The notes under the pieces were generated by a model. The model did not search any database, was not told the origin of the DNA, and was given only the letters and a program-made list of their open reading frames with translations. A stretch of 64,000 bases of DNA from [Leptolyngbya] sp. PCC 7376 (lineage in GTDB: Bacteria > Cyanobacteriota > Cyanobacteriia > Cyanobacteriales > MRBY01), in the NCBI RefSeq assembly GCF_000316605.1, contig NC_019683.1, positions 2,526,036-2,590,035 on the forward strand, read 5' to 3'. This document shows, piece by piece, positions 1 to 64,000 of this stretch. Made by a program: the position numbers and the translations under genes. Each line of letters opens with the position of its first letter. The stretch's first letter is position 1.

Positions 1-227
1 AAGTTGTCAGCGCGATTCGTAAGGCAATTTATGAAGAACATTCCGTCGAAGTTTATGGCATCGTTCTTATTAGAACCGCCACGATTCCGAAGACCAGTAG
101 CGGTAAAATTCAGCGTCGCAAATGTCGTCAACTTTATCTCGATGGTGAAGGTCTAAATGTTGTGGGTGAATGGAAATTAGAGGTTTCTGAAAGCAAAGGT
201 ATTACCGAATTAGCTGGTAGTCTCTAG
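1..227 (+). CDS. Fatty acyl-AMP ligase / acyl-CoA synthetase, C-terminal end (partial)
   Basis: Only the last 74 residues are in the window; the reading frame is open from the left edge (frame 3) to TAG at 225-227. The segment contains KTSSGKIQRRKCR, the C-terminal lysine motif of ANL-superfamily adenylating enzymes; the RRKCR form is common in fatty acyl-AMP ligases (FAAL), which activate fatty acids as acyl-adenylates for transfer to an acyl carrier protein. It is followed on the same strand by a glycosyltransferase about 70 bp away, so a role in a glycolipid or lipid-modified product is possible but inferred. FAAL cannot be told from acyl-CoA synthetase without the N-terminal part. Confidence 0.7.
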   Translation, partial: VVSAIRKAIYEEHSVEVYGIVLIRTATIPKTSSGKIQRRKCRQLYLDGEGLNVVGEWKLEVSESKGITELAGSL

Positions 228-297
228 GTTTTGCAATGTGTGTGAGGGTGGTTCGCGAACAACCTCTACCAGTTTTAATACCCTGACGAAAGACAAA

Positions 298-1521
298 ATG
301 AAAGTTGTTATTATTTCGGCCACGTTTTTGCCGTCCCATGATGGGGTTAGCATTACGCTTTACGAACGAATTAAGCAGTTATCGGTTGCGGGTCATGAAG
401 CACTTTGTTTTGTGTCTAGCTATCAAGAAATAGCGTCAATTTATCCCAAGTGGTCAGATTATATTGGTGATCTTTTTCCCAATATCAAAATTATTTCTTT
501 AGCGAGTGAGGAATGGATGGATGTGCCCCAAGAACGTAATCCTAAGCGCTCTACGCTGAAGATGATGGAGGAGGCGATCGCCCAATTCAAACCAGACGTA
601 ATCGAAATTGAAGAGCCAGAACGGTTATGGACAACGCTCTTTAGTTTACCGGGACTAAAATATGCGCAACAAAATAATATTCCCTATATCGGTTGCTATC
701 GAACGAATTTTATTGATTACATCCCCGATTATGTACCGGGATTTTTGGTTGGAATTGCCAAGACAGCGGCTTTGTTTTTGACGAAATGGCTCTATAACCA
801 ATGTTCCATAACCCTTGTAGGTAGCCGTTTTATTGAACAAAAATTACAGGCTTGGGGCATTAATAATGTTGACTATGCCAAGGTCATTGGGCCACCAGTC
901 ATTAAAAATCCAGAGCTATTAAAACAAGCAGATTTTTTTGCCCAAAACTACAATCTTCCTGATGTTGATCAAAATATCAAAATCTTATTTTTAGGCCGCC
1001 TTTCTCCCGATAAGAATTGGGATTTTACGCTGCAACATCTGGCTAAGCTAAAACAACAAAATATAACTCAGAAATTCACGATTTTAGTTGCGGGTCGTGG
1101 GGAACTCGATGAGGCGATCGCCACCCATCCTTTCATGAAAGAACTCCCAACCAAAATTTTAGGAGAAGTTGCCCATGACCAAGTACCCAATTTGCTAGCC
1201 AATGTGGATTTCCATGTGACTGCATCTCTTAAGGAAACCTTTGGTCGGACAGTGCAAGAGTCCCTTTATGTAGGAACCCCAATTCTGGCACCGGATTGCG
1301 ATTGGACTAGAAATCTCATCGAGCCTAACCAAAATGGGATTTTGTTTGATCCGAATAGTGGTGAGGACTTTATTCAGAAATTAGCCAGTTTGATTGAGAA
1401 TGAGGGCGATCGCCAACAATTACGCAAAAACATCTTGGCAAATCATTCCGAGAAAAATGACCCTAGTTATATTTGGATTGAATATTTACAGCGGCAGATT
1501 GACCAAGCCCAAACCCAGTAA
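298..1521 (+). CDS. GT4-family glycosyltransferase
   Basis: A 407-aa protein from ATG 298. The frame is open upstream to 238, but the leader before residue MKVVIISATFLP is non-conserved in character and the Rossmann start is typical of GT-B enzymes. The N-terminal acceptor domain has the SHDGVSITLYERIKQL stretch, as in SqdX/DGD-like enzymes. The donor domain begins near GRLSPDKNW (about residue 230) and carries the E-x7-E motif in KETFGRTVQESL followed by GTPILAP, which binds the nucleotide sugar. It should transfer a sugar from an NDP-sugar to a lipid or glycan at the cytoplasmic membrane face. It follows the acyl-AMP ligase gene, so the two may act on one glycolipid (inference). Acceptor and sugar cannot be read from the sequence. 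Confidence 0.8.
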   Translation: MKVVIISATFLPSHDGVSITLYERIKQLSVAGHEALCFVSSYQEIASIYPKWSDYIGDLFPNIKIISLASEEWMDVPQERNPKRSTLKMMEEAIAQFKPDVIEIEEPERLWTTLFSLPGLKYAQQNNIPYIGCYRTNFIDYIPDYVPGFLVGIAKTAALFLTKWLYNQCSITLVGSRFIEQKLQAWGINNVDYAKVIGPPVIKNPELLKQADFFAQNYNLPDVDQNIKILFLGRLSPDKNWDFTLQHLAKLKQQNITQKFTILVAGRGELDEAIATHPFMKELPTKILGEVAHDQVPNLLANVDFHVTASLKETFGRTVQESLYVGTPILAPDCDWTRNLIEPNQNGILFDPNSGEDFIQKLASLIENEGDRQQLRKNILANHSEKNDPSYIWIEYLQRQIDQAQTQ

Positions 1522-1557
1522 AATCGCTACACTGTCTCAAGTTGCTTGAGCTCTACC

Positions 1558-2460
1558 ATGGGTTTTCCCGTCATTTATCACCCAAATTACGTTACGCCAA
1601 TCCCTGAAGAACATCGCTTTCCGATGCCGAAATTTAAGCGGCTGTATGAGATGCTGCTGCGGGATGACGTGATTCGATCAGAGCAAGTTTATGAGCCGGA
1701 ATTTCCTGAGATGGATTGGCTTGAGCTGGTTCACGACCGAAATTATATTGATGCCTATCGCAATGGGACCCTCGATAAAAAAGCCCAGCGACGCATCGGT
1801 TTGCCTTGGAGCAAAGGCGTTGTGACCCGAACGCTGACAGCAATTGGTGGTACCGTTACAACCGCAAAATTAGCCCTTGAACATGGGTTAGCTTGCAACA
1901 CTGCCGGGGGAACTCACCATGCTTTTCCCACCTATGGCTCTGGATTTTGCATTCTCAATGATTTGGCGATCGCCGCGAAAACAGTCCGACATTTAGGTCT
2001 GGCAAAAAAGATTTTAATTATCGATCTCGATGTTCATCAAGGGGATGGCACAGCATTTATTTTTCAAGATGAACCGGATGTTTATACCTTTTCGATGCAC
2101 TGCGAGATTAACTTTCCCAGCAAAAAACAAAACAGTAATTTCGATATTCCGTTGCCTGCTGGTTTAGATGATGATGGTTATCTGCAAATCCTCGCCAATC
2201 ACCTTGATGATCTCCTCTCCGCAGTGAAACCCGATTTAGTTTTTTTTGATGCGGGAGTGGATACCCATGTAGGCGATCGCCTCGGTAAATTAGCGATGAC
2301 TGACCGAGGAATTTATCGTCGAGAAAGAATGGTGCTCAGTGCTTGCCATGCAGCGGGATATCCAGTGGCTTGTGTCATTGGCGGGGGGTATTCAAAAAAT
2401 ATTGATGATTTGGTTTATCGTCATTCTCTTTTGCACCGCGCCGCCAACGATATTTTTTAA
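1558..2460 (+). CDS. Histone deacetylase-like (AcuC/arginase-deacetylase fold) amidohydrolase
   Basis: About 300 aa. The zinc-dependent deacetylase signature is complete: the tandem His motif GGTHHAF, the metal-binding DLDVHQGDGTA, a second metal Asp in GVDTHVGDRLG, and the glycine-rich IGGGYS near the C-terminus with the expected Tyr. Length matches bacterial class I/IV HDAC-like proteins. They remove acetyl groups from lysines, acetylpolyamines or other small amides; the substrate here is unknown. ATG 1558 is preferred; a TTG at 1546 would add four residues. A GAG lies about 7 bp before the ATG. It lies 36 bp after the glycosyltransferase stop and may be cotranscribed with it. It is convergent with the CHAT gene. 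Confidence 0.88.
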   Translation: MGFPVIYHPNYVTPIPEEHRFPMPKFKRLYEMLLRDDVIRSEQVYEPEFPEMDWLELVHDRNYIDAYRNGTLDKKAQRRIGLPWSKGVVTRTLTAIGGTVTTAKLALEHGLACNTAGGTHHAFPTYGSGFCILNDLAIAAKTVRHLGLAKKILIIDLDVHQGDGTAFIFQDEPDVYTFSMHCEINFPSKKQNSNFDIPLPAGLDDDGYLQILANHLDDLLSAVKPDLVFFDAGVDTHVGDRLGKLAMTDRGIYRRERMVLSACHAAGYPVACVIGGGYSKNIDDLVYRHSLLHRAANDIF

Positions 2461-2481
2461 CCCAAACTAAAATTGGGACAT

Positions 2482-5214
2482 TTAGCGCCAACTGCCAACT
2501 AACACATAGGGGGCCCAATAACGAGGCCGTCCGGGATAACGATCTAGTAAGGCTACCTGTGCGCGACGCATTGCTTCAGCACGACTAATGCCCGGTTTTG
2601 CCAACTCTGTATATAAAGTATCGGTGAACAAAATACTGGCTTGGTCATCCACACTCCACAGGGTGGCGATCGCACTTCTTGCTCCAGATTGCACCATGGC
2701 TCCGGCGATTCCCAATACTTCTCGACTATCACCAGTTGCTGTTTTACAAGCACTGAGGATCAGCATTTCTAAGCGAGCATCAGCTTGGCGACTTCCTCGG
2801 AAAATTTGACCCAAGGTATCGATACCCAGACGACCATCCGCAGAAAGGATATAGGTGTTTTGGCGATCGCTGCCAAATTGTCCATGGGTTGCCAAATGCA
2901 CAATATTAAATTCACTCGTTTGCAATGCGTTGGTTAGTGCATCGCTGGTAAATGCTTGATCTTGCAGCAATGTCGTTGGCATTTCTGTGGATTCGATGCG
3001 CGCTAATTCCTTCGTTACTCCGGGAAGATCCGAGTAAAATTGTGCTTCTTCTGGGGGAGGTGTTTCTAGGGATGCGGCCAATACCTGTAGCTCTTCGCGA
3101 GTGGGTAGGATTTGTGGATCACGCACTTCCAAACCCAGCACTAGAGAAACAGCATACTTGCGTACCAAGAAATCATTGCCATCATGGAGCGTTGCCATCG
3201 GAATCAGGCGCAAATTTCCATCCAATACAAAAATGAGGGTTTTGAGATCATCGGGTGATAGTAATCCTTGCTCTGCGGCAGGACGAAGCAACCAATTGTA
3301 GAGAGTTTTACCTTGCTCCACGACATTGCGGCCTTTGGTCAACTGAGCACGATATTTTGTCAGTAAATTCTCGATATCAGCCCGTGCAACAGGAGTGGAG
3401 TAGTGAATGAGATCTGCCTTTTTCGGCAATTTCATGACCACTTCAAGGCGATCGCCCAACAAGATGGCATAGATGGCTGCCGCTGTGGTGTCCTGTTCGC
3501 TGACAACTTGGTCAAGGCTAACGGTTTTATCGATGCAAGCCGCCTGAAAGAAATTTTCTAGCTCGGCCACTTGCAATGATTCCATAACATCGCGCGCCTG
3601 CCGTAGTCGTTCTTGATCCTGACTGGAGGATGTCCCTTGGGTTTTGGGATTGGCCTTGAGTTGAGCTAGTTCATTCACTTCTGGCACAGGATCTACCAAA
3701 AGCTGTACCAATTCCCGATAAATAGGTTCGACCTTTTCACGGAAGGAAAACCGCACATCTGGATTGGCTGTCACCAAATCACTACGAATAATTTTTAAAG
3801 TATTGAAAGCGCGGGTATAGGCGGCGATCGCCTCAGACTCTTGACCTTGAGCCTTAAGTACTCGACCCAATTGCCATTCCCATTGATAGCTGAGATCATC
3901 AGCACGGACTTGTTTGGCCGCAGCTAAAGCTTCACGAGAAAGTTCTTGGGAGATATTCCACTGTTGGGACTTTTCATAGACATGACCCAATGTTCCCAAT
4001 ACCAGAGACTGACTCCGATTATCTTGGAGCGCTTGGGCTTGGTTTTGGGCGGGGATGAGTAACGTTGCAATTTCGTCCCAACTTGGTGCATTAGCAACCT
4101 GATTTTCCCGCAGTGTGATCAAATTCTCTGCCAAACTCACATAGGCTAAAACCTTGGTGCGACTGGGGGCAAGGGTTGCTAAAGAATCTTTGAGAGAAGG
4201 ATAAAGCTGTAGCGCCAATTTCCATTGTGGCAAACTGGGACTGATCAACAGACGCATCAGATTGAGAGTGGCTTGAGTATTGAGTTCTCCCTCGGAAAGT
4301 TTGGTTGCCTCTTGGTAATACCCGAGGGACTGGCGCATAAAACCATTAGCTTCAGAACGTTGCTTTGCTTCCACTGCCGTGTTGAATTTCCCCTGTGCCC
4401 AGTTTCCTAAACTGAGGTTACTGGCTGCCATTAAAGTCGGATTTTGTAATCTGGTTGCAATGTCGAGACTGTCGTCTAATTGAACCTTGGCTTGGTCTAA
4501 ATTGCCTGTGGTGCGCAGATTATCTCCCAATTGTCTGAGAATGGTGGCTTTGGTAAGGGTATCTGGCTGTTCGCTGACGGTTTCCGCTAATGTTTCGAGG
4601 GTGCGGGAAACTTTATTGAATAATCCTTGCGCTTGAAAGGCTTGGGCTTGGTGCAAACGACTCAAGATTTGCCGTTGAGGATCTTCAATTTGACCGTAGA
4701 GTTCCTCCGATTGCTGCCAAGTTTCAATTGCTGAATCGAGCTGTCCTGTGGCGAAATCGAGTTGTCCCTGTACATCTAAAATTTGAGCTTGTACTGCTAA
4801 AGAAACTTCTTGATTTGCAAGCTGTTGTTGAGCCTGTTGGATCGCTTCGTCTGCTGCATCCCACTGACCCAATTTTTGGTAAGTCAACGATAAATTACTC
4901 AGGGCGATCGCCGATTTTGTCTGTTGTCCCTGCTGTTTATATTGTTGCTGGGCTTGCTGTAATAAATCTGCGGCCTTCTGATATTGACCTAGCTGATAAG
5001 CATTTTGAGCTTCGTGATCTAAACTTCTGGGGGTGAGGGCGATATCCAGGCTGCCGGGCGTGAGGGCGATCGCCTCGGTGATTGGTGCTTCAGGTTCGAC
5101 GGTTGCTGATGGCGATAAATATGCGAATACTGGGGTGCTAAAAGCGCAGAAGAATAGCGCCGCGAGACCCAATAACCAATACCGTATTTTTCTGATGTTT
5201 TTAAATCCGACCAT
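2482..5214 (-). CDS. Secreted/membrane TPR-CHAT caspase-like protease (TPS-linked)
   Basis: 910 aa from ATG 5214, which gives a textbook signal peptide (IRKIRYWLLGLAALFFCAFS, then TPVFA) and has a GAG-type SD upstream; a TTG at 5292 would add 26 residues. After the signal come Gln/Ala-rich TPR helices (about residues 70-480) and a C-terminal CHAT domain. The CHAT domain keeps the caspase-like dyad: His in HLATHGQF (about 775) and Cys in LSACKTATGD (about 823), followed by GARSAIATLWSVDD and a terminal YWAPYVLVGSW block typical of the family. CHAT proteins are peptidases, often used in programmed cell death or immunity; export implies periplasmic or surface action. The gene is last in the tpsA-tpsB-CHAT run, suggesting it processes or monitors the TpsA exoproteins (inference). 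Activity is not proven. Confidence 0.88.
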   Translation of the reverse strand: MVGFKNIRKIRYWLLGLAALFFCAFSTPVFAYLSPSATVEPEAPITEAIALTPGSLDIALTPRSLDHEAQNAYQLGQYQKAADLLQQAQQQYKQQGQQTKSAIALSNLSLTYQKLGQWDAADEAIQQAQQQLANQEVSLAVQAQILDVQGQLDFATGQLDSAIETWQQSEELYGQIEDPQRQILSRLHQAQAFQAQGLFNKVSRTLETLAETVSEQPDTLTKATILRQLGDNLRTTGNLDQAKVQLDDSLDIATRLQNPTLMAASNLSLGNWAQGKFNTAVEAKQRSEANGFMRQSLGYYQEATKLSEGELNTQATLNLMRLLISPSLPQWKLALQLYPSLKDSLATLAPSRTKVLAYVSLAENLITLRENQVANAPSWDEIATLLIPAQNQAQALQDNRSQSLVLGTLGHVYEKSQQWNISQELSREALAAAKQVRADDLSYQWEWQLGRVLKAQGQESEAIAAYTRAFNTLKIIRSDLVTANPDVRFSFREKVEPIYRELVQLLVDPVPEVNELAQLKANPKTQGTSSSQDQERLRQARDVMESLQVAELENFFQAACIDKTVSLDQVVSEQDTTAAAIYAILLGDRLEVVMKLPKKADLIHYSTPVARADIENLLTKYRAQLTKGRNVVEQGKTLYNWLLRPAAEQGLLSPDDLKTLIFVLDGNLRLIPMATLHDGNDFLVRKYAVSLVLGLEVRDPQILPTREELQVLAASLETPPPEEAQFYSDLPGVTKELARIESTEMPTTLLQDQAFTSDALTNALQTSEFNIVHLATHGQFGSDRQNTYILSADGRLGIDTLGQIFRGSRQADARLEMLILSACKTATGDSREVLGIAGAMVQSGARSAIATLWSVDDQASILFTDTLYTELAKPGISRAEAMRRAQVALLDRYPGRPRYWAPYVLVGSWR

Positions 5215-5298
5215 AACTCTCAACCTGCTACCTGTTTGACGTAATTGTTTTAAATAATTTCTTGGAATACTAAATAGCTTTTTGAAGGACAAGAATGG

Positions 5299-7098
5299 CT
5301 AAAAGAACGGCACATTGAGCGTGAAATAAAGTCCCTGCTCCTGCAAAGTCTTATCTGTATCACTCTGTTTAATTAACGGAACACCCCAGTCGAACCTTAA
5401 GCTCGCATCGCCATACTGAAGACGTAATCCTGTGCCGACACCCAATAAAGAATTACGCTCTGGATTTGCACCTTGGTTATTCCAACCGACACCGCTATCA
5501 ATAAAAGGGGTTAGTTGCAGCGAAAGATTGCGGTCAGAATCTTGCCAGAGAGGTATACGAGCTTCCACTGAGAGAGCCGCCCCGTTATCGGTGAGCAAAA
5601 CATCCTGACGGTAGCCCCGCACAGTACTTTGTCCGCCTAGGCCATATCTTTCTAAAGACAGCAGAGAATCTGGGGTTAACTGTAAACTGCCGCGCACAAT
5701 GAGGGGAGTATCCGGAGCCAATAGACGCACCCATTGCCCCTGTCCTAACCATGAAAAATAGCGACTATCTGGCACATCCGCATCGTCATTAATGGTGGAG
5801 CCAAAAGCATCAAGACCAAAATTAAACTGCGATCGCACGGCAATTACCTGTTCTGGGCTGCGCTTACTCCAGGCTTGGAAAAAACGGAGAGCACTTACTT
5901 TTGTACGACCTTGATTATCGGCTCCGGCTGATAATGGAAAACCACCGATATTATCAATACCAAGGGACGTTTGAGTGCGTTGATGGGAACCAATTAAGCC
6001 CAGTACTAAATCCGTTGTAGGCGTTTCAATGAGGGGATGTTGCACAGTAAGTTCGACAACTGAAGCTTCCGATGAAGCATCAAGAGCTGTAAACGGATCC
6101 TCAATAACATCACTATTAGTTGTACTGTAATAAGCCGTGACAGAAGTGTTGTGGGGACTGACAGGTAACGTATAGGAGAGATCAAAACTATCGCTACCTT
6201 CTGTGTGGGAATAGTTGGCTGATATCGCATCTCCGTAGCCGATTAAATTACCTTCCCTGACGCTGAGGCGATGGCGGAGAGTCCCGACACTGGGGGAACG
6301 GTTATTGTCTAGTTGATAAGCGACATCAAAAGAATCTGCTTCATTGACCGTCACGACCAACAAATTTGTCCCCGGCACGGTTCCTGCTTGGAGGTCAGCA
6401 GATATGTTTTCTAATAAAGGATTAAGCTGTAACAACTGAATTTGTTCAAGGAGGTCGCTAATCCGTAATGGTGTTTGAGCACCTAACCCCAGACGACTTC
6501 GCACATATTCGGCTTTGAGGTGATCGTTTCCTTCAATGACGATATCCTCAACACGACCTTCCACGATTTGAATTTCGACCACCCCATCCTGCAAAGATTG
6601 TGGGGGAATGATGGCACCAGACGTTAAATAGTTGTCATCTCGATAGCGTTGGGTAATGGCATCGCGGACTTTTAATACTTCTTCGAAAGTAATCTGTCGA
6701 TCTGTATATTGCGCAAAAATTTCAGCGAAATCAGTATCTTCATAAACAGTGCTGCCCGTTAGCATGAATTGCTCGACAGTAAATGTAATACCATCGCCCG
6801 GTAAGGGAACTTCTGATGGTGCAGCAGGTACAAAATCGGGGCCGAGTAAATCTTCGAGGGTCGGTAAAGCAGGTAATGTTTCGGCCTCTGAAGGTTGCTC
6901 CAAGCTAGGGGAGGTTCCCGGTCGTTCTGGCGTCGGAATTTGGGCGATCGCCGACCCAGAAAAAGTCACCCCTTGTAACAGCCACATTCCCAAACCGAGA
7001 CCACATCCCACTGAGGTTTTGGCAATCTTCGATAGGGATAAAGGACAAGTTAAAGAGCGCTGGGTTAAAGCTTTTTGAGAAGAGTGAGGCAACAACAT
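5299..7098 (-). CDS. TpsB: ShlB/FhaC/HecB-family outer-membrane transporter with POTRA domains
   Basis: 599 aa, ATG 7098. A long N-terminal signal region ends near SGSAIAQ. It is followed by a Pro-rich linker and two POTRA domains (about residues 100-260; FTVEQFMLTGSTVY, then DGVVEIQIVEGRVEDIVIEG). The rest is a 16-strand-type beta-barrel containing GQSTVRGYRQDVL, the conserved VRGY/F loop motif of TpsB and Omp85 proteins, and ends in an aromatic residue (NVPFF) as expected for a BAM substrate. It exports TpsA exoproteins through the outer membrane. It starts 66 bp after the stop of the first TpsA and is the only TpsB in the window, so it probably serves all three TpsA proteins. Good confidence. 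Confidence 0.92.
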   Translation of the reverse strand: MLLPHSSQKALTQRSLTCPLSLSKIAKTSVGCGLGLGMWLLQGVTFSGSAIAQIPTPERPGTSPSLEQPSEAETLPALPTLEDLLGPDFVPAAPSEVPLPGDGITFTVEQFMLTGSTVYEDTDFAEIFAQYTDRQITFEEVLKVRDAITQRYRDDNYLTSGAIIPPQSLQDGVVEIQIVEGRVEDIVIEGNDHLKAEYVRSRLGLGAQTPLRISDLLEQIQLLQLNPLLENISADLQAGTVPGTNLLVVTVNEADSFDVAYQLDNNRSPSVGTLRHRLSVREGNLIGYGDAISANYSHTEGSDSFDLSYTLPVSPHNTSVTAYYSTTNSDVIEDPFTALDASSEASVVELTVQHPLIETPTTDLVLGLIGSHQRTQTSLGIDNIGGFPLSAGADNQGRTKVSALRFFQAWSKRSPEQVIAVRSQFNFGLDAFGSTINDDADVPDSRYFSWLGQGQWVRLLAPDTPLIVRGSLQLTPDSLLSLERYGLGGQSTVRGYRQDVLLTDNGAALSVEARIPLWQDSDRNLSLQLTPFIDSGVGWNNQGANPERNSLLGVGTGLRLQYGDASLRFDWGVPLIKQSDTDKTLQEQGLYFTLNVPFF

Positions 7099-7164
7099 GC
7101 AGGTGATTTAGGGCAAAAGTAAACAATGGAAATGATAAAGACGATCAAGGGAGATATTGCAGAT

Positions 7165-10100
7165 CTAGAGCTGGTGCGCCATTTGACAAAAATCTGATGA
7201 AGCGGCTTGTATTTCAGGGCTAGCTAGTACATTCCGATGAGCTACAAAATGCGTATTCCCCTCTGCATCAATTGCCACTCCTTGCGCCTCCTCAAGAGTC
7301 GCTGATGTAGGTAACTGAGTCTGATCCATGAGTGCAATGGGTTCATCATCTGAAGCCAGGACCCACGGTACAGAAACACCTCCCGCACCAATTAAGTTGT
7401 TCTGGCTAGATGGTAGTCCTCCTCGACCACTGACAACAAATTCACTTTGTTTTTCTGAATTACCGAGGTCACAACCGGCCGCAATTTGATCGGTGCGATC
7501 GCCCAAAGTGGCCGGTAGTTCTGTTAAACCTTGACTGGGGTCAAGATCGAGGGTGGAAAGAGTGATAACGCCATTGAGACCAAATTCAGAGCTGGCGCTA
7601 ATATCGTTGGTGAGATTACTTCGCAGAAGAGAGAAAGTACTGTTACTTTGTTCTGTAAAACCAAAAATTTGCAATGCACTGACACCAATATCTCCGCCAT
7701 TTCCTCCCACTGCATTAGCAATAATGTCATTGTTTTGCTCTAGTCTCGCAATTAAAAAACCATCACCGAGACGAATAAGTACATTACCCCCATCACCGGC
7801 ATTTGCATTGCTCGAACTAGCATTGATCAAACTCCCACCAGTCAGAAAAAGGTGATTATCCACGTTAATATTTACATTGCCGCCACCAAGCTCTGACGCG
7901 CTCTCCGCTGATAATTCCACACCATCCCTAAGTGCAAGAATAGAGGTATTATGCACTATCAAGTCTCCCGCTCGCCCACCCATCGGATTTAGAGATGCGA
8001 CAGTGAGACGACCATCCCCACGCAATGTCAAAGGACTATTGCCATTAACCGTCAAACTTCCCCCATTCCCACTACCTGAAGTTGAAGCGTTAATCTCTCC
8101 ACCATTAGCAAAGCTCAAATCTGTGGTTTGAATCTCGATATCACCACCATCTTGGATTCCACTAGTAGAGGCAGTAAGTTCAACACCATCAATAGTAATA
8201 AAAGGAATCTGCAGTAAAAAGCGGCCTGCTTCAAAGTTGTCTTTATCTACAAACCTTCCAGCCTGACCAGTACCACTTGTTTCAACACTGATCGTCCCAT
8301 CACCAGAGAGGGTGAGAGTATCACTCCCAGAATCAAAAATAATATTACCGCCAGACCCGCTACCTGAAGTAGAAGCTGCGATTTGAGCATTGTTATCAAA
8401 TTGAATAGTCGGAATTTCTAGGAATACATTGCCGCCTGCACCAGATCCACTAGTGGATGCCAATAGCTGAGTAGCATCAATCATGGCAGTCGAGGCATCC
8501 TCAACAAAAATGTTCCCAGCATTTCCAATATTATTAGTGCGAGTTTGCAGTTGACTATTACGAAGAACTACTGATTTAGCATCTTGGATACCAATATCAC
8601 CACCAGAATTACTGTTGAAAGTATCACTCAAAATCTCAACATTCTCTAGGGTCAAATTCCCGGTGCTAGTGATAAAAGTATCACCTGATTGTCCTTCTTC
8701 GCCTATTGACTGTGTGATTATCCTTGGTGGCGACATAGGCGAACTGGGAGGAAGAATATATGTTACCTCGGCACCAGTAACGACTTTCGTATCTGTAATA
8801 CGCAAATCACCGAATCCTTGGATGTCAACAATACCAGATTGACCAGCAGATGCAAGGGTAATCAACTCCAAGCCAGAGATAGTATCACCAGCATCAATGC
8901 GAATGGAACCAGAATCAGGATTGCCAAAACTAGTAGCAAAAACAGCATTATCACCGAAGAGCGAGCCTTGCGGAGCTCTGATCCGGATATCGCTCCCCTG
9001 AGCAACGAGACTGCTATTAATTTCAATATCACCTGACTGCGATGCAATTGCTATACCTGTCAGACCATTACTGGTGGTTAGAGAAGCTATGCTTCCACTT
9101 GTAAAAATATTGCCTGAGCCAGATTCAATAGAGATCTTGTTTGAACCAAAACTAACATCATCAACATCTGGAGCCTGCGATGCTGAAGACAAACTTTGAG
9201 TTAGAGTAATAGCGCCAGATTGAGAGGAAATTGTGATATTACCACCAACACCAGCAGTCCTCGTTTCCGACGAGGAATAAGTGTCTATACTTGCATCAAT
9301 GGTGATGTCTCCAGATGTCGACGCAATCACGATATCTCCGCCAGATCCAGCATCAACAGTCTCGCCAAATGAACCAGACAAAATCCCTGCAATTTGTTCA
9401 GCATTTGTCCGGCGAGGATCCTGGCGAATATCGATGTTTCCCGAGGTCGAGCTTATTGTGATATTGCCACCATTTCCGCCACTGGCACCATCACCATATG
9501 GCTGGGACAATGAACGAGCGCCGATCACGCTATAGTAGCCACCAATCAGTAAGATGTCTCCAGACTGGGATGAAATAGCAACATTACCTGCTCTATCAGC
9601 GATTCCGCCAAAGGCAAATGAGTTAGTATCTATTGGCTCACGGACAGTAATATCTCCTGAGATTGTAGACAACTGAATATCACCGCCTTTGGAAGAGGAG
9701 CCATCCTCTGCATCTGATCGAGCGAATATTTCCCCATCGACAAGAATATCCCCCGAGGCAGAAATTGTGACATCTCCCCCTGATCCTGCACTTCCAGGAG
9801 AGTTATTTGCTGCGGAGAAAATATCCTCAACTGCAACAGCTCCTGACATCGATGTGATTTCAATATTGCCTCCTACACCACCATCATTTGATACCGTGAT
9901 CGTTGAAACATCTTCTGCGGTGATATCTCCCAATGCCAAGATTGAAATATCTCCACCAGCACCGGGGCCTCCAACATATGAAATTGCATCTATGTTTCCA
10001 GTAAGAATTTCTCCTGCCAGAGCACTGAGCCGGATGTCTCCTCCACTACCTGCGGTTACAGAATTTGATGATGCGAAAGACCCTAGGCTAGTTGGGAAAC

Positions 10101-11409
10101 CAAACACATCATCAAAAGTATCAGTGGTAATAATATTCCCTTTCGCTTCTAGGATAATGGGGCCGCCGTCGCCCATAAATTGATTAGAAGTATTGATACT
10201 GCCAACAACGATACTCCCCGCTGGCTGGCCTGATACTACACCTGCGGAAAAATTTGTACCTTCAGCTGTTTGCGGCAGAGTATCCAGAGAAAGGGCATCA
10301 ACCCCTGCCCGAAGAATGGCGGCTCGACTACTAGCTAATAGATCTTCATCAGAGCCTGAGCCATCTGCTATAAGGGTTGTATCTGGCCCAAAGATACGGA
10401 TATTGCCCCCTTGAATGCTACCTGTTGCTTCGACTTTTAATGCGGCTCCTGTGTAGTTACCAAACACAACATCGCCGATGGCAGAAATAATTGGGTCATA
10501 GTAGCTGACAATATTACCTGGCCCACCATTACGGTTCAGAAATTGTAAGTTTCCGACACTAGCAAAATGTGCATCTGCGGAAATTACCCCATCACTAATT
10601 AGAGAAAGATTTCCTCCACTGATAAATGGCGTTTGCTCCAGATGCTGTAGCGCCAAGATGTCAATGCCTTGATCACCTTGTAAAGTTAAGCTTCTTCCTG
10701 TTCGCGCAGTAAACGGGTCTGTTGCAGTATCTCTAATCCTCAGCGTATCTGTAGCATGTAGAGAAAGATCATTACCGGCTAACAGTTTCCCTTCCAGATA
10801 AAGATTTTGACCTTGAAGCATAAGATTTTGGCCAGTTTCCAAAAGTCCCACACTGATGATGTCGCCTTGGGGTTGATTATTAAATTGAACGCCTAAGGGT
10901 ACACTCATTGTCAGCAATTCCCCAGTTGCTGGGGTCGCACTAAACTTATTGCCATCAGCAAAAGTAAAACTATTGGCTGTACTGGTAATAAACGAACCAC
11001 TGATATCTAGATCTGCATTGTCACCAAAGATCACACCATTGGGATTGAGTAAAAATAGATTGGCGGTGCCGTGAACTCCTAATAAACCATCGATATTTGA
11101 GACATTACTTCCTGTGACCCGACCGAGAATATTTTCAATGCCGACTGGATTAGCAAAATAAACCGATTGTCCTGTCTCAACATTAAAATCGCTAAAGCTA
11201 TGAAAAAGGTTGCTACCTCGTGTCGCGCCACCATGGATGATGTTGTCTGGGCTAACGATAGAACTCTCAGCCTCGAGGGTATTATCAGGTAGCAGCTGCG
11301 CTTGGCTGGGAACTTCAGAGACTATTGTCCCCACAGCAACTCCTGTAAGTAGAGCAACCCAGCGTGAAAAAGAAAATGTCGTTGTAATTGGATTAGATGC
11401 GCGGTTCAT
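7165..11409 (-). CDS. TpsA1: filamentous haemagglutinin-type exoprotein
   Basis: 1414 aa, ATG 11409. Signal peptide ends around VPSQAQL. The TPS secretion domain (about residues 38-190) shows the family marks: [38 protein letters not shown] and [13 protein letters not shown]. The body is a right-handed beta-helix built from degenerate Gly/Ser/Asp-rich repeats such as [17 protein letters not shown] and STSGDI. The C-terminal roughly 120 residues ([20 protein letters not shown], a Cys in [30 protein letters not shown]) are shared with the two neighbouring TpsA proteins and look like a common C-terminal module. It should be exported by the adjacent TpsB and act as an adhesin or surface fibre. 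Ligand unknown. Confidence 0.9.
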
Positions 11410-11730
11410 ATCGACCCGTTGTCTTCAGAATATTAGCGATCGCCAACCCTAGTAGAACGAAATGGCAAACTATTTGATTTGTGCCGAACTAAGACAAGAC
11501 TATTAGCATCAACTGCTTATATGTCTGCCCCAGGACGATCTCACCCTGTGTATATCTTCTTTTATCAGGATTGTACTAGGCTCAGTGGTTTGATCTGAGT
11601 GACACTAACTATTGTTCGGATTCGTAGAGAACACTCCGGATAATCTGAAAAAATGATTTAATTTGGCGATGAGAAAGCGCCACTATGATGGAGATATTAT
11701 CGTCATTTCAGACCATGGTTAAAGTCATTA
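11401..11730. repeat. Upstream repeat, copy 1 (shared by tpsA1 and tpsA3)
   Basis: The sequence from the start codon of tpsA1 outwards matches that outside tpsA3 at 18791-19066 almost base for base for about 250 bp, with scattered substitutions and a 1-bp indel. Shared blocks include GTTGTCTTCAGAATATTAGC, AATGGCAAACTATTTGATTT, TCACCCTGTGTATATCTTCT and AACACTCCGGATAATCTGAA. A weaker match continues at 11692-11730 and reappears beyond the IS at 20106-20135. It must contain the promoter region of the minus-strand tpsA1 gene. tpsA2 has no such leader. The 354-bp gap between tpsA2 and tpsA1 holds nothing else I can identify. Confidence 0.85.
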
Positions 11731-11763
11731 AAATAGAGGCGAAATAATATTTTTAGTACTTAT

Positions 11764-14700
11764 CTAAAGCTGATATGTAGTTTGACAAAAATCTGATGAA
11801 GCAGCCTGTAACTTAGAACTAGCAAATATCTCTGGATCAGCAACAAAATGCATATTTCCTGTTTTATCCCTTGCTACGCTTTGTGCCTCCACCAAAGTCG
11901 GGAAGGTTGAAGATGAGTCCAGATCTACTATGTCCACTGGTTCATCGTCTGGAGCAGTTACCCAAGGTACAGGAAGCCCTGCTGCATTACCCAGAGTGCT
12001 GGAACTCAGCGGTAATCCTCCTCGACCAGTCACCACAAACTTACCTTGATTTTCTGTATTACCAATGTCACAACTGGCTGCAATCTGATCCGTGCGATCG
12101 CTTAAAACAGCAGGGAGTTCTGTTAAACCTTGGCTAGGGTCAAGATCTAAGGTATTGAGGGAGATAGTTCCATTAAAGCCAAACTCAGAGCTGGCACTAA
12201 TATCATTGGTGAGATTGCCTCGCAGCACATTGAAATTACTGTTACCTTGTTCCGTCAAACCAAAAATGCGTAGGGCATTAATGTTGATGTTGCCGCCATT
12301 ACCTCCCACTGCATTGGCAATGATGTCATTGTTTTGGTCAGGTCGCGCAATCAAGAACCCATTCCCTAGAGTGAGTGTGACGTTACCACCGTTACCGGCA
12401 TTGGTGTTGCTAGAACTAGCATTAATTAAGCTGCCACCAGTTAAAAATACGTGATTATCCACCGTAATATTGACGTTGCCACCACCTTGCTCAGAGGCAC
12501 TTTCTGCAGATAATGTTACGCCATCCCTAAGGGCGAGAATCGATGCATTGTTTACTGTTAAATTTCCTGCTCTACCACTTGTAGGAGTGGAAGAGGCAAC
12601 AGAAAAACGACCATTACCACGCAACGTCAAAGGACTATTCCCTTCAAGGATTAGATCCCCTCCATCCCCACTGCCTGAGGTTGATGCTGTAATCTCACCG
12701 CCATTCAGAAAGTTGAGTTCTGTAATAATAAGATCAATATTTCCACCTTTGCCAGGGCCGTTCGTTGAGGCTGTAATTGTTGAGCCATTTGTTAGGCTTA
12801 CTTTAGGAGAGAAGATATCAATAATTCCACCCTGTCCAGAACCGCTAGTTGAAGCTGCTAATCTTCCAGCATTTGTAAGATTCAGCTCTGGAGTTAGGAT
12901 CTCAATGTCTCCTCCTCCCCCAGAGCTGCTGGTGCCAGCTGCGATGAAGCCATTATTGCTGACATTAATAACATCAAAAACAAAGATTCTAATAATTCCA
13001 CCTTCTCCAGAACCACTTGTAGAAGCCTCAATTCTACTGCTGTCCGTAATGTTGAGTGTCGAAGTCTGGATCTCAATGTCACCACCATCTCCAGGCCCTG
13101 TCGTAGAGGCTTCGATCCTGCTGCTATCCGCAAGATTTAGCTCAGAAACGATGATTTCAAGAAGCCCGCCATCCCCTGTACCATCAGTAGAAAGTCCGAT
13201 ACCGCCACTTGTGATATTTAGCTTTGAAGCCTGAATACCGATGCTTCCACTCTCCCCAGACCCACCCGTTGCCGCTGTGATCCCGCCTCCAGTAATGTTG
13301 AGTTCTGAAACTTGAATATCAATATCACCACCATCTCCAGAACCTGCAGTGAAAACAGAGAGTACCCCACCATTCGTAATAGTGACTGTTCTGTCGTTGC
13401 TGATACCAGACTTTGTCGGTTCAGGTTCAATTTCTAAAATTAGAATAGACCCTCCCTCTCCTGCCTCTCCTACACCATTTGCAGAGGTAGTGATTCTCCC
13501 ACTATCGATAAGGAGTTTTTGGGAGAATTCAATTCTAATCACGCCGCCTTTTCCTCTACCAGTTGTAGAGGCTTCAATTAATCCATTATTGAGAAGATTC
13601 AGCTCAGCTACCTGAAAAGTAATATTTCCTGCAGCACCATCACTAGTACTGGAGGCAGAGAGCATTCCATCATTAGTAATAGTGACTATTTTGTCATTAT
13701 TGGTGCCGGACCCCGTCGGTTCAATTCCTATAATTTCAATAGACCCCCCATCTGCTACATTCTCGGTTGAAGCAGTAATTTTCCCGCCATCGACAAAGAG
13801 TTGCTCGGAGAATTCGATTCTAATTACGCCACCTTTTCCTCCACCAGTTGTAGAGGCGCTGATTGCTGCATTATTGAGAAGATTTAGCTCAGCTACCCTA
13901 AAAGTAATATTTCCTGCGTCACCATTGCCAGAGCTTGAAGTTGTGATCATACTGCTATTCTCGGCGGTGAATGTGTTGGCGACAATTTCGATACCTCTAC
14001 TGCGGCCAACTCCACTGAGGACTCGACTATCAATAACTGCTCCTTCTGTGACCAACACATTACCGCTAGCATTAATGGTAATGCGACCAGAATCGCCTCC
14101 ATCTGCTACAGTTCCTGCAAATAGTATTCCTCCATTTTGGATCGTCAAATCATGGGTGGTGATCTGGATATCTCCACCATTCACATTTGTAGAGACATCG
14201 TTATTAATTCCACTGCTACTATTAATGAGAACCCTATTACTGTCGCTTTGGGGGGTTATCAGGTTGACATCTCCACCCAATGGTGAAGTTATAACCTCGT
14301 TTAAAATAATGTTTGATGCTTCTAGGGTTAAAGAATTGCTGCTGCCTGTGTTGACAGCACTATCCACAGTGATTGTATCGATGGCTTGCAACGTTAGGGC
14401 ATTACTAAGTAATAAGGTGGCGATCGCCCCAGCACCGATAGTTTGATCTCCCGGATCTTCACTAAAATCCCAGAGACCATCTGCTACATTAGCTGGCAAA
14501 GAATTACCATCAACGATAGTTATATTTTCTGGGTCGAGGAGTAATGTTCCACTAGAACCCGCCACTGCTGAAGTATCAACATCGCCGCGAAAATCCAGCT
14601 GTTGTTTACCGGAGACTTCCACTAAGCCGCCATTGCCGCTGATTACGCCACCTTTAGAGTTGATCTTGCCGAGAAAGCGGGTATCTTCATCTGCCCAAAC

Positions 14701-15546
14701 GATGACTTGACCACCATCGCCATCGGTTAAAGCATTAGCGTTGATCACGACATCATTGCCTACAAAAGTCGAGATTGCATTGGGGAGAGAACCTATACCT
14801 TGATAGTTGCCGCCAATAAAAACTTGTCCATTACCAATAGGGCTAGAGACATCAATATTTGCTTGATCAGTAAGTGCAACGCGATCGCCCAATATTTCTA
14901 CAGTTCCACCCAGCGCTGTTAAATTGCCGCTATTCACAACATCTCTACCAAATAGCGTTAGAGTCGAGCCATTCCCGACAGTTAAATTAGCTTCGTTGGT
15001 GAGATTACCTTGGGGGCGATCGTTAAACTGAACTCCCAGTGGCACATTCATTGTGAGTAGTTCCCCGGCGGTTGGGGTTGCACTAAATTCACTACCATCT
15101 GTAAAAGTGAAACTATTGCCAGTGCTCGCCGTAAATGAACCACTGATATCGAGCCGGGCATTCTCACCAAAGATGATGCCATTAGGATTCAGTAGAAAGA
15201 GGTTCGCTGTGCCATCGACTCCTAAAAGACCATCAATATTAGAGACATTGCGACCTGTAATTCGGCTGAGGATATTCTCAATGCCCGTCGGATTGGCAAA
15301 ATAAACAGCTTGTCCTGCATTGACATTGAAATCACTAAAGCTGTGGAAAAGGTTACTGCCTCGCGTCGCACCGCCATGGATGACATCGCCTGCACTAATC
15401 GTGGAGCTTTCGATGCCAAGGCTAGTATCTGGTAGCAACTGTGCCTGACTACTAGAAGCACCAAACATGATTGTGCTAGCGGCACCAACTACTAAGGCAT
15501 TCCAGTGAAACAAACTTTTTGTCGTGTGACTGAATTGGTGTGTCAT
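11764..15546 (-). CDS. TpsA2: filamentous haemagglutinin-type exoprotein with long ASTSGSG beta-helix
   Basis: 1260 aa from ATG 15546 (a TTG at 15567 would add 7). Signal peptide to about SSSQAQL, then a TPS domain ([33 protein letters not shown]). After it comes a second typical segment with DGGQVIVWADEDTRFLGKI and LLLDPENITIVDGN, a module frequent in bacterial TpsA proteins. The middle contains around a dozen repeats of about 25-50 residues with the pattern ELNxxxxGxIxASTSGSGxGGxIxI, predicted to stack as a beta-helix. The C-terminal module matches its neighbours ([34 protein letters not shown]). The N-terminal module makes it architecturally distinct from TpsA1 and TpsA3. Secreted adhesin or fibre; binding partner unknown. 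Confidence 0.9.
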   Translation of the reverse strand: MTHQFSHTTKSLFHWNALVVGAASTIMFGASSSQAQLLPDTSLGIESSTISAGDVIHGGATRGSNLFHSFSDFNVNAGQAVYFANPTGIENILSRITGRNVSNIDGLLGVDGTANLFLLNPNGIIFGENARLDISGSFTASTGNSFTFTDGSEFSATPTAGELLTMNVPLGVQFNDRPQGNLTNEANLTVGNGSTLTLFGRDVVNSGNLTALGGTVEILGDRVALTDQANIDVSSPIGNGQVFIGGNYQGIGSLPNAISTFVGNDVVINANALTDGDGGQVIVWADEDTRFLGKINSKGGVISGNGGLVEVSGKQQLDFRGDVDTSAVAGSSGTLLLDPENITIVDGNSLPANVADGLWDFSEDPGDQTIGAGAIATLLLSNALTLQAIDTITVDSAVNTGSSNSLTLEASNIILNEVITSPLGGDVNLITPQSDSNRVLINSSSGINNDVSTNVNGGDIQITTHDLTIQNGGILFAGTVADGGDSGRITINASGNVLVTEGAVIDSRVLSGVGRSRGIEIVANTFTAENSSMITTSSSGNGDAGNITFRVAELNLLNNAAISASTTGGGKGGVIRIEFSEQLFVDGGKITASTENVADGGSIEIIGIEPTGSGTNNDKIVTITNDGMLSASSTSDGAAGNITFQVAELNLLNNGLIEASTTGRGKGGVIRIEFSQKLLIDSGRITTSANGVGEAGEGGSILILEIEPEPTKSGISNDRTVTITNGGVLSVFTAGSGDGGDIDIQVSELNITGGGITAATGGSGESGSIGIQASKLNITSGGIGLSTDGTGDGGLLEIIVSELNLADSSRIEASTTGPGDGGDIEIQTSTLNITDSSRIEASTSGSGEGGIIRIFVFDVINVSNNGFIAAGTSSSGGGGDIEILTPELNLTNAGRLAASTSGSGQGGIIDIFSPKVSLTNGSTITASTNGPGKGGNIDLIITELNFLNGGEITASTSGSGDGGDLILEGNSPLTLRGNGRFSVASSTPTSGRAGNLTVNNASILALRDGVTLSAESASEQGGGNVNITVDNHVFLTGGSLINASSSNTNAGNGGNVTLTLGNGFLIARPDQNNDIIANAVGGNGGNININALRIFGLTEQGNSNFNVLRGNLTNDISASSEFGFNGTISLNTLDLDPSQGLTELPAVLSDRTDQIAASCDIGNTENQGKFVVTGRGGLPLSSSTLGNAAGLPVPWVTAPDDEPVDIVDLDSSSTFPTLVEAQSVARDKTGNMHFVADPEIFASSKLQAASSDFCQTTYQL

Positions 15547-15567
15547 ATTGAGTTGTTGTTTATGCAA

Positions 15568-15790
15568 TCTAAGCGATCGCCTATTCTCAGAAAATAATGT
15601 GGCTGGAGTTAGTCGCTAGTGGTTTAGCCAGAGGTGCACCTATATCGATCCTTGTGCTATCCCAGATTCTAGGTGAGACATGGACACTTTACAGATTTTA
15701 AGAGGCGATCGCAACGATAAGATACAAACGCTGTGGGGCTTGCTGTAAAGCTAAAACCCTAGTGTGATGAGTAAGGGAGATATTGTTTTC
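15568..15790. other. Intergenic region between tpsA3 and tpsA2
   Basis: About 220 bp that carries two HIP1 octamers but none of the leader repeat found upstream of tpsA1 and tpsA3. tpsA2 therefore has its own promoter or is read through from tpsA3. No clear terminator hairpin was seen. Confidence 0.5.
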
Positions 15791-18700
15791 CTAGAGTTGG
15801 TGGTTCACCTGACAAAAATCTGAAGTAGAAGCCTGTATCTCAGAATGGGCAATTGAGTCTTGGGGTACCACAAAACTGAGATTACCCATCGTATCGATCG
15901 CCACTTTTTGCGCCTCAACCAAAGTTGGCGATGCCGAGGAGGATTGCTGACCTACCAATGCAAGAGATTCGTCATCTGAGGCAATGACCCAGGGTACGGA
16001 GACTCCTGCAGCATTCCCTAGAGTGCTGGAATTCAGTGGTAGTCCCCCTCGACCAGTTACAACAAACTCACTTTGGTCTTCTGAGTGGTTGAGGTCACAA
16101 CCCGCTGCAATCTGATCCGTGCGATCGCTTAAAACAGCAGGGAGTTCTACTAAACCTTGACTGGGATCAAGATCGAGGGTCGAAAGAGTGATAACGCCAC
16201 TAGCCCCTAGATCAGAACTGCCATTGCCACGTAAAAGTTCTGTGCGACTTTCCTCTTGTTCTGTAAAACCAAAGATTTGTAGCGCGGTAATATCAATATT
16301 TCCCCTCTCTCCGGCTACTGCATTGGCAATGATGTCATTATCTTGTCCTGGTGGAGTGATCACAAAACCATTACCAAGACGGATCGTTATATTTCCCCCA
16401 TCACCTGAATTGGGATTAGTCGAACCGGCATTAATCAAACTACCGCCAGTGAAAAATAGATGATTGTCGATGTCGATGATGATTTCGCCTCCACCATTCT
16501 CGGAAGCACTCTCTGCAGACAACACAATCCCATCTCTGATGGCAAGGTCAGAAGCATTACCGATGGTCAAAGTTCCAGCTGAACCGCTTGTAGCCTCTAG
16601 AGATTCAACCGTGAGTTTTCCATCACCGCGCAACGTTAAAGGACTTCTACCAAGAATTGTGAGATTTCCTGCATCACCACTGCCGGAAGTACTTGCAGAA
16701 ATTAGGCTTCCATCACTAAGGATTAGCTCCGTGGTTGTAATTTCAATTGACCCACCATCACCATTGCCGGAAACTAAACTTTCAATAAACGTGAATTCTC
16801 CTGTAACAGAAACAGTCTCAGAAACATCAATAATTATGTTTCCCGCATTGCCTTCACCAAAGCTACTTACGGAGAGAAATGCCTGATCTGCAACCTCAAG
16901 ATTACGTGCATTAATATCGATTGTTCCGCCGTCACCCAAACTATTTTCAAATGCCACTTGGCTTTCAATCGCTGAGAAGAATCCTGTGACAGACACATCC
17001 TCAGCTACATTGATAGATATGTCCCCTGCATCGCCGTCACTAAGGCTACTCGCAGCAAGAAAACTTTCATCTGCAATTTTCAGATTACGTGCGTTAATCT
17101 CAATTGTGCCACCATCACCTGTACTCCCAAAAGCCGCTTGACTATTAAGTCCTGAGAATTCGCTAATAGTCACATCACCAGAAGTATTGATGACTATATT
17201 TCCGGCATCCCCAATGCCTTCAGTGGCAGCATTGATTTGACCTGCGATGACATTAAGGCTGCTGGCAATAAGATCAATCCGCCCGCCATTACCCATGGCA
17301 CTGTTTGCAACTTGACTTTCTATAGCTCCCCCTTCTGTAACAAACACATCACCAAAAACATTGAGGAGCATATTTCCCGCGTTTCCAGTACCCAAAGTAC
17401 TGGTGGAGATGAAGCTGGCTTCACTAACGGTTAACTGAGGGGTTGTAATAGAAATAAATCCACCATTTCCAGTTGCACCGTCAGATACTTGACTGAGAAT
17501 CTCAGATCCATCGCTTACCTCCAGATTATTTACCGCCACGATGTTTATATCACCAGAATTCCCAAAACCTCCGAGGTTATTGAAAGTGTCAACTGAAGTG
17601 GAGATAGAGCTGGAATCTGTAACAACGAGATTATCCGCCGTGATATCAATTACGCCACTCTTTGCCCCACCAAAAAGAGCTGCACTCTGAATTGAAGAGA
17701 ATGTTTGTACAGACAAGTCACCGGATGCATCAATAAAAATTCCGCCGCCACCTTTGCCATTGTCACTTATTGTCTGTACCATTAGCCTTGCATCATCTTG
17801 GATTGTGAAATCATGAGTGATAACGCCTATGTTGCCGCCACTGATAGTTTCATCCCCATTTGCTGTGCTGACGAGTGCCCCATTTATAGAGATTGCATTG
17901 CCCTCGATTTGAGGCGTGATTAATCTAATGTCACCACCGTTATTTTGTCCTAACTCGTTATTGATCTCGATATTAGATGCTTCTAAAACTAGGTCATTGT
18001 CTCGGAATCCTTGAACAGAGCTATTAATAGTCAGCGTGTTGATGGCTTGTAAGATCACTGCATAACTAAATAGTTGCTCTTCAATTGTTAATGCACTGAT
18101 GATGGGGACAGTTGGATTTGATGTTGAAGTATTCTCGATGATTAAATCTTCTGCACGAATCAGTAAAGTATCTTTGTTACTCTCTTCTTTCTTGCCGAGT
18201 AAAGTTAGAGTTGAGCCAGAACCAACGAGAATGCCTGCTTTATCAGTGAGAATTCCTTGGGGCTGATCATTGAACTGGACTCCCAGCGGCACGCTCATGC
18301 TGAGTAGTTCTCCAGCGAGTGGCGTCGCCTGAAATTCACTACCATCCGTAAACTGAAAACTATTGGCGGTACTCGCTGTAAAAGAACCGCTGATATCTAA
18401 GGCTGCATTTTCGCCAAAAATGATGCCATTGGGATTGAGCAAAAATAGATTAGCTGTGCCGTTAACTCCTAATAAGCCATCGATATTAGAGACATTATTT
18501 CCAGTGACTCGACTAAGGATATTGTCAATACCAACTGGATTAGCAAAATAAACTGATTGCCCAGCATTCACATTAAAATCACTGAAGCTGTGAAAAAGAT
18601 TGCTGCCTCGTGTTGCGCCACCATTAATTATGTTGTCGAGGCTCACAATAGAGCTTTCGGTACCGAGGGAATTATCAGGTTGTAATTGCGCTTGGCTAGG

Positions 18701-18799
18701 TACTTTAGGGAGTATGGTTCCAACGATCACTCCCATGAGTAGAGCAACCCAACGGAAACATAACAAGGTCGTTTTAATTGGATGAGAAGGGCAGTTCAT
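15791..18799 (-). CDS. TpsA3: filamentous haemagglutinin-type exoprotein
   Basis: 1002 aa, ATG 18799, the shortest of the three exoproteins. The N-terminus (CFRWVALLMGVIVGTILPKV, then PSQAQL) and the TPS domain ([46 protein letters not shown]) are closer to TpsA1 than to TpsA2, consistent with the shared upstream repeat. The body has a different repeat style: NLxVxDxSxISTSxxxxxxxGNxGDIxIxVxxxVxV. The C-terminal module is present ([34 protein letters not shown]). It is first in the direction of transcription and lies next to the IS. Expected to use the TpsB encoded downstream. Role as a surface adhesin is inferred from family. Confidence 0.9.
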   Translation of the reverse strand: MNCPSHPIKTTLLCFRWVALLMGVIVGTILPKVPSQAQLQPDNSLGTESSIVSLDNIINGGATRGSNLFHSFSDFNVNAGQSVYFANPVGIDNILSRVTGNNVSNIDGLLGVNGTANLFLLNPNGIIFGENAALDISGSFTASTANSFQFTDGSEFQATPLAGELLSMSVPLGVQFNDQPQGILTDKAGILVGSGSTLTLLGKKEESNKDTLLIRAEDLIIENTSTSNPTVPIISALTIEEQLFSYAVILQAINTLTINSSVQGFRDNDLVLEASNIEINNELGQNNGGDIRLITPQIEGNAISINGALVSTANGDETISGGNIGVITHDFTIQDDARLMVQTISDNGKGGGGIFIDASGDLSVQTFSSIQSAALFGGAKSGVIDITADNLVVTDSSSISTSVDTFNNLGGFGNSGDINIVAVNNLEVSDGSEILSQVSDGATGNGGFISITTPQLTVSEASFISTSTLGTGNAGNMLLNVFGDVFVTEGGAIESQVANSAMGNGGRIDLIASSLNVIAGQINAATEGIGDAGNIVINTSGDVTISEFSGLNSQAAFGSTGDGGTIEINARNLKIADESFLAASSLSDGDAGDISINVAEDVSVTGFFSAIESQVAFENSLGDGGTIDINARNLEVADQAFLSVSSFGEGNAGNIIIDVSETVSVTGEFTFIESLVSGNGDGGSIEITTTELILSDGSLISASTSGSGDAGNLTILGRSPLTLRGDGKLTVESLEATSGSAGTLTIGNASDLAIRDGIVLSAESASENGGGEIIIDIDNHLFFTGGSLINAGSTNPNSGDGGNITIRLGNGFVITPPGQDNDIIANAVAGERGNIDITALQIFGFTEQEESRTELLRGNGSSDLGASGVITLSTLDLDPSQGLVELPAVLSDRTDQIAAGCDLNHSEDQSEFVVTGRGGLPLNSSTLGNAAGVSVPWVIASDDESLALVGQQSSSASPTLVEAQKVAIDTMGNLSFVVPQDSIAHSEIQASTSDFCQVNHQL

Positions 18800-19066
18800 A
18801 TAGACCCGTTGTCTTCAGAATATTAGCGATCGCCAACCCTAGTAGAACGAAATGGCAAACTATTTGATTTGTGCCGAACGAAGACGAGACTATTCGCATC
18901 AACTGCTTATATGTCTGCCTCAGGACGATCTCACCCTGTGTATATCTTCTTTTTATCAGAATTGTACGAGACTAGATGATTTTCTCTGAGTGGCGCTAAC
19001 TATTGTTCGGATTCGTAGAGAACACTCCGGATAATCTGAAAAGATAATTGATATTTGGAATGCCGC
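18791..19066. repeat. Upstream repeat, copy 2 (interrupted by the IS)
   Basis: Near-identical to 11401-11730 and in the same orientation. The match runs from just inside the tpsA3 start codon to about 19045, weakens, stops at TA 19067-19068, and a short similar block (TATTAT-GTC-ATTTCA-ACC) resumes at 20106-20135 after the IS. Hence the IS most likely entered an already duplicated leader. The region contains the tpsA3 promoter on the minus strand. Confidence 0.8.
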
Positions 19067-19140
19067 TACAGCAAATTTCAGCCTAGAAAGGTGTATGAAA
19101 TAGTATAGGTGAGTTGACTGGTGAGGAAGAAAGTAGCATC

Positions 19141-19512
19141 TTGCCGAAAGCCTACTCATTAGACTTAAGGCAGAAAATAGTGGATGCCTACGAAAGGGGT
19201 GGTGTGAGTCAAAGTAGTCTTGCCCGACAATTTGGAGTGGCGAAAAGTTTTGTACAAAAGCTCCTCGACCAAAAACGACTGACAGGGTCGATTGCTCCGA
19301 AAAAACGAAGCCAACAAACACCTCCCAAATTAAACGAAGAGCATCAAACAATATTGCGCCAGTTGCTCACCAAGAAAAACGATGCGACGCTAGCGGAACT
19401 ATGTGATGAGATGGAGAAACGCACTGGTCTCCGTGTGGCCAATAGCACCATGCATCGCACCTTAAGAAGAATGGGATATAGCCTCAAAAAAAACATTCTA
19501 TCCAGACCTTAA
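19141..19512 (+). CDS. IS630 transposase, N-terminal part (HTH DNA-binding frame)
   Basis: The frame is open from TTG 19114, but family members begin at the equivalent of PKAYSLDLRQKIVDAYE, so TTG 19141 is the likelier start. It has two helix-turn-helix units: VSQSSLARQFGVAKSFVQKL, and the winged part ending NSTMHRTLRRMGYSLKK. These bind the terminal repeats. The frame stops at 19510-19512 soon after a run of eight A (19486-19493). Shifting +1 in that run, or losing one A, continues directly as KKTFYPDLKATKRVQQARYD into the DDE part. So the split is either recoding or transcript slippage at A8, or a decay mutation. Confidence 0.82.
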   Translation: MPKAYSLDLRQKIVDAYERGGVSQSSLARQFGVAKSFVQKLLDQKRLTGSIAPKKRSQQTPPKLNEEHQTILRQLLTKKNDATLAELCDEMEKRTGLRVANSTMHRTLRRMGYSLKKNILSRP

Positions 19513-19525
19513 GGCGACAAAACGA

Positions 19526-20098
19526 GTGCAACAAGCCAGATATGATTTTTGGCAGAAAATGCAAGCGACTCTAGCGAAAAACTTGATTTTTATCGATGAA
19601 TCGGGCGTGAACTTAGCCATGACAAGACTGAGGGCACGTTCTGAGAAAGGGAAACGAGCTTATAGTCCGAAATCCAGTAAACGAGGCAAGAATGTTTCTT
19701 TGATTGGAGCATTAGGCTTCAAGGGAATGGTCGCTAATTATCATCTGCTGGGGAGTACGGATGGATTAACCTTTGAAGCATTCATCAGCCAGAAGTTAAT
19801 ACCAAACTTATGGGCGGGAGCATGTGTGGTGATGGATAACTGTTCGATTCATTTAGGAGAGTCAGTACGCACAATGATTGAGGCCGTGGGAGCTAAGTTG
19901 ATTTACCTTCCTCCCTATTCTCCAGATTTTTCACCCATTGAAAATTGCTGGTCAAAGTTGAAAAGTACCTTGAAAAGTATCGGGGCAAGAACTTATCTAG
20001 CTCTAGACAAGGCAATTGAGGTAGCTTTTTCCAAGATTACCCTTGATGATATTCGATGCTGGTTTACACATTGCTGCTATTGCACCTCACTCGACTAG
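19526..20098 (+). CDS. IS630 transposase, DDE catalytic part
   Basis: 190 aa if started at GTG 19526; the frame is already coding-like from the A8 run, so it is better seen as the C-terminal half of one transposase. The DDE triad is visible: first Asp in LIFIDESGVNL, second Asp in CVVMDNCSIHLGES, and Glu in YSPDFSPIENCWSKLK after LPPYSP. Together with the preceding frame it would give a protein of normal IS630 length with all catalytic residues, so the element could still move if the frameshift is efficient. It ends within the right terminal repeat. Confidence 0.85.
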   Translation: MQQARYDFWQKMQATLAKNLIFIDESGVNLAMTRLRARSEKGKRAYSPKSSKRGKNVSLIGALGFKGMVANYHLLGSTDGLTFEAFISQKLIPNLWAGACVVMDNCSIHLGESVRTMIEAVGAKLIYLPPYSPDFSPIENCWSKLKSTLKSIGARTYLALDKAIEVAFSKITLDDIRCWFTHCCYCTSLD

Positions 20099-20109
20099 AA
20101 ATTGCTATA

Positions 20110-20308
20110 TTATGGTCAATTTCAAACCGTAATCTTGAACTGTATTAAGCATCTAAGTGTAGATGAAGCTTGGCTTGCCACGATTTCACATACAGTAATA
20201 AAACAATAGACATAGGGGCAAAGCTACAAGATTTCATTCCGGATTGATAGAAGATCACTTATAAGTAAGTAGTATTATTTGCTCTCATAACTCTTTCTCG
20301 GTTGCTTT
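20110..20308. promoter_or_regulatory. Leader of the TIR-CHASE2 operon, right of the IS
   Basis: 199 bp between the IS end and the TIR-CHASE2 start. The first part resembles the end of the tpsA leader repeat. The remainder is AT-rich, with TTATAAGTAAGTAGTATTAT (about 20260-20279), a plausible promoter zone for the plus-strand genes. No SD of note precedes ATG 20309. No RNA gene was recognised. Confidence 0.35.
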
Positions 20309-23300
20309 ATGAATCCCCTACAGGACGTCTTTATCTCCTATGGCCGCGCTGATAGCCTTGGGTTCGCAGCGAAGCTAAATCAGCGTTTAGTTGAGGCTGG
20401 ATTAGAGGTCTGGTTTGATTTTGACGATATTCCGCTTGGGGTGGATTACCAGAAGCAAATTGATGATGGCATCGATAAGGCCGATAACTTTGTCTTTGTG
20501 ATTGCACCGCATTCGATTAATTCTCCCTACTGTGGTCTCGAAGTCGAACGGGCACTCCAACGGAACAAAAGAATTTTTCCGATTTTACATGTTGAGGAAA
20601 TTAGTCGGGAAACATGGCAGGAACGTAATCCCAATGGCACGGATGCTCAATGGGAAGAATATTGTGCCGCAGGTAAACATTCTAGTTTCCCAAATATGCA
20701 CCCTGCGATCGGCAAAATCAACTGGGTGTACTGCCGTGAAGGGGCGGACGATTTTGAAAAAGCTTTTCAAGATTTACTGTCTCTTTTCCAGCGCAATCGC
20801 GATTATGTACATCAGCACACTGCATTGCTCAATCGAGCTTTAGAGTGGGATAGTAATAGCCGTCAACCGCAACATTTATTGGTAGATGAAACGCTACAGG
20901 CATCTACTGCTTGGCTCAAAACTCAGTTCGGCGATCGCCAACCGCCTTGCCTTCCGACGAAACTCCATGGTGAGTTTATTGCCGAGAGCCTGAAATATTC
21001 ACAGGATGGCATGACGGAGATTTTTCTGTGCCATGCTGCCAGCGACCAAGATATTTTGGGGAAAGTTGATGAGGCCATATCCCGTGCCGGTCTGACTGCG
21101 TGGAGTAGCGAACGAGATATTAAATCTGGGGTTGATTTTCAAGATGCGATCAAGCAAGGTATCGAAACAACCGATAACGTTGTTTATTTACTGTCTGCTG
21201 AATCGGTCAAATCATCCTATTGTCAATTTGAAATTGACTATGCTTTATCGCTGAATAAACGCATTATTCCGGTTCTCATTGAATCTATCGATCTAAAAAC
21301 GATTCATCCTGGTATCCAAAAGCTTCAGTTCATTGATTTAACTCCCCTTGCAGAAGGGAAAGACGGGACTGTTGCAATGGGTGAATTGCTCAAAACCATT
21401 CAGCAAGAAGCAGATTACTTTAAAACTTACAAACGCCTATTGGTAAAAGCATTACGTTGGGAACGGCAATTACAAAACCCTTCCATTCTCTTGCGAGGCC
21501 ATGAACTACAGCGGTATGCAGCCTGGCAACAAGTCGCTCAAAAACGTTCTCAACATCAACCCTTACCACTCCAAACTGAATATATTGAAACGAGTCTTAA
21601 ACAGCCCCCTGATGTAGAACTCAATGTTTTCATCATTAGCCATGCCCGGGATCTCGACTTTGCCCGTAAGCTCAATGAGACGCTACAGGTTCAAGGGGAA
21701 AGGACTTGGTTTGAAGGTGATCGTACAGAATTGGGAGATGAATATCTTAGTCTAGCGACCGCAGGGATTGAACGAGCAGAAAATGTAGTGTTCGTGGTTT
21801 CCGAAGTCGCACTAACCGATACAACAGTCCTCAATGAAATAGAGATTGCAGCAGCCCGTTCCAAGCGTATTGTGGCGGTCTCTTATCAAGAGAGCGGATG
21901 GGCTTTGGTCGAACAATTACAAGGTAAAACCACTGCGCCAGAAGAGCCAAATAAACCAGCGGCAGCCTCCCCACTTCCAACAGCTTTACGCAATTGCTAC
22001 GCCGTAGATTTTTGTGAGCATGATGGTGATTTTGTCGCAAATTTTGGCAATTTATATCGTCTAATTAAAAGCCATCCCGATTATGTTCGGGAACATACCC
22101 AGTTACTCATGCGGGCAACGAATTGGGAACAGACGGATCGTGATGATAGTTCCTTGTTACGAGCCAAAGAAGTTGTCAAGGCTGAGAGTTGGCTAGTGGA
22201 TGCGGAAAAGCTTTCTCCGCCACCTGCAGAACTCCATAAGACTTATATTCAGGCTAGTCATGAGTTGTCTGCACGCAAAGTGAAGTGGCGATCGCTATTC
22301 GGTGTGAGTGGTGGCATGACATTTTTGATCTTTATGGCTCGAATCTTCTTGCTACTCCAAGGGGCAGAATTGTGGGCCTATGATCATTTCTTGCGCCAAC
22401 GTCCTAATGAAGAACCGGATGATCGTTTTCTCGTGGTGACCATCGATGACAGTAGTGGTTCTTATCTGCGTGATGGCTTAGTCAGCGGAGAATATAAGCC
22501 TTGGCTAGGCACCTTGCCGGATGATGCTTTGGCCGAGGTTTTGGATGTTCTCAATGAGAATGGTGCTCGCTTGATTGGACTTGATTTTTACCGGGATTTT
22601 CCAGCGGCGAATAGTGATCTCGCCAATACATTAGCGTCCAGTGATAATTTCTTGGGTGTTTGTAAGCTTACGGGAGATGGTGAGAGCAGTGTCCAAAAGC
22701 CCCCAGAAGTCGATATTTCCCAAGTGAGTTTTGCCAATATGTTGGGTGATCGCCCCGGTGGTATCGATTATTTACGGCGACAGTATCTAATGGATTACTC
22801 TGATCCACCAGATTGTGAAACCAATACATCCCTAAGCTTGACCCTTGCAAAGGAATACTTGAAGCAAGAAGGACTTGAATTTACGAGTCCCGCTAAATCA
22901 GAAGGCGGCTTCCGGATGAATGGTCTGCAATTTGGGGATACCGTCATTCCTAATATTTCTCAGGCGCGTGGCCCCTATTACCAATATGATGGCACCTTAA
23001 ATGGCTACCAAACCTTGGTGAATTTTCGGACTGCACCTAATCTAGAGCAGCCTTCGAAAAAAGATGTAGAGCACTTTGCAGATCAAGTCACCCTCGAAGC
23101 CTTACTAGAGAACCAAGTCCCCCAAGAACAAATTGCTGATCGCATTGTCCTGATTGGCTATACAGATCAAGCAGATAATAATACTGATATTTGGGATACA
23201 CCCTACGGTTCTGTGTCTGGTGTATTTTTACAAGGTCAAATGGCAAGTCAGTTGATCAGTGCAACCTTGGATGAGCGGGCATTGATTAGTTGGTGGTCAT

Positions 23301-23542
23301 TGGGTGAAGAATTACTCTGGATCTTGGCATGGGCGATCGTTGGTGGCACTCTTAGTCGGCAATTGATTCGCGGGGAAAGATTAGGTGGTGGCCTAATGAT
23401 CTCGATGGTGCTGCTCTACAGTAGTTGCTGGATCGCCATGATTTACGCAGCCCTCTGGATTTCTTTTATTCCTCCTTTACTTGCCTTGAACCTTAGTGCT
23501 GGTGGCGTTGGCATTCTGAGCTATCGTCTCCGGAATCCCTAA
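20309..23542 (+). CDS. Triple TIR-linker protein fused to a CHASE2 membrane sensor
   Basis: 1077 aa. Three tandem units each contain a TIR domain and a roughly 65-aa helical linker. TIR1 (about 5-100) has VFISYGRAD and SINSPYCGLEVERAL; TIR2 (234-340) has IFLCHAASDQD and KSSYCQFEIDYAL; TIR3 (436-560) has VFIISHARDLD and VLNEIEIAAA. Each keeps a Glu where TIR NAD hydrolases have the catalytic Glu. Linkers share the pattern HTxLLxRAxxWE...LLRxxE...W...P..LHxxYIxxS, known from nSTAND/WD40 proteins. Then a TM helix (about 668-685), a CHASE2 extracellular domain (AYDHFLRQRPNEE, VVTIDDSSG, GLDFYRDFP, RIVLIGYTDQ) and three C-terminal TM helices. Likely a sensor whose outside domain controls cytosolic TIR assembly or NAD cleavage (inference). 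It heads the run with DUF928 and CHAT genes. Confidence 0.87.
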   Translation: MNPLQDVFISYGRADSLGFAAKLNQRLVEAGLEVWFDFDDIPLGVDYQKQIDDGIDKADNFVFVIAPHSINSPYCGLEVERALQRNKRIFPILHVEEISRETWQERNPNGTDAQWEEYCAAGKHSSFPNMHPAIGKINWVYCREGADDFEKAFQDLLSLFQRNRDYVHQHTALLNRALEWDSNSRQPQHLLVDETLQASTAWLKTQFGDRQPPCLPTKLHGEFIAESLKYSQDGMTEIFLCHAASDQDILGKVDEAISRAGLTAWSSERDIKSGVDFQDAIKQGIETTDNVVYLLSAESVKSSYCQFEIDYALSLNKRIIPVLIESIDLKTIHPGIQKLQFIDLTPLAEGKDGTVAMGELLKTIQQEADYFKTYKRLLVKALRWERQLQNPSILLRGHELQRYAAWQQVAQKRSQHQPLPLQTEYIETSLKQPPDVELNVFIISHARDLDFARKLNETLQVQGERTWFEGDRTELGDEYLSLATAGIERAENVVFVVSEVALTDTTVLNEIEIAAARSKRIVAVSYQESGWALVEQLQGKTTAPEEPNKPAAASPLPTALRNCYAVDFCEHDGDFVANFGNLYRLIKSHPDYVREHTQLLMRATNWEQTDRDDSSLLRAKEVVKAESWLVDAEKLSPPPAELHKTYIQASHELSARKVKWRSLFGVSGGMTFLIFMARIFLLLQGAELWAYDHFLRQRPNEEPDDRFLVVTIDDSSGSYLRDGLVSGEYKPWLGTLPDDALAEVLDVLNENGARLIGLDFYRDFPAANSDLANTLASSDNFLGVCKLTGDGESSVQKPPEVDISQVSFANMLGDRPGGIDYLRRQYLMDYSDPPDCETNTSLSLTLAKEYLKQEGLEFTSPAKSEGGFRMNGLQFGDTVIPNISQARGPYYQYDGTLNGYQTLVNFRTAPNLEQPSKKDVEHFADQVTLEALLENQVPQEQIADRIVLIGYTDQADNNTDIWDTPYGSVSGVFLQGQMASQLISATLDERALISWWSLGEELLWILAWAIVGGTLSRQLIRGERLGGGLMISMVLLYSSCWIAMIYAALWISFIPPLLALNLSAGGVGILSYRLRNP

Positions 23543-23617
23543 ATATTTTCAAGTTAGAGGTCACCGAATCTCTGGCGCTGAATATCTGCTTCACACAAAA
23601 TAGTTTCACGAACGAAT

Positions 23618-24562
23618 ATGTCTCACTATCAGCCGCGTCGCCAAACAAAACAAAACCTCTTTCGACGAGGTGCTTTAACTCTGGTTTTAGCCTCATCCTT
23701 TGCCTTGAACTCTGCGGTGCCAGCCCAAGCATGGGGGCCATTTAAAGGTCTGTTTAGTGGTGATACCCAAGGTGGAGCCAGCGGAAATTCCCGAGGGGGA
23801 GCGACCCGTGATGAGTTTTGTGAGTCGGATACTCCAGTTGCTAGTGCTGAGGTTTCTCAACCAAAGTGGCAGATTTCTGCTCTAGTTCCCCAGACTGCTC
23901 AACAGACGATGCAATCAGTACCCAGTATTTTTGTTTATCTGCAACAGAAGTCTGAGAGTACACCTCAAGCAAAACTGTCTCCCCAGTTATTGGGTACCAA
24001 ACAAGGGATTCAAGGCATTGAGCTCGAAGATATTAAGTTCGAGGATTTAGAGCAATTTGACGAATCAGAAAATGTGGATTTGCTCCTGCAGTTAGAGCTT
24101 ACACAAAATAACAATAGTGATGTAATTAATAGCTATTATTTTTCTTTGCCAACTGATAATACATTGGTAAAACTGCCAATTACGGATGAGAATGCTCCAT
24201 TGGTTGCTGGCCAGTCCTATGAATGGACACTGCGTTTACTCTGTCGGCAGGTGACCCCCCAGGGCAAAGTAACGCTAGACCAAAGTAAAGCTACGTCATT
24301 GCAGATTAGTGAAACTGAGCAAAGTGCTCTGTTTGGGGAAATTGCTAGGGTTCCGGATAATGCACAAGTACAGTCTGCTTTAACGAGTAATAATTTAGAA
24401 GAACGCTATCAAACCTATCTAGACAATGAACTCTGGTTTGAGTTAGTTTCTGATGTTGCTACTGTGCCAACGTCTACTTATTGGAATGATTTGCTTGAGT
24501 TGTGGAATATTCCTGCTGGTGAAGCAGATCCACAGGTATTACTTCCTTTGTTTGAAGAATAA
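23618..24562 (+). CDS. DUF928 exported protein
   Basis: 314 aa, ATG 23618. A twin-charged N-terminus (QPRRQTKQNLFRRG) is followed by a hydrophobic stretch and an ALNSAVPAQA signal-peptidase site, so it is exported. The DUF928 hallmark GGASGNSRGGATRDEFC follows the signal, then a beta-rich body (SIFVYLQQ, YYFSLPT, YEWTLRLLC) with a second conserved Cys. The family is nearly restricted to cyanobacteria and has no known activity. Its place between a TIR-CHASE2 gene (75 bp upstream) and a TPR-CHAT gene (195 bp downstream) suggests a periplasmic partner of the CHASE2 ectodomain or the CHAT protease (inference). Confidence 0.85.
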   Translation: MSHYQPRRQTKQNLFRRGALTLVLASSFALNSAVPAQAWGPFKGLFSGDTQGGASGNSRGGATRDEFCESDTPVASAEVSQPKWQISALVPQTAQQTMQSVPSIFVYLQQKSESTPQAKLSPQLLGTKQGIQGIELEDIKFEDLEQFDESENVDLLLQLELTQNNNSDVINSYYFSLPTDNTLVKLPITDENAPLVAGQSYEWTLRLLCRQVTPQGKVTLDQSKATSLQISETEQSALFGEIARVPDNAQVQSALTSNNLEERYQTYLDNELWFELVSDVATVPTSTYWNDLLELWNIPAGEADPQVLLPLFEE

Positions 24563-24757
24563 GTATTGGTCTGCCAGACTGAGATTCATCCCAATATGCG
24601 TGATTTGTTTGAGGCGAAGTTCTTGTTATTTGGCGATCGCCTCCGTAAATCAGTGATGAAAAACCATTGAGCTGTTTGTTTTGGGGAACAGTTCTTTATT
24701 CTTGACCTTCAAAATAGCTAGAGATTTCTACAATTGAACTAGTGGCTTGGGGAAGAG

Positions 24758-27274
24758 ATGATGCGAGTTAGGCAATTCTGTTCGGCATTAATACTGGCTG
24801 TGGTGGTGCAGAATGTGGCGATCGCCCCCCAGACTTTCTCTTCTGAACTTAAGGAAGAGGTAATAGAGAAAAAAGCTTACACCCTCGCAGAGTTACGAAA
24901 TCTCATTCACGACGGGGAAATGGCCTTTCGGACAGGTGAATACCAAGAGGCGATCGCCATCTGCACAAAAGCTTTGGCGGGATTTGAAACCCACAATCAT
25001 TTTGAGGGAATGGGTACAGCTCATAATTGCATCGGTATCTCCCACCATTCCCTCGGCGAATTCACAAAAGCGGTGCGTCAATATGAACAGGCAGCAGTCG
25101 TTACCCAGCCGCTGGATAACCCACGACAACAAGCGGCGATCGCCAATAATCTTGGGGAAGCCTACCGCCAATTGGGTGAAATCGAAAATGCGATTACCTA
25201 TTACGAACAAGCATTGTCGATGATGCAATCATCTCAGGATTTACAAGTCCAGCCAATTCTGATTAATAATTTAGGTTTCGCCCATATGGAGCTGGAAAAT
25301 TATGCTCTAGCTCAAGACTATTATCTCCAATCTTTAGAGATTTCTTCGGCGGAAAATTATCAATATGAAATGTCCTATGCCCTAAAAAATTTGGGGGAAG
25401 TAGCTTTTCGGCAAGGGGAAAACCAGAAGGCGATCGCCTATTTCGAAGAATCACTACAAATTACAAGGGAAATTGATAACCGTCGTGTCACTGCGCTCAA
25501 CTTAAATTCCCTCGGTAAAGCCTATGAAACAACGGGGCAATCAGACCAAGCACTTACTTATTACCAAGAGGCCCTCGGTATCACGACAGCCATGGGCGAT
25601 CGCCACTCCACTGGTCGCGTGTTGAAAAATTTAGGTAGTTTCTTCCAAACCCAAGGCGATACAGAACTAGCCATTATTTTTCTCAAAGAAACCATCAATA
25701 CCTATGAAAGTATTCGTGGTGAGATTCAAGGATTAGAGACTTCCCTCCAAGAAAGTTATCTCAGCAGTGTTGAATCTACTTACCGTGATCTCGCCGATTT
25801 ATTGCTTACCCAAAACCGTATTCTCGAAGCCCAACGCGTTTTAGATTTACTGAAGGTGCAAGAATTAAGCGATTATCTCTACCATGTGCGTGGCACTGAG
25901 GAAACTGAAAAAGGCACTGGTTACCGTCCGCCTGAAGAAACGTTTTTAGCCTTAAATCAAGAGCAAACAGAACAGCTCATCATTGCCTCAAAAAGGTTAG
26001 CAGACCTCGAAAAAATTTCTCCCAGCAATCTCACAGAAATACAGCGCCAAGAATTAATTTCTCTACGTAAACAGCAAAATGCTGAACGGGGTAAGTTCCG
26101 AGCTTTTCTGGAAAGTGATGAAGTACAGTCAGTGATTGGCGAGCTAAAAAGTAACCTCAGCACGAATGAATCTCTCTCTTTCAATCTCAGCCAGGACGCA
26201 AAACTCAAGGAACAGCTCCAAACTATTAAACAATCCGGCCGCAATGCTGCCATTATTTACCCGCTCATTTTGGGCGATCGCCTAGAAATTGTAGTGGTCA
26301 GTGCCGATACCCCACCTTTACGTCATACTGTTCCAATTTCTCCCGCCGAACTAAATGAAACCATCCTCGAAGCCCGCCAAGCCTTAACGACTCCACCAAA
26401 GAGTTACGCCAAATCCTCGAACTCCAACGCATCCCTCTCCAAACTCCATGATTGGCTGATCAAACCCATCGAATCGACCCTAGAAACAGCCAATATTGAA
26501 ACTCTCATTTATGCCCCTGATGGTGCACTACGCTATATTCCCCTCGCCGCCTTATTTGATGCAGATAGCGATCAATGGCTGATCGAAAAATATGACATCA
26601 ATAACATCACAGCCCTGAGCCTCACAGACTTTGACGAAGTGTCGGCTTTGCATAATTTTGATCTGCTCGCTGGTGCTTTTCCGAGTCAGGGAGCCACCTT
26701 AGAATTCGGCACACGCCAAGTGCCTTTAGACGGGTTACCCTATGCCGTCCGCGAAGTTGAAACCCTTGCAGAAACTGTTCCTAGTAGTAGTGTTCGCCTC
26801 GATGAGCAGTTTAATGGTGACATTATTTATGAAATGAATAGCTATGACGTCGTTCATTTAGCGACCCATGCTGAATTTGTTTCTGGTCGCCCCAAAGATT
26901 CCTATATCGCTTTTGGGAAAGGGGAGTTTGCAACCCTCGAAGATGTACGGGACTGGGATTTAAGCAATGTTGCCCTTATTGTCCTTAGTGCCTGTGAGAC
27001 TGGTGTTGGCGACACATTGGGGAACGGCATTGAGGTCTTGGGATTAGGCTATCAAATGCAACAGCAAGGCGCAGATGCAACATTAGCAACCCTCTGGTCA
27101 GTGAGCGATCGCAGCACCCAACTTCTGATGAATCGGTTTTATGAAAATCTTTTAGATGGTGGCAGAACCAAAACCGTAGCTCTCCAAGAATCTCAACGCG
27201 CCATGCTGACCAATGACAAGTTCAATCATCCCTACTATTGGGCATCATTTATTTTGATTGGCAATGGCCTCTAA
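24758..27274 (+). CDS. Secreted TPR-CHAT caspase-like protein
   Basis: 838 aa, ATG 24758, with GGGGAAGAG directly upstream (the next ATG at 24761 is also possible). Signal peptide (SALILAVVVQNVAIA), then about seven TPR units (residues 45-300) of the Rapsyn/LGN type with NNLGEAYRQLGEIENAITYY-like repeats. A linker of charged helices follows, then a CHAT domain (about 500-838). The dyad is intact: His in VHLATHAEF (about 702) and Cys in LSACETGVGD (about 744). The QQGADATLATLWSVSD and YWASFILIGN ends are typical. It differs clearly from the other CHAT protein at 2482-5214, so the pair is not a recent duplication. Probably a periplasmic peptidase acting with DUF928 and the TIR-CHASE2 protein. 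Confidence 0.88.
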   Translation: MMRVRQFCSALILAVVVQNVAIAPQTFSSELKEEVIEKKAYTLAELRNLIHDGEMAFRTGEYQEAIAICTKALAGFETHNHFEGMGTAHNCIGISHHSLGEFTKAVRQYEQAAVVTQPLDNPRQQAAIANNLGEAYRQLGEIENAITYYEQALSMMQSSQDLQVQPILINNLGFAHMELENYALAQDYYLQSLEISSAENYQYEMSYALKNLGEVAFRQGENQKAIAYFEESLQITREIDNRRVTALNLNSLGKAYETTGQSDQALTYYQEALGITTAMGDRHSTGRVLKNLGSFFQTQGDTELAIIFLKETINTYESIRGEIQGLETSLQESYLSSVESTYRDLADLLLTQNRILEAQRVLDLLKVQELSDYLYHVRGTEETEKGTGYRPPEETFLALNQEQTEQLIIASKRLADLEKISPSNLTEIQRQELISLRKQQNAERGKFRAFLESDEVQSVIGELKSNLSTNESLSFNLSQDAKLKEQLQTIKQSGRNAAIIYPLILGDRLEIVVVSADTPPLRHTVPISPAELNETILEARQALTTPPKSYAKSSNSNASLSKLHDWLIKPIESTLETANIETLIYAPDGALRYIPLAALFDADSDQWLIEKYDINNITALSLTDFDEVSALHNFDLLAGAFPSQGATLEFGTRQVPLDGLPYAVREVETLAETVPSSSVRLDEQFNGDIIYEMNSYDVVHLATHAEFVSGRPKDSYIAFGKGEFATLEDVRDWDLSNVALIVLSACETGVGDTLGNGIEVLGLGYQMQQQGADATLATLWSVSDRSTQLLMNRFYENLLDGGRTKTVALQESQRAMLTNDKFNHPYYWASFILIGNGL

Positions 27275-27288
27275 ACGATATTGGTAGC

Positions 27289-27606
27289 CTAAAGTTCGGA
27301 ACGCTTGATATCCTGTCGGGCCTGGATTCTCAGGAGATCGTTACGCTGCTCATGATAGAGCTGTATTTCATCAGCGGCTAAAGTCTCTGGATCAAGCACC
27401 ACGAACCCCTTGAAATCAAGTGCTGGATAAACTTTTAGATTGAGATGGGGAGTGATTTTCTCTAGAGCATTTTGCACCAGTCGATAAACATCGGCGCGAT
27501 AGTATTCAAAAAATTCTGGATTCTCCTCATAGCAATACCCGACAGAATCTTCTAACGCCTTTTGGGGAATAATGTAACCCGCTTCAATTTCAGAAAATTC
27601 CAGCAT
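27289..27606 (-). CDS. Conserved hypothetical protein, acidic, about 105 aa
   Basis: ATG 27606 is chosen because AGAG lies 8-9 bp upstream; a TTG at 27624 would add six residues. Soluble and acidic, with no signal peptide or membrane helix. Sequence features: IPQKALEDSVGYCYEENPEF, YRADVYRLVQNALEKI and FKGFVVLDPETL. I do not recognise the family. It is convergent with the CHAT gene, 14 bp apart, and divergent from the site-2 protease gene. No function assigned. Confidence 0.6.
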   Translation of the reverse strand: MLEFSEIEAGYIIPQKALEDSVGYCYEENPEFFEYYRADVYRLVQNALEKITPHLNLKVYPALDFKGFVVLDPETLAADEIQLYHEQRNDLLRIQARQDIKRSEL

Positions 27607-27880
27607 TTTTATCTCTAAAACCAATATTTTTTCGCCTATTTAATATAGCCATAGTTTTAGGTATAAATGCGAACTAAGTGATCGGTGATCGCCTTTTAAG
27701 CGATTAAGATCACAGTTATCTCAACCGAACTCAAAATGGCGGAAAGTACTACCTCACAAACATTTTTAGATTTTAACATTTCGTTACAATGAGGGTGTGA
27801 GACAAACGGGCTTAAAAGTTTTTCAGTAGCACTAAACGCTAATTTTTTGAGCCTCATTGTCAAATTTGAGAGGTTCTTTT

Positions 27881-29014
27881 ATGAATGGTAATTTTCGTGT
27901 CGGCAACTTATTTGGTATTCCCTTTTACCTAAATATTTCGTGGTTTATTGTGCTTGCCCTAGTCACCCTAAATTTTGGGACAGGTCTCGCCGCACAATTC
28001 CCCGGACTAGGTGGCAGCGCAATCGCCCTCGGCTTAGTGACAGGCTTACTGATGTTTGCATCGGTACTACTACACGAATTAGGCCATAGTTTTGCCGCAA
28101 TTCAGAGAGGAATCAAAGTCAATTCGATTACACTTTTTCTCTTCGGTGGTCTCGCAAACCTCGATGATGAAGCAAAGTCTCCCAGCGGCGCTTTCTGGAT
28201 CGCTGTGGCTGGCCCCCTCGTCAGTTTGGCACTCTTTATCGCGCTCACTCTTGTTGCAGGTAGTGGTTTATTGACTGGCCCTATGGCGGCGATCGCCGGA
28301 TTGTTGGCTTACATCAACCTTATTTTGGCAACCTTTAATATGATTCCGGGCCTACCTCTTGATGGTGGTAATGTGCTTCGGGCAATCGTTTGGAAACTCT
28401 CAGGCAATCAATACAAAGGCACACGTTGGGCAAGTCGCGTTGGTCAAGTGATTGGTTGGACAGCCGTTAGCTTCGGCATCCTTGGCACCCTCGGCATTTC
28501 CAATATTGGTAGCTTCTGGACGCTAATTATCGGTTGGTTCTTGCTACAAAATGCAGGTCGTTCTGCACAATCCGCAACCCTACAGGAAGCACTCTCTGGT
28601 TTGACTGCAGCGGATGCAGTGGTTTCTGAAAGCCCCATTGTCGATGCTAATGTAACTCTCCGTGAGTTCGCTGATATGGCCATTCTCGCCAACAACAAAA
28701 CTCAATGGCAACGCTTCCTCGTTAAAGACGAAAACGATCAGTTACTCGGTAGCATTCGTCTCAATACTTTGCAGGCTGTGCCTTCTTATGAGTGGTCTAA
28801 CCAATTAGTTCGCCACTTTGCGACTCCCGTCTCTGAGGAAAATCAAGTCGAATCGAATCAATCTCTTCTCGATGTAATCGGTAAGTTGGAACAGCAAAAA
28901 ACTCAGGCGATCGCCGTTATTCGTGACAACGGAACATTAGTCGGGCTTCTTGAGAAATCCAACATTATTAATCTGCTCCAAAAACGCAGCCAAACACAGA
29001 TACAGTCTGCATAA
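27881..29014 (+). CDS. Site-2 protease (M50 family) with C-terminal CBS-type domains
   Basis: 377 aa from ATG 27881, supported by GAGAGG 7 bp upstream; an in-frame TTG at 27857 lacks this. Six or so TM helices hold the zinc motif HELGH (VLLHELGHSFAA) and the second metal motif PGLPLDGGNVLRA, the Rip1/SpoIVFB-type arrangement. From about residue 240 a soluble part resembles a CBS pair (LTAADAVVSESPIVDANVTL, VIRDNGTLVGLLEKSNII), which can bind nucleotides. Such proteases cut membrane-anchored regulators such as anti-sigma factors. Target unknown. A terminator follows. Confidence 0.9.
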   Translation: MNGNFRVGNLFGIPFYLNISWFIVLALVTLNFGTGLAAQFPGLGGSAIALGLVTGLLMFASVLLHELGHSFAAIQRGIKVNSITLFLFGGLANLDDEAKSPSGAFWIAVAGPLVSLALFIALTLVAGSGLLTGPMAAIAGLLAYINLILATFNMIPGLPLDGGNVLRAIVWKLSGNQYKGTRWASRVGQVIGWTAVSFGILGTLGISNIGSFWTLIIGWFLLQNAGRSAQSATLQEALSGLTAADAVVSESPIVDANVTLREFADMAILANNKTQWQRFLVKDENDQLLGSIRLNTLQAVPSYEWSNQLVRHFATPVSEENQVESNQSLLDVIGKLEQQKTQAIAVIRDNGTLVGLLEKSNIINLLQKRSQTQIQSA

Positions 29015-29040
29015 TTCATCAAGCAACTTCTTGATCTTGT

Positions 29041-29073
29041 AACCTACAGCCTTAATGGTTGTGGGTTATTTTT
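29041..29073 (+). terminator. Rho-independent terminator after the site-2 protease gene
   Basis: Stem AACCTACAGCC / GGTTGTGGGTT with two G-U pairs and a 5-nt loop, followed by ATTTTT. Confidence 0.75.
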
Positions 29074-29173
29074 CGTATTAATATCGTTCAAACGATCTCA
29101 ACTTCCGCCCAAACGTTGACTTTCTTTGTGATTATCTTCCAAGCTAGAGAATACAAGTCTTCGCCCTATATCC

Positions 29174-29827
29174 ATGTCAGACAACGCCACTAGCCCCATC
29201 AAAAATTTACCTCTCATCGTCGGCATAATCGGTGGATCGATGCTGATGCTAAATCGTCTACTAACCCCTGCCCTGACTGATTCTCAAGCGCGTTCTGATG
29301 TAGTGGGTGTGATTCTCAGTGCAATTTTAATTCTCGTCACTTTGCTGTGGGAGCAAATTCAACCGAGACCTCCAGAAGCTGTGGTTTTAGAAGGCACAGA
29401 AGAATTTGAGCTAACCGAAAATCTCCCTGAAGCGATCGCCACTGAATTAGCCTGGGCATCTCATATTTTGCTGACGACCACCGTCACCAAATCCGTTGTG
29501 GTCTATCATGACGGGCAAGTTTTACTGCGGCGAGGTATTCTCCCAGAGAAAAAAGAGTTTAACGTCGGGGCGATCGCCGAGCGCGTTTTAGAGAAACAAA
29601 AAGCCGTTTACCTTGTCACCCTAAAGGTTTATCCGGGGCGGGTTGAATTCGATTATTTACCCGAAAATACCCAAGGCATTATCTGTCAGCCCCTTGGAAA
29701 AAAAGGCTTACTTGTGGTCGGCACAAACATCCCCAGAAGCTACACCAAACAGGATGAACAATGGGTGGCAGGTATCGCAGATAAACTTGCAAGCACCATT
29801 GAAAAGACAACTTTGCCTTCAGCCTAA
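29174..29827 (+). CDS. CCB2/CCB4-type cofactor assembly of complex C subunit B protein
   Basis: 217 aa, ATG 29174. Two N-terminal TM helices (LPLIVGIIGGSMLMLNRLL and VVGVILSAILILVTLLWEQI) are followed by a soluble alpha/beta domain (SVVVYHDGQVLLRRGIL, GIICQPLGKKGLLVVGT). This layout matches the CCB2/CCB4 family, which in chloroplasts helps attach heme c' (ci) to cytochrome b6 of the b6f complex; cyanobacteria have homologues. It should act at the thylakoid or plasma membrane. It stands alone between terminators. Confidence 0.75.
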   Translation: MSDNATSPIKNLPLIVGIIGGSMLMLNRLLTPALTDSQARSDVVGVILSAILILVTLLWEQIQPRPPEAVVLEGTEEFELTENLPEAIATELAWASHILLTTTVTKSVVVYHDGQVLLRRGILPEKKEFNVGAIAERVLEKQKAVYLVTLKVYPGRVEFDYLPENTQGIICQPLGKKGLLVVGTNIPRSYTKQDEQWVAGIADKLASTIEKTTLPSA

Positions 29828-29861
29828 AGATATTGGCGATCGCCACAACATTACAGCTCAT

Positions 29862-29893
29862 AAAAAAAATCTCCCCAAAATCAATTAGGGAGA
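29862..29893 (-). terminator. Rho-independent terminator for the por gene
   Basis: Read on the minus strand: TCTCCC, a loop of about 12, GGGAGA, then eight T. It lies 64 bp beyond the por stop codon. Confidence 0.85.
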
Positions 29894-29956
29894 AGTCACT
29901 TAAGGAAGGTAAATCAGATTTGTGTTGTTTGAAAAATCCAAACTCACAATGGCTAT

Positions 29957-31253
<1,297 letters not shown>

Positions 31254-31622
31254 TTATTCGGATTCAGAAGCATTTTTGCGCGATCGCCGAGCATCGATAA
31301 AACTTTTGACGTAAAACCCCAATGCTGCGGCTGTTGTCAGAAGCATCACACCAATACGAAATATGCCCGCACCATTACCGCTGCCAAGGACACGTAAAAA
31401 GGGTGGCACCAAAGCAGCAAGGGTCGCCAATGCAAGAAACGCAACGACGTGGGCGATCGCCTTGTTATAAGATTTGACTCCTGGTGAAAGGGCGAAAAAT
31501 GCGAGACCTAATCCCACAGGAATGAGCGCAGTAATCGAGCCGCTAGCGACATAGCCCCAAATCCCTAGCAGTACGAGGGAACTGCCATTGACAAGTGTTG
31601 CGAAGAAAGGCGCTTGTTTCAT
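31254..31622 (-). CDS. Small integral membrane protein, 122 aa, unknown
   Basis: ATG 31622. Four predicted TM helices: FATLVNGSSLVLLGIWGYVA, ITALIPVGLGLAFFAL, IAHVVAFLALATLAALV and IFRIGVMLLTTAAALGFYV. The tail is charged (IDARRSRKNASESE). Family not recognised. It is divergent from a TetR-family gene 171 bp away, so it could be a target of that regulator. Confidence 0.65.
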   Translation of the reverse strand: MKQAPFFATLVNGSSLVLLGIWGYVASGSITALIPVGLGLAFFALSPGVKSYNKAIAHVVAFLALATLAALVPPFLRVLGSGNGAGIFRIGVMLLTTAAALGFYVKSFIDARRSRKNASESE

Positions 31623-31669
31623 AAGTGATGCAAAAAAAGATTGAGTTAGAGTATGTCTGAATTTGTGGC

Positions 31670-31701
31670 GCTCTGGAGATAGACGTGACGGGTAGCCAGA
31701 G
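31670..31701. promoter_or_regulatory. Inverted repeat in the divergent membrane protein / tetR gap
   Basis: CTCTGG (31671-31676) and CCAGAG (31696-31701) face each other across 19 bp. Could be an operator or a hairpin; it does not resemble the palindrome at 32482. Confidence 0.3.
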
Positions 31702-31793
31702 TCACCAGGAGTATTTTAAACGGTTACAATTATGTTCTCGAAGAATTTCGTATAATCATGCCTCAGCTATTTTATTCAAGTGTTTTATAACTG

Positions 31794-32390
31794 ATGTCAA
31801 AATCTCAAGAAACACGAGAAAATATTATTAGAAAAGCCGCACCAATTTTTAATCGCCAAGGTTTTGTCGGCACATCAATGTCGGACATCATGAAAGCGAC
31901 AGGTCTAAAGAAAGGTGGCATTTACAATCATTTTAAAAATAAAGATGAGTTGGCGATCGCCGCGTTTGATTTTTACATCGGATTGATTCGAGAGCGTTAT
32001 GGCGAAGTGCTCAAGAGAGAACGTCACGCCATCCCTCGTCTACAGCTCATTGTGACGACATTTTGTGAGGCGTTAAATGCTGAAGACTCACCAATTCAAG
32101 GGGGATGTCCTTTACTGAATACGGCTATTGATAGTGATGATACTCATCCTGTGTTGCGGGAACGAAGTAGAGAAGCGATGGATACTTGGCGACAACTTTT
32201 CGTCAAAATTATCAACTTTGGCATTCGTCATAAAGAAATAAAAGAATCGGTAGATCCTGAAGTCACTTCAACAATTATTATTTCTAATTTAGAAGGGGCA
32301 TTAATGATGAGTAAGCTATACGACGACCGACAACATCTTTGTCAAATCAAAGATCATTTATTTCAGTTTTTTGAAGGTTTAAAAGTGTGA
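31794..32390 (+). CDS. TetR/AcrR-family transcriptional regulator
   Basis: 198 aa, ATG 31794. N-terminal TetR HTH: ARKAAPIF-like helix, then FVGTSMSDIMKATGLKKGGI and YNHFKNKDELA (residues about 22-55). The ligand domain has GGCPLLNTAIDSDD, found in a TetR subfamily that often senses electrophiles or drugs. It probably represses itself and/or the glutathione S-transferase gene that follows on the same strand, where a perfect 14-bp palindrome sits in the gap. Confidence 0.9.
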   Translation: MSKSQETRENIIRKAAPIFNRQGFVGTSMSDIMKATGLKKGGIYNHFKNKDELAIAAFDFYIGLIRERYGEVLKRERHAIPRLQLIVTTFCEALNAEDSPIQGGCPLLNTAIDSDDTHPVLRERSREAMDTWRQLFVKIINFGIRHKEIKESVDPEVTSTIIISNLEGALMMSKLYDDRQHLCQIKDHLFQFFEGLKV

Positions 32391-32481
32391 TTTTTAATTC
32401 CTTGATTTTTATCTAAAAACATTTTTTGGCATAGACTCAGCCAGAAAAATACTGACCAATGAATGCTCTCCGATCTCGGAA

Positions 32482-32495
32482 AGACCGATCGGTCT
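32482..32495. promoter_or_regulatory. Perfect palindrome, likely TetR-family operator
   Basis: AGACCGATCGGTCT is a perfect 14-bp palindrome 92 bp after the tetR stop and 49 bp before the GST start. Size and symmetry fit TetR-family operators, and the AGACC...GGTCT half-sites resemble those of NemR-like members. Confidence 0.65.
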
Positions 32496-32543
32496 CTTTT
32501 GTTGTAAGCTGTAGCAAGCCGTTCAATTTCTGCGGAGAAGATC

Positions 32544-33230
32544 ATGCTGACTTTCCATTACCATCCTCTGTCTCCAATTTCTTTGAGAGTTTGGTTGGCG
32601 CTGCTGGAGAAAGACGTTCCATTTCGCGAAGAAATTGTTGATATTCCGAACGGGGCACAGCGGCGATCGCCTTTTACTGATCTCAATCCGTTTCATCATG
32701 TGCCTGTGATTACGGATGGGGATTTTCGATTAGTAGAATCATTTGCGATTCTTGATTATCTGGAGCTGAAATATCCAGAAAATTCCCTGATGCCTTCTAC
32801 ATCTGAGGCGATCGCCACAATGAAAATGCTTCAGATGGTGACCGCAAACGAGCTATTTCCGTTATTGCCTAAATTAATTGCGGCAATAGATTCACCACTT
32901 CCAGCTCAGGCTCAAGACCGATTGGATAAGGTTTTGACATTTTTTGAGCAGCATTTGAACGGGCAATTATATTTCGGGGGTGATCGCCTCAATCTCGCAG
33001 ATATTGTGGTGGGTGCAGCGATTCCTTTAATGTGTCGTTTGGGGTTAGAGCTGACGGATTATCCAGAGTTAAAAGCTTGGGGCGATCGCCTGACATCGAG
33101 ACCTGCATGGCAGAAAACGAGGGCTTCAGATGAAGAGTTGGCAGCTTGGCGGGCATGGCTCGCACGATATTTGCGGGTGGCGGCGAAAGCAAAACAAAGA
33201 GAGCAACGTCAAACATCATCTGTCAGTTAG
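32544..33230 (+). CDS. Glutathione S-transferase
   Basis: 228 aa, ATG 32544. N-terminal thioredoxin fold with HPLSPISLRVWLALLEKDVP (candidate Ser in the active-site loop), cis-Pro in HHVPVITDG and the glutathione-binding ES pair in RLVESFAILDYLELKYP. The C-terminal helical domain includes LNLADIVVGAAIP. It conjugates glutathione to electrophiles. Location after a TetR gene and a palindrome points to induction by a toxic ligand. The C-terminus is basic and Lys/Gln-rich. Confidence 0.88.
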   Translation: MLTFHYHPLSPISLRVWLALLEKDVPFREEIVDIPNGAQRRSPFTDLNPFHHVPVITDGDFRLVESFAILDYLELKYPENSLMPSTSEAIATMKMLQMVTANELFPLLPKLIAAIDSPLPAQAQDRLDKVLTFFEQHLNGQLYFGGDRLNLADIVVGAAIPLMCRLGLELTDYPELKAWGDRLTSRPAWQKTRASDEELAAWRAWLARYLRVAAKAKQREQRQTSSVS

Positions 33231-33257
33231 TCACAGTAGCGTTTCAAAAAAGTCATT

Positions 33258-36110
33258 CTATTCTGGTTGAATTTGTGGGGCATAGTTTTCGAGCCAAATT
33301 CGCAGCAGTTCTACAGTGATTTGCCAGCGGGATTCTTCGACATCTCCAGCAATATCGTGGATAACGTCATGTTTGCTGAGGGTTTTTAGGGCGGGTTCGA
33401 GGATGTCTGCGCCGAAAGAAAGGAGCTCTAAAAGTTCGGCGGTGGTTAAGCCTGCGGGATGGATGGCAAGGGTTTTAATAATTTGTTGTTGTCCGGCAAC
33501 ATCTTGCGAAGCTTGTCGCCACACGCCATCGAAATAGTAGCGACCCTTCCGGAAAAAGTCCTCGGTGATAATAGCTTCAACATCTTCGGTGGTCAGGAGA
33601 TTATCGCGCTGTTTGGCCTGCTCGAAAACATAATCGTTATAGCGGCGCACAAGCTGAAAACCGATGAGCTGAACGAGATAGGGTTGCCCAAAGGTGAGGT
33701 CATAGATTTTTTGGAGGGCGGCGGGTTCGTAGTCGAGCGGGAAATCTTCAGCAGGGCTAACTAGCAACTGAAATGTGGCTTCGCGGCTCAGGAAACTCAC
33801 ACGGATCGGAATAACGCTAGCGAAGAAGGGCTGGAAATAATCGGCGGTCATTTCCTCTAGGGTGTGGAGTCCGGCAAAGGCGAAGGCGAGTTTTGGACTC
33901 ATCTGGACTAGACCGCGCAAATACCCTAAAAATTCTTTGGAGATTTGTTCTTTTTTGATCAGGTCTTCGAGGGTTTCAAATTCGTCTAGGGCAATAATCA
34001 GGCTATCGCTCTCCATCTCTGCCAAAACCTTTTTGAGGTAGCGTTCAAAGGTGCGTTTGGGGAGTTTAAGTAAATCGTCATCGCTAGGGGGTTCGATATC
34101 TGTGGCAATGGCAATTTCGTCGCTGAGGGCAATGAGGACTTCGCCCACACCTTCTTCGACTTCGCCGAGGCGTTGCAGGTTGATGTAGATGATTTTGCCT
34201 GCGGAACCATTATGGTTGCTGGCATTGCGGAGAATGGAGGTTTTTCCCATGCGGCGATGGCCATAGAGAACGATGGACTGGCGGGTAGTATTGGTAATCC
34301 AGAGTTCTTCGAGTTGGCGCATAATGTCTTCGCGCCCAGCAAAATTCTGACCGACAACGGGATCGCCAACGACATAAGGATTTTGGACAGGTTTAGTGAT
34401 CTCCGCACTACCGATTTCTAGGGCAAGGGGTTCGATGGCAGCTCTCCAAGTTTGGGCAATTTCAATCACTAGATTGCGTTCTGCCGAGGGAAGTTGGTCT
34501 TTGGTTTGGATGATTTTAGTTAGTTCACCAATGGCACGATTGAGAGCAAGAGAGCGAGTCTGGTTACCAATGCCATACAGAAAAAGTTGAGTGTCTTTAA
34601 TAACTCTCTCAAGGGCATAAATAACATCCCATGTTGAAGAATATAAGGATTTTTTCGTTAGAAATGCAGCTAATTGAAGAGAAGCAATTTGCTCAGGCTG
34701 TCGAGCATATCGGCATAGCTTGATGCAATAGACAAGATTGTAAACTTCTTCGCCGTAAGCAATTCCTCTAACTTCAGAGAAAGCGGCTAACGCTTCATTA
34801 AGAGACTTCCTGTTGAGAAACCAAAATCCAGTAGTTACAGCTTGAATGTAGTCTCCTAACTTTGATTGCATTAGTAAGATTTTGTATCTTGCACTTAAAA
34901 AGAATCCATAGTTTAACTTTGGGAACAATATAAACCACGAATAAAAACCAAAATAATCTATGATTCGTATCTTTTTATTGATCTTGACTAACATAAGGTA
35001 CGAAAAGATTAATTCCCAACAAAAGATCTTTTCTCTAATTTCACTTAGCCGATAAATCAATAAATCACTTTGAGTATGCCTGAGATTTTCATCAATCAAA
35101 GTTGCAACCAAGAAAAATTGGTTACTGTATCTTAAGATTTCATTCGATGTATTGAGAGTTTTATCCCAACCCATGAGGAGGTCTTTTTTAAGTGTTTTTT
35201 TAAACTGCCAAAATGGCAGAATACAAACATTTGATGAAACATTAGCTTGGTTGAGACAATGAAAGATAGAAGATACCAAAAAGGCATCAGGACGAAAAAG
35301 CGAAATAATAAAGCAAGAGCAAAAAAACAAAGAAGCCGCAATCAATCCATTTGTAGCCCCCAAGAAGTCAGATGTAATGTAGCGATCTCCAAAATAATCA
35401 TAATGCCCAAAATAATCAGACCAAACATTATAAAGTGAATAATTATAATTGTTATACTGGTAATAAAATAAATCTGTAAACGGATGGGACAAGAAACCAA
35501 TATTATTTATTCCAATCTCACTTAATTTATCTCGAAAAACATCAGCCGGCATATCTCTTATTGTTGTTATACAAAACAGTAAGACCCAAACAATATAGTG
35601 GGATTTTCTAAGAAAAATATACTCATTTAGACTTAGATAAACTCCAACTCCAATACCCCAAAAGCCACCTAAAATAGACGCTAGAATAATAGTTTCATTA
35701 GTATTTAATGCAATTTCTTTTATTGCAATGAGAGATGGATCGAAGACAATTGTTATATCTTTAGGTAATGGCGCTTGATGTTCTTGAGGCAAAGATAATA
35801 GAGAAGCAATTTTCCATGCAAGGCTATCATAAGCCATTAGAAGATTACCGAGAACTACACTCGTAGACAAATAAAATTTTGCTGGATAAGTCGAACGAAA
35901 AAACAATGAAAATAGATAGCACAGACCGTAAAGAATAAAATTCAAAAATAGAATGCCAACGAGAACTTCCCAAGTTAAAGGAAGTCCCGATTTTTGAGAA
36001 GTTAAAAAAACAAGCAAAAAGACCAGATTAGTCAAGACAAATATCTGGATTTTAAAGTTTATTTCTATTTGTTTAATTGTGTTTGGTTTTATTCTGATAA
36101 ATCTCTCCAC
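33258..36110 (-). CDS. Membrane-anchored AAA/STAND-like P-loop ATPase
   Basis: 950 aa, GTG start at 36110. The N-terminal third has about six TM helices (for example IFVLTNLVFLLVFLTS, VLVGILFLNFILYGLCYLF, IILASILGGFWGIGVGVYL). A helical middle follows, then an ORC/STAND-like ATPase introduced by NPYVVGDPVVGQNFAGRED. Walker A is YGHRRMGKTSIL (about 613-623) and Walker B is LIIALDEFE (about 705). A C-terminal winged-helix-like region follows (HPAGLTTAELLELLSF). The 5' two thirds are AT-rich and HIP1-free. It is on the same strand as the Trypco1/trypsin-AAA genes and its ATPase module is similar to theirs, suggesting one conflict system with this as the membrane sensor or effector (inference). 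Confidence 0.72.
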   Translation of the reverse strand: MERFIRIKPNTIKQIEINFKIQIFVLTNLVFLLVFLTSQKSGLPLTWEVLVGILFLNFILYGLCYLFSLFFRSTYPAKFYLSTSVVLGNLLMAYDSLAWKIASLLSLPQEHQAPLPKDITIVFDPSLIAIKEIALNTNETIILASILGGFWGIGVGVYLSLNEYIFLRKSHYIVWVLLFCITTIRDMPADVFRDKLSEIGINNIGFLSHPFTDLFYYQYNNYNYSLYNVWSDYFGHYDYFGDRYITSDFLGATNGLIAASLFFCSCFIISLFRPDAFLVSSIFHCLNQANVSSNVCILPFWQFKKTLKKDLLMGWDKTLNTSNEILRYSNQFFLVATLIDENLRHTQSDLLIYRLSEIREKIFCWELIFSYLMLVKINKKIRIIDYFGFYSWFILFPKLNYGFFLSARYKILLMQSKLGDYIQAVTTGFWFLNRKSLNEALAAFSEVRGIAYGEEVYNLVYCIKLCRYARQPEQIASLQLAAFLTKKSLYSSTWDVIYALERVIKDTQLFLYGIGNQTRSLALNRAIGELTKIIQTKDQLPSAERNLVIEIAQTWRAAIEPLALEIGSAEITKPVQNPYVVGDPVVGQNFAGREDIMRQLEELWITNTTRQSIVLYGHRRMGKTSILRNASNHNGSAGKIIYINLQRLGEVEEGVGEVLIALSDEIAIATDIEPPSDDDLLKLPKRTFERYLKKVLAEMESDSLIIALDEFETLEDLIKKEQISKEFLGYLRGLVQMSPKLAFAFAGLHTLEEMTADYFQPFFASVIPIRVSFLSREATFQLLVSPAEDFPLDYEPAALQKIYDLTFGQPYLVQLIGFQLVRRYNDYVFEQAKQRDNLLTTEDVEAIITEDFFRKGRYYFDGVWRQASQDVAGQQQIIKTLAIHPAGLTTAELLELLSFGADILEPALKTLSKHDVIHDIAGDVEESRWQITVELLRIWLENYAPQIQPE

Positions 36111-36265
36111 ATACCATTGAAATGCTTGTGGAAAATAAAATACCTAGTAGAGTAAACGTAGATAGTCTAGTGGGTTCCAGAGTTGTAGCGGACGATTTAG
36201 TTTCGGCGCGAGGTTTAGCTTTGGGACAGAAGATTTTTCAGACATCGGTTACCAGTGAACAATTA
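36111..36265. other. Intergenic region between the membrane-AAA gene and the PIN toxin gene
   Basis: 155 bp. It contains the near-palindromic CAGTGAACAATTATCAGT (36253-36270), similar to the short ACTG-rich repeats common in cyanobacterial spacers. It should hold the promoter of the membrane-AAA gene. No other feature seen. Confidence 0.3.
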
Positions 36266-36673
36266 TCAGTCACCAAGTTGAGTTTCTGGATTGTTATTCC
36301 AAACAGCGTGATCGTAATGCTCTAAGATTCTTCGATCCTTAGTTAGCAAAATATTGTTATGTAAACTGGCATGGGCAACGATAAGGCGATCAAAAGCATC
36401 ACGAGTCCAAGTGATTTTCAGGGCTTCTTCCACCACCAAATCGAAATCTTTCTGGCAAACTTTCAATCTCGACTTCTTCGCCGCTAAATATTCCAAAATT
36501 GTTTGTGGAGATGATCCCAAACGCTCAATTTCATAGAGATATTGCAGTTCCAAGCGCACCATCGGTGAAATCAAGAGATCATTCTCTTTTATTAATTTCT
36601 CTGCCATAGAAGATAGCTTTTTACTCGCATCCCCATAAAGCCAAATAATCACGTGAGTATCAAGGTAAATCAA
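36266..36673 (-). CDS. PIN-domain toxin (VapC-like ribonuclease)
   Basis: 135 aa, TTG start at 36673 overlapping the antitoxin end by 14 bp. The PIN acidic residues are all visible: Asp in IYLDTHVIIWLYG, Glu in ISPMVRLELQYLYE, Asp in WTRDAFDRLIVAHA and Asp in LLTKDRRILEHY. VapC toxins are Mg-dependent RNases that cut tRNA or rRNA and are held in check by the antitoxin. The pair lies inside the Trypco1/AAA cluster and may stabilise it. Confidence 0.87.
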   Translation of the reverse strand: MIYLDTHVIIWLYGDASKKLSSMAEKLIKENDLLISPMVRLELQYLYEIERLGSSPQTILEYLAAKKSRLKVCQKDFDLVVEEALKITWTRDAFDRLIVAHASLHNNILLTKDRRILEHYDHAVWNNNPETQLGD

Positions 36674-36932
36674 GACTTAACTCATGCTCCCAAGAAATAT
36701 TAACCAAATCATCAGGATCGCCCACGTAGACTTCTGGGTGAGGTTCCAAATCATCCAATTTGTTGTCTGATTCTAAATGTTCTAGAGGAAGAATCTGAAA
36801 TAGCTGACCATCTCGGCTGATTTCTAGGGGATTGCCAGTCTTCAGCACCTCATCTAAGAGCGCATTGATCAGCTCTTGTAGCTCCAGAGGCGTAAAAGTT
36901 TTGATTTGTTCTAAGCTAGGCGACGACATCAT
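36660..36932 (-). CDS. Antitoxin of the VapBC-like pair
   Basis: 90 aa from ATG 36932, supported by AGGGATTGAGT upstream; a TTG at 36938 would add two. It has an N-terminal helical part (LEQIKTFTPLELQELINALL), a short beta pair resembling Phd/VapB dimer folds (GNPLEISRDGQLFQILPLEH) and an acidic toxin-binding tail. It starts 9 bp after the stop of the trypsin-AAA gene and overlaps the PIN gene, so all may be cotranscribed. Confidence 0.75.
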   Translation of the reverse strand: MMSSPSLEQIKTFTPLELQELINALLDEVLKTGNPLEISRDGQLFQILPLEHLESDNKLDDLEPHPEVYVGDPDDLVNISWEHELSLDLP

Positions 36933-36941
36933 ACTCAATCC

Positions 36942-38213
36942 CTAAAACTCACTTTTATATCGATTATAAAGCCGGAAACAAGCCAACATCACCTTTTGCG
37001 GATGCCCCTGAGTGTCTAGCAAAATCCGCATGATTTCCTGATCAGAAAAACGAATCGGTGTCGCTGCCAAACGCAACTGAATAAACATTTTGACCGCTGC
37101 CTCATCCCAGAATGGCGGAGACTCATTTAGACAAACATTTTTAAACGGCGACACATTCCCCGCACTATCCGGAAACAAGCTATCTAGATCCATCGAAGCC
37201 GCCACCACCAAACGCAAGGGTGCATCGCTTCCTTCTGCCAGACCCCGAAGCTGAGAACGAATCTGTAACGTAAAACCTTCCCACTTCATCTTTTCCACTT
37301 CATCCAAGAGCAACAAAATCGGCGGATCAAGTTTGCTAATTGTTCGTCTCAGCCGATAACCCCTGCACGTTTCGATATCTATTTCAGAACACAACGCATA
37401 GTAAAAATCCTCATCATCGTAAATGTCCTGAAAATTCAGATAGACCGGACGACGATATTTTATGAGTTGCCGCTCTGCATGGTGGGCGATCGCCTTCAAA
37501 AAAGAAGACTTACCTACTTGGCGATCGCCGATAACCGCGACACTACTGCCGCTGTTGAGAATTTCAAAAACACTTCGCAGCTCCCGTTCCCGCCCAAAAA
37601 ACAAGTCCGGAGAATCAATGACCCCATTCAGCGGCTTAAAAGGATTTGCTGGAATTTCTACGACCTCCGGTTTTAGCTCTGGGAAAATATCCCACACCAC
37701 ACCCACCGGAATCGCCCGACCACCTAAATCTGAACGGCGATCACGCGTTTTTTTGATTACTCCACAAACTTGATTCGTGCGCTCATTCACCAATGGCGAG
37801 CCACTAAAACCCTTTTGCACCTGACCCAATTTGAACTTAATCAGTTGGCGATCGCCCGTCATCCCTTCATACTCAAATGTCGCCGGATCACCCTGAGCAT
37901 AACCATCCGGATAGCCAAACGTTTTTAGCTTTTCCCGTTCCGCAATCTCATCACAAAAAATGACCCAATCATGGTCAAACTCTTCCGATAGATGCAGCAA
38001 CGCTAAATCAATCTCAGGATTTGGGATCCGAATTTTTGTCACCGAAAAAGAACGCTCACCCCAACAAAGAGACAGGGTGGCGATCGCCCTGTCCTTCACC
38101 ACATGGTTACAAGTCAGCACCAAACCCTGACCGACAAAAAAGCCTGTACCATTAGGCTTTCCAGCGATGTCGATCCGCACCACACAACCTTGCCAATCTC
38201 GGGTCTGCCCCAA
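36942..38213 (-). CDS. Trypsin-like serine protease fused to an AAA ATPase
   Basis: 423 aa, TTG start at 38213, 2 bp after the Trypco1 stop. The N-terminal trypsin-fold protease (residues 1-170) keeps the triad: His in LTCNHVV (about 36), Asp in PEIDLALLHL (about 68) and Ser in KGFSGSPLV (about 136). An ORC/STAND-like P-loop domain follows: FFGRERELRSVF, Walker A VIGDRQVGKSSF (about 234) and Walker B ILLLLDEVEK (about 304). No signal peptide, so cytosolic. Trypsin-NTPase fusions next to Trypco1 are a known signature of NTP-dependent biological conflict systems. It probably becomes an active protease after sensing an invader (inference). Confidence 0.87.
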   Translation of the reverse strand: MGQTRDWQGCVVRIDIAGKPNGTGFFVGQGLVLTCNHVVKDRAIATLSLCWGERSFSVTKIRIPNPEIDLALLHLSEEFDHDWVIFCDEIAEREKLKTFGYPDGYAQGDPATFEYEGMTGDRQLIKFKLGQVQKGFSGSPLVNERTNQVCGVIKKTRDRRSDLGGRAIPVGVVWDIFPELKPEVVEIPANPFKPLNGVIDSPDLFFGRERELRSVFEILNSGSSVAVIGDRQVGKSSFLKAIAHHAERQLIKYRRPVYLNFQDIYDDEDFYYALCSEIDIETCRGYRLRRTISKLDPPILLLLDEVEKMKWEGFTLQIRSQLRGLAEGSDAPLRLVVAASMDLDSLFPDSAGNVSPFKNVCLNESPPFWDEAAVKMFIQLRLAATPIRFSDQEIMRILLDTQGHPQKVMLACFRLYNRYKSEF

Positions 38214-38215
38214 AC

Positions 38216-38524
38216 CTATTCACCCCATTCCAGCGTGATTTTGAGACTTGCCTTTGCCGAATCATCAACAAGTAATGCCGTTAATTGTCCAGATTCCAAA
38301 CCCATTTCCAAACCAAACTCTACCGTTGCTTTTTTCGGTTTGACCGTATCAAACGTTTTTTTGAGTCCCTTAGCAACACCACCCACCACCTTTGTGATCG
38401 CCTCAAACTTCAACGCATCGCCGATTCCCACATCTTCCTCACCACCTTGAGAGCGAGCCTGCACCAGAAATGTTGTGCCATCTTCCAGCTCTACTGTCAC
38501 TAATTCTGTCTGATCGCGATGCAT
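38216..38524 (-). CDS. Trypco1 (trypsin-co-occurring domain 1, CU044_2847-type) protein
   Basis: 102 aa, ATG 38524. Beta-strand start (TELVTVELEDGTTFLVQ), helix with FEAITKVVGGVAKGLKKTF, then ATVEFGLEMGLESG and a final SLKITLEWGE. This is the layout of the Trypco1 family, named for its habit of lying beside trypsin-like proteases in conflict loci, as it does here with a 2-bp spacing. Role unknown; it may be an adaptor or the protease target. Confidence 0.8.
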   Translation of the reverse strand: MHRDQTELVTVELEDGTTFLVQARSQGGEEDVGIGDALKFEAITKVVGGVAKGLKKTFDTVKPKKATVEFGLEMGLESGQLTALLVDDSAKASLKITLEWGE

Positions 38525-38781
38525 TGATTCGTCCTCAAAAACTTAATCTAACCTTAGCTCGAAACAAGCTCAGCGAAACCAGTTTGCCGTACTTCAAAAA
38601 AATCTTCTGTCGCAACAAAAACAGCACATTCATTCATGGCGAATAAATCCGTACTTCCATGTAAGTGCGATGTAAGAAATGCATCATTTGTTACTTAACT
38701 TTGTCAGAAAGCAACCTTATAAGCGGCTGAATCGGGTGGCGATCGCCTATGATCGGACACGTAATTATTACAGGCGGTCAG

Positions 38782-40944
38782 ATGAAACGGGTTTCTGTCA
38801 ACTACAGTTCACCAACCTTTATTATTGGCTTGTGTTTGACGGGGTTATTGGGCATCAGCGTCCTCGCTACAAAAGGGCGTAACTGGCAACCCAACGCATC
38901 AGATAATCAGACTCAGGTTGACCCAAATTCGCCATCCGCCGTCCTCGAACTGGTTGATGCCGAACCCGATTCGCGTAACCCTCAGTTACAGGCGATCGCC
39001 ACAGAAAATTCCAATCGCCTCGACCAGAGCCGTGCCCGCTACCTATTGGCGATGTCTCACCTCGAAGCCTATGAAGGGGGAGCCGCTTTAGAGCAGCTCG
39101 ACAACTTAGAGAAAGATTATCCAGTTCTTGCACCGCATATTTTGATCAAACGTGGTCGCGCCCATGAACTTAGCAATAACGAGTTGCTAGCGAAAACAAC
39201 ATGGCAGCAAGTGGTCAAGCAATACCCAGAAAGTCCCGCCTCTGCAGAAGCCCTGTACCGCCTCGGTCAATATGATGATCAATACATCGAACAGGCGATC
39301 GCCCAATATCCCGCCCATCCCCGCACCCAAACTTCAATCAGAGCCGCACTAGAAGCGAACCCAAATCAACTCAAACTTTTAGTTTTGCGGTTACTGTACG
39401 ATGCCGATGCTCCAGATATTGGCACAGTGCGCGAACAACTCGTAGACAACTACAGTGACCAACTCACTCCCGAGGTATGGGAAGCGCTCGGCGATAGCTT
39501 CTGGGATGGCTGGCAATATGGCAAAGCCGCCAAAGCCTACGAAAAAGCCCCCTCCACCTCCCGTAATCTGTACCGTGTTGCGAGAGGTTTTCACATTAGC
39601 GACGAAAACCGCAATGCCCGTCGCGCCTACCGTACTCTGATCGAAACCTTCCCCGATGCCGAAGAAACAGGCTTAGGGATGCGCCGCCTTGCCAGTCTCG
39701 TTAAAGATACAGAGGCGATCGCCTATCTCGATCAGGTTTATCAGAAATTTCCAGAAGAAGCCCCCGATGCCCTATTTAGTAAAGCTAAAATTCTCGATAG
39801 ATTAGGCAGTGGCCAATCCGCAGAACAAGCCCGCCAAATGGCTCTCAACGGCTTTAAAAATCACGAAGCCACCAGCGAATTCCGTTGGAAGCGCGCAGAA
39901 CAGTACGCCAAAGAAGGACGCTTCGATAAAGCATGGGAATGGGCACAACCGATCGCCGTCAATACGCCCAGCCACTCTCTCGCCGCCGAATCCGTATTCT
40001 GGATCGGAAAATGGGCAGCCCGTCTCAATCGACCGGAGGATGCCAAACAAGCATTTACCACAGTAATCGCCGACTATCCCGAGTCCTACTATGCTTGGCG
40101 TGCGGCTGTGCAACTCGGTTGGGGCGTGGGTAGTTTCACCTCTGTGCGTGATTTACAGCCCACCATCAATATCCCAAAAGTCCGCCCTTTACCGCCCGCT
40201 GGCTCTGAAACATTTCAAGAGCTTTATCGCCTTGGGCAAGATTTTGATGCTTGGAATGAGATCAACACAGAGCTTGCAGATCGACAAGAGCTAACAGTTG
40301 AAGAGGAATTCACCTCTGCGCTATTGAAACTTTCTCAGGGTCGCTATCTCAAAGGCATTAATACAATTTGGGGTCTAAGCCAACGGGAATCTCAGGGCGA
40401 TCGCCAAGCATGGTTAGAACTGCGGCAACGTCCCGATTATTGGTATGCGTTATTCCCATTCCCCTACTCTGAAGAAATTCTGAGGCATTCCGCTGACAAC
40501 GAATTAAATCCACTATTGGTAGTGTCTTTGATGCGCCAAGAGTCCCGTTTTGAGAAGGAGATTCAGTCTCCGGTGGGAGCGACAGGCTTAATGCAGGTGA
40601 TGCCAGCGACGGGTGAATGGATTTCTGATCAGATTGATGACACTGAATATTCCCTCAATAACCCCGAGGATAATATTCAATTTGGCACCTGGTATCTCCG
40701 CTACACTCACCGCGAATATGACGATAACTCCATGTTGGCGATCGCCAGCTACAACGCAGGCCCCGGCAACGTTGCGAAATGGGTACGGAAATATGACCTA
40801 AGCGACCCTGACTTTTTCGTTGAACAGATTCCGTTTAAAGAAACCAAAGGCTATGTCGAATCCGTCTTTGCAAATTACTGGAATTACCAACGCCTCTACA
40901 ATCCAGACCTTCAAGCCAAGCTCCAAGAACTGGATGCATTCTAG
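38782..40944 (+). CDS. Soluble lytic murein transglycosylase (Slt70-like) with TPR repeats
   Basis: 720 aa from ATG 38782 (ATG 38749 would add 11 residues). A single N-terminal hydrophobic helix (FIIGLCLTGLLGISVLA) anchors or exports it. Then comes a long superhelical TPR-like region (YLLAMSHLEAYEGGAALEQL, SPASAEALYRLGQYD) and a C-terminal SLT domain with catalytic Glu in MRQESRFEKEIQSPVGATGL, then MQVMPATG and IASYNAGPGNVAKWV. It cleaves peptidoglycan glycan strands, forming 1,6-anhydroMurNAc, during wall turnover. Confidence 0.92.
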   Translation: MKRVSVNYSSPTFIIGLCLTGLLGISVLATKGRNWQPNASDNQTQVDPNSPSAVLELVDAEPDSRNPQLQAIATENSNRLDQSRARYLLAMSHLEAYEGGAALEQLDNLEKDYPVLAPHILIKRGRAHELSNNELLAKTTWQQVVKQYPESPASAEALYRLGQYDDQYIEQAIAQYPAHPRTQTSIRAALEANPNQLKLLVLRLLYDADAPDIGTVREQLVDNYSDQLTPEVWEALGDSFWDGWQYGKAAKAYEKAPSTSRNLYRVARGFHISDENRNARRAYRTLIETFPDAEETGLGMRRLASLVKDTEAIAYLDQVYQKFPEEAPDALFSKAKILDRLGSGQSAEQARQMALNGFKNHEATSEFRWKRAEQYAKEGRFDKAWEWAQPIAVNTPSHSLAAESVFWIGKWAARLNRPEDAKQAFTTVIADYPESYYAWRAAVQLGWGVGSFTSVRDLQPTINIPKVRPLPPAGSETFQELYRLGQDFDAWNEINTELADRQELTVEEEFTSALLKLSQGRYLKGINTIWGLSQRESQGDRQAWLELRQRPDYWYALFPFPYSEEILRHSADNELNPLLVVSLMRQESRFEKEIQSPVGATGLMQVMPATGEWISDQIDDTEYSLNNPEDNIQFGTWYLRYTHREYDDNSMLAIASYNAGPGNVAKWVRKYDLSDPDFFVEQIPFKETKGYVESVFANYWNYQRLYNPDLQAKLQELDAF

Positions 40945-40950
40945 AACCTC

Positions 40951-40990
40951 AAGTCCCTCTTTTCTAAGGAAGATTTAGGGGGATTCTTTT
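40951..40990 (+). terminator. Probable terminator after the transglycosylase gene
   Basis: AAGTCCCTC and GGGGGATT pair (with G-U pairs) around a loop of about 18 bp and are followed by CTTTT. It sits in the 50-bp gap between convergent genes and could serve the plus strand. Confidence 0.5.
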
Positions 40991-40994
40991 AAAC

Positions 40995-42494
40995 TTAAGG
41001 CAACCAGCGCGGATAAACCCCAGCAAAAGGCAAAGCTTCTAATTGCGTTTGATCAGGCGTCACACCGGGCACCATTAGCCATAATTGCCCACCAGTGATC
41101 GCCGCGCCAGAGCTTGTGCGGAAATAAGGCTCTTCAGTGTCAGTTAAATCAGTCACAACCTGACTAAATAACAACCCTAAGCCATCGGGGGCCATACTGA
41201 GATTGATGTCTTGGAACTCATTCAGTTGCGCCAGACGATTCGCTTCCCCAGTCTCAAGATTAATCTCTACAAAATAAGGCTGCTCTTGATATTCCACCCC
41301 TTCGATAAGCTCTGTGACGAGACAGTACAAATTGTTCTGAGCTGGGTCAAAATCACAATCTAAAACCGAGCCATCTGTATCTAATAATTTCTGTTCACGG
41401 TTGCGATTATCGACTAAATATAGCGATCGCACATAACGAAATTCGGGATTATCACTATTAAAATCAACCAATACTGCCGCCGTTCCATCTGGCGAAAATG
41501 TCACAATCTGCCCGAAACGCGGCAAGAAATCGAGCGGTTCTTTTTGAATATTTTCGAGGGAAAAAATCCCAATCCCTTCCCCTTGCGGCACTGCTAACGT
41601 TTTGCCATCGGGGGCGATCGCAAAATCCCCTCCCACCAAATCCAACGGCTGTGGTTCTTGCTCTGGTTGGATCAGCCATAACCCAAAATCAGCCGGGTCA
41701 TCACGGTTTACTCGCTGTACGGCGATCGCCTCACCATCTGCTGCCAACTGAAACTGCAAATTTTGGTAATCCGCATTATCGAGTACAAGCTCTAAGGTCG
41801 GCGTAAACTCAGCCGCCGCCTCCTCATCCAGATTTAAACCCGTCTCTACTCGATAGAGCTGACTATCTTGAATACCTTCATTTGGTCTAGTGCGGTCAAC
41901 AGCACTAAACAAAATCGCTTTCGCTTCTGGGTACACCTGAAAATCCAGCACTACTAAATTCGGTGGCGTTAAAACTCTTTTCTCGTCCTGCGTCCAGTTA
42001 TAAACAACTAATCGTCCTTTTTCGTCCTGCTCCTCATCCGTACCAACATAGGCTAATGCACGATCACGGGTGCTAAAACTACTTGCAAACGGTTGCATTG
42101 TCCGTCCTAGATTATCCGAAGCCGCAAACTTTTCCTGTGCGCCCCGTAGATTGAGCTGATAACTTTCGCCATAGGGTGCAGGCTGTAACAACGTATAGGC
42201 AAGGCGTTTACCAGCCCAACTCACTTTGCCTGGGAGCGGCGGATCGATTACCAAATTGTCAACGACCCCTTGATTATCCATCGGTCGGTCGAAAGTCATG
42301 ATGAAGGCTGTATCTTCCGCGCCAAGCTCCTTATTTTGCCAAGAGAATTCCCGTACCTTGGGGCCTGTATTAAAGGGACAGTCCGTGCCGCAAAGCTGTT
42401 CGCCTCCAACGCCAATCGTAATGATGACGCTAAAAATAACGATGAGCGTGATGGCAAGACGGTCAATATTGGTCATGGGGTTAGGCTGAGCCAT
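40995..42494 (-). CDS. Membrane-anchored Ig-like plus beta-propeller protein (paralogue A)
   Basis: 499 aa, ATG 42494. One N-terminal TM helix (LAITLIVIFSVIITIGVG), then an SbsA/Big_5-like Ig fold (about 45-140; FIMTFDRPMDNQGV, PLPGKVSWAGKRLAYTL). After it come PD40/WD40-like blades to the end (RALAYVGTDEEQDEKGRLVV, PDGTAAVLVDFNSD, LYCLVTELIEGVEYQE). Probably a periplasmic protein-binding scaffold. A paralogue lies 113 bp upstream on the same strand. Confidence 0.7.
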   Translation of the reverse strand: MAQPNPMTNIDRLAITLIVIFSVIITIGVGGEQLCGTDCPFNTGPKVREFSWQNKELGAEDTAFIMTFDRPMDNQGVVDNLVIDPPLPGKVSWAGKRLAYTLLQPAPYGESYQLNLRGAQEKFAASDNLGRTMQPFASSFSTRDRALAYVGTDEEQDEKGRLVVYNWTQDEKRVLTPPNLVVLDFQVYPEAKAILFSAVDRTRPNEGIQDSQLYRVETGLNLDEEAAAEFTPTLELVLDNADYQNLQFQLAADGEAIAVQRVNRDDPADFGLWLIQPEQEPQPLDLVGGDFAIAPDGKTLAVPQGEGIGIFSLENIQKEPLDFLPRFGQIVTFSPDGTAAVLVDFNSDNPEFRYVRSLYLVDNRNREQKLLDTDGSVLDCDFDPAQNNLYCLVTELIEGVEYQEQPYFVEINLETGEANRLAQLNEFQDINLSMAPDGLGLLFSQVVTDLTDTEEPYFRTSSGAAITGGQLWLMVPGVTPDQTQLEALPFAGVYPRWLP

Positions 42495-42607
42495 GGAATA
42501 GGAAAGTCAGACAAACAGAAAAATCGCAGCTAGGGGCGATCGCCCGAAAAAGCCACGTCGCTATTATGGCGTATTATCCACTCAACTTTGGTGGAGAGGT
42601 ACGTACA

Positions 42608-44086
42608 TCAAGGCATCCATTGGGGTCGGAAACCAGGCAACAGCGATTCGGGTGGTACTGGTTGGATCTCGGCATCTTGCTCCAGCTCTGGCAACGCCAG
42701 CAGCCAAACCCGTCCCCCTTCCACAGCCAGACCACTATCCGTAAATAGATTTGAGTTTTGGGTAGGGTTTGCAGTCACCACTTGGTCAAAAAGCAATGCC
42801 AGACCATCTGCGGCCACACTGAGGCGTACATCTCGATAATTTGGCAGCGCTAATAAAGGCGTTTCATTACCCGTCGCAATATCAAGGGCACTGAGAAAAG
42901 GTTCTTCGACAATCTGACCTAAACTTTCAGCTTGGTCAATTTTGAGGCAATAGATAGTTTCGCCATAGCGCGGTTCATACAAGCAATCGACAATTGGTGT
43001 TAAGGTACGTAGCAGTAATTGATCATCCTGATCTTCGTCGCCATTAGTTAGATACAAAGATGTAATGCCATCATTTTCTTGGAGGGCAATCTGCTCATTA
43101 TGGTTAGGGGAAAAAGCCAGTAATCTCGTAAACTGCTCCTTTGCTTGGATCGCACCACTATTACGTCCGAGGGGCACAATCGACAAGCGGCCTTCTTGAG
43201 ATACAGCCACTACATCTGCATCGGGAGCCAACAAAAATTCTTCCGCAGGAATCCCTAAACCTCGCGGTTCTGCTTTTCCTTCAATCACCCAAAGACTACG
43301 ATCACGGGAATCTTCTTTATTAACGCGCTGAACGATAATCCGTTGACCATTATCGGCGAGCTGAAATTTACCATTGACATATTCTTCCGAATCTAAAACC
43401 AAATCGATTTTGCCGATAACCGTTTCGTCTGTAGTCGTGACAGTATCATCTTCTAAGCCTGTTGTGACTGTATAGAGTTGTAGGTCTTCGAGGTTGGCAT
43501 CAAAAGTGGCATTGGGGATTGCTGCAAATAACAGGCGATCGCCGTCAGGATAGGCTTCAAAATCTAAAACTGTCAAATCCGCTGGCGTTAAAATGCTTTT
43601 TTCCTGTTTCGTCAGATTAAACAGAATTAAACGGCCACGGTCATCACCCTCTGTCCCGATGTAGGCAAAGGCTCGATCCCGGCTCTGAAAGCGCGTTAAA
43701 AAAGGCTCAAAGGTAAAAGGCAAAATTTCTTCTGTTTTTTCTTCTTCTTCCTGTTCAGAATCAGAGTCTTCTGGTGCGGCCAATTTGAGCTGATATTCCT
43801 GTCCATAGATCGGCAGATCAGTGAGCGTATAAAAAAACTTTTTGCCCGTCCAACTTAAACGACCCGGCAATAGCGGATCGATACTGAGGTTCGCCTCGAC
43901 AAAATCAGGGTCAATCGCTTGATTTAGGGAGAAGGAAAAAAACTTATCCGCAACGCTAACTTGCTTACCTTCCCAGCTAAACTGCTGCACCGAAATCGGT
44001 TGGCGATCGCCAAATCCCCAGAGCAAAGCAACCAGCAACGACAATACAAAAATACTGCCGAGTACTATTTTGTCAAACCGCTTCAA
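42608..44086 (-). CDS. Membrane-anchored Ig-like plus beta-propeller protein (paralogue B)
   Basis: 492 aa, TTG start at 44086 with GGGG about 8 bp upstream. Same plan as paralogue A: TM helix (IVLGSIFVLSLLVALLWGFG), Ig-like fold (FSLNQAIDPDFVEANL, PLLPGRLSWTGKKFFYTL) and propeller (RAFAYIGTEGDDRGRLILF, DGLALLFDQVVT). Both end in a PRW(L/M)P motif. An acidic insertion (DSEQEEEEKTEE) is unique to this copy. Identity between copies is modest, so the duplication is old. Function unknown. Confidence 0.7.
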   Translation of the reverse strand: MKRFDKIVLGSIFVLSLLVALLWGFGDRQPISVQQFSWEGKQVSVADKFFSFSLNQAIDPDFVEANLSIDPLLPGRLSWTGKKFFYTLTDLPIYGQEYQLKLAAPEDSDSEQEEEEKTEEILPFTFEPFLTRFQSRDRAFAYIGTEGDDRGRLILFNLTKQEKSILTPADLTVLDFEAYPDGDRLLFAAIPNATFDANLEDLQLYTVTTGLEDDTVTTTDETVIGKIDLVLDSEEYVNGKFQLADNGQRIIVQRVNKEDSRDRSLWVIEGKAEPRGLGIPAEEFLLAPDADVVAVSQEGRLSIVPLGRNSGAIQAKEQFTRLLAFSPNHNEQIALQENDGITSLYLTNGDEDQDDQLLLRTLTPIVDCLYEPRYGETIYCLKIDQAESLGQIVEEPFLSALDIATGNETPLLALPNYRDVRLSVAADGLALLFDQVVTANPTQNSNLFTDSGLAVEGGRVWLLALPELEQDAEIQPVPPESLLPGFRPQWMP

Positions 44087-44194
44087 GACAATACCCCATG
44101 CACTCCAGCGAACCGTAAACTTCAGAACTCCAGCATTTTAGCTTACTCTTCAATTTCTTCCTTAGAGGGTTATGCCCCAAAAGAGCCTAGACAC

Positions 44195-44223
44195 AAAAAA
44201 AGAGGCTCAAATCTCTTGGCCTC
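44195..44223 (-). terminator. Rho-independent terminator after the holin-like gene
   Basis: On the minus strand GAGGC and GCCTC form a stem around about 12 bp and are followed by seven T. Confidence 0.75.
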
Positions 44224-44275
44224 CTATATGAATTATTCAGTTTTTTTGCCCAAACTCTACAAAGTTTAGACAATG

Positions 44276-44641
44276 TTATTGAAGTTGCTGCTCTTCTGAA
44301 TCTTGTCCTAAAAGCTGGTTGATTAGACTAGATACAGCGGTTAAAACAATTGAACCGATAATCGCAGGGAAAAATCCCCCCACTGTTAAACCAGGCGTTA
44401 AGTAACCGACCAATCCAAGGGCGATCGCATTAATAACTAATAGAAATAAACCTAACGTCAAAATCGTGAGAGGTAGCGTCAAAACAATCAGAAGTGGCTT
44501 CACGATGGCATTTACAAATCCCAGCACTGCCGCCCCCAATAATGCTGTCGGAGCCCCGGCGATCGCCAAACCTGGTACAACAATAGCGGTGATAAATAAA
44601 GATGCAGCTGTGGCCAGCCAAGTAATAAAAAATTGTGGCAT
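44276..44641 (-). CDS. Phage holin family 4-type (DUF360-like) membrane protein
   Basis: 121 aa, ATG 44641. Four TM helices; the family pattern LLGAAVLGFVNAIVKPLLIV, LTLPLTILTLGLFLLVINA and LVGYLTPGLTVGGF is complete. Despite the name, these are widespread chromosomal membrane proteins and no phage genes are nearby. Role unknown. Confidence 0.87.
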   Translation of the reverse strand: MPQFFITWLATAASLFITAIVVPGLAIAGAPTALLGAAVLGFVNAIVKPLLIVLTLPLTILTLGLFLLVINAIALGLVGYLTPGLTVGGFFPAIIGSIVLTAVSSLINQLLGQDSEEQQLQ

Positions 44642-44732
44642 TAGTGAGGCTCCATAAATCTCTTAACTTCATTGTATGAAGGAGTTTAGAAGCCTTAAAG
44701 TACGGTTTTCCGAGACGGTTTACAAATTCGAT

Positions 44733-45515
44733 TTATGCGTCTTTCCAAAACCGAATAATTTCCCGCACATGGTTTAAAACTTGACTATCTTCAGAAAGTT
44801 GGGCGATCGCTCCCGTTGCCTCTCGCGCCAGACGTTGGTGTTCTGTCTGATTAACTGCAGCTAACTCCTCTAGTTTTGACCGTAACTTTGCCATACTTTG
44901 TCGAATTTCCGAATATTCTTCAGTCTGCTCTTCTGACGTTTTGTCTAATGTTTTTTGCAAGGATTCCGAGATAGATTCCAATGTCTGCACTCTGGCACGT
45001 AGCTCGACAATATCTTCACGAGGATACTGAATTTGTTGTCGAATGTTGCTCAGCTTAAATGCAAGAAACTGATAGCCACGAACAGCTGGACGCAAAATCG
45101 TCAGCAGCAAAACAGCAAAGGCACTGACATAGCCCACAGCACTAATCCCCCAAGCAGCCAAAGCATACAAAGCAATTGCCGAGAGAATATGTAAGGTGAT
45201 CGCCCCAATAAGAGCCCACCGTGCCACCTTCGCCACATACATTAGCTGCTGCTTATCGACAGGAATCTCTTTTTTCTCAGAAATCTTTGCCTCATCGAGA
45301 GTCGCCATTGCCTCAAAATAAATATTCCAAGGAATTGTCACCACCGCCAATAGCCACCAAAAACTAGCAATCCCAATCAACCAATCCACAAGATTGCCGA
45401 CTGGAATATGTAGCCATTGCAGAATAAAAAAGGTGAACAGCGCTACAAAACCCGATCCAAATCCAAATCCCACAACACCGGCATATTGATAACTATAGGT
45501 GCGACTCATGGCCAC
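44733..45515 (-). CDS. Membrane protein with C-terminal coiled coil, unknown
   Basis: 260 aa from GTG 45515; GGAGG lies 6 bp before the GTG but 12 bp before the alternative ATG (45509), so GTG is preferred. Four TM helices (VVGFGFGSGFVALFTFFILQ, LLAVVTIPWNIYF, WALIGAITLHILSAIAL, VGYVSAFAVLLLTIL) precede a long charged coiled coil (about 170-245; LRARVQTLESISESLQKTL). Family not recognised. The form suggests a membrane-tethered scaffold. Confidence 0.65.
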   Translation of the reverse strand: MAMSRTYSYQYAGVVGFGFGSGFVALFTFFILQWLHIPVGNLVDWLIGIASFWWLLAVVTIPWNIYFEAMATLDEAKISEKKEIPVDKQQLMYVAKVARWALIGAITLHILSAIALYALAAWGISAVGYVSAFAVLLLTILRPAVRGYQFLAFKLSNIRQQIQYPREDIVELRARVQTLESISESLQKTLDKTSEEQTEEYSEIRQSMAKLRSKLEELAAVNQTEHQRLAREATGAIAQLSEDSQVLNHVREIIRFWKDA

Positions 45516-45666
45516 TGCTTTCCTCCGTCGAGATCGTCACAACATAAGACCATCAGTCCTCCGAAAACTCCGGTGGGCGATCGCCTCATTCATCTCGATT
45601 CTGCAAGAAACCTGTCAAAATCAACCAAGCACTGTGCCAGTTTCTAAACCGTATTTCACAATTTGA

Positions 45667-47484
45667 TTATCCAGGGACAGTCGTTGTTTGAATATTCCAG
45701 GCTTTCGCATAATGACCGCCTTTCTCTAATAGCTCCTCATGATTACCTAGCTCAATCACTTTGCCGCGCTCTAAAACAACAATCTGATCCGCATTAACAA
45801 TCGTCGATAATCTGTGGGCGATCACAATAACCATTCGATTCTCTTGGAATTTATCTAAAGCCTCTTGAATCAATCTTTCAGATTGACTATCTAGAGCACT
45901 CGTTGCCTCATCTAAAATCAAAATCTCAGGATCTTTAATTAATGCCCTTGCTAAGGCTAAACGTTGTCTTTGACCACCCGACAATCTGTAGCCTCGCTCT
46001 CCAACGATTGTGTCATAACCCATCGGTAAATCGGTAATAAATTTATGAGCTTGGGCTGCTTTTGTTATTTCAATTACTTCTTCTAAAGTTGCATCAGGTG
46101 CACCATATCTGAGGTTATCCAAAATACTCATATTAAATACAACAGTATCTTGGCTCACAACCCCAATTTTGCTGCGCCACTCTGATTGCTTAAACTCATA
46201 AATACTCTGATCATTAACAATCACATCACCAGCTGTGGGCTGATAAAGTCCAATAATCAAATCTACAATCGATGACTTTCCAGCACCTGATTCTCCGACT
46301 AGAGCAGTTACTTTATTTTTGGGAATCGTTAGATGAAGCTTATCAATAACCGGACCATCATTACTGTTATAGGCTAATGAAATATGACGCAATTCGAGAG
46401 CCGTTTCAATATGAGAAAAAGAGTCATGGCCTAGAACGGTAAACTCTTTATCATCACTACTTAAAATCTCATCTAGACGACGCATTGTAGCACTAGCATC
46501 AATCATATCTGTTACTGCACTAGAAACGCCTCTAAAACGCATAGCAAGTCTTTGCAGAGTAACCAAAAAAGTTAGTAGTAAAGGTAAAACTGTTTCACTA
46601 TCTGGATCAACATAATAAGCAATTGCCGCCAAACTTGCGAGGGCAACAATTGGCATCACATCCAAAAAAGGTTCTGACAGGTAAAAGAAAATACCACGTT
46701 TAAATAAAGCATTTCGAGTCTTAATCAGAGCACTATCTGTTTGAGAAATAGCATGTTCCTGAGTGCCAAACGTATGCACAAGTCTTAATGCTTGAATATT
46801 CTCTGTCATTTTTTCCGATAGCTTCACCTGAGAAGCGACAACTTGCCGGGCAATCTTTTTAAGCTGCGGCAGTATATAGCGCTGAATGGCAATAATGCTT
46901 AAAGCGAGAATAATCGCAATAAGAGCGAGTAGTGACGATAATTGAACAAGAATAAAAGTATAGACAATTGCAAAAGAAAAGCTAATAAAAAAATTATTTA
47001 CTATGCGAATTTGGCGATTAACTGTACCACCAGAAGCATTCGCATAGTAAACTAAATCTCCTACTTTATAGCGGCTTGCACAACTAAAACTGAGAGACAT
47101 AATTTGTCGGAAGACACGACCAACAACTTGAGGTTGAACTTCGGCAGATAAGAAGGCTACTGACAAATTATTAAAGTACTTACTTGCTGCTAATAAACAC
47201 TGAAAAATAACAGCAACTACTAGCATACCCAGAAAGAGTAGTTGATTATTTAATCCTATCTCTCTCACAAAATCAGCAACAAAAGGTATCTTTTCTAGTA
47301 CTTCACTACCTTCTGAAAGCAAAGAGATAGCCACATAAATTATTCCTAGAGTAGTCCCTTCAAAAAAAACACCTAAGAGATTAGTGATTATATTTAATGA
47401 AATCAATATCCAGTTTTTTAATGCCGTCTGAATAATAAGTTGATAAGACGGTGTGGACAAGGTAGAACGAAAATTTTTAAGCAC
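45667..47484 (-). CDS. ABC exporter, fused permease and ATPase (MsbA/HepA type)
   Basis: 605 aa, GTG start at 47484. Six-TM exporter domain (1-330), then an ATPase domain with Walker A GESGAGKSSI, Q-loop GVVSQDTVVF, signature LSGGQRQRLALARAL, Walker B ILILDEATSALD and H-loop IAHRLST. It works as a homodimer moving lipids, polysaccharide precursors or peptides out of the cytoplasm; substrate unknown. The gene and the 230 bp before it are AT-rich and have no HIP1 octamer, unlike both sides. Confidence 0.93.
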   Translation of the reverse strand: MLKNFRSTLSTPSYQLIIQTALKNWILISLNIITNLLGVFFEGTTLGIIYVAISLLSEGSEVLEKIPFVADFVREIGLNNQLLFLGMLVVAVIFQCLLAASKYFNNLSVAFLSAEVQPQVVGRVFRQIMSLSFSCASRYKVGDLVYYANASGGTVNRQIRIVNNFFISFSFAIVYTFILVQLSSLLALIAIILALSIIAIQRYILPQLKKIARQVVASQVKLSEKMTENIQALRLVHTFGTQEHAISQTDSALIKTRNALFKRGIFFYLSEPFLDVMPIVALASLAAIAYYVDPDSETVLPLLLTFLVTLQRLAMRFRGVSSAVTDMIDASATMRRLDEILSSDDKEFTVLGHDSFSHIETALELRHISLAYNSNDGPVIDKLHLTIPKNKVTALVGESGAGKSSIVDLIIGLYQPTAGDVIVNDQSIYEFKQSEWRSKIGVVSQDTVVFNMSILDNLRYGAPDATLEEVIEITKAAQAHKFITDLPMGYDTIVGERGYRLSGGQRQRLALARALIKDPEILILDEATSALDSQSERLIQEALDKFQENRMVIVIAHRLSTIVNADQIVVLERGKVIELGNHEELLEKGGHYAKAWNIQTTTVPG

Positions 47485-47718
47485 TTTTTCAACCTACTAA
47501 ATATAAAAAACTCTCGAATAATAATAGTTTTGATTGCTAGTCTTTTGTTGTGTTTCAAAGTTTATGATTTTAGATTTAGTAAACTAACTAATGCAACATT
47601 TTTTTTGATACGAGTCATGGATATTTTCGGAGATATTACAAAGAGAATAGGGTGTCTAGATTCAGAGATTATCATCATCGGGTCTAGTTTAATATGGTCT
47701 TGGCATTTCGTTTCAGGA
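47485..47718. other. AT-rich gap between tocopherol cyclase and the ABC exporter gene
   Basis: 234 bp of AT-rich sequence upstream of the minus-strand ABC gene. It should hold that gene's promoter. No gene, hairpin or RNA recognised. Confidence 0.35.
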
Positions 47719-48777
47719 TTACGAATTTCGCCAAGGTGTCTGCCAAGGTTTGCCACCAACTTCTAAGCCACATAAAGCACTAGTTGCCTGAATCATCGTT
47801 TTTTGTTGGGGCGATCGCAGTCTAAGAGAAAGTTTTCCTCGTAAAGTATCGTGGCAACAAAATTCTAGACCTGTATGGGTTGGGGCACGTAGAGGCTGAC
47901 CAGGGAACTCGGTTAAACCATCTAATTCGATCGAAAAACCTTGTTGATTAGTCGCCTGCATTCGCCATTCTCCCCAAGGCTTAATTGTCCAGTTAACTTG
48001 GGCATTCCACGGTGCAAACTCATAAAATGTACCCGCATGATGGAGCCCAATCAGGGCAACTTCCTCAGTTTGGGTAAAAATATCACGAATTCCTCCCCCT
48101 GCAGTCAAGGCTAAGTCTGACTCTTGGTCAAAAGCATTACAGTTAAGCCAAAACCACTGCTTGGGAAAAGATTGTCCCCAATTTTTTTCGCTGTAGGCTG
48201 GAGCATTTGTAAATTCGTAGCAATCGCCCTGCCATTCAATCCAGCCGCTACTCAATCCATGGGCTAGCAAAATTTGCCAACCAGGATCATAAATCGGCAA
48301 AAAAGAAAACCAATTAGCAGAAGCAATGGACGGAATGCCCCAACCATAAATGGGTTTTGTTTCATAATTCCAGCGACAAACTTCACCAGTTGCTGGATTT
48401 CTGATGGAGCCTTGATTGAGAGTTGTTGTTGCTTGATAGCCTTCGTCGATGGTTTCAGCAAAAACCTCTGGCGCCAATAGTTTGGGCGTTAGATGGGCTG
48501 GTTTTGTTTTCCAATGCCCCAGTTCAAGGCGATCGCCCGCGGCCCAAAAATTTTTCATATTAGGAAATGTGCGCCAAAAATACTCATCCTGTAATCCCAA
48601 AATCTGCACAGCACCACCACTATAGGGTTGATTGCCAAGGGGATCTTCGATGGAATACATAAACGCAAAATTGTCTTGGATTTCCGGCAGAGTGATGCGA
48701 AAATACCAGCCTTCAAAAAAACGCGCCGTCCGATAATCCCAGTGATAACCACTGTGAGGCGTTTCACAAAAATTCAT
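47719..48777 (-). CDS. Tocopherol cyclase (VTE1 / Slr1737 type)
   Basis: 352 aa from ATG 48777; a TTG at 48789 would add four. Hallmarks are the N-terminal PHSGYHWDYRTARFFEGWYF, then FAFMYSIEDPLG, an internal NWGQSFPKQWFWLNCNAF and the beta-sandwich C-terminus. The enzyme closes the chromanol ring of dimethyl-phytylbenzoquinol to give gamma-tocopherol, near thylakoid or plastoglobule-like lipid. Length fits the cyanobacterial enzyme. Confidence 0.9.
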   Translation of the reverse strand: MNFCETPHSGYHWDYRTARFFEGWYFRITLPEIQDNFAFMYSIEDPLGNQPYSGGAVQILGLQDEYFWRTFPNMKNFWAAGDRLELGHWKTKPAHLTPKLLAPEVFAETIDEGYQATTTLNQGSIRNPATGEVCRWNYETKPIYGWGIPSIASANWFSFLPIYDPGWQILLAHGLSSGWIEWQGDCYEFTNAPAYSEKNWGQSFPKQWFWLNCNAFDQESDLALTAGGGIRDIFTQTEEVALIGLHHAGTFYEFAPWNAQVNWTIKPWGEWRMQATNQQGFSIELDGLTEFPGQPLRAPTHTGLEFCCHDTLRGKLSLRLRSPQQKTMIQATSALCGLEVGGKPWQTPWRNS

Positions 48778-48948
48778 ATCAACTGCCAAAATCTCCCGCT
48801 AAATCTAAACAGCATCTTAAGAAAAATCCGTTTACTAGCGTTAGCAGACTGAGCTGAGTTCGTTTCAAGATGAGCTAGATAGTATAGAGACAGTGAACAT
48901 AAATTAGATAAAGTTTCCGTTAGATGACCGCCGAGATTTTAGGTTTAT

Positions 48949-49374
48949 ATGGCAAGTACAGATCAAGTCAAAAAATATTTAGCTTATTGGTTTCAGGTAG
49001 GAAAACCGCTTATCTCTCCCCATAACGATCAGCGGATCTTACCTCACACTATTGTTGTGGGCGATCGCTATTCCTCAGAGTTTGAGTCTTGTTTCCAGGA
49101 AATCCTCTCACCACGCTACCGTGACAGTTATCTTGAAGGCACAGAACAAACTCTCGGCGAGCTGCTCACTTCCCGGTGGGAATTACTCTCCTGTTCCCGT
49201 TGCTCCATGCCAATCCCCACTGATGAACTGGGTTTAAAGATGGGTTGTCCCTGTGCCGATCTCAATGCATGGCCGAATGTTGAGCTGCCTTTGCCCCACT
49301 GCCCCAGTAATGTGCGATCGCAATTAACACTCATTCACCAACGTCTACGGCAACGTTTAGCCAAGCCTAATTAA
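48949..49374 (+). CDS. Conserved hypothetical protein with Cys-rich, possibly metal-binding centre
   Basis: 141 aa, ATG 48949. The N-terminal half (KKYLAYWFQVGKPLISP, VVGDRYSSEFESCFQEIL) is followed by five Cys in CSRCSMPIP, GCPCADL and PHCP, which could bind Zn or an Fe-S cluster. No signal peptide or TM helix. Family not recognised; it looks like a cyanobacteria-specific conserved protein. Divergent from tocopherol cyclase. Confidence 0.65.
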   Translation: MASTDQVKKYLAYWFQVGKPLISPHNDQRILPHTIVVGDRYSSEFESCFQEILSPRYRDSYLEGTEQTLGELLTSRWELLSCSRCSMPIPTDELGLKMGCPCADLNAWPNVELPLPHCPSNVRSQLTLIHQRLRQRLAKPN

Positions 49375-49432
49375 GACTGAAGGTTTTATCTCTAGAGTCA
49401 TCATGTCAAAAAAGTGACAACAGGATGAGCGT

Positions 49433-51382
49433 TTAACTCGTACTCACTGATGTCGAGGTCTGTAGTTCAGCAGTGGTTAGGACTCGAAAAACTTGCACAA
49501 CTTCTGCTTTTCCCTTGAGAGGCATGGGTCCCCAAGCTTCCAATGGGAATTTTTGATCGAGATACTGTTGAGTGGCTTCGGCAATAAGGATACGGCAGTC
49601 TACAGGTTGACGTTCCTTGGCACAGGATTCGAGACGGGAAGCAGTATTAACGCTATCGCCAATCACGCCATATTCCATCCTATCTTTGCCCCCTAGACTC
49701 CCAGCAACGACTTCCCCAGTAAAAATGCCAATCCGAAGTTTTGCCTTTGGTAAATTTTGTGCAGTGAATGTTTGATTAATCTCGGTCAGTTTCTCGGCGA
49801 TCGCCACAGCGGCAGAAACACAATCTTGGGCATCTTGGGCAATATCTTCATCACTTTCTCTCGGCACAGGCACTCCAAAAATTGCGACGATGCCATCCCC
49901 AGTAAATTTATTCACAATGCCATTGCGACCCTGGACTTCTGCGGTGATCATGCCCAACATTTTATTCAGCCAGTCCAATAGATCAGGGGGCATCATTTTT
50001 TCAGAGATCGAGCTAAAGCCCCGCACATCAAGGAAGAGCATCGTCGCAGTAAGTGAACATCCAGGCAGTTGTCCAGAGGTTAAAAGTTCCGAACGTTCTT
50101 CCCACAAAGCATCGGCGATCGCCGGGGAGGTATTTTGCCCCAACAATGTCATCACCATCTTCTGTTGACGGAAATCTTGATAAGACTGATAGACAATTAC
50201 AACCCCCATCGCAATCGCAAACGAGATCATCGGTGTCGCGACAGGAATCCAAATAAAACTTTTGAGGAGAAAATAGCCTGCTCCCCAAGTACCAACAATG
50301 CCAAACAGAAAACCTCCCACAATCGCCACAGGATGTCGGAACCACCAACCAATCACCACACCGCCAGCAAGCCAGCTAACAATCCAGACCATTTCTTGCC
50401 ATTCCCGCCAAAACCGGAATTGAGCTCGCACACCCAACGCCGTATCGAGCACATAGCTAATTACCTGCCCATGGGCGACAACCCCATTCATTTTGTTGCC
50501 TTCAGGGGTGCCAAGGGTAAAGGGAGAAGTGACCACATCTTTGAGACTGGGTGCAGTACTGCCGATTAAGACAATTTTGTCCTTGAGTATCGAACTATCG
50601 AAATTCTTATCCCAAACATCTGTAAAGGTAACCACTTGCCCGAGATTATGGCGATCGCGATAGTGAAACAACATTTGGTAACCGCGAGCATCCATTGTTT
50701 GGTAACCACCACTTGTTGCTTCCAGTGGAAAAAATGTCGCCTCGCCAAGCTGCAAATACTGCGGATCAAGCTCACTCGCTTGCGGCGCAATACCTTCCTG
50801 CTCATAGAGATAGGACATCGCAACATTCAGCGCAAAAGAGGGAAAAGTCTGTTGATCTGAACCCGTCGCATAGAGTAAGGCACGACGCAGCACGCCATCC
50901 GAATCAAGGGGCACATCATTAAAGCCTTGCTGTTCAGCTACAACCGCTGGTGGCGCGGGAGTTCCGGTCAGAATATCAAGGTTCCGGATGGCAATTAAAT
51001 TAGGCTGTTGTAGCTGCTCGACTAAACGTGCATAACCCGGCTCCACGGGAAAATCTCGATATACATCAAGGCCAACCACAGCAGGATCGCCCGCTTGAAT
51101 ATGTTCGAGAACCTCGGCATATACTTCATCAGAAAAAGGCCAACGCTCCTGTTGGCGTAAGTCTTCTTCGTTAATCTCCACCAATACCAATCGATCATCA
51201 GATGGCAAAACAGGTTGCTGGGTCAGCATCCTGTCGTAGGCCAAAAGCTCTAATTGTTCAAAACCGCCTCGACGACGCCCTTCACAGACAACACCAGCCA
51301 ACAAAACAATGGCGATCGCCAGCACAATATTATCTTGATAATCTTGCCAAAAGCGTTTGATCTTAGTCCGATTTATGGGCAT
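49433..51382 (-). CDS. CHASE2-domain adenylate cyclase
   Basis: 649 aa, ATG 51382. N-terminal TM helix, CHASE2 ectodomain (about 40-345; LLAYDRMLTQQPVLPSDDRL, VVGLDVYRDFP, KIVLIGSTAPS), three TM helices (about 355-430) and a class III cyclase domain (about 445-640). Metal-binding Asp residues are in MLFLDVRGFSS and FTGDGIVAIFG; EYGVIGDSVNTASRLES completes the active site. It should make cAMP from ATP in response to an extracytoplasmic signal. The CHASE2 part has the same layout as the TIR-CHASE2 protein at 20309. Confidence 0.93.
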   Translation of the reverse strand: MPINRTKIKRFWQDYQDNIVLAIAIVLLAGVVCEGRRRGGFEQLELLAYDRMLTQQPVLPSDDRLVLVEINEEDLRQQERWPFSDEVYAEVLEHIQAGDPAVVGLDVYRDFPVEPGYARLVEQLQQPNLIAIRNLDILTGTPAPPAVVAEQQGFNDVPLDSDGVLRRALLYATGSDQQTFPSFALNVAMSYLYEQEGIAPQASELDPQYLQLGEATFFPLEATSGGYQTMDARGYQMLFHYRDRHNLGQVVTFTDVWDKNFDSSILKDKIVLIGSTAPSLKDVVTSPFTLGTPEGNKMNGVVAHGQVISYVLDTALGVRAQFRFWREWQEMVWIVSWLAGGVVIGWWFRHPVAIVGGFLFGIVGTWGAGYFLLKSFIWIPVATPMISFAIAMGVVIVYQSYQDFRQQKMVMTLLGQNTSPAIADALWEERSELLTSGQLPGCSLTATMLFLDVRGFSSISEKMMPPDLLDWLNKMLGMITAEVQGRNGIVNKFTGDGIVAIFGVPVPRESDEDIAQDAQDCVSAAVAIAEKLTEINQTFTAQNLPKAKLRIGIFTGEVVAGSLGGKDRMEYGVIGDSVNTASRLESCAKERQPVDCRILIAEATQQYLDQKFPLEAWGPMPLKGKAEVVQVFRVLTTAELQTSTSVSTS

Positions 51383-51457
51383 AGGTGGGAAAGAATATCT
51401 CTACTGATTACTATTGTCTGCACCGAGGCGAAAATTGCCGCAAAAAATCTATAAGCC

Positions 51458-51961
51458 TTAATTTCCTGTCACGTCCACAATCATTAAATTCCATTGTCCA
51501 CGGTCATTACTTTGGAAAGTCACCTGTTGGCCATCCCCTCGAATAGTTGGGTGTTTTACCGCACCTTTGAGGTTTGCTGTTAGAAGATCGGAACGTTGCC
51601 GTTGGCGATCATAGACAAAGATATCTGGTTTCCCACGCTCGGTAGAAACATAGGCAATGTACTGGCCATCAGTGCTCAAAGCTGGTTGATCTTGGCTCGA
51701 ATCACGACGATTGAGGTTGGGCAGGTTCACTAATCGATTTTCCTGTAAATCATAGAGATAAATATTGCGTCGTCCATCTCGCTCAGAGGCAAAGGCTAAG
51801 AGTTGTCCATCACCGCTATAACTTGGGTATTCTTCAGCGAAATTGCTATTAATTCCCCCTGTGGCAATTTGGGGCTGATAAAACAATGCCCGACTACAAC
51901 CGCTAACCAAAAATGAGGCGATCGCCACCAATATTTTTTTGTGTTCTATCCATCGAGACAA
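51458..51961 (-). CDS. TolB-like PD40 propeller lipoprotein
   Basis: 167 aa, TTG start at 51961. Lipobox LVSGC near residue 22. Three PD40 blades follow, each of the form YPSYSGDGQLLAFASERDGR, QPALSTDGQYIAYVSTERG or HPTIRGDGQQVTFQSNDRGQ. It is much shorter than TolB (about 430 aa) and has no TolB N-terminal domain, so it is a PD40 mini-propeller, not TolB itself. Probably an envelope-associated binding protein. Confidence 0.75.
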   Translation of the reverse strand: MSRWIEHKKILVAIASFLVSGCSRALFYQPQIATGGINSNFAEEYPSYSGDGQLLAFASERDGRRNIYLYDLQENRLVNLPNLNRRDSSQDQPALSTDGQYIAYVSTERGKPDIFVYDRQRQRSDLLTANLKGAVKHPTIRGDGQQVTFQSNDRGQWNLMIVDVTGN

Positions 51962-52185
51962 AATAGTCTAGACCTCAATGCAAAACGTTACAAAAGACAA
52001 ATCAAGTTCACAACCAGCACTCAAAGCATAAGATCGACATATCAGAAAACCTTGTTTCATTAAGTTTAGTTATTTGTTTGAACCTTTTCTGAACCCCCAC
52101 CGTCTCACAGCTCCAAATAGAGTAAAAGCGATCTCAAGATGATTGTCTTTTCTTTCCTAAAACATCTGGTGTGGTGAGGTCTTTA

Positions 52186-53880
52186 ATGAATTATAAATTT
52201 CGCTGGAAATCGCCTTTACTAGCGTTCACGTTTATTCTCAGTGGCGGCGCTTTAGTACAGGCACAGGCAGAATCCGTTGGCGAACAGCTCGCAGAGTTAG
52301 AAAACTACGGTGCGTTTACAACAGAGGAGGAAACTCTCGAAGTAAGCTCGGCTGCATTGGGTCAAATTAATAATATTTTCCAGCTGCGGGATGTTGCACC
52401 GAGTGATTGGGCCTTTGATGCACTGCGCAATCTCGTCGAAAAATACAATTGCTTAGTCGGTTACCCTGACGGTACTTTCCGTGGCGATCGCCCACTGAGC
52501 CGTTACGAATTTGCAGCGGGCTTAAATGCTTGTTTAGAACAAATAAATCGACTTTACCTTGGCGATACTTCGAGCATCGATGCAGCATCGGTTAATTCCA
52601 TTAGGCAGCTCGTCTCTGAATTTGAAGCTGAATTAGCAACCCTTGGTGCTAGGGTCGATGATCTGGATGGGCGCGTCAGTGAACTAGAAGATTATCAGTT
52701 CTCCACAACGACGAAACTCTATGGTCAAACTGTTTTCGGGATTCAAGGTCGCAATTCGAATGAGTACACATTCTTCCGCGATCGCCTCACGAACGAAGAC
52801 AACCAAATCAATACCATCACCAATACCCAACTGAGCTTATTTACACAGTTCAGCCCCAATAGCATTTTATTAACGGGTTTAAGCGCTGGCTCCGGAAGCA
52901 CGACTCCCAGTAATCGGACTCTCCAACCCTTCGTTGCTTTGGGTTATGAAGCTGACAGTGGCAATGATATTCAAATCAGTGACCTAACCTATCGCCACCT
53001 TATAAGCGACAAACTCGCCCTCATTGTCGGTACCGAAGGCGTAAGCGCGACGAACATTTTCCGAGGTGCCAACCGTGTTCAGAGTGCTGGTTATGGCCCT
53101 CTTTCTCGTTTTGCCCAACGTAATCCCGTAATCAACATTGGTGGTAGCGGCAGTGGTTTCGGCCTAGACTGGCAAATCGCAAATAGTGTCAGTCTTCAGG
53201 CACTTTATTCCACCAACTTGGCAGAAAATTCCACTTTTGGTGGCCTATTCGGTGGAGAGCTTGGCTCGACCACTTTTGGTACTCAGCTCGTAGCATCTCC
53301 TTCTAGGGATCTCGACTTTACCTTCCAATACATGAATTCCTATTCTCCTTGGGGTACCCTTTCCGGCAATCCTCGCCCTTCTGGCATCGGTGATGACCAA
53401 GTCGTCATTCAGGATTTGGGCAGCGGTCGCGCTCCGATTAGTACCAATGCTTTTGGTTTGGCGATGGACTGGCGCGTTACACCAAAATTCAATGTTGGTG
53501 GCTGGGCAGGATACACCGACTCTGAATATCAGGCAGAAGCTGGTGATGTCGAAACATTTAACTGGATGGCCTATATGACCTTCCCTGACCTTGGTAAAAA
53601 AGGTAGTTTAGGCGGCATTTTCTTTGGGCAACCACCAAAAATCACATCTAGTAATCTTCCCGATGGACGCAATTTACCTTCTCTAATTTCCAGAGGTGAT
53701 TTCACTGCAGGTACTGGCGGCCAACCTGATACAACTACTCATTTGGAAGCATTTTATCGGTTCAATGTGACAGATAATATTGCCCTTACTCCCGGTTTTA
53801 TTGCGGTATTTAATCCACTCCACAACGATGATAATGAAACCATTACTATCGGTGTTTTGAGAACAACTGTCAGTTTCTAA
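52186..53880 (+). CDS. Iron-uptake-type porin with SLH domain (OprB/SomA family)
   Basis: 564 aa from ATG 52186, chosen for GAGG 7 bp upstream; a GTG at 52171 would add five. Signal peptide (LLAFTFILSGGALVQAQA), then an SLH domain (RDVAPSDWAFDALRNLVEKY, GYPDGTFRGDRPLSRYEFAA) that binds pyruvylated wall polymers. A coiled coil follows (LVSEFEAELATLGARVDDL) and then an OprB-type beta-barrel ending in Phe. Cyanobacterial members are major outer-membrane porins, some linked to iron entry. It lies in the same stretch as FutB. Confidence 0.93.
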   Translation: MNYKFRWKSPLLAFTFILSGGALVQAQAESVGEQLAELENYGAFTTEEETLEVSSAALGQINNIFQLRDVAPSDWAFDALRNLVEKYNCLVGYPDGTFRGDRPLSRYEFAAGLNACLEQINRLYLGDTSSIDAASVNSIRQLVSEFEAELATLGARVDDLDGRVSELEDYQFSTTTKLYGQTVFGIQGRNSNEYTFFRDRLTNEDNQINTITNTQLSLFTQFSPNSILLTGLSAGSGSTTPSNRTLQPFVALGYEADSGNDIQISDLTYRHLISDKLALIVGTEGVSATNIFRGANRVQSAGYGPLSRFAQRNPVINIGGSGSGFGLDWQIANSVSLQALYSTNLAENSTFGGLFGGELGSTTFGTQLVASPSRDLDFTFQYMNSYSPWGTLSGNPRPSGIGDDQVVIQDLGSGRAPISTNAFGLAMDWRVTPKFNVGGWAGYTDSEYQAEAGDVETFNWMAYMTFPDLGKKGSLGGIFFGQPPKITSSNLPDGRNLPSLISRGDFTAGTGGQPDTTTHLEAFYRFNVTDNIALTPGFIAVFNPLHNDDNETITIGVLRTTVSF

Positions 53881-54294
53881 TTAGCTTCTCGATGTTCTTG
53901 AAAAGTATGTGGCTTTGGCGATCGCCCGTCACTCTTTAATGTTGTGATGGGTGCGAGTACAAAAAACAAATTGCGATGGATGAGGAACTTTTAAAATGTG
54001 TTCCCGTCCATACAAAAAAGGCCAATTCTTATACCTGTTCAGCATATTTTTTGCTGTCACTAAGACTTACTTCGTTTTTGTTTTAAACATCAACATTAGA
54101 TCCTTATTTTGTCCTAGCTAGACAATTGTCATTCAGGACAAAAATAGATTCGAATAAATCATTAGAGTCATCTACTTTTTGGGAACAATCAACCATATCC
54201 TCTGATATTTTCATTTTCTAAAATCTTTTTAGTCTCGTCACAATTTCTCCTCAAGCTCAAACCTTAACTTTCCTGAAATCTGGAGTCCTTTCCT
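53881..54294. other. Intergenic region between porin and poly-Asp protein genes
   Basis: 414 bp. One HIP1 octamer near 53920; the right half is AT-rich and probably holds the promoter of the next gene. I see no RNA gene, clear terminator or reading frame. Confidence 0.35.
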
Positions 54295-56271
<1,977 letters not shown>

Positions 56272-56312
56272 TTTGAGATCGTCAGTTTCAACTAAATAAA
56301 TACTGTTTTGGA

Positions 56313-56342
56313 GGGAGTAGTCTTGTCGCTATTCCCTTTTTT
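56313..56342 (+). terminator. Rho-independent terminator after the poly-Asp gene
   Basis: Stem GGGAGTAG / CTATTCCC (one G-U pair), 8-nt loop, then six T. Confidence 0.88.
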
Positions 56343-56450
56343 CTTGTGTGTAAGAATAAGGGCGATCGCCCTCGTTTTTAGAGAGTTTGAGAGTTGCAGA
56401 CTTTGAATAATGTTGCGTGGAGATAGGGCTTCATTTCACAATAGAGCTCT

Positions 56451-58112
56451 GTGAATCTTTTCCGGTTAACCCTATTGAAACGTCTACGGCTAAATTTCTG
56501 GACTCCCATCACTCTGGCGATCGCCACACTGATTGCAATCCCTATTTTATTTATTCTCAGCAGCGTCTTTGTAGACTCCGGGGAAGTATGGCAGCATCTC
56601 GCAGCAACAGTTTTAGGGCGGTATATTTTTAATTCACTCTGGCTGATGTGGGGAGTGGGTACTGGGGTCACAGTGGTAGGAGTCACAGCGGCTTGGCTAG
56701 TGACGATGTGCGATTTCTGGGGTAAACGGTTTTGGGAAGTTGCCTTGTTGCTTCCCCTTGCAGCTCCAGCTTATTTGCTTGCCTATGTTTATACAGATTT
56801 GCTGGATTATTACGGCTGGGTACAGCGAACCTTGCGACATATTTTTGGCTGGTCATCAGCTCAACATTATTGGTTCCCAGAGGTTCGGTCACTGCCCGGC
56901 GCCATTTTAATGCTGATTTTAGTACTCTATCCCTACGTTTATTTATTAGCGCGAGTCTCTTTTCTAGAGCAATCAGCAACCACTATTGAAGCCAGTCGCA
57001 CTCTAGGTTGTGACCCTTGGCAAAGTTTTTGGGAAATTGCTCTCCCCTTAGCACGCCCAGCAATAACAGCAGGTTTAGCATTGGCGCTGATGGAAACCCT
57101 CAATGATTTTGGAACCGTGCAGTTTTTTGGGGTAGAAACTTTTACGACAGGAATTTATCGAACTTGGTTTGGAATGGGAGAACCGCAGGCTGCAGCTCAG
57201 TTAGCAGCGATGTTAATGCTATTTATTGCGGCGCTACTCGTTCTCGAAAAATGGTCACGACAACAAGCCAGATATTACCAAACAAGCAATAATTATTCTT
57301 CGCCAAATTTGTATCGTCTGTCGTGGTGGCGATCAATCCTCGTCCATATTTTTTGTGCTGTACCTGTCATGTTCGGCTTTGTGGTGCCTGTGGGCATCCT
57401 GCTCGAAATGGCATTAAATCGTCCCCAAGCCAAGTTTCGGCTACAGTTCTGGGAATTTGCACAGCATAGTTTTGTATTAGCAACGCTCACAGCAGTTCTT
57501 GCGGTGGCGATCGCCTTGATTCTTGCCTATGGTCAACGACTCAACAAAAGCTTGGTAATGAGATTTGGTATTCGAGTAGCGGCCCTAGGATATGCGATTC
57601 CGGGATCAGTAATTGCAGTTGGTATTTTGATTCCCATCGGTAAACTCGATAATGCGATCGCCAACTTTTTTAAAGCCCAATTCGATATCTCAACAGGTTT
57701 GTTGCTGAGCGGCACCATCACAGCATTGATTTTTGCGTATCTCGTTCGTTTTCTTGCAGTATCCTTTGGCGCAGTGGAAACCAGCCTCGGCAAAATCAAA
57801 CCCACCCTCGACGATGCCTCCCGTAGCCTGGGCTATTCCCCTATCAAAACTCTCATCCAAGTACATACCCCTCTAATGTGGACAGGTTTACTCACCGCTG
57901 CGATGTTGGTCTTCGTCGATGTAATGAAAGAATTACCAGCCACCCTTGTCATTAGGCCCTTTAATTTCGATACTCTCGCCGTCAAGGTTTATCAATATGC
58001 CTCTGACGAAAGACTTGTAGAAGCATCAGTCCCAGCTCTCGCAATTTTGGGTGTTGGTCTCATTCCTGTTATTTTTCTCAGTTGGCAAATTTCCCATACC
58101 CGTACTGACTAG
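56451..58112 (+). CDS. futB: Fe(III) ABC transporter permease (FutB type)
   Basis: 553 aa, GTG start at 56451. Two homologous six-TM permease halves, each with an EAA-type loop: IEASRTLGCDPWQSFWEIAL and PTLDDASRSLGYSPIKTLIQ. The PLARPAITAGLALALMETLN and MKELPATLVIRPFNFDTLAV segments are typical of ferric iron permeases (FbpB/FutB). It moves Fe3+ from a periplasmic FutA-type binding protein with the FutC ATPase; neither is next to it. The 3' end abuts the HEPN stump. Confidence 0.87.
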   Translation: MNLFRLTLLKRLRLNFWTPITLAIATLIAIPILFILSSVFVDSGEVWQHLAATVLGRYIFNSLWLMWGVGTGVTVVGVTAAWLVTMCDFWGKRFWEVALLLPLAAPAYLLAYVYTDLLDYYGWVQRTLRHIFGWSSAQHYWFPEVRSLPGAILMLILVLYPYVYLLARVSFLEQSATTIEASRTLGCDPWQSFWEIALPLARPAITAGLALALMETLNDFGTVQFFGVETFTTGIYRTWFGMGEPQAAAQLAAMLMLFIAALLVLEKWSRQQARYYQTSNNYSSPNLYRLSWWRSILVHIFCAVPVMFGFVVPVGILLEMALNRPQAKFRLQFWEFAQHSFVLATLTAVLAVAIALILAYGQRLNKSLVMRFGIRVAALGYAIPGSVIAVGILIPIGKLDNAIANFFKAQFDISTGLLLSGTITALIFAYLVRFLAVSFGAVETSLGKIKPTLDDASRSLGYSPIKTLIQVHTPLMWTGLLTAAMLVFVDVMKELPATLVIRPFNFDTLAVKVYQYASDERLVEASVPALAILGVGLIPVIFLSWQISHTRTD

Positions 58113-58181
58113 TAAAAAAATATACTGAATTCGCTTAATGGCGTTGAGAATATCGAGCAAGTAAGCATCATCATGATTCAT
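58113..58181 (-). pseudogene. 5' stump of a HEPN (DUF86) toxin gene
   Basis: A frame starting ATG 58181, overlapping the MNT stop by 11 bp, reads MNHDDAYLLDILNAIKRIQ, the N-terminus of HEPN partners of MNT antitoxins. The match stops after about 20 codons, exactly where the futB 3' end begins. No RxxxxH catalytic motif remains. The rest was lost by deletion. Confidence 0.75.
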
Positions 58182-58506
58182 AGATTATTACTGCAGTATT
58201 CAAGATTTCTTGACGACGGATCCAATTATCTCCTTCCGGTATAGCTTCTTTGAGCACTAAGTCAACGTTACGATGCAGCGAGTCTTCTAAGTGGCACTTG
58301 ATTTTGGCAAGGGTTAGTAATCCTTGGGGAGCTTCAGGAGCAAAGGAAATCAACAGATCAATATCACTGTCTTCCCGAAAGTCTTCTCTCAGCACTGAGC
58401 CAAATAAAGCCAGTTCTTTAATTCGCCACTGTTGACAGATTACGACTAGCTTTTCTTTAGATATCGTCAGGCGATCGCCAGCAATGGTCATAAATATATT
58501 GAACAT
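58171..58506 (-). CDS. MNT-type nucleotidyltransferase (MntA-like antitoxin)
   Basis: 111 aa, ATG 58506 (ATG 58491 also possible). The catalytic motif is GSVLREDFREDSDIDLLISF, that is GSx10DxD, followed by a third acidic site in RNVDLVLKEAI. MNT antitoxins silence HEPN RNases by adding AMP to a Tyr. Its HEPN gene is reduced to a stump, so this enzyme is now an orphan. Confidence 0.88.
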   Translation of the reverse strand: MFNIFMTIAGDRLTISKEKLVVICQQWRIKELALFGSVLREDFREDSDIDLLISFAPEAPQGLLTLAKIKCHLEDSLHRNVDLVLKEAIPEGDNWIRRQEILNTAVIIYES

Positions 58507-58999
58507 TGGTGATTACTGCTCTCATGATAATCCGTAAATTCTTAAGGGCAATTGCTTTTAATGGGATTCACTTCAACAGAAGAAATTATCTGATAAGTCT
58601 CTACACATGAGATAAAAGAGGTTTAAAAATCATCAAAAAATCCAGGTCAAAAATACCTAGCCTATATAATTAATATATTGGGGGGGAAGGGAGAGAAGTA
58701 TACTATTAACCCCCATCACAACTAAAGTTTTTTTCCGGGTTTCCAGATAATTGCTTCAATTATGGTTTACCTCCTTTCGAAAATCATCATCAAGTCTTTA
58801 ATTGTAGTTGCTTTGGCATGGATAAAAGATATGTTTTTTTGTTATTAAAAATCCAATATGAAATTACACTAAACAACAGAACAATCACGCATTTGTAAGA
58901 CAATAATAATTTCTCTGTCTAATCAGGAAAATTATGTTTTTTAATTTAATGTATTGAAGTGGCATTTCTGAATTTCAAAAATATTTTCCATCCAAGAAC
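58507..58999. other. AT-rich intergenic region
   Basis: 493 bp without HIP1. It includes a G7 run followed by GAAGGGAGAG near 58680 and a CCCCC at 58710 that could pair with it. No gene recognised on either strand. It probably contains the promoter of the MNT gene. Confidence 0.35.
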
Positions 59000-59680
59000 T
59001 TACTCTTTATCAAAAACTGATGAATCTTGCAAATCAAACTCCTTCTCAAGAAGTACCTTATGAACCACAAGTAATGGAACTAATTTCGACAGGTAAAAAA
59101 CATAACTATTCCTCTGGATCCACAGAATAAAAATTGACAGAAGTGCGCATACAAAAATGTCATTTTTAGTTGGAGTATATAAGGATACTAATCCCATTAA
59201 CAAAAATGTCATAGAAATAATTCCAGCGTCATGTTTTTGAATAAACTCTAATTTTTTTCTCTTAATTGACTCTGCTAGCTCATGCATAACATCAATATTG
59301 ATTCTCTTTTCAAGACTCATATTTAGTCTCGTATTTTGAATCATTTTATTAACTGAGCTCTTGAATTTTTTTTGACGAGGTATTTGGTTGAAAAAAAAGA
59401 TTTTTAGCTTATTGTATAGGAGAAAATTTAATGTTGTAAGAAAAAAAGAAAGAATAAGATTTAGTATACGAACCTTACTAAAAAAACCATCATCAAAATC
59501 AAACAAATCTTGAATCTTAATATCAATCAAAGAAAGGAAGAAGGAATCACCATGAGTACTATCTTGAATGATAATTTGAGCTAAAGTAAATAGCACGAAA
59601 ATCAATAGCTTTTGAGGGCTAAAAGATGTAGTTATTTTTTCGAGATATAAGTCTTTTAGGGAGTCTACAAAATCTTCCAT
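59000..59680 (-). CDS. Membrane protein of unknown family (module partner B)
   Basis: 226 aa, ATG 59680. Two pairs of TM helices (LLIFVLFTLAQIII and ILNLILSFFLTTLNFLLY; then AGIISMTFLLMGLVSLY and FVCALLSIFILWI) flank a basic cytosolic segment (RQKKFKSSVNKMIQ, ESIKRKKLEFIQKHD). AT-rich codons, no HIP1. It lies 10 bp after the stop of the next gene upstream (59691-60551). Could be a membrane effector, but this is only inferred from layout. Confidence 0.6.
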   Translation of the reverse strand: MEDFVDSLKDLYLEKITTSFSPQKLLIFVLFTLAQIIIQDSTHGDSFFLSLIDIKIQDLFDFDDGFFSKVRILNLILSFFLTTLNFLLYNKLKIFFFNQIPRQKKFKSSVNKMIQNTRLNMSLEKRINIDVMHELAESIKRKKLEFIQKHDAGIISMTFLLMGLVSLYTPTKNDIFVCALLSIFILWIQRNSYVFYLSKLVPLLVVHKVLLEKEFDLQDSSVFDKE

Positions 59681-59690
59681 GATTTGTATC

Positions 59691-60551
59691 TTATGATGCC
59701 AATCTTTTGAAGATTACATCACCTGTTTCTACATTAAGAACTCCAGATTCTTTAACGACATGGCCGATAAAGGAAAAACTTTTCTTGGGGCGACCGTTCT
59801 CATCTTGCTCCAAGAATGGTAGTACTTGATTGCAATCACTGTGTTCAACAAAAAACAAAGTTGACTCTTTTCCATTATAAGTATGCTTAACCTTACCTTT
59901 GGTTTTGGTTGGATTCAACATTAACAAATAACATTCACAGAGCATTTCTGGCCCTAACTCTTTGTATGAAGTAATGGTACTAAATCTTGTACTTATCCTA
60001 GTATCGAAGTGATACTCTGATGATTGCTCTCCATTTAATCTCAAGGTAATGCTACCTTCTTCCTGACTCTTTCTCACAGGAATGATAGCCTGATTTATAT
60101 TGCTAATAATTGATTTACTGCCATAGCTTTCTGATTTTATCTCACTCTTTCCTGACAAAATGTCTTGGTAGCTTTTGGGAATTAGTAGACTTTGTCCTTC
60201 TCTGTCTTTTACTTGCTCTAAAACTTTTTGATGTGTTATTTTTGCGTCGCTTATAGCAAGATCATAAGGATTGAAAATTGCTTGAGATACTCTATCAATA
60301 GTCCTTTTTAGATTTTGCGTTGCTTCTCTGAAAGATACTCGATAACAATTGTTGGCTGTACTCTCTAAAAAAAACTCGGTGAGATAGTAGTCTTCTTTTT
60401 TTAATCTCTCATTTTTAAAAATGCCATCTCTTTCAATATCTATATAAGCTCTTTCTAGAGCCTTTTGGATATGAGTATATGTCATCCCTAGTGTTCTCAT
60501 TGAAACTTTATGATTTACAGCAAGGGAACCATCAAAAATAATTTCAATCAT
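59691..60551 (-). CDS. Cytosolic protein of unknown family (module partner A)
   Basis: 286 aa, ATG 60551. It starts with MIEIIFDGSLAVNHKVSMRT and a helix (YTHIQKALERAYIDIERDG), then FFLESTANNCYRVSFREAT, a basic helical middle and a beta-rich C-terminal half (GSITLRLNGEQSSEYHF, FSFIGHVVKESGVLNVETGD). No catalytic motif recognised. With the membrane protein after it, it forms a two-gene AT-rich unit of the soluble-sensor plus membrane-effector shape seen in some defence systems (inference). Confidence 0.6.
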   Translation of the reverse strand: MIEIIFDGSLAVNHKVSMRTLGMTYTHIQKALERAYIDIERDGIFKNERLKKEDYYLTEFFLESTANNCYRVSFREATQNLKRTIDRVSQAIFNPYDLAISDAKITHQKVLEQVKDREGQSLLIPKSYQDILSGKSEIKSESYGSKSIISNINQAIIPVRKSQEEGSITLRLNGEQSSEYHFDTRISTRFSTITSYKELGPEMLCECYLLMLNPTKTKGKVKHTYNGKESTLFFVEHSDCNQVLPFLEQDENGRPKKSFSFIGHVVKESGVLNVETGDVIFKRLAS

Positions 60552-60966
60552 TGAGCAAAGACAATTGAATCATGTGGATATTTTCATTAATGGTAATCAA
60601 TGTCTGGGTGCAGATCAAAAAACTGTCAATTTTGGCTAAAAGTGACATGAAATCATTATAGCTGTGGAAATTGGCAAAGCCGAGAGCATCTGCCGTGCCG
60701 CCATTATAGAGAAACACGTCCAAAAATGTACCTGCGATCGCCTATCCCTCAATGTCAGTTTCCTCCACTAACTAATTGATTTATAAGTTCATATGTAAGT
60801 AGAAGTGCGGAAAGCAGCTTACTGCAATATTGAGGGACTCAACGGAAAACAGAAAAATGTTTTATAAAAAATATGACGAGCAAATACAAAATATGACAGG
60901 TGATCGCCGATAACCCAGTCTTTGCAACAAAAATAGAAGTATTAGTGAGACTGGGGAAAAGATTGT
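60552..60966. other. Intergenic region with a possible gene remnant
   Basis: 415 bp. On the minus strand about 60558-60731 reads without stop and gives VFLYNGGTADALGFANFHSY followed by NDFMSLLAKIDSF, which looks coding, but no start was found and the frame ends at TGA near 60554. It may be the 3' end of a broken gene. One HIP1 at 60736. The right side should hold the sdhA promoter. Confidence 0.35.
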
Positions 60967-62694
60967 ATGTTGCAGCACGACGTAATCATTGTGGGTGGTG
61001 GATTAGCAGGATGCCGCGCTGCTTTAGAAATAAAGAAAACAAATTCCAACATTGATGTAGGGCTCATCGCCAAAACCCATCCTATTCGTTCTCACTCCGT
61101 CGCTGCCCAAGGTGGCATTGCAGCCAGTCTTAAAAATGTTGACCCTGAGGACAGTTGGGAAGCCCATGCCTTCGACACCGTAAAGGGTTCCGACTACCTA
61201 GCTGACCAAGATGCTGTCGAAATTCTCACAAAAGAAGCTCCTGAGGTTATCATCCAGCTGGAGCATATGGGGGTGTTATTTTCTCGCCTCGAAGATGGGC
61301 GCATTGCTCAACGCGCTTTCGGTGGGCATTCCCATAAACGCACGTGTTACGCAGCAGATAAAACAGGTCACGCCATTCTCCACGAGCTCGTCAATAATCT
61401 CCGGCACAATGGCGTCACCATTTACGACGAATGGTATGTGATGAATCTCATTTTTGAGGAGAATCAGGCAAAGGGTCTGGTAATGTATCACATCGAAACG
61501 GGGAAGCTCGAAGTCGTTTGCGCCAAAGCTGTAATGTTTGCAACGGGCGGTTATGGGCGCGTTTTTAATACGACGTCTAATGATTTTGCGTCAACAGGTG
61601 ACGGACTAGCGATGACGGCAGCTGTGGGATTACCGCTCGAAGATATGGAGTTTGTGCAATTCCATCCAACAGGTTTATTTCCAGTAGGAGTTCTAATTTC
61701 TGAGGCTGTACGAGGCGAAGGCGCTTATCTCCGTAATAGCGACGGCGATCGCTTTATGGAGAAGTACGCGCCAAAACAAATGGAACTTGCACCCAGAGAT
61801 ATCACCTCGCGAGCCATCACTTTAGAGATTCGAGCAGGTCGCGGTATTAAGCCAGATGGTAGTGCTGGCGGTAATTTTGTCCATCTCGATTTGACTCACA
61901 TGGGTAAAGACAAAATTATGAGTAAAGTCCCTTTCTGTTGGGAAGAGGCAGAGCGATTGGTGGGGATTGATGCCATTGTCGAGCCAATGCCTGTGCGTCC
62001 AACTGCTCACTATTCCATGGGTGGCATTCCCGTTAATACCGAGGGGCGTGTCCGAAAAAATGGCACTGAGTTAACGGAAGGATTTTTTGCAGCAGGGGAA
62101 TGTGCTTGTGTTTCGGTTCATGGCGCGAATCGTCTCGGTAGTAATTCTCTACTCGAATGTATTGTTTATGGCCGTCGTGTCGGTAGCAAAATTGCCGAAT
62201 ACATCGGCGATCGCCCTTTGCCAGACATTAGCGAAAAAGATTACCTAGAAGCCGCAAAAACCCGCATCAAAAAACTAATTGACCAAACTGGAAAAACAAG
62301 AATTGGCGATTTAAGACAAAGATTTCAAGACACGATGAGTGAACACTGCGGTGTCTTCCGTACCGATGAAATCATGTCCGAAGGGATTCAAGAAATTCAA
62401 TCTTTAAAAGCAGAATATAACGATGTTTTTCTTGATGACAAATCCACTCACTGGAACACAGAACTTATCGAAGCTATGGAGCTACAAAGTATTCTTAAAG
62501 TTGGGGAAGCCATTCTCACTTCTGCCTACAATCGCAAAGAAAGTCGCGGTGCTCATTCACGGGAAGATTTCCCCATACGTGATGATAAAAAGTACCTAGG
62601 CCATACCCTAAGTTTCTGTTCAGAAGACGGCGTAGACATTGAATATATGCCAGTCGTCGTTAATCGTTTTGAACCCAAAGAACGCAAGTATTAA
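60967..62694 (+). CDS. sdhA: Succinate dehydrogenase / fumarate reductase flavoprotein subunit
   Basis: 575 aa, ATG 60967 with a GGGG-type SD. FAD-binding VIIVGGGLAGCRAALE, the flavin-attachment HSVAAQGGIAAS with His expected to carry covalent FAD, catalytic region QFHPTGLFPVGVLISEAVRG and EGAYLRN, then HYSMGGIPVN and HGANRLGSNSLLE. It oxidises succinate to fumarate and passes electrons to SdhB and quinone at the thylakoid/plasma membrane. SdhB is not adjacent, as is usual in cyanobacteria. Confidence 0.95.
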   Translation: MLQHDVIIVGGGLAGCRAALEIKKTNSNIDVGLIAKTHPIRSHSVAAQGGIAASLKNVDPEDSWEAHAFDTVKGSDYLADQDAVEILTKEAPEVIIQLEHMGVLFSRLEDGRIAQRAFGGHSHKRTCYAADKTGHAILHELVNNLRHNGVTIYDEWYVMNLIFEENQAKGLVMYHIETGKLEVVCAKAVMFATGGYGRVFNTTSNDFASTGDGLAMTAAVGLPLEDMEFVQFHPTGLFPVGVLISEAVRGEGAYLRNSDGDRFMEKYAPKQMELAPRDITSRAITLEIRAGRGIKPDGSAGGNFVHLDLTHMGKDKIMSKVPFCWEEAERLVGIDAIVEPMPVRPTAHYSMGGIPVNTEGRVRKNGTELTEGFFAAGECACVSVHGANRLGSNSLLECIVYGRRVGSKIAEYIGDRPLPDISEKDYLEAAKTRIKKLIDQTGKTRIGDLRQRFQDTMSEHCGVFRTDEIMSEGIQEIQSLKAEYNDVFLDDKSTHWNTELIEAMELQSILKVGEAILTSAYNRKESRGAHSREDFPIRDDKKYLGHTLSFCSEDGVDIEYMPVVVNRFEPKERKY

Positions 62695-63233
62695 TTAAGT
62701 AATTTAGCAACAGAAATCTCTAAGTTTGGAAAAGCATTGGGTATAACATTTCCTTCAGTGTAAATTGTCATTGAACGGTACTGAGCATTTATTAAGTCTT
62801 TAAAAATGTGAAGTTGGTTGTTAACTAAATCAATTACCCAATATTCTTTAATGCCTTCTTTCTGATAAAGATTTTTTTTGTCACTTAAATCAGAAGAAAG
62901 TGTTGATTTTGCAACCTCAATTAGGAGAAAAATCTCACTGGCATTGGGATGTCTTTCTGAATATTGAGATTTTGGCAGTTGAACAACGACAATATCGGGT
63001 TCAGGCTCAGAGTTCGTGAGAGTTATGGGATGACCTTCATAAACGCCCGCTTTTCCATGCAATAAACTTCGAAGATAATCATTACCTTTGTCCATTACCG
63101 TACGGTGTAAAGGACTCTCTGGGGCCATTTCTACTAATTCTCCATCCAATAATTCAACTCGCTTGTGATCTAGAATGCCTTTTTGAATTAGATTATGGTA
63201 CTCACTAACCGTCCATTTTGTGAGAGTTCTCAT
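62691..63233 (-). CDS. Uma2-family (DUF820) restriction endonuclease-like protein
   Basis: 180 aa, ATG 63233; its stop overlaps the sdhA stop tail-to-tail by 4 bp. PD-(D/E)xK elements: ELLDGELVEMAPESPLH, the Asp in EPEPDIVVVQL, and FLLIEVAKSTLSSDLSDKKN with Glu-x-Ala in place of the usual Glu-x-Lys. YQKEGIKEYWVIDL is the family's most conserved part. These proteins are abundant in cyanobacteria; the role is unknown. Confidence 0.9.
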   Translation of the reverse strand: MRTLTKWTVSEYHNLIQKGILDHKRVELLDGELVEMAPESPLHRTVMDKGNDYLRSLLHGKAGVYEGHPITLTNSEPEPDIVVVQLPKSQYSERHPNASEIFLLIEVAKSTLSSDLSDKKNLYQKEGIKEYWVIDLVNNQLHIFKDLINAQYRSMTIYTEGNVIPNAFPNLEISVAKLLN

Positions 63234-63251
63234 AAGTACTCCTCGCAGGTT

Positions 63252-64000
63252 CTAAGTGTTGAAGTATTTGGCAACGGGGTGGTAGGTAATGATGGCGGAG
63301 GTGGATTGCTCTGGATAAATCTGTTCGCTCTCATCCATATACATATTAATGCGATCAACTTTAAGCAAGTCTAATTGCGTGTATTGATCTTGAATGTTTG
63401 GACAAGCAGAATAACCAAAACTATAGCGAGAACCTTGGTATCGCTGACGCAACATATCTTTGATATTATCCGGTTCTAAATCGCCATAGCCTAGCTCTCT
63501 TCGTACACGAGCATGACCCCACTCAGCAAGGGCTTCAGCGGTTTGAACAGCGAGACCATGATAGTAAAGGTAATCGGTGTATTCGTTGGCATCAAATAGT
63601 TTTTTTGCGTACTCAGTGGCAATTTCGCCGACTGTTACCGCCTGCATCGGAAAGACATCAACTTGGCCAGATTCTACAGTTGCAAAGAAGTCTGCAATAC
63701 AGAGTCTCTTGCCAGATTTTTGGCGAGGAAAATCAAACTTCGCTACTTTCTCTAGGGTTTCATCGGCTGCATATTTATCAACATCGTAAATAATCAAGCT
63801 ATTCTCTTGAGATTGACAGGGAAAATAACCATAGATTAATGTCGGATCGAGGATTTTTTCGGCGATCGCCCGTGCTTTCCATTGCTCTAATAAAGGATGC
63901 ACTTCATCAATGACAAACTGATCATATTCTTCTTTGGTCTGGTTTTTCTTCTTACGGAATTGCCATTGACCAACGATTAAAGCCTGCAAATCTAGATGCC
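63252..64000 (-). CDS. metH: Cobalamin-dependent methionine synthase, C-terminal activation domain (partial)
   Basis: The frame is open to the right window edge (…[16 protein letters not shown]…), so only the last roughly 249 residues are seen. This is the AdoMet-binding reactivation domain: [38 protein letters not shown], then [15 protein letters not shown] and the end [15 protein letters not shown]. MetH methylates homocysteine using methyl-tetrahydrofolate via cobalamin; this domain re-methylates oxidised cobalamin. The TTG at 63989 is internal, not a start. Confidence 0.93.

Follow-up and report, generated by a model that had tools for sequence, protein, structure and literature searches.

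A recurring CHASE2–DUF928 neighbourhood with CHAT and two-partner secretion genes, carrying a predicted triple-TIR receptor in [Leptolyngbya] sp. PCC 7376

Gene organization of the locus

The locus lies in a 64,000-nucleotide stretch of the [Leptolyngbya] sp. PCC 7376 genome (NC_019683.1, positions 2,526,036 to 2,590,035; hereafter the window) and consists of two divergent arms, CHAT1-TpsB-TpsA1-A2-A3 on the minus strand and TIRx3-CHASE2-DUF928-CHAT2 on the plus strand. All genes named in the original prediction, namely three TpsA, one TpsB, a DUF928 protein, a TIR-CHASE2 protein and two CHAT proteins, were recovered at their coordinates with matches above the Pfam cut-offs. The minus-strand arm begins with CHAT1 (2482..5292; Pfam CHAT, 2.3e-53), which has an N-terminal hydrophobic stretch, TPR repeats and a C-terminal CHAT domain at about 2491–3315. 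TpsB (5299..7098; Pfam ShlB, POTRA_2 and Omp85), with its POTRA region and ShlB/Omp85 barrel, is by its domains the outer-membrane transporter for TpsA. TpsA1 (7165..11409; Pfam TPS, 6.8e-45; NCBIfam TIGR01901) is a filamentous-haemagglutinin-type exoprotein, followed by TpsA2 (11764..15567; Pfam TPS, 1.6e-46), sharing an identity of 35% with TpsA1, and TpsA3 (15791..18799; Pfam TPS, 4.1e-44). The first 100 or so bases of TpsA3, together with about 260 bases ahead of them, are 88% identical to the corresponding TpsA1 stretch. A TPS-domain exoprotein thus adjoins a POTRA and ShlB barrel protein, which is the arrangement of two-partner secretion (type Vb). The plus-strand arm comprises the TIRx3-CHASE2 receptor (20309..23542; Pfam TIR_2 and CHASE2), DUF928 (23618..24562; Pfam DUF928, 3.3e-17) and CHAT2 (24758..27274; Pfam CHAT, 6.5e-63), the last with an N-terminal hydrophobic stretch, TPR repeats and a CHAT domain at about 26429–27265.

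As predicted, the only Pfam-recognised genes between the two arms are the transposase frames (132 and 190 aa) of an IS630-type insertion sequence at about 19067..20110 on the plus strand. The genome holds at least 30 full-length copies of this element with an identity of at least 99% (40 of 48 candidates scored), and its presence here therefore looks incidental. The element was rejected as a link between the arms, both for these near-identical copies and for the divergent layouts of two other loci, in which TPS/TpsB (L161) or TpsB (L178) diverges from TIR-CHASE2-DUF928 with arms only 569 and 370 bases apart, respectively. The arms had also been described as two divergent operons. The divergent gene order stands, but promoter and terminator scans gave nothing above shuffles and fewer sites than shuffled sequence, leaving the operon limits without support from them.

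The TIR-CHASE2 receptor

Profile matches on the plus strand place TIR1 at 20324–20590, TIR2 at 21017–21280 and TIR3 at 21623–21883, followed by a first membrane helix at about 22301–22357, the CHASE2 domain at 22322–23347 and three more predicted helices. Hydropathy exceeds 1.6 at residues 665–690 and 1025–1060, and the structural model (pLDDT 81.2, pTM 0.57) contains helices at 660–679, 998–1018, 1022–1047 and 1054–1075. Judged by hydropathy, charge and the model, the chain would very probably run from cytosolic TIRs through one membrane helix to a periplasmic CHASE2 and end in the three helices. A CHASE2 domain over the cut-off with membrane helices on its flanks is the arrangement of a CHASE2 receptor; the usual kinase or cyclase output is absent from the window protein and TIR domains stand in its place, making it a variant CHASE2 receptor. 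A sequence search of the PDB with CHASE2 gave one match, which is not credible (E 0.14).

The predicted intact Glu is present in all three window TIRs, in the alignment column that we take to be that of the catalytic residue, and TIR3 lacks the neighbouring Tyr-Cys motif. Across the TIR-CHASE2 family, Glu is kept in 16 of 31 rows for the last TIR and in 25/27 and 25/25 rows for the two preceding ones, counted per row with near-identical or overlapping loci included, as are the CHAT counts below. The TIR part of the model resembles the TIRs of MyD88, Hydra TRR-2 and SARM1 in fold. Matches of the protein to the PADLOC TIR models and two NCBIfam models were far below the cut-offs. The TIR anti-phage systems Thoeris, TIR-SAVED and SPARTA act with ThsA, SAVED and Argonaute partners; none of these was found in the PADLOC scan of six window proteins (all but TpsA2 and TpsA3).

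CHAT, TPS-CHAT and DUF928 proteins

Both window CHAT proteins have a CHAT domain over the cut-off with the His and Cys columns filled, in agreement with the predicted intact dyad; the columns were picked by motifs that are presumably catalytic. The dyad columns are filled in 68/71 free, 7/7 TPS-fused and 24/24 CHASE2-fused rows. Export of the two CHATs, also predicted, is backed by an N-terminal hydrophobic stretch, which CHAT1, CHAT2 and DUF928 all carry according to a hydropathy scan rather than a signal-peptide program, and CHAT1 is probably an exported caspase-like protein. In a PDB search with full CHAT2, the best 60 of 100 matches cover the TPR part and none of them the CHAT domain. The window CHATs match PADLOC BovA models weakly (8e-7 and 1.9e-6), plus TPR models.

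TPS and CHAT also occur as single frames, beside TIRx1-CHASE2-DUF928 in loci L185–L187 and in the own genome, where they are indicated by 11 pairs of TPS and CHAT matches whose open frames have the same length. These frames, 1100 to 2904 aa long, end the exoprotein in a protease-like domain, and CHAT lies within 6 kb of 20 of the 32 own-genome TPS matches (2.7 expected). Both observations would fit a contact-dependent antagonism in which TpsA and CHAT form a secreted weapon against neighbours, like CdiA/CdiB, and TIR-CHASE2-DUF928 serves as an accompanying sensor or self-protection. The hallmark of contact-dependent inhibition is a toxin tip with a small immunity gene. However, no candidate immunity frame follows the window CHATs on their strand among frames of at least 100 aa, no toxin domain was recognised in the window TpsAs, and both window CHATs are exported-type proteins encoded apart from TpsA. 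A weapon is a rather improbable explanation.

The window DUF928 is a divergent family member (63 bits; cut-off 26), modelled (pLDDT 71.6) as a beta sandwich with C-terminal helices. The model resembles the carbohydrate-binding module 8wae (E 5.6e-4, the sole match under 0.001), with a TM-score of 0.63 by target length and only 0.25 by query length; by sequence, the one PDB match is not credible (E 0.47). DUF928 appears to be an exported-type protein and is a candidate CHASE2 partner.

Recurrence of the neighbourhood

The own genome (5.1 Mb) holds 16 CHASE2, 15 DUF928, 41 CHAT and 32 TPS matches. This abundance makes chance clustering a serious rival, because close pairs are likely with so many CHAT and TPS matches. 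In addition, four of the five own-genome TIR proteins are TIR-WD40 proteins more than 6 kb from CHASE2, DUF928, CHAT and TPS; only the fusion itself lies near CHASE2, a count equalled or exceeded in 96/1000 rotations, and the own-genome TIR proteins alone are too few to show linkage. Against chance, six of the 16 CHASE2 matches lie within 3 kb of DUF928, where 0.22 are expected and 0/1000 rotations reach this number.

A neighbourhood survey, named beforehand as the test, covered 60 DUF928 regions of 21 other genomes and 40 random regions drawn from 10 of them. CHASE2 was found in 34/60 DUF928 regions and 0/40 random regions, CHAT in 29/60 and 1/40, and TPS in 21/60 and 0/40, respectively; TpsB and DUF1822 are likewise neighbours of DUF928 in other cyanobacteria and hardly ever occur in the random regions. 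The outcome favours one system, and the independent scatter of the families that would have spoken against it was not seen, though 26/60 DUF928 regions are without CHASE2. The DUF928 regions were taken from the matches listed, using the copies of genomes with better completeness and a few from elsewhere; L081 overlaps L082, L067 has no DUF928 by profile and two regions are under 19.5 kb. Sequences of the window, the own genome, G065 and G118 seeded the profiles, which were then refined on the pooled frames of the surveyed and the random regions.

A scan of named genomes yielded 29 TIR-CHASE2 frames, of which 21 have DUF928 within 3 kb, on the same strand in 20 and downstream in 20. Where 3 kb of sequence is available on either side (18 frames), DUF928 lies within 3 kb in 17 cases, and CHAT, TpsA or TpsB also in 17. 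TIR-CHASE2 thus keeps DUF928 and CHAT/TPS genes in other genera, as does the window protein, with DUF928 and CHAT/TPS/TpsB within 3 kb of its CHASE2. The L172 frame has TPS only, and the L183 frame has neither DUF928 nor CHAT/TPS in the available 10 kb downstream and 2 kb upstream. DUF1822 occurs in 0/29 of these loci. Given the rotations, the random regions, the TIR-CHASE2 flanks and the tree co-variation described below, chance clustering was rejected as highly improbable. Judged by gene order and profile matches, CHASE2, DUF928, exported-type CHAT and TpsA/TpsB constitute one recurring cyanobacterial neighbourhood, in which the domain fused to CHASE2 varies and is here three TIRs.

Co-variation and diversity of outputs

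CHASE2 and DUF928 trees co-vary (Mantel r 0.54, n=91, 0/2000 shuffles), also when shuffled within genomes (r 0.55 against a shuffle mean of 0.39, 0/2000). CHAT and CHASE2 correlate at r 0.19 over all classes, reached by 118/2000 shuffles within classes; single classes gave stronger values, 0.81 for the TIR class (n=17, 0/2000), 0.47 for the N-terminal class (n=23, 10/2000) and 0.43 for other C-terminal forms (n=18, 8/2000). Taken over the whole set, these sequence comparisons tie DUF928 to CHASE2 more tightly than they tie CHAT, and CHAT was rejected as a strict CHASE2 partner. L041, L042, L049 and L082, being duplicated or overlapping, were omitted from the set, as was any CHASE2 stretch shorter than 250 residues; an extra rule against rows with identical first 120 residues removed none.

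The CHASE2 of TIR forms groups in the C-terminal-CHASE2 set with CHAT-CHASE2 (99/98, 48 rows). A group of 28 TIR and two CHAT rows is supported at 92/97, under the 95 mark, in a further tree that has the same omissions plus L180, L189, L190, L215 and L232 and takes N-terminal-CHASE2 rows only from eight chosen sources (nine rows kept). A placement of the TIR forms outside the other C-terminal-CHASE2 rows is not rejected (AU p 0.104), so the direction of the output swap is not proven, and a single origin of TIR-CHASE2 is compatible with the AU test but not established by it (p 0.193 with four rows, 0.264 with 28 rows).

The outputs on CHASE2 beside DUF928 include cyclase, histidine kinase, Ser/Thr kinase, trypsin-cyclase, CHAT and TIR; judged by domain matches, one kind of sensor is joined to several outputs, TIR among them. 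Ten chosen N-terminal-CHASE2 proteins comprise six cyclases, three histidine kinases and one weak kinase-ATPase match, which speaks for a general signalling module with immune or death outputs as a subset. These cyclases and kinases also favour an explanation without immunity or death, in which an ordinary cue at the cell surface (adhesion, glycans or stress) is sensed by CHASE2-DUF928 and used to adjust the secretion of adhesins and proteases, the TIRs being a scaffold or a mild nucleotide-signal enzyme. The likeness of DUF928 to 8wae and the degenerate last TIR in about half of the rows are in line with such a regulator, as is the acid-stress response stated for a Synechocystis DUF928 protein in the available part of that report (PMC5587647). 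On the other hand, the TIR Glu is kept in 25/25 and 25/27 rows at the two preceding positions, and the C-terminal-CHASE2 outputs CHAT, trypsin, kinase and TIR are effector kinds of conflict systems in the available portions of two accounts (PMC8195603, PMC10907252). An ordinary regulator is unlikely, yet the likeliest of the rival explanations.

Possible function

The cluster appears, with somewhat better than even confidence, to be one modular envelope-signalling receptor system whose cytosolic output here is TIR. A ligand, proteolysis, an NAD output and cell death are conjectured parts of this picture. The original prediction had surface damage or contact sensed by TpsA, CHASE2 and DUF928 and answered by periplasmic proteolysis and cytosolic TIR output; the comparisons bear it out in part, for the shared neighbourhood, and TpsA or DUF928 as sensor, damage or contact as cue, CHAT cleavage outside the cell and NAD consumption by the TIRs are conjectural. 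DUF928 would likely be the exported CHASE2 partner that carries or presents the signal. Tentatively, TpsB may export TpsA fibres, and exported or TpsA-fused CHAT may work upstream of CHASE2 and beyond the inner membrane, where it would cleave DUF928, TpsA or a protein of foreign origin. There is an even chance that CHASE2 clusters the TIR arrays, the first two TIRs processing NAD+ or making a nucleotide signal and the degenerate last TIR being structural. Tentatively, too, the response may hold damage or intruders in check and go as far as cell death.

Animal Toll-like receptors and plant TIR-NLRs also couple a sensor to cytosolic TIR. The modelled TIR fold matches Hydra TRR-2 and MyD88, whereas the window receptor has a reversed domain order and three TIRs; the likeness is one of working, not of membership or of demonstrated homology in the sensor part. 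By a bolder, improbable analogy with insect Toll, a secreted CHAT, free or TpsA-borne, might trim a cytokine-like DUF928 that then binds CHASE2 and fires the TIRs, with CHAT-CHASE2, kinase, cyclase and TIR receptors as interchangeable outputs of a single extracellular cascade. The module gives a testable place to DUF928, exported-type CHATs, TPS-CHAT fusions and CHASE2, families that are abundant in this genome and have no known purpose. If the receptor reading is true, this would be an example of a membrane receptor in bacteria that pairs cytosolic TIRs with a sensor outside the cytoplasm. The cyclase, kinase, caspase-like and TIR outputs found with one sensor and partner make up a natural series, so envelope switching of death-type domains can be tested by part exchange.

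Comparison with known systems

A metacaspase-CHASE2 protein of the same topology has already been published, and the TIR form is a variant of this kind. The Trichodesmium erythraeum IMS101 protein shares an N-terminal death-type effector, argued to be free in the cytosol, one membrane helix, an outside CHASE2 and three further helices; its effector is a metacaspase instead of TIR, and the accessible sections of the two reports describe no DUF928/CHAT/TPS neighbourhood (PMC3501461, PMC2853523). EACC2-caspase systems likewise combine a constant part with exchangeable partner domains, and CHASE2 and DUF1822 both occur there. However, the caspase is constant and the sensor varies in those systems, whereas CHASE2-DUF928 is constant and the output varies in the module described here, and no DUF928 or TPS is described in the text available (PMC8195603).

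The CHAT-CHASE2 proteins found here belong to the same sensor set in the tree, with DUF928 downstream and in part CHAT/TPS neighbours, but they have a CHAT output and often DUF1822 upstream, unlike TIR-CHASE2 loci. The own-genome TIR-WD40 proteins share TIR arrays with the receptor (up to 56% identity over about 470 residues), while WD40 repeats replace the membrane sensor and no DUF928, CHAT or TPS lies within 6 kb. A Nostoc punctiforme cluster of two WD40 genes, one hypothetical gene, CHASE2 and DUF928 is given in the accessible part of its report as present in one of seven species (PMC5587647). CHASE2 adjoins DUF928 there as well, whereas the pair is here seen in many genomes.

Gene content and arrangement of the locus

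The window corresponds to positions 2526036–2590035 of a single-contig genome of 5.13 Mb whose relatives are cyanobacteria, and the eight genes of the cluster were confirmed with Pfam. The minus-strand arm comprises CHAT1 (2482–5292), TpsB (5299–7098), and three TpsAs, while the plus-strand arm comprises TIRx3-CHASE2 (20309–23542), DUF928 (23618–24562), and CHAT2 (24758–27274). By coordinates, CHAT1 and TpsB are separated by 6 bases, and TIR-CHASE2 and DUF928 by 75 bases. An IS630-type element (19067–20110) separates the two arms; at least 30 full-length, near-identical copies are present in the genome, at least 29 of them at other sites. Among the copies seen, three adjoin TPS genes (L046, L047, L049), and a fourth, at L057, has a TIR-WD40 gene ~4 kb away. 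The three tandem TpsA proteins (7165–18799, minus strand) share identities of 32–38%. The DNA around and upstream of the start codon is 88% identical between TpsA1 and TpsA3 across 360 bases, and conversion or recent duplication of this control region is possible.

Conservation of the gene neighborhood

The PCC 7376 genome contains 16 CHASE2, 15 DUF928, 41 CHAT (one below the cut-off), and 32 TPS matches, together with 19 TIR_2 matches spread over five proteins. When positions were randomly rotated within this genome (1000 rotations), several proximities exceeded the chance expectation. DUF928 lies within 3 kb of six of the 16 CHASE2 matches (0.22 expected; reached in 0/1000 rotations), CHAT within 6 kb of 20 of the 32 TPS matches (2.7 expected; 0/1000), and TPS within 3 kb of three of the 16 CHASE2 matches (0.58 expected; 20/1000). 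In 11 TPS-CHAT pairs, both matches reported an equal open-frame length, so these pairs are most likely single proteins. The genome also encodes a CHAT-cyclase-CHASE2 protein adjoining DUF1822. Only one of the five TIR proteins is near CHASE2, namely the TIR-CHASE2 fusion itself; the other four (L056–L059), each with 3–5 TIRs and at least 10 WD40 repeats, are distant from CHASE2, DUF928, CHAT, and TPS.

Of 98 genomes sampled from the phylum, 31 have DUF928, all of them among the 40 in the class of PCC 7376 (this strain included); none of the 58 outside this class has it. Sixty DUF928-centered regions from 21 other genomes were compared with 40 random regions from 10 of those 21, annotated alike with profiles refined on both sets together. 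CHASE2 (34/60 vs. 0/40), CHAT (29/60 vs. 1/40), TPS (21/60 vs. 0/40), TpsB (10/60 vs. 0/40), and DUF1822 (11/60 vs. 0/40) were enriched around DUF928, while TIR was found in neither set. One common order is DUF1822, (CHAT-)CHASE2, DUF928, and then CHAT and TPS/TpsB. At one locus (L106, 6654–9170), a single trypsin-cyclase-CHASE2 protein adjoins DUF928 and a TPS-CHAT frame. A plasmid, Calothrix brevissima NIES-22 plasmid4 (L196), carries CHASE2, DUF928, and CHAT, and the module may therefore be mobile.

TIR-CHASE2 is not confined to the window. Used as a query against 120 genomes of the order, with six candidates scored per genome, it gave matches at 1e-60 or better in 13, nearly all via the TIR part. 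TIR and CHASE2 shared a single frame in at least three genomes (PCC 7376, G065, and, twice, G118). DUF928 followed by CHAT adjoins the G065 locus and one G118 locus; the other G118 locus has neither DUF928 next door nor CHAT. Scanning named genomes with the CHASE2 part gave 102 relatives, and 80 loci were retained, all cyanobacterial by title. Among these loci, 29 frames join TIR to CHASE2, the number of TIRs being one, two, three, or five; all two-TIR frames, and L232 among those with a single TIR, lie at contig edges or in broken genes. Carriers include Leptolyngbya, Symploca, Nostoc, Anabaena, Dolichospermum, Sphaerospermopsis, Adonisia, and Stenomitos.

DUF928 lies within 3 kb of 21 of the 29 frames, and the loci of 23 of the 29 contain CHAT (16), TPS (14), or TpsB (16); DUF1822 accompanies none. 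Among loci with 3 kb of flank on both sides, DUF928 and any of CHAT, TPS, or TpsB were each found within 3 kb of 17/18 TIR-CHASE2 genes, compared with 15/19 and 11/19 for other C-terminal-CHASE2 and 9/18 and 6/18 for N-terminal-CHASE2. L174 and L190 show the complete single-strand order TPS-TpsB-CHAT-TIRx3-CHASE2-DUF928; L170 shows it too, with DUF928 2.6 kb away. In three TIRx1 loci (L185–L187), TIR-CHASE2 and DUF928 accompany a TPS-CHAT single frame of 2362–2904 aa. The exceptions are L183, without DUF928, CHAT, or TPS, and L172, with TPS only.

By the rotation test, the DUF928 survey, and the TIR-CHASE2 loci of other genera, this gene grouping is real and conserved. The claim of one system in the original prediction also stands, as the neighborhood of CHASE2, DUF928, CHAT, and TPS/TpsB recurs in other cyanobacteria and is near-absent from random regions. 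The accompanying account, in which a surface signal would be answered by proteolysis and NAD-directed output, may describe how such a system works.

In the literature searched, DUF928 appears in a single paper, where a CHASE2-DUF928 cluster was shown for one of seven cyanobacteria surveyed (PMC5587647). Our literature search, with most subscription papers and preprints outside its scope, found nothing joining CHASE2, the CHAT domain, and cyanobacteria, and nothing linking the CHAT domain with two-partner secretion or filamentous hemagglutinin, which is no proof of absence; nor did the accessible portions of the two papers that mention both CHASE2 and TIR describe a TIR-CHASE2 protein.

Co-variation and outputs of CHASE2

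The CHASE2 tree agrees with that of the adjacent DUF928 (r = 0.54, 91 pairs; 0/2000 shuffles as high), with r of 0.78 for other C-terminal, 0.66 for TIR, and 0.37 for N-terminal CHASE2. With partners shuffled within genomes, which keeps species history fixed, r averaged 0.39 against an observed 0.55 (0/2000 as high); for the 47 members of multi-copy genomes, the corresponding values were 0.22 and 0.48 (0/2000). The CHASE2-CHAT agreement is weak overall (r = 0.19; 2/2000) and not beyond class, with 118/2000 within-class shuffles reaching it; inside single classes, r was 0.81 (TIR), 0.47 (N-terminal), and 0.43 (other C-terminal). As the DUF928 tree follows CHASE2 and CHAT does so more weakly overall, the leading candidate for direct partnership with CHASE2 is DUF928.

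Judging from domain composition, CHASE2 is a putative single sensor with many outputs. Ten chosen N-terminal-CHASE2 proteins carry a cyclase (six), a histidine kinase (three), or a weak kinase-ATPase match (one). Among ten C-terminal-CHASE2 proteins, five carry CHAT (two barely above the cut-off) and a sixth combines CHAT with a cyclase; another combines trypsin with a cyclase, one has a Ser/Thr kinase, and two have AAA_35, both without DUF928 within 3 kb. In a 48-row tree, C-terminal CHASE2 except L069, L101, and L118 formed one set with four TIR rows (99/98). In a 78-row tree, 28 TIR rows and two CHAT-CHASE2 rows grouped together (92/97, below the program's mark of 95), and L161 was the closest relative of the window TIR-CHASE2 (57% over the whole protein). 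Such grouping of TIR rows with CHAT-CHASE2 is the pattern expected if TIR had replaced CHAT; AU tests fixed neither the direction nor the number of output exchanges.

Predicted topology and domain conservation

The predicted structure of TIR-CHASE2 has one helix ahead of CHASE2 and three behind. Hydropathy picks out all but the second of these four, and the charge around them fits cytosolic TIRs. The Trichodesmium metacaspase-CHASE2 is reported to have the same topology (PMC3501461, PMC2853523). An N-terminal hydrophobic stretch is absent from 32/33 TIR-CHASE2 and 22/24 CHAT-CHASE2 rows and present in 117/129 DUF928 and 59/78 other CHAT rows. Since CHASE2-fused CHAT mostly lacks such a start and other CHAT mostly has one, this module seems to have CHAT on either side of the membrane. 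Both residues of the CHAT dyad have their columns filled in 68/71 free, 7/7 TPS-fused, and 24/24 CHASE2-fused rows. The TIR Glu is kept in 25/25 and 25/27 rows in TIRs before the last, in 16/31 rows in the last TIR, and, by eye, in the single TIRs of L185–L187. The DUF928 model (pLDDT 71.6) shows a beta sandwich plus helices at the C terminus, and its sole PDB match under E 0.001, a porphyran-binding module, gives a weak hint of glycan binding.

Other genes of the window

A second CHASE2 protein, fused to an adenylate/guanylate cyclase (49433–51382, minus strand), has no DUF928, CHAT, or TPS neighbors detectable with profiles. Two neighboring AAA_35-type ATPase proteins, one with an N-terminal trypsin-like peptidase, are encoded at 33258–38213 (minus strand); elsewhere, AAA_35 and trypsin-like domains are also fused to CHASE2.
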